Below are positions 1 to 64,000 of a stretch of DNA of 64,000 nucleotides, piece by piece. The notes beneath the pieces were generated by a model, which made no database searches, was not told where the DNA came from, and worked only from the letters and a program-made list of their open reading frames with translations. Position numbers and translations under genes: made by a program. The DNA is from Margaritispora aquatica (Eukaryota; Ascomycota; Leotiomycetes; Helotiales; Discinellaceae). How positions within the stretch are numbered: the stretch's first letter is position 1; the number at the start of each line of letters is the position of its first letter. The stretch covers positions 150,779 to 214,778 of the forward strand of contig VJWN01000039.1 in NCBI GenBank assembly GCA_007644065.1, in the 5' to 3' direction.

Positions 1-1
1 C

Positions 2-571
2 CGCTTCCCGAACGCCACGACGAAACCCCAAGCTCCACTCGACGACGCCCGAGAAGCACTGTCCCTGATCGAAAGTAACGGCTTCACAGCGTCTAACATA
101 GGTCTCTGCGGTGTTTCTTCCGGCGGCCATCTCGCTGCTGCGCTGTTAGCCGAGTATCCTTCCTTGTGGACAGCGCCCACGCCCTCGCCTCCCAAACCGG
201 CATTTGCGATTATCGGGTACGGACCCATTTCCACCAACGCCGTGGGCCGCACCATCATCGAGAACAAAGCCGCGCTCGCACCGCCTGAGAAGCAGGAGCT
301 GTACAACGTCGTGCAGCCAGATGTGCAGCTCCTGTCGCCTGCGCCGCCGTCGTTCATCGTGTATTCGGGCAGCGATCCCGTCGTGCCGGTCATCAATGCG
401 TATCGTCTTGCCGAGGGCATCACGAAGAGTGGTGGTGCGGTCGAGCTGCATATCTTTGCGGATGCGCCGCATGGCTTTGCGTTGGACACGAAGGATTTGC
501 CCGTCGCGAAGTGGCCGGAGATGTGTGAGGCGTGGATGGCGCAGCATGGATTCTCGAGTGTTGCAAAGTAG
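2..571 (+). CDS. Alpha/beta hydrolase (esterase/lipase-like), 3' part only
   Basis: The gene is cut by the left edge; the frame is open from base 2 to the TAG at 569-571 (189 codons). The fold's signatures are visible: a nucleophile elbow GVSSGGH (bases about 108-128), an acid-loop GSDPVVP, and a C-terminal APHGF carrying the likely catalytic histidine. This is the arrangement of BD-FAE/acetyl-esterase-like serine hydrolases, which act on small ester or lipid substrates. The substrate cannot be told. No signal peptide can be judged because the N-terminus is missing. Its right neighbour is convergent. Assignment to the superfamily is firm; anything narrower is inference. Confidence 0.85.
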   Translation, partial: RFPNATTKPQAPLDDAREALSLIESNGFTASNIGLCGVSSGGHLAAALLAEYPSLWTAPTPSPPKPAFAIIGYGPISTNAVGRTIIENKAALAPPEKQELYNVVQPDVQLLSPAPPSFIVYSGSDPVVPVINAYRLAEGITKSGGAVELHIFADAPHGFALDTKDLPVAKWPEMCEAWMAQHGFSSVAK

Positions 572-933
572 TTACCTAAACACTCTTATCCGAGAAAGGA
601 TTCATTTCAAACCAACACTGCACAGCACTTGATATTCAAGCATAGTTCGGTGATTTCTTCATGGGACGTGTTATATTGAAGAGCCTGAATGTAAGTAGTG
701 GTGTCCAGTCATGTGGAATAGATGCGTACTTCAGAAAACAGGATTGTAATTCTCTGTACTTGAAACTTCGTTCATCGCCATAAACAAACAGTTCATCGCC
801 TAACTTCCTAATTTCATAATCAACTTCTTCTTGAAGAGAACCCATCATCCAAACCACCTATCCGCTATGTACATATATTTCGGTAAAGTATAACTACTAG
901 AAGAGAACCCTTCCGCCACCACACCATCGACAC
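572..933. other. Intergenic, convergent gene ends
   Basis: This is the space between the hydrolase stop and the stop of the solute-binding-like gene. A 73-codon minus-strand frame at 636-857 has no recognisable domain. Nothing else is seen. Confidence 0.6.
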
Positions 934-2293
934 TTACAAAGCTGGGTTCGGATACATCTCTAACGGCCCCGGTCCCTGCGGCGTGCCTAGGACCTCCTCA
1001 AACATATTCTTCCACCACTCGACACCGGCACGATCATGCTCCCAGCGTCTGAACTTGGTGATCTCGGTGATGTTGCTGCCGTACGGATCCACGCCTCGGG
1101 CCTTGTTGAGGCTGTTGAGCGGCGACGCGCCGGCGCTGCTGGTGTTCTGGCGCGCGTACGAGGTCAGGAAGCTCATGAAGAGCTTGGATGCCTCGGGCCG
1201 CGGCGTGTTGGCGAGAATCCCGCCCGTTTGCGCCCAGCTCATCGTTTGCTCCGGCACCGAGGGCGACTTGCTGCTCATGTATGAGCCGCTGCCGCCGCCG
1301 CCGGTGAAGGTCAGCGCGATGGGGGATGTGGAGTTGTGGTCTGGTGGATGGAGTTAGTGTGTGATAAGCGAGAGTGTTGAGGACAAGCTTACATTTGCTT
1401 CTGATTTCGTTACCAGGGGTTGCAGTGCCGCGAACCCATGTGACGTTGTTCTGTGCAAGAGCATACAACCAGCTGGATCCGTAGTGGGCGACGATGAGAG
1501 AGAACAGGTATGCGACCGCGTCATCATCATTGGGGTATGTGAGGATGAGCTTCCCCTTCCACTTCGGGTTGGCGAAATCTTCGTATGTGCTTGGGATATC
1601 GGAGCTGTTCAGCTTGGTGTTGTCCCACGATATTGTGCCGAAGCCATCTTGGTCGGCGTTAGTGTTTGGTACCTTAGTTTAATGTGCTGAGAAGTAGAAG
1701 GCTTACAGATTGCAATAGGGAGGTATGCGCCATCGAAATCCTTCTCAGTAGCCAGTATATCGTCGAAGTTGGAAGGCTTGTAGTACATGAGTCTGTTGGC
1801 GTTCTTCCAGCGAGTGAAGTCGTGTAGGGTTTGGATGACGACAACATCTGTGACTGAGATGTTTTCGAAGTATGCTCGGTCGATGCGATTGTCGTGATAC
1901 TTGCTCCTGAAAAGAAATCGAAGTTAGCTTCGGTAATAACTTGCATTAAACAACCAGCACCGCAACTGGCTTGGCCAAGCTGAAACCAAACCCTGAGTTT
2001 CATCTGGGTGTTATTTTCAAGTGATTCAGAGTGAGGTTTGCTTACAAGTCAACACTGAGGTTCAAAGGGATATCTGGAAACTGCGTCTTCCACGCATTGA
2101 TAACTCCCTGTCCTTGAGCTCCATCATCACCTCCCCAAAAGACACGAAGAGGTCCCTTGGATTGAGTAGAATTGATCTCAGCTTTCGCAGCAGTGTAAAT
2201 CTCAGCAATTGAACGAGTGTCGACAGGGACTTGAGCTCGATATTGTGCGATGGCTGTGCTAGCAAGCACACCGAGGAGAAGAGTGGACCGCAT
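934..2293 (-). CDS. Secreted periplasmic-binding-protein-like (ABC substrate-binding fold) protein
   Basis: Four exons on the minus strand: 2293-2046, 1906-1707, 1647-1393, 1340-934 (369 residues). The ATG at 2293 opens a clear signal peptide (hydrophobic LLLGVLASTAIA, cleavage likely before QYRAQ). Mature-protein features such as WKTQFPDIPLNL, NPKWKGKLILTYPNDD and GVEWWKNMFEEVLG resemble extracellular solute-binding proteins of bacterial Fe3+/small-molecule ABC importers (SBP_bac_6-like). Fungi have no matching importer, so the role is unknown; a secreted ligand-binding or host-interaction role is only a guess. Three introns show the gene is fully at home in a fungal genome. The third exon start (AAG|ATGG) was chosen because it keeps the frame; alternative acceptors nearby break it. 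Confidence 0.8.
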
Positions 2294-3323
2294 TCTTGTG
2301 AGATGGAAAAAAGAGTGTGAGGTGTGATGTGATGAAAACCCAAGAACAGACGCCATATTGACTCGTTTATATACAACAGCAACCAGTCATCGGCATATCT
2401 GGGGGAGTCGAGTTAATCTAAACGGTCCTTTGCGGTCCTTTGCATCTTCCTGCTAAGGAACCCCCAAGTCTTCAGTTCATGGACAGGAGACGCCCATCCC
2501 AACCAATAGAAATACTAAGCGCATGAAGATCCATATGTTTACTTGAAATTAGAAACACAAGCAATTGCGTCAAGTGGGGAGACGAGGGTTTAAAAAAACC
2601 TTAAATCATCCTTTTTAGGCGAGACGTCGGCATCTCATGGCATCCAAGCATGCCATCTTATAAAGCCGATCATTGTTACAAATCTTCCATCCCAATTGTG
2701 GGGTACGAGGTGTGGGATGCCGGTGGTGGGTTTCGGCCGATGTTGAATGCTGGTGGTGTTGGATGCCGGTCTTGGAGACGGGGTGTCCGGTGCGTGAAGT
2801 CTCGGCTATAATGGTTGTTCTTATTAACGCACGATTGAAGATGACTTCGTTTAATTTCAGAGCTTGGGATTTGCGGAGGAAATTCCTAACTTAGTATTGT
2901 TCCATGTTGAGGTTACACTGTGTTTGATACATCTTATTTAGGCTGAGATAAGGTGGAAGGTCAATCAGATCTGACCGTAGAACAAGCTTAGGAACGCAGC
3001 GGTGGTTTTTTAGGTGAGATACATATCTTTCGTCCTTCCTGAAGGAGAGAAGATTATACTTGAAACACCGAATTCTTGATTCCCTCGTCTCTCATGTCTG
3101 GGTTAACTAGTCTGTTCAATTTGAAAGGTACCATAATAAGCTGAGCAAGAAATGTCAAGGCCTAGCCAAGAAATAGCAATCTCGGAAGATCCCTAGTCAG
3201 CAAGAAATATACCGTGGACGTTAGAGATTACTATTAACAAAAGTTGTCAAGATGATTATGTTTTTGGTACAGTTGGGCAGCGATCTCTTTACTGCTCATG
3301 CTAAAATTACACAGCTTCTGTTC
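2294..3323. other. Intergenic
   Basis: Upstream of the solute-binding-like gene and downstream of the MFS gene. Moderately AT-rich. A G/T-rich stretch with imperfect repeats of GATGCCGGT and GGTGGT lies around 2714-2772. No convincing gene is seen. Confidence 0.55.
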
Positions 3324-5418
3324 TCATGCTGAAGCAACGACTTTCTCATCCTCAGCTTTACTAAGTTCTTTCCCCTGGATTTTCTTGTCGCTGTCGAGTT
3401 GTGGAAGTTTCTCAACATCTCCGCTCTTCTTGTCATCTTCCTCACGCTTCTCCTTCTTCACACTCTTCCACTCGACGAGTAGACTCGCAGGAAATGTCGC
3501 GACTGCCAGAACAAGTGCCACTAAAAAGGTTTGAACGACTGCGTTGTTGTAGAGATTCAAGACCTGTTGGAGAGCTTCTTTGTTGTTTCCAAGAATAGCC
3601 TGGGCATTGGCAATAAGAGTGGTGGCTCCACTGCCGCTGATCAAGGATATATCCAAATCTGGAAGAACCTTGGCCAGGCCTTTTCTCAACTTTTGATCGA
3701 AAACGTTCTGACTAATGGCAACCGCCACCGTCCCTCCCAGCGACCGAACAAGAATGCTCAAACTTGTGCCTGCGGCAATTTGCTCCTTGGGTAGGACAGT
3801 TTGAATGGCGATGTTACATTGCTCGAGCGTCATTCCAACACCAGCGGCAAATAAGATTTGGTATCCAATCCAAATTCCGGTGCTCGCATCTGGTTTCAAC
3901 GTGTAGAAAAGGCCTGCGCCCACAGACATGATGATAGATCCTACGATCAGGAACGGTGTATAGTAGCCGAAGACCACAACCGCTCCTCCTGAGGCGATGG
4001 ATATCACTATCAAGCTGAGGATCATGGGCAAAACATGGATACCAGACTGCTCCGCATTGTCGCCGCGTATTGCTTGGAACCTTGAGATGTTAGTCCATTT
4101 GATGTGACCCGACTAGAACTCTACTTACCAGAGTGGTAGATAGTAAACTATGACAGTGAATGCTCCTGATCCAAGCATCATGAACGAACAGGCTCCAATG
4201 ACACTTCGTTGCTTCAATAAGCTGAAAGGCACGGTTGCATCCTCCCCTAGGTAGTACTGAAATACAAGCCAGACAATGAAGGACACTCCAAAGCAAACGA
4301 ATGGTGCAATTACATGCGCGTCACTCCATGGATACTGAGTACCGCCCCATTGCAGTGCAAGTAGAAGACAGATGATAGATGGAACGAATATGGCAGTACC
4401 GATTGGATCGAGGCGTTTGACTTGCTGCCACCAGGTTTTCTTTTCTGACTTGAGTGCAGACTGTCCTAGTGATTTTGGGAGGATGAATCCAATGAGCACA
4501 AGAACCAGAGCACCAATTGGGAGGTTAACTAGCATTTGTTAGGTATCGTTCGTAGAAATGATTCTAATGATTAGAGTTGATCACATAGACCAGCATTTAA
4601 GACATTGCTGTCTACCAACATGTAGATTTGGGGTGACATACTGTAAAAGCACCATCTCCAAGACACACGAACTGTCAGAGCACCACCTAAGATCAAGTTA
4701 GCCCACTGAAGGGGTGTAAGGTGCTATGATGCATACCAAGTAAGGGTCCAACCACCGACGCAATACCAAAGGTACCTCCAATAAACCCAGTAAACAAACT
4801 CCTCTTTCTCAGTGGAGTACTTTCGGCAATGATGATGAAGCAACCGCCAAAGATACCTCCGCCTCCAATTCCTAAGTACAGGAAAACAAAATTAGCATAC
4901 AAGACACTTTGGGTGCTGGAGATGCTTTACTTACCAGCGATCGCGCGACCAATGATCAAGGTAATTGAGTTCGGCGCAGCTCCAGATATGGCGCTCCCGA
5001 TTTCGAATATGAAGATAGCCGACAAGAAGACCCATTTCGTTCGAAAGATAGTATACGCCCTGCCATAGGCCAGTTGAAAGGCGCAAGTAGTGAGCAGGAA
5101 TGAAGCATTGTACCATGAAACATCTTCGAGACTGTTGAACTGCGAAGTGATGGTTGGAATGGCTGTAGCCAGAATCGTTCCATCGATGGCTACCAAAAAG
5201 GTACTGGCACAGATCGAGACGAAGATGAGAACAAGCGGAAGGCCGGTAGGATACTTCGCATCGTCATCTTCGGTTTTGGACTCAACGGTTGGATCTGGGC
5301 CGGAGATCGAGATCACTGGCTTCTCGCTAGGTGTTGCAGAGCTGGTTTGTGAAAGGTTCCTTTGGGAATTTTCGTCTTGCACCGCATTTGGGGGCGTGCT
5401 AGCTTTCTCGGAGAGCAT
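3324..5418 (-). CDS. MFS multidrug/toxin exporter, DHA2-like (14 TM)
   Basis: Five exons: 5418-4935, 4871-4737, 4686-4642, 4528-4129, 4080-3324, giving 606 residues. A cytosolic acidic N-terminus is followed by [17 protein letters not shown] in TM1, a hallmark of 14-helix proton antiporters, then [32 protein letters not shown], and later helices including LVLVLIGF and [15 protein letters not shown]. The tail is charged (many E, K, D). The ATG at 5418 was chosen because the frame has no earlier ATG. It probably exports small hydrophobic compounds at the plasma membrane. It is 20 kb from the FAS/NRPS cluster with unrelated genes between, so a link to that cluster is not supported by position. 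Confidence 0.92.
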
Positions 5419-6062
5419 ATCTAAAGGGTCCGAGCGGGTGCTCAAGTTCTTCGTTTGTTTTGTAGGTGCGATTCCTTGTACACGATACCGAATAACTTGT
5501 TCCCGCGAACAAAAAAAGAATGACGAGAGGTTAGATGGAATTTATAAAGAGTGAATCAACGGCTGAAAGCAAGCGTACGGCAAGTTTTGACCGCGTCATG
5601 ACTTTTGTGAGGTTGAGGACATGGCCCAGCTTTGTACGGCAAAAATTGGCCGGTTCGCTTATTTCTGTGTTTAGGTATATCACGTGACCATCGACATATA
5701 CCTAGGCCGCTCCTCTAAATGGGTTCTGTCTATCAGAATATAATGTACAATGGGATAGGGAGATAAGTGCCTGAAGAAACGTAGAATAATATTTTAAGAG
5801 CTTGGCTTTTCAGTATTGTGTATACGAATATCTCTAAGTAGGTTATCGCCATATTTTGCATTTTCGAACATTTGGACTCGACTTCCCAGCTTTTTGTCTA
5901 TAAATTCCGCTACAATAAAACCTTCGAAAATTTCCATACGTGACTCTGAACCCCGAACTTGGCGATTCGTGGGTACTTTATCTTTTGTTCTATGTTAGGT
6001 CTATTAGAATTGTAAATTCGTTTGGCACAAGGATTAATTTATATTTTTATGCTGGGTATAAG
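5419..6062. other. Intergenic, AT-rich
   Basis: This is the MFS 5' flank and the BTB gene 3' flank. It holds a CACGTG E-box-like palindrome (TCACGTGA, near 5680) and A/T-rich low-complexity sequence from 5,790 to 6,060. No gene is seen. Confidence 0.5.
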
Positions 6063-7104
6063 TCAAAGATGGAACAAAATTTGAAGCGGATAATTGATTC
6101 TATGCCCTATAGCAGCCGTGAGTACAATAGGAATCGATACTACCCGATCGAAGGCATGCAAACAAAGTCCAATCGTATGATTCGAAGTGTTCCAGTCCCA
6201 ACGATAGTCTCCCCTATACTTTGGCGCTGTATATCTATACTCATACATATACTCAATACTTGACTTCTCGGGGATCGTATCAGTCATCTTTTCGACTAAT
6301 TCGATTGCTTTAGAGATAGAAATGTAAACCAAGCGCGCTGGCGAAAGACCGTTTGTTTCTAGCATTTTCAAGTATGCATCTGCACATTTACCTGTCCCTT
6401 CACATCTATGAACACACATCCCTGTCCCGTCATTTATTCCTCGTATGAGTGTTTGAGCTAGTTTCAGCCTTACACCGCTTCTCTGTTCTTCTAGCCGACC
6501 TTGGGAGTGGCTTGTCAGCTATAAGTCCATATTAGTGAGTGAGTTACTTACAGAATACCCTCCAGGTCATAGCAGATTCAACCTCTTCAGATGAGAGTGC
6601 AAGGTAGGGACCCGCATAGTTGAATATCAGTTCTCGCGTAATCTCTTTAAACGCTTGTGCGTTCTGGAATAGATATGCCGCGGCAGTCAGAAGCATCAGA
6701 TCCCCAGCTTCGCTTTTTCCAGGCCGAAGCCAATTTTCGATTGCAAATTTCAGGGCATTCACACAGTCATATTTGTCCGCTGTAACGGCTACTCCTAGGA
6801 CGTCGCTTGCAGCAAGGCTTTCAGGCACCTTATTGTTCTGGTGGTGAATGATGGAACAGATAAGCTCGAGCGCACTGGCATTGTCTTCGGGCAGAAGCAG
6901 CTCTAGTGGCCCATCTCGATTGAGTAAATCATTCCCTTCCTTCCAGTTGGGCCCGAGCATAGCGGAGAAAGGTTTCGATGTCGCCTTCAGAAACAGTGAA
7001 TGGGCACGGAGCTTCACCTGTTCCGGCCCAACAACCAGAATGACGTCGCCATCTGCAGCGATGTTAACAACGGGACTTGGCTTTTTGTCTTTGGGTTTCT
7101 CCAT
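6063..7104 (-). CDS. BTB/POZ domain protein
   Basis: Two exons: 7104-6552 and 6499-6063, 329 residues. The BTB fold spans about residues 15-125: DVILVVGPEQVKLRAHSLFL, then KPFSAMLG, then an ELLLPEDNASALELICSIIHH strand/helix. A helical C-terminal half ends in a short cysteine/histidine patch (GMCVHRCEGTGKC) after the intron. This is the fungal-expanded BTB class in which the domain stands alone; partners may be cullin-3 or other BTB proteins, but that is family knowledge and not shown here. The acceptor CCCAAG|GTCGG restores a VFCRLEEQR junction. Paralogues lie at 10,412-11,359 and 23,364-24,780. Confidence 0.82.
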
Positions 7105-7969
7105 ATTGGTAATCCCGTCGATTTGGTATTGAACCTATCTCCATGACAGGAGCTCGCCAACTTGGTGGGGCCTTACATGCCCCACCAAACCAGTTGCCAA
7201 GCCTTTCATCGACAGAGTCGCATGTGATTTTAGATTTTAGTTTTTGTCGTATCTTGGGCTGAGAATACACGGAAATTGATAACTTAAGAAAACCTATTAT
7301 GATAGATAACTAGCTATTCTTCGTTACCGGAACTTATATTCCTTTCCACGTTCTATTTCAAGCAGCCATTCACGTGACGAGAAGCGGTAGGTTTTTCATC
7401 GAGGTAAGGTCAAGCAAGCAATTAGCAGTCAGGTAATCTGCCACTCAATATTTTGCGAAGGCTTTACCGATATAGAACAGGCTTTTAGAGACACCAAAGG
7501 CTTTGATTATAGCTAGAAAATATCTCAAGATTGCTCAAAAAGTCCATCTGGGTGATTCAAGCGAAAGTCGGTCTATATGTGAGCCTCTGAGTAAGCCTAC
7601 GAGGCCTACTTAGATATCATAACTCTTACCTACTTAACCTAACACCCCTAAAGTGTACCCTAAAGTGGTATACCCACATAAGAGCAGCCGTAACACCTTC
7701 TTTCGGTAAGCTATGTTTTTATAAAAAGTAAATAAATAACCATACGGAGACGGCGCACTGACCGCCGGACGTATATCGCCGAAGTGGTAAAGCCGGGGGG
7801 GAATATACCTAGGTAAGGTACACATGTCACTCATGTCCGATGCTATGCAGGAGGCCCACTTCCAAAGTCGCGGAATAAGGATAGGCACCTTACAATACTC
7901 AAGTAGCACTACGCCATAAAAGGAGTTCAATACCCCGCTCCAGGCGTCGCTCTCTGGAATAAAATAAAT
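7105..7969. other. Intergenic between divergent BTB and FMO genes
   Basis: Shared 5' region. It contains TCACGTGACG near 7372, a diverged repeat copy (7473-7573, listed separately) and a TACCTAGGTAAGGTA element at about 7806-7820. A minus-strand frame at 7634-7930 has no recognisable domain and is not called. Confidence 0.5.
7473..7573 (+). repeat. Diverged direct repeat, copy A
   Basis: By eye it aligns with 10,300-10,403 in the same orientation. The core, CTTTGATT..AGCTAGAAAATA..TCAAGATTGCTCAAAAA, then TCCAT..GTGA.T..AGCGAAAGTC, matches at roughly 80% over about 73 bases; weaker similarity (AGAACA, GAGAC) extends it to about 105 bases. It may be a decayed transposon end or a fragment of a segmental duplication. 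Confidence 0.65.
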
Positions 7970-9795
7970 ATGGCGCTACCTTTAGTTGATTTGATCGTTG
8001 TTGGTGCAGGTTAAGTTCCCAATTTACCGCAAAATTATCACCAATATACCTAAAGTACCTAAGGTATTCTATGCTGTCCTTCTGCTAACTACCTAGTTCC
8101 AGGTCCTTTTGGATTAATCGCTGCCCATACTTGGCTTGAGCTCAATCCGGATGACAATGTCATCATTCTGGAATCTGCTCCAGATCTTGGGTCAGCCAAA
8201 ATCCATTCTCAAGATTGAGCTCAACCTTCTAACATTGACAAAGAGGTGTCTGGTCCAAATCTCGCATGCACCCCATTATTACGACCCAAGCACCCCAAGG
8301 AATGTTCGAGTACCCATGCTACCCCATGGAAAAACTGCCCAAAGATCAAACTTTCTACAACTACTTCCCTGGTTCCCGTGTTACCTCTTACTTGGACGCA
8401 TTCTCAACCCACAAATTGATCTCGGGCAAGACGCTGCAAGAGCGAATCATTTTCAACAGCCATGTCAAGCACATTGTGAAATCTCATGAAACCTGGACCA
8501 TCGAAACCGAATCAAAAACCACCTTTACCACCCCCAAACTCATCGTCGCCACCGGCCTAACGTCAACACCTAACCTGCCCTCTTTCCCCAAAGCCTCCTT
8601 CACACCTCCAATAATCCACACTCGGTCACTCGCTGCGAGTGTACCGCTTCTCACCTCGCCCACAGTAAACGACGTCGTTGTTCTTGGCGGCTCCAAATCC
8701 GCCTTTGATGCTGTGCAAATCCTCCACTCCCTGAACAAGTCCGTGACATGGATCATCCGCACCACCGGCCAAGGGCCCGCTTTCCTCGCAGCGCCCAACG
8801 CGCCGTGGCCTTTACACAGTAGCCACGAGATAATCTCGATGCGTGTGGTTGCAAAAATGTCGCCATGTATATATGAGCCAGTCGATAACTGGGCGAGGTT
8901 CTGTCATGGCAATAAAGTAGGGATACGGATCGTTGATGCCGTGTGGTCCTTGGTAGATTGGATGTGGAGGCGCGTGGCGAAATTTGATCGGGATGAGAAT
9001 ATGAAGGGCTTGAAGCCTGGCAGGACGGTGTATTTAAGTGCCGACGGACTGGCGGTTTCCAATGCCAAAGGGATGTGGGACAATGTGTCGAAAGCTACGA
9101 TCTTGAGGGATGAGGTGGAGTGGGCTGAGGGACATGAACTGGTCCTGAAGAGCGGTAAGAGAGTGAGCTGCGATGCAGTCGTTGCGGCGACTGGATGGCT
9201 GAATACGTACCCAATGTTTGATGATGCGCTGGCCATGGAGCTGGGATTACCAATTCTACCCCAAAAGATACAAGAGGATGGAAAGGATACTGCAGGGTGG
9301 GACAATCTTTTCGCAGAAGCTGATGAGAGAGTTCTCGAGACCTTTCCCAGACTCGTGAATCTACCCTCTTATCCACACGCGAAATCAAAATCAACGCCAA
9401 ACAAACTATACCGCTCCATGATCCCAATCACCGGCGATATCGACCACTCAATTGTCTTCGTCGGCGCCATAGGATCCGCACAGAGTCTCAACGTCGCAGA
9501 AATTCAAGCCTTGTGGGCCACTGCTTATCTGAGTAAGAAGCTTTCGTTGCCTACAGAAGACATGATGAAAAAGGAGGTTGCACTGTCGATAGCGTGGAGG
9601 AGAAGGAGATATTTGGAGGATGGGTATAACATTATATTTGAACATTTGCAGTATATGTCCTTGTTGTTGAGGGATTTGGGATTGAATGATTTAAGGAAAG
9701 GGGGTGGATGGCGAGAGTTATTGGCGCCGTATGTGAGTGCTGACTTCAGGGGGATTTTGGAGGAGTGGAGGGAGCTGCAGGCTGTCCATAAATAA
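7970..9795 (+). CDS. Flavin-dependent monooxygenase (FMO-like)
   Basis: Three exons: 7970-8009, 8103-8190, 8244-9795, 559 residues. The N-terminal FAD Rossmann motif VVGAGPFG (residues 10-17) is split by the first intron and rebuilt exactly by splicing; the second junction rebuilds DLGGVWSKSR. The second dinucleotide-binding motif VLGGSKSA sits near residues 189-196, and ATGWLN near the middle of the C-terminal half matches the FMO ATG motif. The family hydroxylates nucleophilic N or S atoms, or acts as Baeyer-Villiger enzymes, using NADPH and O2. The substrate is unknown. The gene sits alone between two BTB genes and two copies of a short direct repeat, not in the NRPS cluster. Confidence 0.88.
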
Positions 9796-10411
9796 GGCAA
9801 CATTATAGATTCAAACACATGGCGAACGGCAGAAAGATTTACCATCTCGGAAAGAAATTTCTCTGTTGACTGGACCGAGTCTGAGCCACGAAGCACCACG
9901 CGAGCTAGAAATGAGGAGTAGGTAGAGGCTCAGTAAAGACCATTCTCAGTGACCAGCCCGCCTTCTCAGGAAACGCTCGTCACATTAGACCTTAGATCCC
10001 ACTCCGTTCGTTCTATATCTCAAGACTGATTGTTAGTCGACGAGTAGCGGTCCCCGTCATCAGCTTGCACCCTTGTATCAACGCCCAGCCTGTCAATGAG
10101 AGAGCATAGTCGTAAGGGTTCTTCGCTGTCGAGCGTAATTGCACGAAAGACAATGTAAAAAGCTTTCAACAGCCTGTGCATAACAGACTAGATTGCGTTT
10201 TTTAGTATGATAGAGTCCGTGGTATAGTACAATAATACTTGGCTACTAAATCTCGCTTAGAAACGGACTTGACTTAGGCCGATTCTAGACTTTACTAATA
10301 AAGAACAAATTTTTTGGAGACGTTGAAGACTTTGATTGTGGCTAGAAAATAGTTCAAGATTGCTCAAAAATTCCATACGTGTGACTTGAGCGAAAGTCAG
10401 CTTCCTTCGCT
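9796..10411. other. Intergenic, convergent ends
   Basis: Between the FMO stop and the stop of the second BTB gene. The only structure seen is the second copy of the direct repeat (10,300-10,403), which reaches to within 10 bases of the BTB stop codon. Confidence 0.5.
10300..10403 (+). repeat. Diverged direct repeat, copy B
   Basis: Partner of 7473-7573 in the same orientation. GCTAGAAAATA, TCAAGATTGCTCAAAAA and GCGAAAGTC are shared almost unchanged. It abuts the 3' end of a BTB gene, while copy A lies about 370 bases upstream of another BTB gene. Confidence 0.65.
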
Positions 10412-11359
10412 TCAACCAGCATTTTTTATAACTCTTTCACCCAACAACCTAGTAAGGTCTCTCGCAAAACACCCTCCTTCCTCCACCAAATCCAAAAAGC
10501 TATTGTCCTTCACTATGGTGTCGAATGCGCACACGACATAGTCTATGACCATAGTTCTCAAACGATCCATCTCCTGCCCAACTTCGTTGTCTCGAGTGTT
10601 GTCGTTGCTATAACTAAACCGAGCAAGATCCACTACCTTTCCCATGTGATCTTTGGCGACTCTGAAAGAACAAAGCGCATGGTGTAACTTATCGAGAGCT
10701 AAAGCACACAGCCCAGCAACGTCATACCGGTCAGCGAAGACATATACTCGAGCATGACAAAGAAAGAGAGAGGCTTTGTCTTCACCCTCTTCTCGGTGTT
10801 CTCGTGGTCTGAGCTTTGGGCTAACCACAGTGTAATCGCGACGTCGGAAATCATCCCAAAGACTCTGCGCAAGTGCTTCACGACCGCATTTCCCACAAGA
10901 TCTCTCAACTTCCTCAACAACACCCCACCCAAATTCGTTTTTACCCTTTCTTTTAGCATCTTTCTTGGTTTTCTTCCCAGACCCGAAGAATTCGTCCGAA
11001 TCTTCTCTCATGGATACAGCATGGGGAGCTTCTAGAACGAGTTGCTGTTGTGCGGGTGTATAGTCTCCCATGTAGGCATATTCGCAGAACCTGACAAAGG
11101 TATGTTCCTCAATATCCTCTATTATCGCAATCCGGTCTATTGCCTCGAGCATGAGCCCATTCATTAGCGCGGCAAGCGGGGCCGAATGTTCTTCCAAAAC
11201 AGCAGTATGGATCGTGAACGGCTTGCGGTCTGGAGTGTCTGGCCCTAAGAGGAACTGAAAAGTCCTGGAACTGAGAATCCTTATTGTAGTGCAAGTTAGC
11301 TTCTTTTACATATAATACAGCCTAACAGAGTTATATTACTTGTTGAAGCTCATCGTCAT
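10412..11359 (-). CDS. BTB/POZ domain protein
   Basis: Two exons: a 20-base first exon 11359-11340 (MTMSFNK) and 11279-10412; 295 residues. Splicing a 60-base intron with a GCTAAC branch site joins the start codon to ILSSRTFQFLLGP, a typical BTB beginning. The domain continues with TIHTAVLEEHSAPLAALMNG and FVRFCEYAYMGDY. A charged linker (KKTKKDAKRKGKNEFGW) and a CGKCG pair follow, then a helical region with VFADRYDVAGLCALALDKLH. Such proteins are often substrate adaptors, but no partner is evident. The first-exon model is an inference from frame and splice signals; the second exon is firm. Confidence 0.8.
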
Positions 11360-11672
11360 CCTTAACTAAACAGTTGTATTCTTAATCGATTTGATATCTT
11401 ATCGCTATGTTCTTATTTAGATAGAGAGGAGTAGAAATATTCTCCTAGACGAGGTAGTTATATTTTATGCCTAAGGCTGTATAATTTACTCACCAGCAAG
11501 CCTCACTTCGCCATAGGTATCTATCTATCCAGGTAATGAAAGTTTACACCTGAGGTGCGAAACTTAGAAAACGGCAAGTATAGCCGAGCAGTACTATACC
11601 AAGTAAACAAGATGAGTGTTATTGGACCAAAACGTATTGCGTATTGCGTATTGCTTTGCGTTGACTTGTCGA

Positions 11673-11673
<1 letters not shown>

Positions 11674-11703
<30 letters not shown>
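11674..11703 (+). repeat. (GAT)n microsatellite
   Basis: About ten GAT/ATG-phase triplets in a row. It would read as poly-aspartate in one frame, but no supported gene covers it. Confidence 0.85.
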
Positions 11704-11705
<2 letters not shown>

Positions 11706-11865
11706 GGTCTGCACATCCATCGGCCCGGCCCCGGTCTCGCAGTCGGTGGCTGCCTTACCCGCACCTGATGGTTGCCTAACTAATAACGACAACACAGAAT
11801 GAACAAAATCCGAAAAGAGATAAAAGGAAGATCTGACTGTAGTTAGTTCCCTTTACGGTGAGCCA

Positions 11866-11907
11866 CATCACACATCACACATCACACATCACACATCACA
11901 CATCACA
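11866..11907 (+). repeat. Tandem CACATCA heptamer array
   Basis: Six near-perfect copies of a seven-base unit, decaying rightward into CACTTTACACTTCACATT. It lies about 520 bases upstream of the giant gene's start. Confidence 0.8.
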
Positions 11908-12424
11908 CTTTACACTTCACATTTCATCCGCTTACCAGAGAGTTCAGAGGAACTTTGATCCTGATCAATCAGCATGCAAGTAAGTTGCGGTGCAGTGCAG
12001 TGCATTGCAATGCACTGCACCCCAGTCCAGTGAAAATGATGGACGACCCCCCCTCAACCCCCTCCAACCCTCCTCCACAAATGGATTGGATCCTATTGTG
12101 TTTGAATACCTTACCTACCTTACTTTTTCTACAGCTAATTTCCAGGTATTCGATATGGATGATTCAGCTGCAGACTCGACCCGACTCGACTCCGACCAAC
12201 AATGAGCCCATTACCATTGTTGAAAAAACTGTGGGCGTGAGGCTTACCTGGCTAGGCACTTTGATTTGTCTGAGCAGTATAGCGAAGCCACACACACGGC
12301 TGTTCAAAAGGTTGCGTTGCGTGTTGGCTAGAGGCGAGGATGAGAGAAGCTCTACAATTCAATTCTTCCCTGTCCTGCTTAACTCTCGACATCTTTTAAT
12401 CTTTTGAGCCTTTGAGCTCCAATA

Positions 12425-15400
12425 ATGACAGTAATCATGGCTATGACCTTGCTCGAATCGGTCTTCAACCATTTGGTCTTACCACCCAAGCTGCCTGAAC
12501 ATCGGGATATAGCTTTTGAGGCTATCGAACAAAGCATCTTAAATCGTCTTATACATGCCTGCAATACTTTGGGCAAGCTCACAGGTCAGCAATTTGAGGA
12601 AACGTGGGCTTTGGTTGGCAATTCTCTTCGCATTTGCCTCAATATCAATCGAGGCCGTCTTGAGAGGGCATCATTGCTACAAGAATTCTACAATCTCCAA
12701 CCAAATGGTCTCCTTATCTTATATGTGGTGGAACAGAATGCAGCACTCCTTGTGAGACGTCATATCCAGTAAGTATTACGACTCGAGAAAGGGTTGCTAA
12801 AAATTTAACTGATGCACGTAACATAGTGAGGGTGCAGATACCGTCATATTTGAAGCCTTCGAAGCTTCACCTTCTTCTGAAAATGTCCTCGCCACCGAGA
12901 ATGCACTCCAGTGGGACTTTCCCGGTCGTGCTGTCGAGATACCTCTTGACGAATTTCTCAAGAATAGTTTCCAGGACAGTCTTGCTACATTTCTTGAGCA
13001 GGCGAGCATGGAGTCTCTGAATCGTTTTGAGGCGCGTTCTGCCAAGGCGAAAGTCTCCGTAATCGAAGCTCGAGATACCACCAACCCAGCTCTGATTACG
13101 CAGATGTTGATGCCCTTACTTGAGGCTGTTGGATCCTCTGTTGATGTGCCCAGGTTAAGAAAGAGAGTGCGAGACGATGTCAATATACACAACACAGAGT
13201 TTCCGTGGAGGAGACTGCCATTTTGGCTCGTTCTCCGCGTCGCCATCCAGCGTCAGCTCGGTGTCCTTCTGGGAAACGAGACTGGACAGGCCTGCTACAA
13301 ATTCCTTCTTTGCACTATTCTTGCCCAGCTTCTTGAGGATTGTGCTGGTGAGCTCGCCCCGGAATTGACAGTGATGCTCAGAGCTAAGTTGTGCCGCCGC
13401 CTTGCGAAGTTGGAAATGGACAAGACTCGGGTTGACTCTACTGCTGCTGTTTATAACCAGTTCTTCAACTCAGTCGGTCCAGTCTTGACAGGAATCATCA
13501 AAAAGGCCACAGAGCAGGTTGAATCAGTCTGGGCACTCTTCAAGGCAAGCAATGCACGACCCATTCCAGCACTTCCACTTCACGCCGATGACCAGGATCT
13601 CCGCCTTTCCCTTCCAAACAGCGAAAACTACCTCCACAACCTACTTGCACAACCTCCCTCACAGCCGAAGAAACTGGCATCGCTGCATATGCCCCCACCG
13701 GGTGATGGTACTATGGAACAAGTCACAAAGTTTACCGACCGTTGCTTCGCCTTAGCCAAGTTGGAGGAGAATATCGAGAAGAAACTGGTATTATCAACTG
13801 AGCTCATCGAAGACTGCCAAGTTCATTGCGCGCAGTTAGCAAAGTTGATTCTTGGAGTGTTGAGAATAGTTGGAGATGCTTATGACTCTAATCCAGAGCA
13901 AATGAGTATCTTTATCTTAAGTCTATTTTACCTCTGGGTCCAAATGGACAAGTATGCTATACGAGCCTGCCCGCTTCTTCGCGACTACGCCCCAGGATTC
14001 ACTCCCGAGCTACTGGATGTTCTGCACCTCCCTAGATTATCAAGCATGCAACGCCTCCAAGATATCCAGAGTCATATTCGAAGCAGATGTGTCAATTGTG
14101 AGTTTGCTGATAAAACGATTTTCAGTGAACCTGATGAGAACTGCTTCGCTGTGCGATATGTAGCACAGTCTGCTTCCTTGCGTAGACAGCAAGATCGGAT
14201 CGAAAATGCATCAAGAAAATCGCGAGAAAATAAGGAAACCGAATGGAACAACGCGTGCAGAGAATACGACGATCTTAGTCAGCAAATAAGAAGTGGCGTT
14301 TGTGTTTGCACAACCAGATTTGATGGATCTCGTAACGTCAGCGGGTGCACAAAGTGCTGGCATTGGCGCTGCCGTAAAAAAATGAAAATCGGTATTCACG
14401 AAGACTTTTTGCCTAAAAATGGGGCTCAAAAAGCAGCAGTAGTACTAGAGCTTGGGATTCCCAACTTCCTAGCGGCATATCGAAACGCCACATTTAGGAT
14501 ATTTAACGATCTTCGGCAAGCGAGCAAGCCTAGTAAATCCTCACCACCAGTCATGTTCCTGAAAGACTACTCCCAGCTCCAGCGACTTATGAATTCAACC
14601 ATGGATATGGATGGTGTCACTCTTGCCTCAGCGAAGAAATCCTTTCTGCAGACCCATTTCAAGGAGTTCAAGATGAAGGTTGATCTCTCCGAAATCCTCT
14701 TGCCGATGGGGCTAGACTTTGCATATTACGACATTAAGTCTGGTGTATGGCTCAGAAATCTTGACACGCAATTTTCATTCCAACATCTTTGTGGAATCCA
14801 TGTTCCGCGCTGTCTACGAGCGTTAGTCACTAAATCGTCAGTGGATCCGCCTCCTAACATGGAGGGATCGTCATCATACGAGATTGTTGCTAGTCAAACC
14901 AGGTGTCCGTCAGATATCTCCGTTCATGAGTTTATGAGCTACCAAAGATTGCTCTCTGGGAAGACTCTTCGGTGGTTGACTATGCTTGTAGAGTTGGGGG
15001 CCTCGAACCTAAACTTCAGTGCCGAAGATACCATGCTTGTCTTTAATCATCTCGCCGTGCAAGCAGGGCCGGCACAGGATGAAGCTGAAATTTTGCGAGA
15101 CGCTCACATTGTCTTTCGAGATCCTTGTTTCTGCCAGCGCTTGACAGAACAGATCGATAGCCGTCTTCGCAATATTTCTACCAATTGGCGCGAGATTCAA
15201 TGCATGGAGATGCTCATCACTCTTAGCCTTCGACTCTTCAATTTGACATCGGGTCGGGATCGTCAATCCGCGGAAAGGCTGTTAAAGTCTGCGCGTGAGT
15301 CAACTTTACAGTGGATTTCCAACCTCCGTGATGAGGTTAGGAATGCAGTTGATGCTGGCACAGCGGAGAGGGCAGCAAGGTACGGATTCTGGGCCGCTCT

Positions 15401-18400
15401 GCTTTGTCGAAGGACCTTCGCCATATTTGTTGACTCGGATTCTGAGGTGGATTCGGAGGACCTATGTTCTTTCGTCCAAGCCTCAATAGCTCTGCAAGAG
15501 AACCTCGTGGTCGACCTTGAGAAACTCTCTTTGGAACTCAAAAACATGTTGGTCAGAGATATGAAAATGGCATATCGCATCCTTCGACTCATCCAGAATT
15601 CTATTGAATCCAATCCCGACAGCCTAGGGGCTGCAATCAATAAGTCTTGGTCCGATTTTAGCAACTCCACTGGGAGAACTTACTCTCACTGGCAGTTTCT
15701 TTCCTCCACAAACAAGAGATGGGTTGTTTCGATCATCACTAGTACAGCCAACAAGTTCGTCGTCTCTCAGGTAGTGCACTACAACTTTATCGAGGGTCAC
15801 CTGCTAGTGGATGGAAAGCCATTGAGAAAGCTGCCCCTGGATATCAGGGAATCAGAGGACGTCAAGGAACTTTTCGGAAACCAGCACCTTCTAACCTTTC
15901 CCTCCTCACTGAGCGGCATGAGTCACGTCATGGCAACTCGTATTCCTGGTAATGAAGTCCATTTTGGACTTCGCGGAAAGAATGTAGTCATCCGAGCTCT
16001 TGTCAGAGACGGTCTTCTGGAGTACGTTCCTCGGCGTGTATTTGTGGACAATGACAACTTTGATCTGCCCTCAGGTTTAATCGAAAATTGTGTACACTGG
16101 CTAAATCTCCGTACATGGCGCCTGGAGATCAGGCGGAAACCTTTCATATGGAGGACTAGGCCGAGTGACTGGATCTTAGATTTCGCCAGTCGCCGAGCAC
16201 AGCGAAATCGAGTTTTCTTGGTTGATCCCCATTCAGATCTCTGCAAGTGCGTGGCTGGGATATTCCGTCACTTCGAGGAACCCCAACGTTTGACCGTCTT
16301 CCAACCAGAAAAAGGCAACCTTTCGGTCGAGATGCGACACCTCGAGCTCTCATTCTTTGTCAATAAAAGCAACCTTCTTGAATGTCGAGAGCTGAACGCA
16401 GAGATCGATCCTAACCAAGATGCGGGAACTCTTTACGGATTTCTGAGCAAGATTGTGCTTCGTGACGTAGCCAATCCTGAGCAACGAAGCATAATTACTC
16501 CACTTGGGCAACTAACATATAAGCGTCACGGTATACATCTTGCGGTTCGAGCGAGCAGCACCACTGAATATGGCAGGTTCGGAATCGATAATGTTTTGGG
16601 GCGGCTGTCGTGTCCACCAGAGCCGCGCCTACTCTACTCCAAGGCCCAGTTCCATGCGTTCACCTCCTTCGTTTTGCCCGATACCCTCACAGGACGCACT
16701 GGTACAGAGGAAGCTCTGCACACGCTTCGATCAGGCTATTGCCAGCCCTGGACTCCAATAAGCGACAATCTTGCCTCTATCCTGAAAGTTATCGGCGGAC
16801 TGAGCCCGGGTAGAGAGTATTATCCGAAAGACAAGAGACGCCTGCAAACCGTTACCTGGAACCAGCACCTAACCTTTAGCGTTCAACACGATAGCTACGA
16901 GAGTCTCGCTCAAGAAATACTGGCCAAATCAGACCGACTCCGAGCCTTTACTGCCGGCAAAAATGAAGAGATAGACATTGACACTAAGATCCCTTCTCAC
17001 CTCCGAAGGCGCGGTGAAATTCGGCGTCTTCTTTACGAGCGTGACACTAGTGATCAGGGCGGATTAATTAGCGGGGAGGATATTGTTTATAACCCTAGAG
17101 ATCGACATACCATTTTGCCCCAGGCTACCAATGTTTACCAGATCGTGCGACTAGTTCGCAGGCGACCGTTCCGTGCCTCCATGACAAAAAAGCTGGCAGC
17201 TGTTCTTCAAGACTGGAAATTAATTGGTGGATTTCACCCTGCCAACCCAGATTCGCAAAGCATCTCGAGTTGCCTCAGCGACCTGATGGATAACAATATT
17301 AGTGAACAATGGGGCAGTCTCGTAGATATTTGTCGACATACTGATCCTCTGGATCCGTACACTTTGATATTCCGACTTGGTCTCTTATCATTTGGCACAA
17401 AGCCAGATCTTCACGCGATCCGGTTGCTGGCAGGGTTCGGTTATTTAGATGAATTGAAAGTTTTACAGCCTCCGATCATTCCTTGCTTCGTTGAGTACAA
17501 GCTCAGCGTATCTCCAAAGCTCGAATCGTTACTGAACTTCATCGCAGCTGACTATCCCGATGCCGAACCAGATTTCAGGAAAAGTAAAAGAGAGCAGGAT
17601 AGGGCTCAAGAGAAGCACCGGGCCTTGTGTGAGGCCGAAGGGACACGCCTAGCCACCTTTCTCTTAGAGCAGTGGCCCAGCTCGGAACCATCAGTAGAGG
17701 ATTTCGAGTCAACAGTGCTTGATTGCGAGCTAGCCATGGAGAGAATTATTCCTGAGTGGCAACGCTTGTATCGGAATATGCGTCTTTCGGAGTATGTTAT
17801 CCAAGCTCAGGAGATCCTGGATCGTTACAAAGGCGCGAACGACATGTCCGTACCACGAGCTTGGAATGAAGAAGTCGTAACCCTCTATAGGCCCAGCCGT
17901 GGCTCTCTTATTCCATCACTATCGAATCTTCTAATGAAATCTACGTCCCTTCCTGTAGGCCACTTGCCTGATGGAGCATTTCCGATCAAAGATCTACCCC
18001 GAAGTATACATTCGCTTAGCGAGCGGAACAAGATTTCCCGAAATACCACTACATCTAAGGAGGTTGTCGAGCTTGATAAGATCTTAGACTTATTCGCTGA
18101 ATCCACAGACGTTCTGCGGCAACAGTATAGCAATGACTTGAAAAAGAGCCTTGTTGTTCTAAAGAACGTCAACAACCAGCCGCGACTTGAAGGCTCACCG
18201 CCAGGTGTCGATGTTGTTAGAGAGGACATCAAAAGGGTTCGGGTGGCTCTGAACCGCGAGTTTGAACAAATTCAAAATACCTTCTCAGCCGAGGATGATC
18301 GATTTCAATGGCTCCATTTGGGTAGCTTGTGGCCATGCATCACGCCAATGACAACTCTTGAACAGCTACGGTCAAGCTCTGATCATCATTTCGGAACCAA

Positions 18401-21400
18401 TATGAGAGAAGGTTTGGCTTCATATGGGGTTCTGGTTACTAAGCTGCAAAGACTTCTCCGTATCAGACATGCCCAATTAAAAAGAGACTACCATAAGCTA
18501 CTTCAGGAATGGCTAAACACCGGCCATGAAAACTGGAATCCTATGGAGTTCCCTGATTGGCTACTTCTTGAAATTGAAAGCGATCTTCTTATCCGTTGTG
18601 AGCAGATAGATGTTGCCCATGCTATTGTATCGCCGGCATCTGGATCCAACTCTGTCTTGCAAATGAATATGGGCAGAGGTAAGCGAATCAACTTTTAGAG
18701 CCAAGCCAGTATAACATTATCTTCTGATGTACTCTATATTGATATGGATTTAAATTTTGGCATACTAATAGATCTTTAGGGAAAACCTCTTGCATTGTCC
18801 CTATGGCTGTGGCGGTTCTGGCAGACAAAAAGCAGCTCTCACGCCTTGTTGTGCCAAAAGCGCTACTCCTACAAACTGCGCAAACCGTTCAGTCTAGACT
18901 AGGTGGCTTAGTAGGTCGAGAAATCAGGCATATTCCATTCTCTCGTCGGACCTTGACCACTTCAAATATGCTCCAACTGTACTCCGCACATCATCATGAA
19001 ATCCTTCAATGTTGCGGCGTTATTCTTACAACTCCCGAGCATATCTTGTCGTACAAGCTCAGCGGGCTCCAACGCCTTGCAGACTCCCGGCTTGACGAAG
19101 CGCGAGAGATGGTCACATTTCAGTCATGGTTATCCAGCACCTGTCGTGATGTCCTTGACGAGTCAGACTTCACCTTGGCGGTCAAGACGCAATTAATCTA
19201 CCCAAGTGGTCCACAGATATCTGTCGATGGGCACCCACATCGCTGGGAGGTTGCACAGATCCTGCTATCTCTGGTTGGGGATCATCTCCCGGATCTTCAG
19301 CACGATTTCCCAAGCAGTATTGAGGTCGTTAAACGACCAGGTGGATTTCCCATGATACACCTCCTCCGAGCAGACGTGGAAGATGCTCTGCACCAGCGAA
19401 TCATAAATGATATCTGTGATGGGCGGATTTCATTTCTTCGATTAATCAACTCAAACATACCTGTTAGTAGGCAGAAAATCAAGCGTGTGTTATCAGATGA
19501 CGATCTTGACCACAACCTCACCGAGCAAGTATCAGCTCTTTTTGCAGACAGATCTTCGGCTCGCAAGAACATGCTCCTTCTTCGTGGCTTGCTCTTGAAC
19601 AGGATTCTCTTGCTCTGTCTTAAGAAGAGGTGGAATGTGCAGTATGGGCTGCATCCTAACAGGCACCCTATAGCAGTTCCTTTCGATGCAAAAGGGGTTC
19701 CATCTGAGCAGGCAGAGTTCGGCCATCCCGACGTCTCTATTTTATTCACTTGCTTGGCTTTCTATTACTCAGGCCTCAATCTATCTCAATTCCGTGAAGG
19801 ATTACAGCATGTTTTGAAGTCTGATGATCCAGCAGCAGAGTATGATAGATGGACTTACGGTTCTGATACCCTCCCAGAAGTTTTGCATCACTGGAATGTC
19901 ATTAATGGAGACGACCAAGGACAGATTGAGGAACTCTGGCGTCATCTGCGACTTAATAGAAGCGTCCTTGATCATTACATGAACAACTTTGTCTTCCCTG
20001 CTCACGCTAAGCAATTTGGCATCAAGCTGCAGGCTTCTGGGTGGGACCTCCCCTTGTTCTCGAAACCTCGACCAGGAGAGGAAACCTCGCGCGCGAGAAC
20101 AACTGGTTTTAGCGGGACAAATGATAACAAGATGATGCTCCCACTGAATATCAAGCAAGATGACCTACCTAGCTTGTCCCAAACAAATGCAGAAGTGCTC
20201 ACTTACGTTCTGCAGAGCCGGAACCGGCAGTACAACCTGGCATCTTCGCAGGGAAAACGCCTGACAGAGGAATCGCTACTGCGAAAGATCGCGGTAATGG
20301 AGATTAGAATTCTGATCGACGCCGGTGCCTACATCCTCGAGATGGATAATCAGACCCTCGTTAGGGAATGGCTAACTATTGACAAAAAAGCCAAAGGTGC
20401 TGTCTATTTTGGCGCTGACAACAGAGCCTGGGTCCAGTATCGTGGAGGGAAGGAGGCGGTCCCACTCCTCGCCACGCCCTTTGCCGAGAAACTTGAGGAA
20501 TGTCTCGTGTATATTGACGAAGCACACACGCGTGGAATAGACTTGAAGCTGCCACAGAGAGCTCGTGGAGCATTAACACTAGCTCTCGGTCAGACTAAAG
20601 ATCACACGATGCAAGGTAAGCTGATGGCTAACTCTCGCCCTGCCCTGATTGAAAGCCGTACCTAACAGACCCAGCTGCGATGAGACTCCGACAACTGGGC
20701 ACGACCCAGTCTATCGTTTTCTTTGCGCCCCCAGAGGTCCACCAAAGCATCCTCGACGTGTGTAAGAAGAGACTTGGAGAGGCACTTGACTCTTCTCGTA
20801 TTGATTCCTCTCACGTTGTGTTTTGGCTTCTGGAACAGACCTGTCGCGCGAATGAGCACTTGCAGAATCTGTATCTTGCACAGGGCACGGATTTCTGCCA
20901 CAGAATGGATGCGCAATGGAAGAACGTGAATTTACTCACGGAAAATAGCCACAGAGAAGCCTTTCTCGGAGTTATTCAGCAACCAGAGCGCCAAACTCTT
21001 GAGCAGTTTTACGGAGTAGTAACAGACACTCAGCCGAGTTCCATCATTGGCACCCAGTCCACAGAACTGAAATGCTTCATGGAGGAGCTCAGTGGGCAAA
21101 GACGAGCAGCAAACAAGAAAGGAGATCGTCTCCACAGCTCTGTACTAGAAGAAGTAGAGCAGGAGCGGGAAGTCGAGTTCCAAGTCGAGCAGGTACGCCA
21201 AGTACAAAAGCCGATACATTTCAAGGCTCTCGCATTCCCGGGTCTGCATGTAGCTGTCTCTCTCTTTGCTAAGACTAGCATGCTCATTGGTGGGCGAGGG
21301 TGCGAACAAGTCTTTGACGCTCTGGCGCGGACGAGCATCGGTCAAAAATATAATGTTCGCCGCACGAACTCGAAGTTGTACGTCTCGACTGAGTTCATGC

Positions 21401-22107
21401 GCACTATTGAGCTTGGGAAGCGGATGCCAAACGACAACTTCCTGGTAAGTCTATAGCCCGTCAATGTCCCTTGTTCCTTTTTGTGCTAATGTCTCCTCCA
21501 GCGTCCCGTTGAATGGATCCTGTGGAGCCCTTCGAATGAGACGGCCCTCATTATAATCTCTGAAGAGGCGGAACTTTTGATTCCCATAATCCGTTCAGCA
21601 AGAAAGCCTTTAGTACATCTAATTACGTATGCTGCCCCCGTGACAAAAAACATGTCGCATTTCAATGGGCTTCAATACTATGTACTCCCTCGCCTTCCCC
21701 TTGGCTACACAATCCCCGACTGGCTTTCCATCGAACTTGGAATTTTCGCTGGCCGGCTATACATTAACTTCTCGGAGTGTGCTCCTTTGAGCAATTACCT
21801 GCAGCTTGCCGACAAAACCGGTATAGACTACCCGCAGGATCGCACTGGGCACGTCGAATTCTCGACCAGGAATCCTGTCGACTTCCTGCTGGAGTGGCTT
21901 ATAATCTGCCGTAAGGGACAGGACATCATGCACACACCCATGGGTTATATCTGCCAGGGGCGAGCTTTGCACGATAGCCATCCTTTCTTCGCAGCGCGAA
22001 GTATAGGTGCTAGAGAGATTGGGGGTTCATCTGGAGGTAGAACGAGCAGTGATGTAGACGAAGTGGAAGATCAGGATGATCCGGCCTTCGAGGACGAAGA
22101 AGAGTAG
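12425..22107 (+). CDS. Giant DUF6606/DUF3638/DUF3645-type protein
   Basis: Five exons: 12425-12768, 12827-18678, 18780-20615, 20669-21444, 21502-22107; 3,137 residues. Visible marks are a P-loop-like NMGRGKTSC at about residues 2061-2069, created by splicing of the third exon; an NTPase-like YIDEAHTRG at about 2643-2651; and a very acidic C-terminus (VEDQDDPAFEDEEE). The N-terminal VLPPKLPEHRDIAFEAIEQS is typical of the family's N-terminal domain. These proteins are single-copy giants widespread in filamentous fungi; databases sometimes label them ubiquitin hydrolases, but no cysteine-protease triad can be pointed to here. The function is unknown. The P-loop plus DEAH arrangement suggests a degenerate helicase-like ATPase core. 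All four junctions keep the frame. Confidence 0.87.
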
Positions 22108-23363
22108 GATATAGTGTTTATTCTATAATTGCTATTGTCGTATCTTTTTGCTCTTACCTTATTTCACTTTCGTAGTTTTTATATTTGATGTTTTCACCTA
22201 GGCAGGTTGTAGACCTCTTACTTGAGTAAGCGAGACTTGGACTGTTTTGGGACGTTTCACAGGATGACTTGTCTTGATTTTCTCCCTCCAATAAGGACCT
22301 TATACTAATAGTATATAATTCGTAACAAAAAAGGATAGAAATTTATATACCACTTTAGCAAATCAGTATTTCCAAAATAACGAGATATTTTGGTCGCTGA
22401 CTGTAGCCTCAAAACCAACCCACCTGGCCTTACCAACACCACAATCCTCACTCTCCACCTATCATTAACAGGTGATCTGTCTCTTTTCTGATTCCAACCC
22501 GAGAGTATGCACGCTTGGATGCAACAGGCAACCTACGTGGCTCTTTACCCTGGCATGTTTCTCCGCACTCCTACACTCCCTTTGGAGAACCCAATCGAAG
22601 GACTCGATCCACAACAAGATAGTGACCGCTGGTCCTATCCTAGCAAATGCATTCATCTATCCATCTGCAGAGACAACAGATATCAGAGGTTTGGAGCACC
22701 GCCGATTGTGCAGAGGGGAAATGCCGCCCAATCGGGACTCGCCCCTCTTCCAGAGCAGAGGGGTTAGAACCTACCCCACACTTGATTACATTGTTCATAC
22801 AGTTGACCTCTATTATTCTAGTGGCACTCAATCGAGGTTAGCGCAGTTCGTCTTTCGTCGAGTGGAGGATCTTGGAAGTAGAATACCTCTGGGAGGTATT
22901 AAGAAACGCTATGAATGTGGTGCAATCTTTCACACATTTAGAATTTAAGTTGGTTTGATCGAATACCGGCAAGTATCAGGCTATAGCGCTTTCGCTAGGT
23001 CGTAATTATATTTCCTTCCTGGTTGTATAAAGACAGACTATATAGAGACAAATTGTGTCAGTTTCGAATTCAAGTCGTCGAGGTGTTTTCATTGGAATGA
23101 GGCTACCAATCAACCAATCAATTTCTCGTTTATGTTGAAACTTACTATTTGACGCCACTATTATTCTCGGTTCATGTAGGGGCTATCTTATTGTACGCCT
23201 TTGAGTCACATTCACCGGCTTTTGCGATACAAAATGGATTCTGTTCCCCTTCTCGGCGTGTTTCACCAAGCATTCTTTTCGATTTTCTTCATTGAAATTC
23301 TCTTTCAAATCCCCTCTCAAACAAAACGCGCTACATCTCTTTCCATAGACCGAAAATTAATCA
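22108..23363. other. Intergenic
   Basis: Between two plus-strand genes. Small frames at 22,472-22,948 and 22,507-22,767 have no family resemblance. AT-rich around 22,300-22,400. Nothing is called. Confidence 0.5.
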
Positions 23364-24780
23364 ATGGAAACGGTTAAGTATCAAGGAAGTGATTCGGTGG
23401 AGAAGGAACCGCCAAAAGCCAGGAGCATCATGTGTCACTGGCCTGATGAATGGCCACACGTGGTGTGGGGCGATGAGGTCTGTGTGATTGATCCTGAAGG
23501 AGACGTACTCTTGAAGCTTGTAGGTTGCCTAAAGATCTAGCTAAGACTTATGATTTTGTGTACTCAAGCTTCCTAGCAAAGAACACTACCCACCGAAGAA
23601 ACCACAATTCGGGGAACCCCAGGCCCAGTGGTGGCTGACACAGCAGACATTGTGCCAGCCATGCCATCGATTTTAGAGCAATTCCTTGGTCATCACTCTT
23701 CAAACCTCCCCCAGACACCAGCACTGATTGAAGACGGCATCGCCTCAGAAGATACCTCCCAGCTTGAACATGAAAACGAATTGGTACCCACAGACACTGT
23801 CCAGGTTTACTTGCAAGTGTCATCTCGACACCTCATTCTTGCATCGTCAGTATTCAGAACTATGCTAGGTTCCAACACGTTCTTGGAAGGCAACAAGCTT
23901 CGCTCGCAAGGAAACATTGTCATTGAATTATCTGACGATCCAGACGCCCTGATTATCTTGATGCATATCATTCATGGAGCGACAAGGAAAGTTCCTCGCA
24001 GACTTACTCTTGATGATATGGTTAAAGTGGCAGTTTTGGTCGATTATTACCATCTTTTCGAGGCTGTAGATCTGTTTTCCGACACCTGGGTGAAGTATTT
24101 ACAAGAAAAAGCCTTCCCAAAAAGGTGCAATCCTGATGTGATGCCCTGGCTATTTATTTCTTGGGTATTCGAACAAGAGAACGCATTCCGGAAAGCCACT
24201 GAGCTTTTGATTCGCCAAGGCGATGATAATGCAATGGTTATGAATGACCTTCCTATCCCTTTAACTATTTTTAGTAAGTTGTGTAAAATCTTTGGCTAGT
24301 GTGCCATTCTCACAAGCCCTACCAGACAAAATAAAAGAGCAACGCAATGAAGCAATTGAATCTATCATCACCATTTTACATGACCATATTACGAAGTATC
24401 TAACCTCGGATATCCTCTGCCCTAGTGGGGCTTTCGACTGTGATTCGCGTGCACTTGGCTCCTTGATCAAAAGTTCGGTTATTGTTGGTATTTGGCCACG
24501 ACCTTTTAGTCCATATCATGGCATGAGTTTCGATAGTCTATCGACGCAGATCCAACAAATGCAGGTCCTAGATCAGTGCCCCCGGTCAGGCAGTTATCAC
24601 GGTTATGACAATGGTAATCCGCACCAAACCAGAATCATAATCAACGCATCAATAAAATCTCTAGAAGATCAGTACTGTGGTTTTGAGTTGGACAGTGTCT
24701 TATTCCCATCGGTGAAAAGCAAAAAATCAGGTCCAAAAAAGGGGGAAATGAAAAAGAAGAAGGGAGGAAAAAGGAGCTGA
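23364..24780 (+). CDS. BTB/POZ domain protein with basic C-terminus
   Basis: Three exons: 23364-23519, 23577-24273, 24317-24780; 438 residues. The BTB part begins late, with DTVQVYLQVSSRHLILASSVF and FRTMLGSNTFLEG, then IVIELSDDPDALIILMHIIH and VDYYHLFEAVDLFSDTWVKY. The second intron is only 43 bases; accepting CACAAG|CCC joins IFT to LPDKIKEQRNEAIESII, as expected for this family. The end is lysine-rich (KSKKSGPKKG, then KKKKGGKR), possibly a nuclear signal. It is the third BTB gene within 19 kb. It lies left of the aminotransferase and shows no sign of belonging to the biosynthetic cluster. Confidence 0.78.
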
Positions 24781-25555
24781 CCTTGGGTTTGCACCAAATG
24801 ATCACGAGCTTTTGCACTCAGCTTGATGTGTTTGCTAAGAATGACGAAAGTGGAGCAAAACTGTCATTCTAGAAGAATTCGAGCTAGTTTGCTAGGATAC
24901 CGTCCCTATCATGAGTTGGAAGATATCTAATATCTGTACCTACTGCCATTCTCGCTCAAGCTTCTCAGACTTGCTATATAACTTTCAAATGCTCTTTATA
25001 CAGGTCTATAATAGACATTCATCCTTTTCCGCTTTCCTTGCGAAAGTAGGTTTGCTATATTATAACGAGATTCACTACAAGCAACTATGATCACGTTAAA
25101 ATATACATGTGTCAAGATAGGTCATGCAAGGCCATCACGTGATATCAAAATCGTTCCATAACCGCAAACTCAAATTGAAAGTTCCCGACTTCACAACATA
25201 CACAACATGTCAAAATACCCACTAGACTGGTACTCATCTTTTAGCTTGATATGAACACGAAGGAAATGATTTCAGGCCAAGAAGACGGAGCCAGATCCCG
25301 TGTGAGCTCTGCATCCTGTCTCTTCACTCCGACAAGCATCAGAAATTAATGCGAGGACTCAACGACCACCAGTTCTCATCGTGTCGAATTGCGGCAAAAC
25401 TTTTGGTCCAGAACTCTGTTTGCCGATAAGTCTAAGAATTTGGTGTCGTGGGGCTGTCTACCTGGCAACACAAAAGGATATTTTGAAGACAATAGAACAA
25501 GCATACAAATTAGCCGATCAAATGTTCTCCCATTTATATTTCGCACATCCTTCGC
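24781..25555. other. Intergenic, convergent ends; possible left cluster border
   Basis: Between the BTB stop and the aminotransferase stop. A TCACGTGA palindrome is near 25,137. No supported gene is seen; frames at 25,381-25,797 lack any domain and run into the aminotransferase tail on the other strand. Confidence 0.5.
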
Positions 25556-27556
25556 CTATTCCTTGCCATCCATCGATTCCGCATTCACGCTCTTCATATT
25601 ACATTTCTCCTCGACGATTTCCTCACCGCCAATTTTCTCCTCAAGAAGTTTCTCTTCTTCGGCGTTCTCTTCCGTTACTTTCCCTCCAACTCCTTTGGTT
25701 ACATCTATTTCCGCGCCATTCGCTTTCTGTTCGTAAAATGCTTCCCCGTTGGCCTTCTCGAAGTTCAACTTATCTCCTTGAACTCTTTCCCCATTGACTT
25801 TCTCCTCATTGACTTCCTCTCTATTGCCTTCCTCTCCATCGACCTCCTTTCCATTGACTTCTTCTTCACTGACTTTCTCACTACTTACTTTCTCTCCACT
25901 TACTTCCTCCCCACTTACTTCCTCTCCAATTACTTCCTCCCCACCCACTTCTCCCCCATTAGCTTCCTTTCCATTGACTTCCTCTCCATTACCTTCCCTT
26001 GCACTTACTTCCTCTTTACTTACTTCCTTTTCACTTACTTCCTTTTCACTTACTTCCTTTTCACTTACTTCCTTTTCACTTACTTCCTTTTCACTTACTT
26101 CTCCATCAGCCTCCATTCCCTTCACTTCAACCCCATTTGCTTCAATTTCATTGACTTCCTCTCCGTTTATTTTCCCAGACTGCTTCAACTGCAAATCACC
26201 AATCGCCACTGTAGCAGGTTCAGTAACTTCCCATCTCCATCCCCAACTGTCTTTAACGGTACCCTTCTGAATATCTAACAAGATTTGGCTTAGCTGAAGG
26301 CACACGGGACCCGGCTTTACGGCGCTACCCTCGCCGCTATGATTAAATACAAACGTCTCATCTGTGGATATCCGATGAATTGATGCAATTGGCACAATAG
26401 ATGCTGCAGTCCCAACCGCCAGTACCTCTGTGAAATAGCGGAGCTCGGAGTAGTGGATCTTTGACGAGGAGACGAGTCAGTTCTCGGAGCTTCAGTGATG
26501 GGATAAGTGAGAATGGGAATATGAATACATACCTTGCGTTTTTCCACGACCCAACCTAAGCTCGCTGCAATTTGGGCAATAGAGTCACTTGTTACACTGT
26601 CCACGATGTTCGTGCTATCTGGGATGCACAACGTAGTTTTGGCAGCTCCATCTCTTCTGACTCCAATGAAGCCAGATGTGCTAAACTCCTCTATCTCACT
26701 TTGTGTCCTACTGTCTAAGTGGAGAGTCAATCCGTACCCCATTTGCCTTGCCTTACCTTGCCATCTTATGCATGGCGCATAGTTACCGCCGACCTTGTAT
26801 CCTCCGGTACCGCGCGGTGCGCTTCGGTCAAATTCTTCCATCACAACCGCGGGCATTGGCTGAATGCCATGGTAGGCATTACCCGGCTGTGTGTACACTG
26901 CAAAGGTGTACTCACTTGGTGGGGTCAAGCCTAGGTTACCAGCAGAGCCGAAAACCACAGGACGGATATACATGAGCGCTGACGCTGAGTGAGGAGGAAC
27001 ATATTCTGCGTTACAAGCAACAGCAAGATTCACCGCCTTCAAGTATGTATTCTCGGGGATGGGAGGAATTGAGACACAGGAGCTGCTGTTAGCCAGACGC
27101 TTGGCGTGATATTGCGGGCGGAAGATGTTGATAGTATCTGTAGGGGAGCGGTACGCTTTCATTCCTTCATACGCTTGCTGGCCTGTAGGGTTGTATCAGT
27201 TTCGGTTTGAGTCTGGGTATGGATGTAGGAAAGTCCTTGGATATTGTTACCATAGTTCAGACCTGGCGCCAGGCCGTGAACCTTGATGTAAGGATCCTTA
27301 ATTAACGTAGGCTCTGTCCAGACTCCCGTCGCAACGTTGTAGCGAGATTCAATGTGACCATTGTCTACCTATGTTTAGAGACGAACAATTGTAGTGATGG
27401 AAATATTAGATCGTTCAAACCTTCGGTGATGGTGCTTCCAAGGGCGGCCCAATCTGCGAACTCGTTAGAATTTATGAAGTAAAATCATTTCTCACGCTGA
27501 GACTCACTAATACCTTCCAAAGGTTTGGGAGGAAATGTAGATGTAGCGTGAGGCAT
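25556..27556 (-). CDS. Branched-chain-type amino acid aminotransferase with acidic repeat tail
   Basis: Five exons: 27556-27514, 27453-27421, 27364-27251, 27182-26533, 26458-25556; 580 residues. PLP fold-type IV features: DPYIKVHGLAPGLNYGQQAY, GTGGYKVGGNYAP (the lysine should hold PLP), LHLDSRTQSEIEEFSTSGFI and a substrate-loop EVLAVGTAAS. It catalyses 2-oxo acid to L-amino acid transfer with glutamate. Beside a dedicated FAS it probably makes a 2-amino fatty acid or a branched residue for the NRPS, as TOXF is thought to do in HC-toxin biosynthesis. Residues 1-361 cover the usual enzyme; residues 362-580 are an extra E/K/V/G-rich tail of EVSEK and EEVNG-like units. It is divergent with FAS alpha. 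The two small 5' exons are the least certain part. Confidence 0.88.
26026..26100 (-). repeat. Five perfect 15-base tandem repeats inside the aminotransferase
   Basis: CCTTTTCACTTACTT occurs five times in a row, with decayed copies on both sides. On the minus strand it codes for repeated EVSEK pentapeptides. Being a multiple of three, gain or loss of units keeps the frame, so length variation between strains is likely. Confidence 0.95.
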
Positions 27557-28493
27557 TTTGCAGTATTGAACTTTATGATACTTGCTGAACAAATGTTTTC
27601 GAGGGTTCCACGTCAAGAAAAGTCAAGTAGTTGAGTAAGTAATATACAAATGAATATCTCGTCTGTGGTACTAGCATCTTTATCGTTAATTTGATATATT
27701 ACACAGCATGTAACAGGCGTGCGTTTGTGTCTTGCAAAGCGAGCTAAACTCGACACGATTTCTGCCGGTTAATTCTGACCGTTCTGAGGCGCAGAAGCTA
27801 AGCAACAGGGTTATTTTTATGACACAATGTGCGATATTCCAATTCAATTCATTTATTCATGACTGTGTCAGTGTCAGTAAGAAATGATCATTTAATCATT
27901 TAAAGAGATTATACCTGTGTGTGCTAATATTACCCCCACGATGACATTTAGGGGGCTTAACGAGGTTCGCTTAGATGGTCCAAGCCGCCACTTAGTCAGA
28001 AAATGATTAGGCCACTTTCTCACCACACTTGAATGTCCAATCTTGCTTTGCTTAGGTCATTTTATGAGATATTTCAAACTGAATCCCGATTCACGATATT
28101 TTATATTTTCTTTTGTCAGATTTTTGATTTAGATTTGGCTGATCTATACTCCCCTGAAAACAACTGAAAATAACAAATGAAGGATTCTGGCCCCCACCAC
28201 CCTGACCTGATGCACTGCCGTGATTGTGCTCCTCGTGCCCCTCGCGCTCCAAAAGGACTGCGGCCGATAACCCTCCCTGTGCAAGAGCATTCCCAAGGCA
28301 CACCAGACTAGGTAGTTTTGATGGCTTTAACAGAGCTTGATATGGCACGCACGCTGGATGGATTGATTTCTACGCCTTGGCGAGCTCAGTCACAGAAAAT
28401 TTTGTACTTTGTCTCTTTGAAAGTAAAGGTAGGGCTTTATTGTGATGCTTAGGTGAAGACTTTTTTGTTCGCACACTCGTACTTTTGGTAAAG
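27557..28493. promoter_or_regulatory. Divergent promoter region, aminotransferase / FAS alpha
   Basis: 937 bases between two start codons facing away from each other. AT-rich, especially 27,640-27,920 and 28,060-28,130. CCACGTCA at about 27,609 is one base from the TGACGTGA (reverse TCACGTCA) element I recall for the apicidin regulator. No gene is called; small frames at 28,091-28,348 and 28,370-28,623 are unsupported. Co-regulation of the two genes is an inference from arrangement. Confidence 0.45.
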
Positions 28494-31400
28494 ATGCATT
28501 CCGAGATAGAACAGCAATTGGGATATACGCTTCTGGTCGAGCTTCTATCGTGAGTAACGAAACTTTGAGTGTGCTTAGGATACAGCAATTAACTCTACCA
28601 ACATAGATATCAATTTGCTTCACCAGTCAGATGGTACGTGGGCCAAATATCCCCATAAAATAGAATAAGCGTTCACAAGCATCGACTCTGAAGCATTGTG
28701 TGACTTAATAAACGAATGCCAACATAAATCTAACTTCTTATCAGGATTGAAACTCAAGATGTTTTGCTCAAAGAGCTGCAGATTCAGCGTCTGGTTGAAA
28801 TCGGGCCCTCCGACACCCTGGCTGCGATGATGAAGAAGACGTTGGCATCGCAGTACCATGTTTCCGATACTGTGAGCTCAACGAACAGAACAGTGTTATC
28901 CTACGCACGAGACGCTCCGAGAATTCATTACGACTTGAATGCCTCACCAATACCCAGTCAGCGGAAAGAATCATTGGCTAAAAAGCAGATATCAAAGTCT
29001 TCCGAGAAATTACAGTCTACTTCTGGCAATACGACTGATATCCCAACCATCCAAGTGACGACGCCTCAGCCTCCCACATTAATTCAAGAAAGTGCTCCAG
29101 TTTATGAATTGCCGGACGTATCTACATCGGCGGAGGATATCGTCATCGCAATTATGGCGCCCAAATTGAAGAAGGCATTTGCTGAGATCAGTAAAGAGAA
29201 ATCAATTAAGCAACTCGCTGGAGGTAAGGTCCATTGGTTATTTATGGTGGTTGATTCCGGAAATAAAGTACAAACGCTGACTTTGTCTTACAAACAACAG
29301 GCAGATCTACACTCGAAAACGAAATTGTTGGCGACATCAGTGCAGAGTTCACCAACGTTCCCGACGGCCTGGAAAATATGACTGTGGAGGAACTCGGCAA
29401 AGCATTAACTTCTTCCGGTTTCAGCAAGCAGCTAGGCAAGACATCTACTGTACTGATCAATCGGCTCTTCTCGCTCAACATGCCAGCCGGGTTCAACACC
29501 CAGCGAGCTAGAGCCTTTATGAAAGAGCGCTGGGGATTCCAGGCAGGACGCCAAGATGCTGTTCTACTTCGTGCGACAACGATGCAACCTCCAGCTCGTT
29601 TCGCTGCCTCTTCAGAAGCGGAGAATTTCCTGGAGAATATGGTCACAAAGTATGCTGCAGAGCTGAACCTGGACATCGGAGCACTGTCAAGAGTTCAAAA
29701 ATCCGTCTCATCCAATAGTAATAACAGGAGCCATGCGAGATCTATCGTACACGACGAAGAAACGGTTGTTAGCGAGAAGGACAAACTAAGCTGGAGACGA
29801 GCAAAACTCGAAGCTCTATCAAAGCGCATGCAGATCGATCTTCGTGCCGGCGATAAAGCTCATCTGGCCATGAAAAAGGAGCGCGATGACATGCAGAGAG
29901 ATATCGACGACTTGACTGCCGAGCTTGGTGAAGTATTTTTGAAGGGTATTTCGAGTTCGTTCGCAACCGTGAAGGCGCGTCGGTACAATTCAGCATGGAA
30001 TTGGGCACTCCAGGACTTGATAGAAGTATACCACGGTATCTTGCATGCATCTTTAACACCTGATGATCCCCACCTTCTCAACCGCTGTATCTTGATTGCT
30101 AGTCGTGCGAATCCCCGCTTCCTTCGCGTATTAAATCAGATCGACTCAGTCCCTTCTGGATCTCTGAATGGACAAGATATCAACGCAAGGGCAACCATCC
30201 TGCATCTCAAGAATCTCTGCAAGCAATTTTCAAACAGCGGGTTTGTACCATACACATCTTTCACCGACATCTTCAGCCGGGCACCACGGACGACGATTGA
30301 CCAACACGGTCACGCCATCTATGATGAGGTACCACGTTTGATATGTGACGAGATTCCAGCACTCAAACTCAAAGTAAAGAACAAGTCACAGAACTTTGAG
30401 GTCGACGATGATCTGACTCAACTATTTGTTGGACTCTTAAACAGTGCTCGCAAGAATGGCGCCTCGTTCAAAGGCAAGAACGTGCTTATCACAGGAGCAG
30501 GCTTGAACTCTATTGGAAGCGAACTCCTCAAAGGTCTTCTCGCAAGTGGCGCCAAGATTATTACGACTACCAGCAGTTACTCACGCAAAACCTTGAAAGC
30601 TTATCAAAAGATCTACATGGAATTTGGTGCCAAAGATTCAGAGCTAGTGGTTGTGCCGTTCAACCAAGGTAGTCAAAGAGATTTAAACGCCCTTGTGGAC
30701 TATATCTACGATCCCATCGACGGACTAGGATGGGATATTGACCATATACTCCCGTTTGCCGCCACGTCCGAGAATGGTCGCGAGGTTGATGGAATTGATT
30801 CCAAGTCTGAACTCGGTCATCGAATCATGTTGACCAATACTTTGCGTCTACTTGGGGCCGTGAAGAAGCAGAAGCAGCAGCGAGAGTCTTTGTGTCGACC
30901 TGCACAAGTGGTGTTACCATTATCGCCAAATCACGGTGCCTTTGGTAGTGATGGGCTGTATGCCGAATCCAAAGCTGCCCTGGAAACGCTGTTTGATAAG
31001 TGGCATTCAGAGAGCTGGGCGCCATTCCTATCAATATGCGGAGCATCGATTGGATGGACGCGAGGGACAGGCCTCATGGCGGGGAATGATTTTCTTGCCA
31101 TGGGCATGGAGGAGCACAAAGTTCGGACTTTCACGCAAGCAGAAATGGCTTTCTACATCATTGTACTTATGATGAACCCAATCGCTATCGAATGCGATGA
31201 CAAGCCTATATACGCAGACTTGACAGGAGGTCTAGACTCTGTGTCTGATCTTCCCAAGATGCTGATTAACATCCGAACTGATATCAATGAAGAAAAGGAG
31301 ATTCGCCTCGCACTCCTGCAAGAAGAAGCGATTGAGCGTGCCGAAGCTGATACAATTCAAGAAAAAGCACCTCAACTCGAGTTACCAAGGCCGCAGCCGA

Positions 31401-33670
31401 ATGTGCAACTCAAGTTCCCTACACTACCTGATTGGGATACCGAAATCGAACCCTTGCATCAGGATTTGAAAGAAATGGTGGACCTGGACAGTGTTGTTGT
31501 AATTACTGGCTTCGGGGAACTGGGTCCATGGGGGAACTCGCGTACACGCTGGGAAATAGAAGCAAACGGTACTTTTTCGGTTGAGGGTTGCATAGAAATG
31601 TCTTGGATCATGGGTCTTATCAAGAACTATGATGGACAACTAGACGGCAAAGAATACCATGGTTGGATCGATGCTAAGTCAGGAAAGCCAGTTCATGTCG
31701 CTGATATGAAAGAGTTGTATGAGGCGCAAATACTTGAGCATTCCGGTATACGTCTTGCGAAGCATGAGGGAGAGAGGCCAGATACACTTCTCCAGGAGAT
31801 TATTGTTGAACACGACCTTCCACCGTTCTCTGTGCCTAAAGATTTGGCCATCCAGTTTGAGGCTGAGCATGGTGACAAGGTTGATATCGGCCCCGGAGAA
31901 TCAGAGGAAGAATACCTTCTAACTTTTAAGAAAGGCGCCTTGCTGATGCTGCCGAAGTCGCTTGAATCTATTCGACGAGTGGTGGGTCAGATTCCAGAGG
32001 GTTGGAATCCACGAACATATGGTATCCAGGAGGATATCATATCGCAGGTCGATCCTATTACACTTTATGCTCTTACCACCACAGTAGAGGCATTACTAGC
32101 TTCAGGTATTACCGATCCATTCGAGCTGTACAAATACATTCATGTTTCAGAGATCGGCAACTGCTTGGGATCAGGCTTTGGTGGTGCTTCGTCATTAAAG
32201 CAGATGTACCGCACTCGCCACTTCGACAAACCCGTACAGAGTGACATCTTAGCCGAGAGTTTCATCAATACGACACCGGCATGGGTAAACATGCTGCTCT
32301 TGTCAGCTTCGGGCCCGATCCGTACCGCTGTAGGAGCTTGCGCGACATCGATTGAGTCGCTCGAAACTGGCATGGAGACTATCATCACGGGAAAAGCAAA
32401 AATGTGTCTTGTTGGGGGGGTTGACGACCTTGATGTCACCGTGTCCACCGAGTTTGCGAATATGAAAGCAACTGTGAATGCAGAGAAGGAATTCGACAAG
32501 GGTAGAGATGCAGCGGAAATGTCTCGACCAACTGCTTCAACGCGCAGCGGGTTTGTGGAGTCGCAGGGGGCAGGCGTACAGATCATTACCTCCGCAAGAC
32601 TTGCGCTAGATATGGGCTTGCCAATTCATGGCATCGTTGCTCTCGCATCAACCGCAAGTGACACCATAGGCAAATCCGTACCGGCGCCAGGTAAAGGGAT
32701 CCTAACCAATGCATCCGAGAAGGTATCGAGGTTTTCCTCGCCACTGCTTAACATCCAATATCGCCGTCGCCAACTAGACGTACGAATGAACGAGATCCAG
32801 AAATACACAGAGCTCGAATTAGATCTGATTGCTCAAGAACTCTCGACAATCACTCAGCACTCAAAGGATAGAGCAATCGAAATCAGCCAGCTTGAATATC
32901 GCAAAGCATACATTGGCAGAGAAGCACAGCGTCTTACCAAAAGCGCTCTCTGCGACTTTGGCAACGAGTTCTGGAAGAACGACAACAGCATCGCACCCAT
33001 ACGTGGTGCGCTTGCAGTCTGGGGCCTCGGCATTGATGACATTGACTTTGTGTCCATGCACGGCACAAGTACAAAGCTAAACGATATCAACGAAGCACAA
33101 GTGATCCAACGTCAACTCACCCACCTGGGTCGCAAACCTGGGAGTGTCGTAATGGCCGTTTGTCAAAAGTACCTGACAGGTCACTCCAAAGGCGCGGCAG
33201 GCGCTTGGATGCTCAACGGATGTCTTCAGGTACTCGACTCGGGACTGATCCCCGGAAACCGTAACGCGGACAACATCGATATCGAGCTTGCCGAAAACGA
33301 CTTTCTGGTGTTCCCGAACCGCAGCATCCAGACCAGTGCTGGGTTGAAGGCGTTTAGCCTGACGTCTTTCGGCTTTGGGCAGAAGGGCGCGCAAGCGATT
33401 GGTGTGCATCCGCGTTACCTATACGCGGCCATTGCCAAGACGGAGTTTGACGAGTATAAAGAGAGATTGCGGCAGAGGAAGAGGAAAGCGAATGCATTTT
33501 TTCAAAATGCAATGCCAACCAATACCCTCTTTGTGGCGAAGGAAAGGGCACCCTATCGAGCTGATCAGCTTCCGGGGGTTCTCTTGAATCCGGATGCAAG
33601 GGCGATGGAATCAAAGGAGGAGGGTGAGGAGCTTTATTACGAGGATGAGTTGATAGATAATCTGATTTGA
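28494..33670 (+). CDS. Fatty acid synthase alpha subunit lacking the phosphopantetheinyl transferase domain
   Basis: Four exons: 28494-28549, 28607-28633 (27 bases), 28745-29223, 29301-33670; 1,643 residues. Splicing the three small exons gives LLSYQFASPVRWIETQD, the standard alpha-subunit start. Domains in order: an MPT-completing segment; ACP with QLAGGRSTLENEIVGD (Ser about 190 takes phosphopantetheine); ketoreductase with LITGAGLNSIGSELLKG and catalytic YAESK (Tyr about 741); ketosynthase with VGACATSIES (Cys about 1201), SMHGTSTKLND and YLTGHSKGAAGAW. Housekeeping alpha subunits are near 1,850-1,890 residues and end in a PPT domain; this one stops right after LNPDARAMESKEE, so that domain is absent. 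A dedicated secondary-metabolism FAS making a short or medium acyl chain is the best reading. Confidence 0.95.
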
Positions 33671-34251
33671 GCGTTGCTGGTATGGGTTTAAGTGTGGAAA
33701 TCTGGGTCAAGGGTTAGCTATCTTTCACATTCGCGCTAAATTATTTTCATCACTTACAGTTACAAATGCAATTATATTCTTTTCCATTTTTAAAAAAAAA
33801 TCAATAAAAAATAAAGGTGAAGTGTAACTTACCGAGTGCAGTCATGTTGAATATGAACAAGCCACCCATAAATCAGCTGGGAAAAATCAGCTGACCTCTC
33901 TCATCACAGGCTCTATGTCTGAGTTTCTTGAGAGACTACCTTGATGACAGCGATGAAAGAAATGCATCTAGGAATCGAAGATCAAACTTTGAAACTCACA
34001 TATTTGTTCATAGATTCTAAATGTGGCCGCAGACAAGTAAACGCATTCTCACAAGCCAACGTCTTCGCCTTTGTGTTCAGTGTAGACCGTTATGTAGACG
34101 ATGTTTGACTTTCCTTTCTTTTTTCTTTTTTTTTCTTCACAGAGATTCGATGTGATACATTGCAGAAAGATGATTCACCAGCCGGATAGTATGTAGAGAA
34201 TTTCAGAATCATCAAATTAAATCTTGGACAAGAGTCTAAAATAACCCAAAT
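33671..34251. other. Intergenic, convergent ends
   Basis: Between the FAS alpha stop and the ABC transporter stop. A/T-rich, with poly-A near 33,790 and poly-T near 34,115-34,135, likely 3' processing signals for the two genes. Nothing else is seen. Confidence 0.5.
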
Positions 34252-37200
34252 TTAGCCTACCGCGCTACTTCCACTCCCATCTCTGTATAACTGCTCGAAT
34301 ACCGTTCCCTCCCTAGCTAAAAGCTCTATGGGATTCGCAAACTCTACAAGGATACCCTTATCAAAGACAGCTACCTTATCAAAATCCAAAATCGTATGCA
34401 GCCGATGTGCCACAACGATCAACGTCTGTGTCCGAAATCGTGTCCTAAGAACACGCTGCATCAGCGCATCCGTTTCCAAGTCCACGCTCGACGTCGCTTC
34501 ATCCAGCACCACGACTCCGCGGGGCTGCCGAAGGAGTGCACGGGCGAGGCAGAAGAGTTGGCGTTGTCCATGAGAGAGGAGTTCTGGCTCCATGGGGGAA
34601 GAGAGACCGTCGGAGAGGGCGGCGATGGTGTCCCAGATACCGAGTTCGGAGAGAACGGAGCGCATCTGCGCGTCGGTAGAGGAACCGAGAGGGTCGAGAT
34701 TGAAGCTCACGGTGCCGGGTGCGAAGTATAGGTCTTGAGGGAGGCATGTGAGGCGTTCGCGGATGAGATCTGGGGGCAGGGTTGAAAGATCGCAACCATC
34801 GACCGTGATGCGGCCGGAGGTTGGATCAAGGAGGCGAAGTAGGGTGGATATTAGGGTGGACTTGCCACTAAAATTGGTGTTAGAAGATTCACTTATGAAT
34901 TATAGGCACAGTTGCTAATTTTAGGCGATGGATTGAGTTTGGAAAAAGACTTACCTTCCGCTGCGGCCACAGATGCCTATTTTCTCTCCAGGTGCAATAG
35001 ATAGACTGACTCCTTGCAATGCGGGAGCGCCACCGACGCTGATAACCCGTTAGCTTTCTTCATACATTGATTAACAGGTCTGAGCTTACCCATATGATGC
35101 AGTTACATCTTCGAATTCCACCGCGCCTCTCGCAGGCCAGTCTTCTGATGGTGGCAAGAATAGTTCCGGCTCGGGCTCTGAAAGAGTCTCAGAAGAGAAT
35201 TGGTGAATTCTTGAAACAGCACCTATAGATGTTTCAAGCTTCGTCCAGACAATGACAACCGACATCAATGTTGAGGAAAACTGGATCATATTCACTAACG
35301 CTACGCCACCAAGGCCAGCACTTGTTGTTGTTGAACGTAATTGGATCATCAATGCTACGAGGATGACCGCAACTGCTGCAGCAATGAGACCCAGAACAAG
35401 GGTCAACCACTGTTGTACGCTGTACAGAAGATACAAAGGTCTCTGAGATGCATCGAGAGCATCGATAAACTCCTCTTTAAACTTGTCTTGCCAATGAAAT
35501 GCTCGGATGGTCGCTCGGCCTTGGAGAGTCTCAAGGAACAGCGAGTACAGTGGGCTCTTGGCTTCAAGATCAAGGAGTCTCAGTTGCCGAGAAGTTCGCA
35601 GATAGTACCTTTGTACCAGCCATAATACAAGGAACACGAGGACAAATGCAAGGCCAACATAATGTGAGGCCACAAGGATCAAGATTGCCAACGCGATAGC
35701 ACCAAGAGCATTAGCGCCGAACAATAGTAACGCAATAGGTAACTCGGCGTCAACAAGCTGGAGATCCTGGCTAAAATGATTGAGTGTGATGCCTATGTCT
35801 GTGGTACTGAAGAATTCCATGGGCGCTTTGATGACCGTACGAATTAGCTGATCATGTAGGTAGTGTCCAGAGGAAACTACCATGATATTCGCGACATGCC
35901 TGGCGCCGAGAAAAAGAGCCAACAAAAACGCAGCTTGAAAGCCAGCGTAAACGCCGACGTAGTACCCAATATCTTTGTTGGGTTCGCGTGTATTGAATTC
36001 GGACCACCAACTCAACCACACCGTCGGGAAGTACTCCAGGCCGACAAAAAGCAGCTCGTAGAGAATGAACAGAATAGTGTTGAAGACACCTGTAGCTTTG
36101 AAGTAGTACAGGTACACTCGCTTATTGCCTAACTGTGCAGTTGGTGGTGGCGGAGAAACTCGTTCGTGAGATATCTCACTCTTCTTGCTATCATCCGAGA
36201 CCCAAGCCGAATCTGAGATTGGACTTGTGGATCGTACCTCGACTGATTCGGTGCTATTCGTATCTCCAGGGGTGAATCCAAAGCTTCGGACGTAGCTGCC
36301 AGTCTGCCAATTTAACTCCTCAAATGTACCTTGCTCGACAATTTCACCAGCACGGCCCAGCACGATGATGTGATCCGCCATTGGGAGAAAGCGCGCTGCA
36401 TGAGTTGCAAGAACCACGGTACTTTGAGTTCGTTGGAGGAGCCCTTGCTTGCCGAAACAAGCATCGAAGACCGATTGCGATGTTGTTGCGTCCATACCAC
36501 TCATCACATCGTCGAATAGGGCAATGCTATTTCTCGCATAAATTGCTCTTGCAATAGCCACTCTCTCTTTTTGCCCGCCACTAAGACTGATGCCTCTGCT
36601 CCCAACAACAGTTTGATCACCATCAGGAAGATGAAGCAAATCTGCGTCCAAGCTGCAACTACTTACGACAGACTGATACCAAGACTGGTCGAAAGGTGAA
36701 AAGCCGACAATGTTTTTTCGGATTGTTGTATTCCTAAGCCAAGGACTTTGGTCGCAGTACCCAATATCTTTAGCCGTGACAGCCACCGTGCCTGATACAG
36801 GTCTGATCTCACCAAGAATAGCCTTGAGCATAGTGGACTTTCCACTAGCTACAGGTCCGACGATCATAGTGAGTTTATTAGATTTTATATTGATGTTGAG
36901 ATTTCTGAGCGCAGGAGCCTCAGGGTCATTCCAGCTGAAGCTCGCGTTTTTTAACACGATTGCATCACAGGCTGTAGGACAAGGAGGCATCTTTATTGAT
37001 TCCGATGAGGAACCGTAGTTAGCTTTCTCATCAAGTACCTTGAGGTTAGAAAATGATACTGAACCTGAGACCATGGAGGCCAGGGTGACAGTGCTTTTGG
37101 ATATCGGAGGAAGTAGTGAATATCCTCGTCTGGAATCAATGCGATTCTCAGATGTCATGAACTCTCGCACCCTGCTGAGACAGGCAAAAGCAGACACAAG

Positions 37201-39231
37201 TGCAGGAATGCTCTGAAAAAGCTGCGTGAATTGATTTGCGAGAAGTAGCAATATAGACAGCGACGTGAAAAGCCGAGACACGTCGAGTGCACCGCTATTG
37301 TTGTTCCTCGCAAGAAGAGTGTAGGCAGTAAAGGTGAGTACGGGTGACAATGTCTGTGGAACGTATGCTACTCGATCGTTAGTAATAATAATAAACTAAC
37401 GCGTGGTTGACAGAAGTTGTGCAAAATGTCTGACCTAAAGTGATTATAATGATTTGTAACTCGCGAAATCGAGTCGCGGAGTTGATTTCTTCTGTTCTCA
37501 ACTTTTTGATAATTGTAGCGAGTGGCCTGGAAAAACCCAGCATTTTGACACTCTTCATGGAGCCAAGCATATTTGCAGTTGCATCTTTGGTAAATCAGTA
37601 TTTGCGTCTCGAAATATGTGAGAAGCATACCTATTCTCTTCTCAATGGCTACCATCCAAGCTTTCTGTCGAGTACCTGCAGTGGAGGCTATTCCACCTGC
37701 CGCAACAGCACAGACTAGAAAAGAGAGGCGATTAGCAAGATGATGAATTTATCGGAAGACACAATTTAAGGAGACTAATTTACCTAGAGCAACACCGAGG
37801 GAAATGAAGGCTGTATGAGAGATCTGTCGTTCAAGTAGGTAAATACCGATTCCTACTTCGATGATATTCGCCCATGTTTCATGGATAAGATTTAATCCCA
37901 TCGTAATTCTCTCGACATCAGAGCTCATGAGGGTAATGGCTGCCGAGTCATTTAAACTGGAAATGCTGCGCTCATTGACCTTGTTGAAAACTTTGGCTGC
38001 AACAACACCACGAATCATAGTCGTGACTCTATGTACGCGAAACCAGTACCCAGCTGTTGCAAGCTATTTCTGATGAGTGACAGCAACCATAAATTTATCA
38101 TGCAGAGACTTACCGCGAGTCCAGTGTAAACAATCCCATAAGCTGCAATAAGTCCGTACCCAACGTTGTTGTGGTTCAACGACTGTGGCTCTTTCTGGAA
38201 ATTTAATACACGATTGATGAGCAATGGCTGACAGTATGTAAATGCAATCATAGCAATTCGTGGCCATACTGGCGCAAGAATATTCCACCAGAAACTACGA
38301 AAGAGCGAAGACACAAGATCGCGCGTGGTACTTTGCGAAGCTAGTGAGTAAATTAGCATGATTGTCATGTTTGATGATCTGTATTGGAAATAGGAGAACT
38401 CACATGTGGCCCAATGTAAGTCGAACCGAGCACCAATGGTCTGGGAATGCATATCTTGAGCAAGTGGATACAAATCGGGCAATGATAGAACCTTTTTATA
38501 ACCAGTATTGAGCAAAGGAACAAGCCACGAGAAGAAAGCCTGGCCAAAGGCACCACTCAGTTCCTCTCTAGTTGGAAAAGCTTCGCCAGGATGGATTATA
38601 AAATCAGTTTTCTCATACGCTTCCAAACCCAATAGTACTGCTTTCAAGGCAACCAAAGAAGCAAACATGACCGCCGCTGTGTGATCGGTGCCATCCAACC
38701 ATAGCGTCCTGGTGCGGACGGCATCGAAGAGCAAAGTAAAGAAAAGATAGATTTCTAGAACGATAGCTGGTCGAATGGAATGAGTATGCTCATAGAGAGA
38801 TAGAGCAATGATTGCAAGTGAAACAGCAACCGCGAGGGCGGCAGCTGGAATCGTCGCTTGCGTCCGCCCTTCAGACTCTAATGCACATCCCACCAGAAGT
38901 GTCAATTGTACTCCGAAGTAACATAGAACAGCAACCTACAGAACCCAAAACACGCTTAGCAATACAATCTAGATGGTGGAGCAGGAAGGCTTGACTGCAA
39001 ACTGACCAATTTTGTAATTTGAAACGTGCTCCCCGATGTTGCTTTTCTTCCTGCGCGATGGAGCGCCAACAGTCTGAACGCTGCGACAACTAGGAAAATG
39101 GCAGATGGAACAATGCTCATAAAACACTCTTCAAACAATTGAGTAAAGTCAAAAGCTCTCCGGCAAGAGTCCACCTGAGGCCCAAAAGCATTGTCCAACG
39201 ATGCAGGACATGGGGGTTCTTGGGTTGCCAT
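34252..39231 (-). CDS. ABC transporter, ABCC (MRP) type
   Basis: Nine exons: 39231-39007, 38935-38404, 38340-38114, 38063-37784, 37714-37631, 37584-37435, 37367-35090, 35038-34955, 34867-34252; 1,491 residues. Layout: an N-terminal membrane domain, then TMD1-NBD1-TMD2-NBD2. NBD1 has Walker A GPVASGKST (about residue 670) and signature LSGGQKERVAIARAI. NBD2 has Walker A GRSGSGKST, split by the last intron at about residue 1287, signature LSHGQRQLFCLARALL and VLDEATSSVD. Full-length ABCC pumps export conjugates, peptides and drugs. Its place between FAS alpha and the P450 makes export of the cluster's product, or self-protection, the likely role. Exon 4 start (AATAG|CTTGC) was chosen because it restores the frame to MIRGVVAAKVFNKV. 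Confidence 0.92.
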
Positions 39232-40378
39232 ACCTAAAGGGGTTTGAAGGTTTTAGGAGGAGACAAAACGAAGAAAGCGTCAAGAACAGAACCAAGAGTT
39301 GAAAGTGAGGAGAAGCCAACAGTATATTGAAGTACACGTACACAACCTGCGCCGGCGCTCGTGCGCCTCCACATCTATTGTTGGTGTTTTTAGGGGCGGT
39401 ATCGGTTGGCTAAACACGAACAATTTGCTGACAACCCCAAAATTCCATCTCAGCTCAGGGCAATGTACAAAGAATGTATTCAGGCCCCCATCCATAAGGA
39501 ATCCATAAGGTATCCATTGCAAGTAGGTAAGTAAGCGCAAAGGATGCAGTCACGTGGATGGATGGTGATCTATAAGGTAAGGTTCTATAAGGTACATTAG
39601 GTAAGGTAGGGAAAAGTAAGTAAAGTGAGCAAATGAGAGGACATTGCATCACCTTGCCTCGCCTTGCCTCGCCTCACGGTCGTAGTAAGAAAAGGGTGTG
39701 TGACGCCCCACCCTGAGTAAGGGAGTAAGGCTGGCTGACTAAAATAGATCGTCAAATTAAGGTAAGGTAAGCGCTCCTGACGAGGCGAGCCGAGCCGGAA
39801 CCCCACCCCCGCCCCCTCCCCACCGTCCCACACCAAAAAGATGAGCTAAGATTGCTGAACTCGTAAATCGGGAATCGGGAATCCACCTTCCAGGGTTTGC
39901 ATGCGGCCCCATTTAGCCTGACCACGCCAGGCAGCCATAAATTTCCCCTCGAGCTTTGCCGCTCGTGTACAGTATGTATGGGTATGTATGGGTATGTATG
40001 TATGGCTTTGGCTTGAGAATGTTGGGTGTTGGATGTTGGATGCTGGATGTTGGAAATCAGGCATCCGTTTCAAGATCCTGGCGATAATCCTGGCCAACAC
40101 TACTGCCTTGTACATGACTGACGACGAAAATGCGCCAAAAGTCGTGGCCCCGCATATTGTCTCGCTTGGCAATTTTCTTTGTTTACCATATAACCATGTA
40201 CATACAGTACCTTAGGTAAGGAGAGAGGGCAGCACTCGCTTAAGTGAACATCTACAGCTCGACAGAACTGGAACTGACAATTCCTTTCCATCTCATCTCA
40301 CCTCGTCTACATACGCAACAACACAAACTCGCTCAATATCACAAACCAGTTCCAAAACTCTAACACAATCAATCGAAA
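39232..40378. other. Divergent intergenic region with simple repeats
   Basis: Shared 5' region of the ABC transporter and the RTA1-like gene. It holds a CACGTG near 39,551, AAGGTAAGG/TAAGGTAC runs at about 39,572-39,610 and 39,757-39,775, a (CCTTGCCTCG)n patch at about 39,652-39,676, (GTATGTATGG)n at about 39,972-40,003, and GGATGTTGGATGCTGGATGTTGG near 40,030. GTACCTTAGGTAAGG lies at about 40,207-40,221. No gene is called. Confidence 0.55.
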
Positions 40379-41433
40379 ATGTGGTACAAATGTTTGCGTA
40401 TGTCTCTTCCGTGCTGTAGACTTTCCTGTATATTCCACTAACACAAGAAACAGCCGTCGGTTCGCCGCATAACCAGTTTACTTACTGCCCGTCCATGGGT
40501 GCGTCGATTCTGTTCGCGATCCTCTTCGGCTTCACCACAATCGGTCACATTTGGCAAGCAGCGCATTACAAGAAGCCCTTCTGCTGGGTTCTGATCATGA
40601 GTTCAATCTGGCAGACCCTCGCTTTTATCATCCGCTGCATCTCCATCTTGTACCCCACCGACGTGATCATCAACAACATTACATATTGTCTGGTGCTTCT
40701 CGCTCCATTGTGGACCAATGCCTTCTGCTACATGGTTGTGGCAAGACTGGTGCACATGTACCTGCCCAACAACCGCATCTTCCGCATCAAGGGATCTTGG
40801 CTCGCAGTCCTCTTCGTCCTGCTTGACATTTCGGCTTTCGTGATCCAGCTGATTGGAGCCCTCGATGCAATTAACAACGACGAGAACGTGCAAAAACGTG
40901 GTCTAAACATCTATACTGGTGGTATTAGCGCGCAAGAGTTTTTCATCGTCTGCTTCACGGTCTTGACGGTGGTGTTCTTGCTCAAATTGAAGAAGGGCGA
41001 AAGCACCAAGCCCGATACCAGCGGCGCCACAAGGCTGACCAATCTGATATTTTTGGTGCTAGGTTTAATATCTGTGAGTAACAAGATGTAGTGCACTCAA
41101 ATTCCTTGTAACTAATCCTTTCTGTAGTTCCGTATCATTTACCGAATCATCGAGTTCTCCTCTGGCTTCGGCTCCAAGGTGACTCGCCAGATTGTCCGAC
41201 ATGAAGCCTGGCAGTACTGCTTTGATACCGCTCCGATGTTCTTCGCAATCATTGCCTTTCACCTTTATCATCCTGGAAAGGTGTTCCAGGGCGTGGATTC
41301 ACAGTTTCCTTCGCGCAAGGAGAAGAAGGCTTTGAAGGCAGAGAAGAAGCGACAAAAAGAGCTTGTCAATGCTGGAGTTCCATTGGGTGGCTACAGTGAG
41401 TCGGAATCGCTCGAGTTGGGTCAGCGCAGTTAG
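40379..41433 (+). CDS. RTA1-like seven-helix membrane protein
   Basis: Three exons: a 19-base first exon 40379-40397, then 40454-41073 and 41128-41433; 314 residues. After a short lumenal start, about seven hydrophobic helices follow (for example ASILFAILFGFTTIGHIW, WLAVLFVLLDISAFVIQLIG, NLIFLVLGLIS). RTA1-family signatures are FRIIYRIIEF and HEAWQYCFDTAPMF. The cytosolic C-terminus is basic then serine-rich. The family is linked to resistance against membrane-active lipids and 7-aminocholesterol in yeast, and to phospholipid/sphingoid-base translocation. Inside this cluster it could help tolerance of the lipidic product, but many RTA1 genes are unclustered, so that is inference. Confidence 0.88.
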
Positions 41434-41976
41434 AGGCCTGAGGACGGATGCGCTGACTGCTGACTGCAGACGATGAGAGGGATCAAGCCGATGTGGTGGT
41501 TTCAGGAGAAACAGCAAAGCTTGCTCAAACGGGAACAATCAATGGATAATTGGGAAAGGCGTTGTGTTTGTTCAGATATTGAATATTCTATCAATGAGAT
41601 GATGAGATCAGAAATCGGGATAAGGGTTAGAACAATAGCAAAGCTTCTATCTGCACTGTCTTTCTTGTTTGGTAGGAGTAATGGTTGCAAATCATGACCA
41701 AGCAGAAGGTATAAATAAACAATTAGATTATCTTTAATTGAAAACCGATGACTTTGCAAAATATTCTGAAATGTGAGTTGTCATTCCTCAAAGTACAATG
41801 TCAAAAGTCAATCTTGTTAATTTCGGCAGGTTTTCATGTGTTCAGACATGTTTCAATTCAACTTCTCGTGAAACAGCTCTTTAGATCTAATAGTGAAATT
41901 ATTCAGATTGCAATTCGCTTTCTATCAAACTCTCGTAAGTCCTACCCCTTCCAATATTATTCCCATTCCCATCACA
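41434..41976. other. Intergenic, convergent ends
   Basis: Between the RTA1-like and thioesterase stops. No domain-bearing frame or notable repeat is seen. Confidence 0.5.
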
Positions 41977-42880
41977 TCAAATCAAATCTCTAAAGAACTC
42001 CAGCATCTGCTCCTGTCCACCAACCCCATCGACCTCGCCAAGAATGCCATCCAGCTCGCCCAGAGCTCTTCCATACGGCAACGCTCTCAGTCTCTCCACC
42101 TCAATCTTCTCCCTCACCTCCTTCGCCTCCTCACCATAACCCGCAGGTACTAACCCGCTGGCCAGCATCAACTTCTCCGGCGACACGGTTACCTTACCTG
42201 CCTTGATGACATACTTGGTCACCGTGCTCGCATAAACATTTTTGCTCATAGGTTTCGAGTCCACCCCACGATCTGTGGCACTTGTGCCCCTCCTGAAAGT
42301 CCCCGGTACGACAAACCAACTCCCAATGTAAATCCACTTGTCATCCCAGCACAGCACCCTCGACACCACCTCGTATCTCTCCCACGGCTTTATGGCCCTC
42401 CGAAACGAAGCGCTCACGCCGCCCAAGACCGGCATCGCCCTTTTCTTCTCTCCATCTCCATCCTGTTGTAGCTTGGCAATGCCGGATTTGAAGAGAAAGA
42501 GCAGGAGATGCACGCGCGAGATGTCGAGGTCGGTGAAATAGGTGCTGTTGGACTTGTGGAGTGCGTAATCAATTTCGAGGAGACTGCAGCGAGTGGGCGT
42601 GACCACGGAACGAAAAACACGCAGAGGAGAGAGTGAGGTCGTAGCTTGCGAGGCTTTGGAATGCTGGATAAACGCCGAGAAGAGACGGATCTGGGGGTGG
42701 GTGTGAGCAAACTCATTTGTGTTTGTCCAAAACAGAGCTGAAAAGGGGATGCGAAGGGAAACTTACATGCCAGAAAAGCGGCAATGACTTGATGTTTAGG
42801 AGACATAAGATGATGATACATCCCACAAATATGGCTGTGGGCGACCAGAGGAGATTAATAATATCTTTGAGCGAATCCAT
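41977..42880 (-). CDS. Membrane-anchored hot-dog thioesterase (THEM6/4HBT-like)
   Basis: Two exons: 42880-42767 and 42690-41977; 275 residues. A single N-terminal membrane helix (AIFVGCIIILCLLNI) is followed by a hot-dog fold with RCSLLEIDYALHKSNSTYFT and DLDISRVHLLLFLF, diagnostic of the fungal THEM6-like thioesterase family. Members hydrolyse acyl thioesters. Beside a dedicated FAS lacking any obvious release domain, it could free the acyl chain from CoA or ACP before oxidation and transamination. It is divergent with the P450 across 851 bases. The family call is firm; the substrate is inferred. Confidence 0.86.
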
Positions 42881-43731
42881 TTGATTGTTATGCTAGCGGA
42901 ACACCAACGAATGCTATCGCAAATAAGAATTTATTTTTGGTGGTGATGTGGACAAATTCCGAATTTTGAGAGTGGAATAATTCTTTAACGATGCGATGCT
43001 GGAACAAGAGAAACAATTGCCAAGTTTGAAATATTGTGAATAAGACGGTTTTGTTCTTAATAAAACAGCAGCTCATTCACTACCTGCTTTGCTCGGGTCT
43101 CAAGGTGCCCCCAGACTGATTCATCAAGGACACAGCCATAAAACACAGGTATATTCTCGATAATAATAATTGTGACCTAAAAACTCTATGCCTTTTTTTT
43201 CGCAGTTAGATCTATCTAAAATTTCGGCAATCATTAGTGAGAAATGCGAAGTCATAATCTTACTCATATTGTATGGCAAAACCTTCATTAGTCATTTCTT
43301 ATCCCCCCCATTTTTTACACACCATTACAGGAAAAGGAAACGTCAAGACTAAATGGCTAGGACGAGCCTTGCTTACATCTAGAAGAAAAAAGCTTACTCC
43401 ATTCTTACGAGAGATCACTGCTTACAATCGCCGTATTCACAATGTATCCGTTTCGGCTGTCGCTTAATGTTCACCAAGACATCAGAATAAGCAGATCAGC
43501 CTATGGCTAAGATTTCATAAGCCCAGTTACTTCATCATACATCATACATCATGTTGTATACTTGATGCATGCTTAGTTTCGATCAGGATTTCTACGAAAT
43601 ACACAGCAATTCCCCATTCATTTTTCACCAATTGCAAAAGTTGTTTCCCTTCAACTTTTGAATTAGTTGTTTGACTATCTAAAGATCAATCTATCTCATT
43701 TTCAAATACACAACACAAAATTCGTGACAGT
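42881..43731. promoter_or_regulatory. Divergent promoter region, thioesterase / P450
   Basis: AT-rich spacer separating two opposite start codons. It holds a poly-T tract near 43,190, a repeated ATCATACATCATACATCATG at about 43,534-43,553, and no supported gene. Shared control is suggested by the arrangement only. Confidence 0.4.
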
Positions 43732-45726
43732 ATGACACTTATCATTGGACTTGCTGGGCCGGTGGCTCTGATGATGCTTGGTGCCAGTGTCTTAACTGTA
43801 AGATAAGAATCTCCTTGAGCTCCTGTTGTAAGGCTCTGTGCTATGAATAGATTAGTCCAAGACTGTGCTTCAGATGTTGGCACAAGAGCCTTTGGCTAAC
43901 AGAAATTCCACGAAAAGTCAGTTGCCTACGTCTTGTACATGCTCTACTTCCATCCGCTCGCCAGATACCCCGGACCATTTCTCGCCAAGTTCACACACGC
44001 TTATGCTGCCTATCATGCCTACAAGCAGGACATCCACCTTGATATGTGGAGATGCCACGAGAAATATGGTGAGCAAATACTTGAAACGAGTGGCCTTTGC
44101 TCAACGGCTGACCAAACTTGCGTCCTAGGTGACTTCGTACGCTATGGACCAAATCGCATGTTGATCAACACAGCAACTGGACTTAAAGGCAAGTTATAAG
44201 CCCAAGATCACTCCTGAATCGATAGTTACAGGAGTAAAGCTAACGGCGGAAGATATCTACGGCGCCAACAAGAACGTGTTGAAGTCTCAGGGCTACAACG
44301 CCATGATTCATCGAGTTCCCTCTGTGCTCACCATCCGCAACAAGAAAGAATCTTCCGATCGACGCAAACTTATTGGTGAAGGTCTCTCCGACTCTGCGAT
44401 CCGCAGATATGAGCCTGTCATTTTGAACAATGTCGCTCGACTTATTGATTGCGTAGCGCCAGATTCACAGGATGAGATTGGCTGTGAAAGGAGCTTTGAG
44501 TACAAACAAGATCACAAGTGGAGTGTATCACGGAACATGGCAAAACTATGTAAGAATACCCTCTCCGCCTCATTTCGAGCCCGTTGCATGAAGCACATAC
44601 AGAAGCAGCTGACACTAAAAACTTTTTGATGACAGGTAATTATCTTGCTTTTGATATTATGTTCGATGTCGTTTTCGGCATGAAATATGACCTTCTCGGG
44701 AACCCCAAATACCGTTTCCTCCCAGATGCCATAGCAGGATCCAACATCCGCACGACAGTTCTCCTCTTTCTCCCCAGCCTCGTCGTTGGCCGCCTTGACA
44801 AGAAGCTGTTTCCCGCTTGCATCAAAGCTCGCAACGCTTTCCTCTACTTTATCTCCAAGCTTCTGCGCGAGCGCCTCCAAATCACCTCCCCCAAACGCCG
44901 AGATGTTTTCTCCGCCCTCGTGAGCGTGAACCGCAAAGCAGGCAAAGAAGCGCTCGGAATCGATCAGCTTGGCGCGGATAGCACGGCGTTGGTCATTGCC
45001 GGTAGCGACACCACATCCACGGCCATGTCGAGCATTTTCTTCTACCTCGCGCACAACCATGGCGCGTACAAAGCCGCGGCCGAGGAAGTTCGCTCGACAT
45101 TCGCCTCGAGAGACGAGATTAAGATTGGCGCCAAGTTAAACTCCTGCGTGTACCTCCGCGCCTGTATCGAAGAGTCAACGCGCATCACGCCCCCCATCGG
45201 CGCCTCGCTCTTTCGCGAAGCCGGCGCGGGAGGTGTGCATGTCGATGGGCATTTCTTCCCGCAAGGCATCGATGTCGGGACCTCCATCTACAGCATCCAC
45301 CACCGAGCTGAGTACTACCCGCACCCGCACAAATTCCAGCCTGAGCGCTGGATCCTGGGGTCGGGTGCAACGACAAAGGAGCAGCTGGGTTTGGCCAACG
45401 CGGCCATGAACCCGTTCTCCATTGGGCCGAGGGCCTGCATCGGGAAGAGCTTGGCGGTTGTGGAACTCATGCTCACGTTCGCGACGGTGTTCTGGACGTT
45501 GGACTTTGTTCTGCCGGAGGGGCAAGACGGCGTAGTGGGTATGGGGAAGGAGGTCGGTGCGCCGTTGGGGAGGAGGAACCCCGAGGAGTTTCAGTTGTAT
45601 CATGGCGGCATCACGAGTGAGAAGAATGGCCCTATGTTGAAGTTTTGCAGAAGAGAGGTGGTTCCCGAGCTCGAGACGAAGAAAAAGAAGTCTGGGATGA
45701 GTGTTATTCGCGAAGAGGCTGTTTGA
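43732..45726 (+). CDS. Cytochrome P450 monooxygenase
   Basis: Five exons: 43732-43797, 43903-44068, 44129-44188, 44253-44549, 44636-45726; 559 residues. An N-terminal membrane anchor (LIIGLAGPVALMMLGASVL) precedes LYFHPLARYPGPF. Later motifs: I-helix AGSDTTSTA, K-helix ESTR, and the heme loop NPFSIGPRACIGKSL with the thiolate Cys at about residue 464. The third intron has a GC donor (AAAG|GCAAGT) and splices to DIYGANKNVLKSQGY as expected. It is a microsomal oxygenase; in this cluster it would hydroxylate or oxidise the fatty chain or the peptide. The C-terminus carries an extra charged tail (ETKKKKSG). Confidence 0.92.
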
Positions 45727-46975
45727 TCCAAAATCCGAGGCTCGAGAGCGAGATTTTCATTGGTATCATGTGGTCGCTGAGTAGATAGTTTTGACGTTTC
45801 AGTTGGCAATACTACTTCTGCGGGAAGTTATGAAGCCTACGGATATCAATAAGTTCGAGCATGGAATGGCCCTGATTAGTTAGTGGAAACCGCACGTCTT
45901 TCTTAGCAAAAATTTTAAAAGTCTATGGTTTGAGATTTTCAGCTCGATTTGAGTTTGAGTTTTGGTGGTGGTAGACAAAGGGATGATAGAAAAGGGGCAA
46001 GTAAGCCTCGCCTCGGCAAAAATCACGACTTTCTCCAACACGCCGCATGAACCACAACACTTCGTCCTTCTGATCAAAATCTGATCTAGAGTATCTGAAC
46101 CGTCTCCTCTTATTTGCCTCTCTTTTCATTTTTTTCATCTATTGTTTTTCAACATCTTGTCAATTCCCCCGCAATGCTGAAGTGGCGCCAGTGTTCACGC
46201 TGTTTGTAGGTAGCTTTCCTTGGCGGTGCTCAAAAGACCAAGGGGTAGCAGCCCTCATCTCACACTTGTGATTTCAGCAGAACATACCCTCTTAGGCATA
46301 ATGATCTGCCAAGTACGATTCGATTACCTCCATAAGTAAGTGCCTCTTTAGTTCAGCACCAACACCAGCACCAGCGGTGGTCGGAGCTGCCAGTATGGCT
46401 GTCACAACGAGCCCCGAAAATTAGGTGCCTATGCACACTCATAGGTCAGCTCTTTTCTACTTGCAAGCAAGTTCCTGTAGTGCTATATGTCAGTGAGACT
46501 GTCGCTCCATGGAGTATGGAGTGTATATTTATAACGCTTACGGGGGCCACGAACAGGAATGATATTGCCCCCCTCCAGAATTAGCGAAAGCTGCATGTGT
46601 GAGTTTGATGGAGATGATGATGCTATACGTTTGAAAATCACCCAGTCACTCGTGATTGATACCAGCATGGTCTCTATGAAAACAATGTAAATAGATCAAG
46701 TAGCTATGCTCCCAGCTGAGTAAAACAGAGACCTAAACCCACTTATGCCTCCATCGATACCTGAAGCCTGGTCAAGTCCACATTTGCCTGAGCGAGCAGT
46801 AACTCCAATATACTGTCAGCTCGGCAGACTCACGACACTATCGTGAGAGTGACATTTCTGCCCTTTAATGCAGTGTCCTGCAACAATGGTATGTTCACCA
46901 AAATACGCTCCTCCCATCCTAATTCAATAAGACTCCCAACATCACTGCGTATTTCTTGCTTTCTTCCCACCATTA
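45727..46975. other. Intergenic, convergent ends
   Basis: 1.25 kb between the P450 and UGT stops. A short CACCAACACCAGCACCAGC repeat is near 46,357. Minus-strand frames at 45,880-46,138 and 46,483-46,668 show no domain. Nothing is called. Confidence 0.5.
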
Positions 46976-49900
46976 TCATCGAAATGACCGTTCGCTCATG
47001 GAACTTCCCTGTCGCGCTAATCCTGATTCACTCGATCCTCGCCGTCCATCCATTCGTCGTCTCGCTACCTCTATGCCCCATCGTCCCACAATATCATCCC
47101 ACTGTCTCTTCTCCAGTGTTTTGGACTCCTCTTCTCCCTGTGCCAGCCTCGCAGCAGCAAGATAATGCTCCAATGTATCCTTACTCCCTTTCCCAAGTTT
47201 CATGACAGACTTGTAGACACCCATAAAGGCATATCCGGGGACACCGCACGCGCCAGCACTGGGCTTGAATACCACACCACCAAGACCTTTACCGACGCCC
47301 TTGAAGAAGCCCACGGCGCCTTCTTTCTTTGCGCCGTTGTAGGGTTGTGTCACGAGGCCGGTGAGTCCATCATAAAGGCCATAGCCGAACCCTTTTCCTG
47401 CGGCAACTAAGCCACTTTTCACGCCGTCAATTTTGGCTTCAGGACGGACTGTATCGTCGCCGTAGATGGTAGGGACGTTGTGGAAGCCGCGAGCGAGACC
47501 ATTGGTGAAGGTCACTGGGGTTTTGAGGCCCGCGCCCATAATGCGACCGATTCCCTTCGTGGACTCCATTGCTACAGCGCCGGCGGCGTTAAGTGACGAA
47601 GATGAAGCTGATGAGGATGCATAATCATTGTGAGATGATTTTGTGCCTCTGTCGAGACGGTCATCATCCTTTCGAGTCGTCGTGGGGAGAGGTTTTCGCT
47701 TGATCGTTGAGGCTGTGCTCGGCGCATATTGTGACTCTGTTCCTGTTATCTGTGACGCTAGTGCCGCACGATCAGTGTCGAGAGTGGCAGCATCCCATGA
47801 AATTTGTGTACTGCTTTCGCCGCCAGAGTATTGGTGTTGTGTTGTCGCAGTGGCTTTAGAGGAGGTCATTTGCTTGTATGCTTCTCTAGGCCCCGCAGTT
47901 GCGCCCTTAAGAACGTCTGTTACAGTAGTTGTTGTATTAGCGAGGAGACTAGAGATGGGATCCCATGGGACGTTCGCTTTGGAGTTTTCATGTTCGAACA
48001 CGCGGAGGAGCTCGAGATCTTGCACATCGATTTTTTTCTCGCTAATCAACACGGCTGCCGCAATCGCACTGAGTCGGACCTCGTTGTTATCATTCGACGT
48101 GATAGATCTAGACCTGCTTGGCTGCTTACCAGAAGATGATGGGAGTCGTATCTTCCAGCAGGCGACATGTTCCGGATACACAGCACAGTAATACCCTTGA
48201 GTCTGATCAAGCTTCAGCGCTGCATGAAAAAATGCCGCGCCTGCTTGACACCCGTCCTCGCGCTTCATGCTGTCCGCAATATCTTGCGCGACTTCCTTAC
48301 ACTCTGGCCGTAACGCAAAATCGATCGCTTCGCCGAGTCGTTCCAGCGTGAGTTCTTTGAAAGGAATTGGTTTCGGGCCTGCGCCTCGTCGAGCAACCAT
48401 ATCACCCCAGAACCACTGATCACCGAAGAATGGTACCACGACCGTTGGACGTCCCATCTCCAATCCACAGGCTGTGGTGCCTGCGCCTCCATGATGAATG
48501 ACGGCACTGCAGTGCGGGAAGAGCCAAGGGTGCGGGGTATCATCAATGAAAAGCACTGTGTCAGGGACTTTGTCAGGATGGACATCCGATCCCAGCTTCG
48601 CCCAACCATGTGAGATGATTGCACGGACACCGCAACGCTCGACTGCAGCGAGAATGAGATCAGTGATTTTAGCACTGTTGTCAAATTTAATGCTGCCGAA
48701 ACCAATATAAATTGGCGCATCTCCGCTCTCCAGGAATCTCGCCAATTCAGGAGATGGATCATGAGTCGTATGAGTTGGATCGGTAAAATACCCGCTGATG
48801 TTGACATAATCACCCCATTCCTGTGGCCGTGGAAGGAGTGCAGGGCTCCAAGCATATGTGAATGGTATTTTTAAACGCCATGTCAGTCCTGGGGCGAAAA
48901 GGGAGGATAAGGCTTCCAGCCCGAGGGTTTTGACGCGAAAGTCATTGACAACATCACCAAGGCCTTGCCACGTGAGGATTTCAACGAGATGAAAGGATAA
49001 TAAGTTGACCGTTTGGGGATCGGCGGATGTAGGCTTGATGTTTGCAAGCGGGTGGGAAAAAGAGAGTGAAGGAGTCCATGGCATTCTAAACACAATCCAC
49101 GTCAACTAACTAGTCTTTTTTTTTCTCGCGATGACTGATACCACAAGGTCAGAGCAGAACTTACGTGAACATCAAATGCAGTGGCACTGCAAGTCGCTCC
49201 GCACAATGGACATGCGCAAAGCTGGGCGGATTCGCAATAATTGCGTCGGCGATGAACGGCCGTCCCGTTTTCGCACATGGCTGAATACAGCTCCTCCAAC
49301 AGCCCTCCATAATGTCACCCATGAACTGCCGCTTGCGCCCGATATCGCCGTTTAGTATCGAGTCGACACTGGGCAGGAGTCCGGCATTTTTGACCATAAA
49401 ATCCATCAGCTCGGCTGGATCACCTCCGATGCTAAAGAACTCAATCCCAGCCCGCTCGACAAAAGACTCGAATTTGGGGTGAGTCGCTAGCCGTACATGA
49501 TGGCCGTGGACTTCTTTCAAGACTCGGGCGAGCGCGAGAAATGGTTGCACATCACCACGACTTCCAACAACATGAATCACGATATTCATGTGTGGTGCTG
49601 GTGTGCGTCCCAGCTCTGTAGCAATGGTATATGGGTCATATGTTGGGGGAGCCTCGCCACCGAGCTCTCCCTGGAAGAACGAAGTAGCTGTGGTGAGATG
49701 AGGGGTCTTGGTATCGAGACTGATAGTGACACGGCCATCCTCATCGGGGACTGCTTGAGCGTCAAAGTCGGCATCATGTAAGTTGATACCGCTTGAGTAA
49801 GAGTTTACTGAATATGCAGGCAGTGGGTCACTATTTTCGCCGTCCACGCCATCGATTGAATCGGAGTGGAAGAGGGACGTCGAAGAGAACGATGGACCTA

Positions 49901-49978
49901 CGATTGAGCTGGGATTAGCAGGGTGTATGTATCTTCTGGTAGATGGTGAAAAATAAACCTTTGCTATCTCGCGACATT
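46976..49978 (-). CDS. Sterol-glucosyltransferase-like UDP-glycosyltransferase with C-terminal extension
   Basis: Three exons: a 19-base first exon 49978-49960 (MSRDSK), 49897-49165, 49085-46976; 953 residues. The N-terminal GT28-like domain has NIVIHVVGSRGDVQPFLALA and FESFVERAGIEFFSIGGDP; the UDP-sugar site has HCSAVIHHGGAGTTACGLEM and PTVVVPFFGDQWFW. This matches ATG26/UGT80 sterol 3-beta-glucosyltransferases, but the PH/GRAM region of true ATG26 is missing. The C-terminal 400 residues hold a Ser/Thr-rich linker and a glycine-rich block (GLVAAGKGFGYGLYDGLTGL, then VGKGLGGVVFKPSAGACG) like membrane-contact/Vps13-Atg2-type C-termini. It may be a resident sterol or lipid glycosylase, or act on the cluster product; position alone does not decide. 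Confidence 0.87.
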
Positions 49979-51241
49979 GTAATTACTGTGTGCTGACTGG
50001 CATCAATTTCCGTACTATTGGCTTTGGCTTTGGTATGTTGAGTTGCACCTAGTAAACCTCTAGTAAACCTTTCGATGATGGACAGCTCGCTCCGTCTTCA
50101 CTGTAACTGTGACTGTAGCCTAAGTTAAGCGAAGCGGGGGATCGTTGTTGGTTCAGGGGGGGGGCTTCGTGGCCAACGTAAAATAAGGTACTTTGTTTGT
50201 GGTGGTGGTTCATTGGGAATGTTTCATTTTCCGCCGACACGCAAACAGCCCTCACCTCATCCTTTACTTAGATCTCCCTGGAGTCAAGAGGCTGAACTGC
50301 TTGACTGAGGTCAGCCAGGTTTTCTTACTCAGAAATCAGACTTTAGTTGCATAGGTACTTTTTAATTCACTGCCCCCCCAAAAGTCATGCCTCCTCATTC
50401 TCACTAAAACCTAAGGTATCGCACAAGCGCAAGCACAATCCTGACATTGTCTGATCACTATTCTTTCGTGGGAATGAAATGTGCCACATGTTGTTGCTGC
50501 ACGGAATCTTTGCTCCTTTAACAGGGGGGGCGGGTTCTTAGCCATTGTTATTATTATTATTATTGGCGGCACACCAGCTGCGCCGTAAAGCCTCGTAAAC
50601 CAACCTAACAACACACATCCGCCAAGGGAGGGAGGGAGCAGGCATGCCAAGAAGTATACCAATTCTGGCGTGGTGCAGGCCGCTTAGTTGCCAAACATCG
50701 GCTCCATATTGCATATGCATATGCAAAGTACATCCTGCATATGCATCGTACGTACTTTTCATATGCATCATACTGCATGCGCATAGTATGGCGGGGGCCG
50801 AAACAGGGGCCGCAAATACGACGAGGAGGAGGCTCATGCCAGGGCAAAGCTCGTGGAGATGGAGGTTGAGTTGCTTCTGCAGTGTTTCGAAACAAGAGTC
50901 TTCTCGGATAAAAGCGTAACAGCAAGCATGGCCATTCCACTCGGGTGGAACAAATGCTTGACAGAAAAAGAAAACAAAACACGCACAGATCACGATTTGG
51001 TATGGTATCGTATCTGGACAATTAATCCCCTGACGATTTTGCTTTCTCCCACAATGCACCTCTCTCCGGTAAACTCGTAAAGCTTTCTTGTTCACGGCTC
51101 ACGTTGGCGAGGTACGAGAAATGCACTAGTAAGAAGCGACATCAGTTGATAGATTAATTGAACAACCACTCCTTCAATCAATGAATTACAAGATCCTCCT
51201 TTCACGTCAGGACTTCTTCTATGATCTTAGTTTGAAACCCC
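49979..51241. other. Intergenic with ATGCAT palindromes
   Basis: Upstream of the UGT and downstream of the bANK gene. It contains a G9 run near 50,156-50,164, CCTAAGGTA near 50,410, a (TTA)n patch at about 50,545-50,565, and a cluster of ATATGCAT/GCATATGC palindromes at 50,710-50,785. A TCACGTCA octamer is near 51,203. Overlapping small frames here show no domain. Confidence 0.5.
50710..50785. repeat. Cluster of ATATGCAT/ATGCATAT palindromes
   Basis: Within about 75 bases, TGCATATG or ATATGCAT occurs about four times, plus GCATGCGC. The density is far above surrounding sequence. It could be a regulatory patch or just low-complexity sequence. Confidence 0.55.
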
Positions 51242-53102
51242 TCACAATTTAGCCTCTGGAGGAGCGTAATCCTGAAAGTGCTCTGTGCAAAGATTCCACG
51301 CCTCAACCCTCTCATCTACCTCCGCTCCTCCCTCCAACAACATCGCGACCACCCCATCATGTGCACCCTGGACAGCTAGATGGAGCGCCGTCCATCCATA
51401 TCTGACCTTCATCTTCACGCTTGCGCCACTGTCTAAAAGCACACGGACGATATCCTCGTGTCCCCTGTGAGCGGCGTAATGTAATGGCGAGAATCCTCTT
51501 GTGTCGAGGACGTCGATGGCGGCACCCACAGAGAGTAAAATATTGACGATACGAAGGGAGAGACCCGATTCGGCAGCTACATGGAAGGGCGTTGTGCCGT
51601 AGCTGTCTTTAATGTGAGGGAGGTCTCGGAGAGGCGTAAGCATCGGACTCCATGGCGTAGGGACATTGTTGTCGTTGCTGGGAGTTGCCGATGACCCTGT
51701 AGGTGTATTTAATTGATCTTGGAAGCTTTTGGCATGGCTTGGTGAGAGGATTGCGCTGCAATTGTTTCTACTGCTGGTAATCCCGTCGTTGTTCTTGTTG
51801 TTTGGACTTGTTGACTGGCCACTAGATGGTGTGAGAGTATCCCCTGACCTCCGACCCGAATTTATTGTTGCAGTTTGGAAGAGTGATATCACGACCGCCT
51901 CGTGCCCTCCTGCTGCGGCAAGATGTAGAAGGGTGGCGCCTGTGCCATTCTGAGCACGAGGGTTGGCACCTGCCACGAGAAGAGTCTCCACGATGCCGGC
52001 ATATCCATTGTCTGCCGCATGGTGAAGGGCTGTGCAGCCTGCAGCATCAGTCATTTCGATAAAAGCTACCTGCTGAGATGAGCTGTGCTCGGAACCGGAG
52101 GAGGAAGAGGAGGTGGAAGAGGAGGTGGAGGAAGAAGAAGATGTGGTGCAGCATGAGAGTAGCAAACTCGTCAATTCTTCGTGGCCTCGCATTGCGGCTA
52201 TGTGGAGAGCAGTGTAGCCCCATCTATCTTGTGCCCTGATGTCCGCATGGCGTGACAGAAGTAATTGTACGATATATAATCGATTGTTTTCCACAGCTAG
52301 GTGAAGAGTGGTGCGGTCATCTGATGTTTGGGGGAGGAGGCTAGGTTGTAATGACTTAGTGACATTAAGATCGAGGGCGTCACCTAGTCTTGTGACAGAT
52401 CTATTGGTTTGCTCCTGAGCCAGTGGAAAAAACATCTCACTGTCTGTATCAAGTCCCCAGTTGAAGGACTCAACATCGCTGACTACGGAATTTCGGTCTT
52501 GGGGCATAAATCCCATGTTGTTTGATTTGCTCGGTGTTTTGGATAGATCATCTAGGGTCGTAGCTATATCAGGAAATAAAGCCCCTAGGGAATATCCCAT
52601 TGATGCTTGTGACGTTGATGTAATTAATCTTCCATGTGGAAGTGGTGAAGTCGCGTCAGGTGGAGACGTTCCATTGTCCTGAAATGTTTGTGGAGGTTTA
52701 GAGATTTGGTTCCGGCGGTGACTCCTCCGATTCATAGTGGCATGTGAATCTTCCACACTACCGATGTTTCCGTCTCGTAACGTATCTATACCATACACGG
52801 GTTCGCTTGGAGTATTGGGGATTGGCGGAGGTAGAGACTGCTGGCGACCAGATATCTCCTCATCGTGCAATTGAGGTGGAAATGGTGCTTGGCTGTTCAA
52901 TGCTTTGTTCAACTGCTCCAGTTCCACAATTCTTTTTTTGAGCCTATTACCTACCAACCAGCAGTTAGCGAAGTTACAGTTAAAAGCACAGGTTGAGCTC
53001 ATTGAAAGACCTACGATATGTTCTCTGTGCGATCCGATTTTGTACCTTTTTGCGCTCAGCAGAGTCTGTGATGTTATCCCAGTCCTTTGAGTACCCGGTC
53101 AT
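51242..53102 (-). CDS. bANK transcription factor (bZIP basic region plus ankyrin repeats)
   Basis: Two exons: 53102-53015 and 52950-51242; 598 residues. Splicing rebuilds the basic region AERKKVQNRIAQRTYRNRLK (residues 15-34), with NxxAQ spacing; leucines at 33, 40 and 47 form only a short zipper. Residues from about 245 on carry ankyrin repeats: TTLHLAVENNRLYIVQLLL, GYTALHIAAMRGHEELTSLL, CTALHHAADNGYAGIVETLL, TPFHVAAESG, FSPLHYAAHRGHEDIVRVLL and TALHLAVQGAHDGVVAMLL, with serine-rich inserts. A bZIP-type basic region joined to ankyrin repeats defines the bANK family; TOXE (HC-toxin) and the apicidin regulator are known members that switch on their own clusters. It is therefore the probable pathway-specific activator here, acting in the nucleus. 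Confidence 0.93.
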
Positions 53103-54421
53103 GGCGGTCTTGAATGCGTTCGTTGTCTAGAATGCCTTGACATACTACGGGGTAATTTGAGCGATAGTTCTGCCAAGTGTCGGATAGTGAACGATATCAG
53201 GGCGGTAAGAGACTCAGGGACGAGATGGGTGGGAAGCATCATTCATATCAATGCTTTAACCGATGTTCCTGTCCTGAATTTTACGACGACGAATGGAGAG
53301 AGATGCCCTAAATCTCGGTGACCCTAAATCTCGGTGGCTTAGTATAAATTTTCATGAGCAAAAAAGACGTGCATGAACGGCACAGTATGTTGGACGTAAG
53401 AAGGAATTTGCAGAGCGGTTAAATCTACTATTTGCGCAAGGAACCTCAGGGGCTAAACGAGCGCAGCCAGAGATCCTTCACACGGGTCTCAGGGTCTGGA
53501 AGTGTGATTTGAATGTTATTGAACAGATTCCTGAAGGAAGTGTTCTTGATACGCAATTGATTTTTATTAAATGAAGCTTGAAATAGTTACTGGGGCAGAG
53601 CAATTTATTCTACATCACAGAAGCGAATCAGACCCGGCTGACCTAAAAGACGATCCTTCTGAACATCTCTATGCAGAGAGATGGCGATCCAGGGTGTTTA
53701 CTCGGCTATTAAGTAATCGATGCACCTTCCCCGATGTATATATAGTTTTTATTCAGAATGTCATCGACTGATTCAAAGAGACTACTGTTCCGCGGAAGAA
53801 GTAATTATTGCATACCAAGATTTTATTTCCAGAAACTGAACAGGGCTTATGCGCCTGCATGGGGGTATGGAGAAACACAAGGCGGTCCGAACCGGCCCCC
53901 ATTCTCGCTTGAGGGACTGACGGATGCTGCAGTTAGCATGTCGTTCGTCCTCAGCAAAGTGGCCAAGTGGCAATTGACCCCGAAGAACCAAAGAAAACAA
54001 GGCTGTATCATCCTGCTGCATGCAGCTGACACTTGCGCTCACCTCAATGACAATGGCGCAATTACCCTCCCCCCCCCCCCCATCCTTGAGTAACCTTATT
54101 TAGTGGAACTTGGAATAACTTCACAAGGATAGAAAAACATGGAAGTCGAATTCCTTGTCTTATTTCTTCAGTAGGTGCAGGAACAGAAAGATATCCTCCG
54201 AGATAGTATTATGGAAGCCAGGTACATACAGCCACTCTGAAGGAAGCCAGAAAAGCTGCCTTAAGCACAAAACAAGAAAAGAAACAAGGCAGACAGTAGA
54301 CAGGTCAGATGAGAAATGTATCTAGCAAACACAACCGGACAAGGCTGGCTTTAGTTGCCCTGGGCTCCAAGATTCAAACCCGTCCCACTGTGCAAAGATG
54401 TATGTTAGCATGTTCCTCCTG
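53103..54421. other. Intergenic, bANK promoter and FAS beta 3' flank
   Basis: 1.3 kb. The notable item is a tandem 15-base element at 53,306-53,336, about 205-235 bases upstream of the bANK start. A poly-C run is near 54,070-54,080. Plus-strand frames at 53,571-53,771 and 53,758-54,093 show no domain and are not called. Confidence 0.5.
53306..53336. promoter_or_regulatory. Tandem 15-base element in the bANK promoter
   Basis: CCCTAAATCTCGGTG occurs twice (53,306-53,320 and 53,322-53,336) with one base between. It shares the ATCTC start with the tox-box (ATCTCNCGNA, as I recall it) bound by TOXE but does not match the full consensus. It is a candidate self-regulatory site. Confidence 0.4.
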
Positions 54422-57400
54422 TTAAAAGAATGCGATGATCTCTGGATTTAAAAAACCAACCTTCTGCAACGCATCACCAATGATTTTCGAGCCCGTGAGT
54501 TGAAACACCCTTTCAAAGTATGCACGGGAGACCTCGAAAGGCGTAGCAGTCAGATTGGGAATGTATTTCCCAGTTAGCCGATCAAGATCCAGAGCAGTTT
54601 GCGGTATCTTCTCGTAGAGATGTTGTCTGAACGAAGAAACCCCTGCTTCCAGATAGGAGCTGTGGAATGGCACGTCAATGCCAGTCAAGGGGATTGTGGC
54701 GATTCCTCGCTTCAGGCCGGCGATTTTCAATGTTTGCGATGCTGGTGCTTTATTGAATATGGTGCGAACAAGTGCATGTAGAGGGGATTCAAGAGTCTCG
54801 AAACTAAGTTGAGAAGCGAGTTCCATCAAGGAAAGTCTGAGCTTGTGCGTATGATCTAAGACGTCCCCGAGGCACTTCAAGGCAAGTAGCTATACAGTCA
54901 GCAATGTTTGCAGTATTTGAGAATAGATTGTCATACATGACCCGCGCACACATACTGCTGCCCAGCTATGTTGAAGTTGACGACTTCCAGGAGGGTAGAT
55001 GTTACTGAGGCAATAGCACGCGAAAGGTGTTGCAAACAGGGGCCGTCGATAGCTGCAGGCACATTGTTTAGTAAGATGAACAGAAGAGGAGTCGCAGGAC
55101 ATGGTTGTCTGCACAGAGTTTCTCCAAAGCTCTATGGCAGAAGTTTACTTACGCTTTGATAACCTGGCTGGATTGACCGCGCACATTCCAAAGTCAGATC
55201 TACCATCTTCGTCACGCTCAACTGCGAACTGCATTGTTAGCCCACGGTAGAAAACGATTGACATAAGTGCCTCTATCGGAAGGAGCTCTGCAACTGCGCA
55301 TAGAGCTGAGTATTCGCCGAGAGAGTGCCCTGCGTAAGAACTGTTCTTAGAGATCAAGCCACGACATGCCATGTCCTTGTAGGCGGCGATTTCCATAAGA
55401 GTCAGAGCAGGTTGAGTAAATTGGGTGGCAAAAAGTAGGCCTGCAGGCGAGGAGAATGTGTAAGAAGCACTCGCCTCATTGACATCAGGGAAGCATCGTT
55501 GCCGGAGAATGCTGCCGTCTGCCGCGATACTCGTAAACGCGAGGTCCATATACTTTTGTCTAATGTTGCGGCCTCGGCGCCCTCCAAAATAAACAGTAAG
55601 CTGCTTGGGATTGTTCTTGACGATATTGGTGATTCGGAGTCCTGTGGGAAACATATTAGAACCCTTAATTATGCCTCGCAAAAGAATTGTGCTCACCATA
55701 GGTTTCCAAAAAGTGCTTATCAGCACGATCCCAGACATCTCTCGCTACTTCACTTACACCGTAAAGTTCCATGCCCATGCCAACTTTTTGACTACCCTGA
55801 CCGGTGAAGAGATACGCTGTCTTTGGTGGATCAACCTCTGCTTCGCCAAACAACACAGTCTCCCCAGACGCAAGCTTCGTGACCTCAAACTTGATGATCC
55901 GAGTGCCTGCTACCATGCCAATGTGGTGGAGTGAGAGCTGAAGTCTATCTCTGGGTAACATCATGCCAGCGAAAGAGCAGTGGAACGATTTGAAGAAATT
56001 GGCGTTAGACGAACGTAGTTGCTGCTCGATGATTCCTCGCACACGTCCGCTAGCATACATGCCATGCGTTATTGTACCTGGTAGCGACGCGTAATTCGCG
56101 ATGTGTCTCGAGATGTGAATTGGATTGTAATCTCCAGAAACAGCGGCATATGGCTCGTTGGAGTCTGGCAGCTCAATGATCATGTCTTCGCTGCCCTCGA
56201 AGAGAGGACGTGGCGTTTCAAACATGACTCTAGCTCGTTCAGCTTTGCCTTTTCTTTGAAGATAGCTGAGCACTGGGTTGTTACGACATTCTGTAGCAAT
56301 GTACTCGATAGAGCCTAGGCGTTTTACCAATTCAGACTCAAGTATGCCCTCAACCCATCCAGTAGTTTCCACATCTTTGAGCAAGCTCTTACGATTACAT
56401 GACTGAATTTTAGTCTGCAGGTGAAAAACTAGAGAGGTCCGAGGCTGTAGGAATTCGAGCGCAGATTCAACGGCATGAAACCATGGTTTTGCCTTGAGGA
56501 TAGCTACATCACTTGGTGATTCGAGTCGAACATGCATCGGCTCTTCTTTTGTGATCTGGAATGTGTTTTCGTGATCTTTGTATGTGCCGCGGAAAAGAAA
56601 CTGGCTTTTGATATCCATTACTGCTGAGCCACTTCGAAATATACGGCCGCGTACTTCGATCATCTTGCCCGAAGTCTGATTTAGAACGGCCGTAACTCTT
56701 GCCGTAGTTTCTAGGATATCTCCCTCAGCAATTGGTGCTTCTTCTGGAACTATGCGATAGCTATTTGAAAGGTGCACAAGTTGTAGCAGATCGCCATGAA
56801 TTTCAGGTGCAAAGAGAGGCTGCATAAGTGGCTTCCATGCTGCGACAATCGCAAAATCCATCGGAGCATTCAGACGTTTCCCTATAGGGTCTGCAAAAAC
56901 AGAATCAAGATTTTGTAGTGTGGTAGCCAGTTCTTTGATATCGTGTGCAGTTACATGAACTTTGCCACTGTGGAATTCGCTATGGATCGAAAGATCTTTT
57001 GCCGAATCATTCATCTCACCAAACCAGACCTGTTGGTAGAACGAGCGGATACGTTCCTCACGGTCTTCCATCAGCTCTTGAATTGGAGCAAAGCTGAACT
57101 CAGGACAGTACTTGTATTTCAGAAGAAGTTTAGCTCGCGGCTTGCTGGCCGTTCTGTGCTCGTAGAAGCAAAGCTCGATTATATTCGTTTGTCTGGATCG
57201 TACTTGAACCACTTTACTGGACCCGCCATTAGAATTGATCTCGCTCAGGCATACTTCAATTTCACCGGGCGTCGCAACATTGTTCATGTGTGCAAGGTTC
57301 AAGCTATCTTGTTGAAACAATCTTCGAATCGGATTTTCCACAATCTTTCCATCTTGCACGATTGTCTTGCAAGTGAAAAATGCCTGCCTCCAGTCGCCTT

Positions 57401-60400
57401 CGGTACCCGCTAGGACATGCAACTTGGATTCCAAATCAGAGGACTCATTAATTGGGCCAGGATCCTCAATATCAAGGCCGAAGTACTGCACAACAGGAAC
57501 AGTTGAATCATTACCAACGTACTTTCCCTGGATGAGCCGGTCAATGAATCCTTTGTGTAAGCCGTCGAGTAGGTCTTTGACAGGCTCATCCATAACATTC
57601 ACATACTTGACCGCCACAGGGCCCTGTAGGATGCAGATCCTGCCAACGTCTTGCCCAGGAACAGCCTCCAGATGCTCAGATTGCCACAAGGAGTCCTTCT
57701 TGAACCACGTCTCAAAGTGCTCATCCAGCACGGGTACAAACGGGACTGGTTTCTGACCGCGTCGTCGACAGAGGAAGAGAAAATGTTGTACATCTTGATA
57801 GCTGATGAGATCCTCTGTCATTTGTGGATAACGCGCCAACAACTGTTCTGCAAAAACATTTGGGGTTTTGTGGAGGTCAAGATCAGCAGGCGATCGCAAC
57901 AGACTCGGATTGCTGTGGCTAACATAACGCGACTCTGAATGGCGAGCAAAATCGAGGACCAACTTTTCAAGCGTGGCGTGTATCCAGCGCTGACTATGCT
58001 GGAGGAATAATAGTTGTATCAAGCGCTGGACAACTTCGGCATAAGTCATATCTTCGAGGTCAACAACAGCATCACCACTTCGGCCAAACCATACCTTCTG
58101 GTAATCTGTGTTTAGCTTTTCAATAATGTATCTCTTCTTCGCGCGGAGCAGCCTTAGGCGTTCCTGTTTGGCGGTCACGCTGAAGATCGTGGTGTCTAGT
58201 TCGGCCCAGAGTTGCATTCCCCGTGTCGCAAGCACATGCATAGGCTCACCCATTTCAGAGACTACTGTAAGCACACCTCCAGTCTGCTGCTTATAGGTTC
58301 CTGTCCATGCAGCATCTTCGACTCCTACAGCTTGCACGATGGCTTCTTTCGCCGCGTGGCTGGTCTTTGCCTCCTTGGTCGCCATGACACGACTCCCGAG
58401 TAGAATGCCATCGAACGGCATTGCAGCCAGGTCTGGTCCAAATTGCTTCGTCCATTCACCTGTCAAGTAAGGATAGGAGCCGTCGATATCTCCAAAGCCA
58501 CTGCCGGCCACGAGAATAATGTTTTGGTGTCTTCGGATCTCAGCATAAGAGTGTAGAATTGGGCCATGGAAATCCTCAAAGGAATGATGACCACCCGCCC
58601 TACCACCAGTCCATTGCAGGATGATGGGGAACTTTGGATGGGCTTTCGCGATCTCGATAACTTGACGGATCGCGTCTGTACTGCCTGGTTTGAAGCTCAT
58701 ATGCTTAAGTGCCGGGAAGGTCGCGATATAGTGTTTCGCAACGTCCTTTGAAGGCACCCCGGCCCCAAAGGTCAGTCCTTCTATGGGAACAGTAGGAGCC
58801 CCATGCCCTTCGGTGCTCAATCTCTCGAGCAATGCGAGTTGCCATTGCAGCGCAATTGGGTTGGCATAGATCAGATTGCAGGTGATGCCACGACCGGCAG
58901 GAATATTCTCAGCAACCTCACGCAGGGCAGCCTCCAGCAGGTCGGCACTTTGATAGCCGCCTGTTGCGAATTCAACGTGGAAACCTGCATTGATAATGGC
59001 TGAGACAAAGTCAGGGCTACAGGTGGTCGGAGTCATGCCCGCCACCATAATTGGCGGCAAACCAAGCAGACGACTCATCCTGGTGCTGACTATCAACTTA
59101 GGTAAGCAAGTATCAGCCTGCGACGTTTGCACCAGACGAGGACCATGATCACGACTCCAGTCAGGTCCATATACGACGCCGACATGGCTTTCTGCTCTCC
59201 CCTCTTTCCCCTCCCAATTCATGTTACTATAAGTACCTTGCGTGTTTGCACGGGTCAGGTTGATAGGATGCATAGGACGCATGTGTGCAAGAAATTCGCC
59301 CAAACCTCCAAAGGCTCTAGTACTATCAATTGCAAGCATACTCAGCACTCGTGAGCCGCTCCCTTCTTTTATCGCATGGATAAGACCTCCCACTCCAGTA
59401 CCGGCGCGCCCAGGTCCAAAATCTAATATATGCGTTGAACCGGGAAGCTTGGTCGCGGCGCCCCAGTAGAGAGGCTCTTCTACAATCATGCGAATGATGT
59501 TCGGTATAACATCTTCAGGTCCACATTCTTGTAGATCCATCCCATCCGCAGTGGTTGAGTAGACGGGCATATGAAGTTCAGATCCCCGGATGTGCAGTCC
59601 ATTCTGGGCCTTAACATCTCGAAGTACCAAAGCCACAGCTCCAGCTAGGTGCGAACTGTGGAATGGCGCTGTAATTGGAAGGAAACGATTTGTCACAGCT
59701 GGTCTTCTCTTGTCAAATGGGGTACGGGTTTCTTGTTGACCTAAAACCGCCTTGATACCTCGAAGATGAACATTAAATCCGTGGAGAGATGCAGGTGGAC
59801 CGGCAAGCACGAAATTGGTGCGTTCGTTGTGTAAGGCAATCTCTATTGCCGCGCTGGGTAGGAGATGGGCATTGATTTCCTGCACCAGCTTTTGAACGGT
59901 ATGTTGGGGAAGTTGCCGAACCGAGAGCATGTAGCTTGGTGCTCCCTCGCCATGTTCTAAAGCATTGGATGTCAACGAATGCCGAGCGGGAGGTGCATCA
60001 ACGACACTCTGGCTGCGACATCCAATAGAGAGAAGAAGCCCGATTGCATCCACGGCCAGCGTTTGAAAAGAGACCCAGTCCGTCGATGCTGCTATAACGA
60101 CCGCTGTCACGATTCCTTGCGAATGACCGGTTGCTCCAGAGAGCATGGAACGCATCCTCGACGGCGAAAGGCCTAACAAGCGAGTCACGACTTCGAATGC
60201 AGCAAGTTGAAAAAGCCCGATCAAAGGAAAGCTTACTGGCGCTGATGCAAGGTAATAAGCATCTGGACGTGTTTGCGGATTCTTCAGCCATAGCATAATA
60301 TCAAGAGACTTAGAGAAGTAGCATTGATAGGCTTCCTCGGCCGCAACCAGCTGTTGTAAATGACTGCATGTCTGTAGCAGCAGAGGCATGACAAGTGGCT

Positions 60401-61106
60401 CATACGTATTGTAGAGCTCGCTCAATAAGTCGAAGTAGTTGTCGGTACCTTGTCCTCCAAAAATTGCATAGACAACGGCCTTTTTATCACACGCTGCCTG
60501 GAAGAGCGCAGCTTTTGGTGTACCTGTCTCTTGGTCGTTTTGTCCGACGAGATATGATGCGCGGAAGATGGTGGAAACAATTTGCCTTTTGGTTTCTTGG
60601 GAGACCGATAGCGAGCCAACAACTGTGTGTACGTCGTGATTTTGGCCGACATGATGTTCAAAAGTTTGGACAAGGGCCTCGAGAACAAGAAACGAACCGT
60701 GCTCAGTATCGAGTGCATCTATTTCGGCGAATGATCGCTTCAAAACGAACCGCATAAAGCGTTCCAGAAAGACAGCCGTTGCTGAAGCTACATCGTTTCC
60801 TTCTGGCTCCTCATAGGGCGACTCACGGACTTCAAAGAGGAAGTCCTCACGCAGTTGTAGCAAGAGATTGCGACCTGAATTCTTGATAGAAATGGCGAGA
60901 CGAACGAGCCCATGGGAAATGAAGACTTGCCTTGCTCCCGACGACTTGATGGAAGAGGTAGAGCAGGAAGAAACCTTAGCAGCGATGGAGCTTGCAGACG
61001 ACGAGCACGACTCCTCGGAGCCATCAGAACACCATACTGTCGCAGCTTCTGAACTGTCCGAAAATATTGGCAGAGCCGCTGTGTCAACGAGAGTAGAAGC
61101 CGCCAT
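54422..61106 (-). CDS. Fatty acid synthase beta subunit
   Basis: Four exons: 61106-55697, 55641-55153, 55052-54937, 54889-54422; 2,160 residues. Domains in order: acetyl transferase with GATGHSQGIVTAVV (Ser about 329); enoyl reductase with PIMVAGMTPTTCSPDFV and ILQWTGGRAGGHHSFEDFHG (FMN site); dehydratase hot-dog region with SGDYNPIHISRHIANYASLP; malonyl/palmitoyl transferase beginning AYLFTGQGSQKVGMGMELY with GHSLGEYSALCAV (Ser about 1910). The layout is the complete beta-subunit one, slightly longer than the yeast protein. It pairs with the alpha subunit at 28,494-33,670 to form the dedicated synthase. Beta subunits are also part of the HC-toxin (TOXC) cluster. It is divergent with the NRPS. 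The start ATG at 61,106 is the first in frame. Confidence 0.95.
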
Positions 61107-62899
61107 CAATTTCGATTTAAAAATATGGTGGGCAATTGGACAGGTATAAAATGTCCCCAGGTCGTGCCAGGAGATTTGGGCTCTTAATAGGGTGAGAGCT
61201 ACGATTTTTTCAATGGATCAATAACCGAGGAGAGATTCAAGATTGGGCATTAGGGATTGGAGATTCGGATTGGTAGTGTTTGCCACAGGCTACCCGTGTT
61301 GCACCTAGATCTAATCTTAAACTCCTAGAAGCATAGAGCGAATGGAAAATTGCACAATAGGTGAAGTTGGATGCGCACAGCAGCGTACAAACCCACGAAG
61401 AAGGGTCCAGGGGAGAGGTTCTCTATTGTTTGCAAGCACATCACAGCTATTCACAGCTATGCTATCATTTCAACAAGAAAATTGGTCACTCGGCCACAAT
61501 CAATAATCCTCTCCATCCAGCTACCCGACTTAGACAGAGAATTCCGGAAAACCATAGAACTAGGGGTGACCAGACTCAAGCCGTAAGGTACATTGTGGTT
61601 GTTGAAATTTGCTATTCGATTATAGAGATCCTTCTGGCATTTTTCTTAGTAAGAAAGGTACGCTACGCCTAGCGATAATCTACGAGTAAGACACAATGCA
61701 TCCATATCACATGGCTTACGGAGGTAAACCAGATGACAAAACTTCCATCTGAACGTGTGCTAAAACCAGGTACACGCACCCTGGTTGGCAGCCAAAAACA
61801 GATCGATCGCCGGACAAGGACTTCAGATGGAATAAGCGGAACCATATATTTTACTACTTTACTACTTTACCAGGACTAAGCTCTCTTAGCGACGGGACAA
61901 TCGCCTCAACTATTATATTACTATTTTCTTACTATTACATTACTCAGATACGCACAGACACAGAGGTGCAGAGCGGCTATTCCCGTCCTCCCCGTCGTAT
62001 CTCGTATCTCGCTAATCTAATCCTAGCCGCCCCATGCGCCCCATGCGCCCCAACTTATGTCATTTTCTGACCTCCAACCTCCAGTCCTCCAGGCAGGGGA
62101 TGCGACGGGGGGCGAAGCGTTACTTTACTTGCGTTTATTCTAAGCTATGGTACCTTAGGCTAAGGTACTGATCCTTCGTCTGACTTTCGGACAGACTTCC
62201 GGATTCCAGTATGCATTCCAGTATGTCCTGTGCCCTATGCCCTATGCATCTAATCCCTTTTGAGTGTACCTCCATCGTATACTATTATCAGTTAAGTCTT
62301 ACTTGCGATATTTGGTCCAGGCTTAGCGATGACCCCTGCCAGCCCCCCCAACTTTGCAGATGCAGATGCAGATGCAATCCAATACTCACCTCACCACAGC
62401 TTCGGGATTTATCCGACATGAGGGAAGGGAAGCGGCTGGGATTGCTAAGGGATAGGCATGACTTGTGCTTGTCTCTGGCTCCGATACGTGTGATGCTTGT
62501 TTGCTGTTCGCCGTGAACTTTTTTCTGCTTGCAACTAGTTGCTCGACCTAAACACAACTTATTCCACCTCATCAGCGACTTAGTGATTTTGAACACCAGC
62601 TGCCCACCGTCGACGAGCCATCCAAGCCAAATAATCCTTTTTCTTGAAATTAACAGATTTGTATCAACTATAGCGACTCCAAGAAAACAGACGTGGCGGA
62701 TAAAAGTTACCTTCGAGCAATCGCGTTCGTACACCCTTCCTTGAAGTTCCCCTACAATACCTGATTATTATTACTGAAAAATCTCGCAGGAAGCTCCATC
62801 AGAATACCTGATTATCATATCATTACAGAAAACTTCTCACAAGAATAATAAAACCAAAAAAACTGTAAGTCCTTGAACATACTCGAACTCTAATTTGCA
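61107..62899. promoter_or_regulatory. Divergent promoter region, FAS beta / NRPS
   Basis: 1.79 kb between opposite starts. Features seen: TATCTCGTATCTCGCTAA at about 61,998-62,015, whose last ten bases differ at one position from ATCTCNCGNA; GGTACCTTAGGCTAAGGTAC, an imperfect palindrome at about 62,149-62,168; a (CCCCATGCG) duplication near 62,030-62,048; TGCAGA repeats near 62,356-62,373; and a duplicated AATACCTGATTAT at about 62,756 and 62,804. Frames at 61,361-61,672, 62,211-62,516 and 62,288-62,734 have no recognisable domain. Confidence 0.45.
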
Positions 62900-64000
62900 A
62901 TGGCCACTGCACAGATTGCTGTTTATTCGCAAATGGCGGAAATCGTTGATGATCCTCAACCATATGCTGGAAACTTCATGGCGAAGGACTTGGAGCCTTG
63001 CTATTTTCCTGTGCTCACCGATGGTGTTCTTACTGAGAGAGCAACTGAGAGTATTACGGTTCCATTCGACAACTTGCGCGCCGAAGCATTTTGCAAGGAA
63101 ATTCATATGAGTATCCCACGTCTTGTAAAGGCTGCTTGGATCTTGGTCTTGAAGTTGTATGCCGGTGCCGACAAACCATGTTTTGGCTACATCGATACGC
63201 AAGCTCAGAACGGCGTCCTCCTCTGCTATGCCGACACAGAAAATGGAGCAACAACAATCAGTCGCCTGTTGAAAGGGCTGCGACTCGAGTCCTTTACTTT
63301 GAATGAAGGGCATCAGAAGAAGCAGGATCAGATCCCATTCGACACTATCATCTGCTTGACCAGTAAAGCACCAACCTTGGAACATGGCCCAAATATACCT
63401 CACATATGCGTCGTCATCGATGCCACAGCAATGCTCACCACGATTTCTTTGAAGTTCCAAACGACTCACTTGGGCCCCGGGCATGCAGTTAGCCTTGCTG
63501 CAACCCTTTCTCAGACCATTCGTTCTATCATAGAAGCTTCTGAGATTGAAACTACAACTATTGAGCATCTAGACTTCCTTGGCGAGGATCGTAGGCATCA
63601 GATGATTCAGAACAACGCGGCTGTCCCTGAGCCTATACGAACTACTGCTCACGCACTTATCTCCGAGCGTGCTATCAAAAGCCCTAAATCACCTGCAGTC
63701 GATGGCTGGGATGGTCAATTCACTTACCAACAGCTTGAAAATATCGCATCTCGTCTAGCCAATCACCTCATCTCTCTCGGTATCGGACCAGAAATCATTG
63801 TTCTGCTTTGCTTCGAGAAATCTACTTGGACTATCGTCTCGATGCTTGCCGTCATGAAAGCTGGAGGAGGAATGACCTTCTTAGAACCTTCGCATCCCGC
63901 TACAAGATTGGAAGGCATAATTGCTCAAACAAAGGCATCAGTCATACTTGTGTCGCCAAAGTATGAAGCCATGTGGAAAGGCCGCGTCAACACCGTGATT
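62900..64000 (+). CDS. Nonribosomal peptide synthetase, 5' part (truncated condensation-like region then adenylation domain)
   Basis: The ATG at 62,900 starts an uninterrupted frame of 367 codons that leaves the window. Residues 1 to about 235 resemble the second half of a condensation domain (VPFDNLRAEAFCKEIHMSIP, RLVKAAWILVLKLYAGADKP, CFGYID). Such short N-terminal C-like pieces are common on fungal NRPSs. From about residue 250 an adenylation domain begins: AHALISERAIKSPKSPAVDG, FTYQQLENIASRLANHLISL, VLLCFEKSTWTIVSMLAVMK AGG, then HPATRLEGIIAQTKASVILV. The specificity-code residues and the rest of the modules are outside. With FAS, BCAT and bANK neighbours, it probably incorporates a 2-amino fatty acid. 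Confidence 0.93.
   Translation, partial: MATAQIAVYSQMAEIVDDPQPYAGNFMAKDLEPCYFPVLTDGVLTERATESITVPFDNLRAEAFCKEIHMSIPRLVKAAWILVLKLYAGADKPCFGYIDTQAQNGVLLCYADTENGATTISRLLKGLRLESFTLNEGHQKKQDQIPFDTIICLTSKAPTLEHGPNIPHICVVIDATAMLTTISLKFQTTHLGPGHAVSLAATLSQTIRSIIEASEIETTTIEHLDFLGEDRRHQMIQNNAAVPEPIRTTAHALISERAIKSPKSPAVDGWDGQFTYQQLENIASRLANHLISLGIGPEIIVLLCFEKSTWTIVSMLAVMKAGGGMTFLEPSHPATRLEGIIAQTKASVILVSPKYEAMWKGRVNTVI

What the first reader, a model, noticed from the sequence alone, without database searches (positions are those of the whole stretch)
25556..64000. FAS-alpha / FAS-beta / aminotransferase / NRPS / bANK cluster: a candidate lipo-amino-acid peptide pathway
The sequence shows both fungal FAS subunits, a branched-chain-type aminotransferase, a P450, a thioesterase, an ABCC exporter, a bZIP-ankyrin regulator and the start of an NRPS in about 38 kb. 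From known systems (HC-toxin TOX2, apicidin, aspercryptin), this set makes a 2-amino fatty acid and builds it into a small peptide; the first two products are cyclic tetrapeptide histone-deacetylase inhibitors. The gene order, the clustered thioesterase, RTA1-like and UGT genes are not an arrangement I recognise, so this could be a new family member.
Basis: partly seen in the sequence, partly recalled or inferred. Interest (0 to 1): 0.88.

Follow-up and report, generated by a model that had tools for sequence, protein, structure and literature searches.

The report
Giant fungal lipid-peptide assembly line
A fungus, probably of the order Helotiales, carries a gene set that appears to turn products of its own extra fatty-acid synthase into amino acids and build them into a ring-shaped peptide of ten or eleven residues, far larger than the four-residue toxins it was first compared with, using one assembly station whose loading part looks dead.

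Summary
The genes are real. On the held contig the NRPS, of which the window shows only the start, runs 41 kb: 11 modules (10 condensation domains, 3 epimerases, a terminal cyclising-type domain), no starter condensation domain, no room for N-methylation. It is not an HC-toxin/apicidin-type four-module enzyme. FAS alpha and beta, a BCAT-type aminotransferase and a bANK regulator support the lipo-amino-acid reading. Two Helotiales hold 69-78% relatives of both FAS genes, apparently on one contig each; three unnamed contigs seem to carry FAS and NRPS relatives together (by listed contig length). Ten adenylation domains fall into three code classes (2+5+3). The module-7 adenylation domain has lost five core motifs; one relative lacks it, while C7 (71%) and T7 (76%) stay as conserved as their neighbours. 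Best reading: a head-to-tail cyclic lipopeptide of 11 residues (10 if module 7 is skipped), D at 1, 10 and 11, with one or more FAS-derived 2-amino acids. Which positions carry lipid is not shown; no product is known. New variant of a known kind.

The parts
25556..27195 (-). BCAT-type aminotransferase (class IV); its apparent last exon (25556-26476) ends in a tail of about 220 residues, part of it a repeat array
   Evidence: Pfam Aminotran_4 1.3e-20; PDB BCATs to 1.6e-43, lysine motif in YKVGGNYAP; last exon assigned by eye, no Pfam match of its own; repeats
28734..33670 (+). cluster FAS alpha (ACP, helical, KS domains; no phosphopantetheinyl transferase domain detected)
   Evidence: KS pocket GSGFGG versus GSGIGG in the genome's likely housekeeping copy
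34252..38935 (-). ABCC-type exporter
   Evidence: ABC_tran, ABC_membrane, weak TMD0 below its cut-off
40420..41091 (+). RTA1-like membrane protein
   Evidence: Pfam RTA1 6.8e-27
41977..42762 (-). 4HBT_2 thioesterase-like protein
   Evidence: 2.7e-9
44165..45726 (+). cytochrome P450
   Evidence: 6.3e-52
46976..49982 (-). UDP-glycosyltransferase (GT28 N-terminal and EryCIII-like C-terminal parts)
   Evidence: 4.3e-19 and 1.3e-13
51242..53098 (-). bANK regulator: basic region AERKKVQNRIAQRTYR near 53000-53075, then ankyrin repeats
   Evidence: Ank_2 1.5e-54; basic region read
54422..61217 (-). cluster FAS beta (SAT, helical, meander, DH, MaoC and acyltransferase parts in three open frames)
   Evidence: 11 Pfam families in the largest frame, best 6.8e-143; relatives
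62894..64000 (+). start of the 11-module NRPS: truncated C-like N-terminus and A1; continues to C33:254747 (window-scale 103969)

Best explanation
A gene cluster for a head-to-tail cyclic lipopeptide. The cluster FAS makes a medium-chain acyl group; oxidation to a 2-oxo acid (P450 or an unlinked enzyme, inferred) and transamination by the BCAT-type enzyme give a 2-amino fatty acid (inferred from HC-toxin, apicidin and aspercryptin). The 11-module NRPS starts on a free amino acid (A-T-E), condenses residues 2-11, epimerises residues 1, 10 and 11 (architecture shown, chemistry inferred), and the terminal CT-type domain joins residue 11 to the N-terminus (inferred). The A-domain code classes are: one x5 (modules 2, 3, 5, 9, 10), one x3 (4, 6, 8), one x2 (1, 11); at least one takes the lipo-amino acid (inferred). 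Module 7 has no working A domain but conserved C and T domains; most likely T7 is loaded in trans by another A domain, giving 11 residues (inferred). ABCC, RTA1 and UGT serve export or self-protection, and bANK regulates (inferred).
For: 14 of the genome's 43 condensation-family matches lie in this gene: 10 C, 3 E, 1 terminal C; 11 T domains keep GGDS. The three C domains that follow an E domain carry [NS]HxxxDx motifs instead of the HHxxYDG of C3-C10; C11 is nearest to C2 (37%) and CT (31%). Successive C-family starts lie 3.2-3.4 kb apart where no E domain intervenes, too little for an N-methyltransferase. FAS alpha is distinct from a likely housekeeping copy at C46 (57% over the main stretch) and has F where that copy has I in the KS pocket. 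FAS pair with the same listed contig in two Helotiales. P0242, P0243 and P0244 list the same longest-contig length and source as FAS relatives P0005, P0126 and P0006. P0242 shows the exact codes of modules 2-5 in order. A7 motifs lost; A7 absent in P0244 with C7 71%, T7 76%, C8 68% identity.
Against: No A-domain substrate is established: two code searches found no paper. No enzyme for the acyl-to-2-oxo-acid step is assigned. No expression or metabolite data. Co-location of FAS and NRPS in unnamed contigs is inferred from equal listed contig lengths, not read. That the Venustampulla and Amylocarpus clusters hold the NRPS was not seen: proteins of that length fall outside the search's length window. 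The terminal domain's best solved matches are bacterial C domains; fungal TqaA matches more weakly. C2 and CT are only 24% alike. P0242's first and last visible A domains match our A9/A10 slightly better than A2/A5, so its module order rests on C domains and codes. The KS residue varies: two FAS-alpha relatives (P0123, P0126) have L.
Confidence: 0.65

Rival explanations
1. Module 7 is skipped: the chain is handed on without adding a residue, and the product is a cyclic decapeptide.
For: A7 has lost the A3, A4, A5, A8 and A10 motifs, including the A10 lysine; no stand-alone A domain was found in the cluster ORFs scanned, though AMP-binding proteins elsewhere in the genome were not examined.
Against: C7, T7 and C8 keep catalytic motifs and are as conserved as neighbouring modules, which skipping would not need.
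Confidence: 0.3
2. Chance neighbourhood: the NRPS makes a cyclic peptide of ordinary amino acids and the FAS serves another product.
For: No A domain is proven to take lipid; the aminotransferase and FAS alpha could be a unit of their own.
Against: FAS and NRPS relatives seem to recur together on three unnamed contigs; FAS beta and NRPS are divergent neighbours, as are the aminotransferase and FAS alpha; no PKS or other obvious FAS user among the ORFs scanned.
Confidence: 0.15
3. HC-toxin/apicidin-type cyclic tetrapeptide.
For: Same kinds of precursor gene and bANK regulator; [quoted passage not shown]
Against: 11 modules and three E domains against four modules and one E domain; no MFS transporter in the cluster ORFs scanned (MFS pieces lie about 20 kb to the left); Tox-box and Api-box each in 1 of 6 promoter regions.
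Confidence: 0.03
4. The terminal domain releases a linear peptide or makes an ester ring.
For: The terminal domain is called CT by position and similarity only; bacterial C domains match better than TqaA.
Against: Fungal synthetases that make cyclic peptides end in such a domain (PMC8949500, passages), though that does not prove the converse; a free N-terminus is available because there is no starter C domain.
Confidence: 0.15

Closest known systems
HC-toxin (TOX2) and apicidin (APS/APF) clusters, and the F. avenaceum apicidin-like cluster with an added FAS beta
   Same: FAS subunit genes, BCAT-type aminotransferase, bANK regulator, E domain after module 1; in F. fujikuroi the aminotransferase and FAS alpha genes share a bidirectional promoter, as the two are divergent here (PMC3729494, PMC4109984, PMC4237347; passages)
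   Different: four modules, one E domain, MFS exporter, other promoter motifs; here 11 modules, three E domains, a degenerate A domain, ABCC, RTA1 and UGT
Aspercryptin (atn) cluster, A. nidulans
   Same: BCAT-type enzymes (atnH, atnJ) presumed to make 2-aminocaprylic, 2-aminodecanoic and 2-aminododecanoic acids; more than one such acid per peptide (PMC8262921, passages)
   Different: two aminotransferases in the cluster; six-module NRPS and linear amino-alcohol product (recalled)
Gramillin (GRA1/NRPS8), F. graminearum
   Same: cyclic peptide with a 2-aminodecanoic acid residue (PMC10967133, passages)
   Different: seven modules
Cyclosporin synthetase
   Same: 11 residues, cyclic product (PMC6150023, PMC8949500; passages)
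   Different: seven of 11 residues N-methylated (PMC8949500); no space for N-MT domains here; no FAS in that cluster (recalled)
Synthetases with missing or dead A domains (syringomycin, albicidin; ferrichrome type recalled)
   Same: a module keeps other parts but has no working A domain (PMC8949500, passages)
   Different: in the first two a separate A-T protein fills the gap; none was found in the cluster ORFs scanned

Membership tests
HC-toxin/apicidin cyclic tetrapeptide clusters | four-module NRPS with one E domain | tested here: not met
   11 modules, three E domains
HC-toxin/apicidin cyclic tetrapeptide clusters | FAS subunit(s) and BCAT-type aminotransferase in the cluster | tested here: met
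HC-toxin/apicidin cyclic tetrapeptide clusters | bANK regulator (basic region and ankyrin repeats) | tested here: met
HC-toxin/apicidin cyclic tetrapeptide clusters | Tox-box or Api-box in cluster promoters | tested here: not met
   each in 1 of 6 promoter regions; the two published motifs differ from each other, so this test is weak
HC-toxin/apicidin cyclic tetrapeptide clusters | HDAC-inhibiting cyclic tetrapeptide product | not testable with these tools
   no metabolite data
Cyclosporin-type undecapeptide synthetases | 11 modules ending in a CT-type domain | tested here: met
   CT by position and similarity
Cyclosporin-type undecapeptide synthetases | N-methyltransferase domains | tested here: not met
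   spacing 3.2-3.4 kb
N-acylated fungal lipopeptides (echinocandin type) | starter C domain that attaches an acyl chain | tested here: not met
   about 250 residues without an HHxxxDG motif precede A1
A-less NRPS modules | conserved C and T with no active A domain | tested here: met
   by sequence only
A-less NRPS modules | T loaded in trans | not testable with these tools
   needs enzyme assay

The most novel reading that the evidence does not exclude
The synthetase makes a head-to-tail cyclic undecapeptide in which the five-fold code class, and T7 loaded in trans, all take FAS-derived 2-amino fatty acids: a ring carrying up to six lipid side chains, assembled with one obligatory A-less module.
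Probability: 0.2. Interest if true: 0.75.

Novelty: new variant of a known kind. Interest (0 to 1): 0.55.

Why it matters
A review of fungal cyclic peptides up to August 2017 (peptides with ester bonds in the ring excluded) names only cyclosporins as cyclic undecapeptides and seven cyclic decapeptides (PMC6150023, passages). A ring of this size containing lipid-derived amino acids would widen the HC-toxin/aspercryptin logic from small peptides to large macrocycles. The degenerate A domain here and its absence in a relative let the question of how an A-less fungal module is loaded, or skipped, be tested on natural variants.

Tried and rejected
Small cyclic tetrapeptide: rejected by the module count. 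Acyl-capped lipopeptide: rejected for lack of a starter C domain. Cyclosporin type: rejected for lack of room for N-MT domains. Arborcandins (cyclic decapeptides listed in PMC6150023) were considered; their composition was not checked. Substrate assignment by published code strings: 12 codes in two searches, 0 papers. A link to gramillin codes through a protein named GRA1 (P0328, four A domains) was dropped: it has fewer modules than the published seven and the name is presumably by homology. Tandem duplication of two-module units (modules 3-4, 5-6, 7-8): A domains fit the alternation, C domains do not. Literature on the Venustampulla or Amylocarpus cluster: one search's listing (15 of 475) held no paper with Venustampulla; one search found two papers, of which PMC8351168 was read in passages and has no occurrence of 'fatty acid'.

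Promoter motif: TGAGTAAGAAA-like sites (up to 2 mismatches) number 16 in 7,955 nt of six cluster promoter regions against 8 in 20,012 nt of control intergenic DNA; the reversed form and two scrambles gave 4, 1 and 5 against 8, 10 and 8. The motif was picked from the same data: an exact 9-mer in 4 of 6 promoters was matched by 3 of 60 shuffles. With mismatches allowed, the best 9-, 10- and 11-mers hit 6, 5 and 6 promoters in the real set and the same numbers in 8, 7 and 8 of 8 shuffles. Kept as a lead only.

FAS beta copy count in the genome: not obtained; the same genome search did not complete eight times.

Full report
What is there. The window is C33:150779-214778 of a 42.4-Mb, 49-contig genome. 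The aminotransferase carries a BCAT lysine motif and its solved relatives are branched-chain aminotransferases. The regulator has the basic region AERKKVQNRIAQRTYR followed by ankyrin repeats, as in bANK proteins.

The synthetase. The contig continues beyond the window. The NRPS runs from window 62894 to C33:254747, 41 kb, as five long open frames with intron-like junctions that were read by eye and not verified. Fourteen of the 43 condensation-family matches in the genome lie in it; the one listed with stops inside (C11) spans such a junction. By order and motif they are E1, C2 to C10, E10, C11, E11 and a terminal C domain. All 11 T domains keep the GGDS serine. C3-C10 share 37-46% and the HHAxYDG motif. 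C2, C11 and CT, each after an E domain, have NHAIVDG, SHALTDA and SHALIDG instead; C11 is 37% identical to C2 and 31% to CT, but C2 and CT are only 24% alike, about as much as each is to the C3-C10 group (20-24% and 18-26%). The N-terminus is a stretch of about 250 residues, C-like by eye, without the catalytic motif, then A1, so there is no starter C domain to acylate the first residue. Module spacing leaves no room for N-methyltransferases.

Codes. Reading the pocket positions by alignment, with positions recalled from the GrsA numbering, ten A domains fall into three classes: DVLFVGGIA/DVMFVGGVA (modules 1, 11), DVGY[CSA]GIIW (2, 3, 5, 9, 10) and DVAFVGCIY (4, 6, 8). None of these strings, nor six codes of relatives, occurs in the paper library. 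The substrates are therefore unknown. The five-fold class, exact or with a change, occurs in each of the four best-scoring relatives, P0241-P0244, and DVGYSGIIW also in the fourth module of two four-module proteins, P0245 and P0248, whose spacing suggests an E domain after module 1 as in HTS1; but a third such protein, P0246, has DVAFVGCIY there, and P0249 and its kin have DVAFIGSIH. This is a lead for a lipid substrate, not a proof.

Module 7. Its A domain keeps an open frame (520 residues between C7 and the T7 linker) but has lost the A3, A4, A5, A8 and A10 motifs, including the A10 lysine that the other ten modules keep; the A7 motif survives in part, as FKTGEL for YKTGDL. It is closest to the five-fold class (33-40%, against 28-31% for the three-fold and 28-29% for the two-fold class). 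In P0244, a relative from an unnamed contig, C7 is followed directly by T7: the A domain is absent in frame. C7 (71%), T7 (76%) and C8 (68%) are as conserved between the two as C9 and C10 (67-68%) and the other four T domains compared (65-78%). So the module has lost its loader but kept its carrier and condensation parts. Loading in trans and skipping both fit; conservation favours loading. No other relative with module 7 was available, so this rests on two sequences.

Relatives. For FAS beta, five of the 120 listed hits (526 matched) have 62-70% identity, the named ones being V. echinocandica BP5553_03038 (70%) and A. encephaloides (69%); the next is 49%. For FAS alpha, five of 120 listed (692 matched) have 61-78% over at least 97% of the query, the named ones being A. 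encephaloides and V. echinocandica BP5553_03047, both 78%. In each species the two FAS hits list the same longest contig. Three unnamed contigs (137,223, 93,621 and 61,695 bases) appear with both a FAS and an NRPS relative from the same source (NRPS search: 2602 matched, 120 listed). P0242 shows the codes of modules 2-5 in order and its C domains match C3, C4, C5, C6 best, the first only narrowly; its A domains do not each match the positional partner best. P0241 and P0243 look like a shorter synthetase whose C and E domains match C3, C9, C10, E10 and C11. The genome's likely housekeeping FAS alpha (C46), compared with the 120 FAS alpha proteins, is 91% identical to Lachnellula, Drepanopeziza and Rhynchosporium and 92% to one unnamed protein; the next of the 12 best shown are 85% or less. 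Taxonomy look-ups place Venustampulla, Amylocarpus and Lachnellula in Helotiales (the other two genera recalled), so the host is most likely a member of Helotiales.

FAS. The cluster FAS alpha lacks a detectable phosphopantetheinyl transferase domain, as do its 19 best relatives. At the KS position that controls chain length in yeast (M1251, recalled) it has F, as do V. echinocandica, A. encephaloides and two unnamed relatives (P0124, P0125); the other 11 relatives of the short kind compared have L, V or I (P0123 and P0126 have L), and the eight full-length (about 1,860-residue) FAS alpha compared have M or I, as has the C46 copy. This hints at a shorter chain, but no length can be read from it. 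A further FAS alpha lies at C47. The number of FAS beta genes in the genome was not obtained.

Mechanism and rank. Shown: gene set, domain order, degenerate A7, class pattern. Likely but indirect: recurrence of FAS with NRPS. Inferred: fatty acyl to 2-oxo acid to 2-amino acid, D residues at 1, 10 and 11, ring closure by CT, roles of P450, thioesterase, UGT, ABCC and RTA1. Compared with HC-toxin and apicidin it works alike in precursor supply and regulator type but fails the four-module test, so it is not filed as a member. It is a new variant of the FAS-fed NRPS kind. Multi-modular NRPSs of up to 11 modules new to the genus have been counted in F. avenaceum (PMC4237347, passages), so size alone is not new.

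Papers. PMC3729494, PMC4109984, PMC4237347, PMC10967133, PMC8262921, PMC7071103, PMC8351168, PMC8949500 and PMC6150023 were read as passages only; the rest were seen as search listings. That no product or cluster of this kind was found in print rests on those searches and on the code searches, within an open-licence library.

Noticed in passing
window 25791-26101: A 15/30-bp minisatellite lies in the frame that seems to encode the aminotransferase's C-terminus, giving a tail of about 220 residues rich in EVSEK/EVNGE-like repeats.
   Followed up: partly
G000:C47:2014299-2018879: A further FAS alpha, 42-55% identical by piece to the cluster's copy, so this genome has at least three FAS alpha genes.
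   Followed up: no
   Followed up: partly
window 27300-62895, six promoter regions: TGAGTAAGAAA-like sites are about five times denser than in control intergenic DNA; the motif was found after the fact and shuffles do not clearly exclude chance.
   Followed up: partly
window 12822-20662: Frames of a giant DUF6606/DUF3638/DUF3645 protein mark the left flank of the cluster; an FMO-like gene lies further left at 8239-9795.
   Followed up: no
C33:255931-263550: Right flank after the NRPS: alpha-galactosyl-binding lectin, DUF7730 and LysM genes, not obviously part of the cluster.
   Followed up: no
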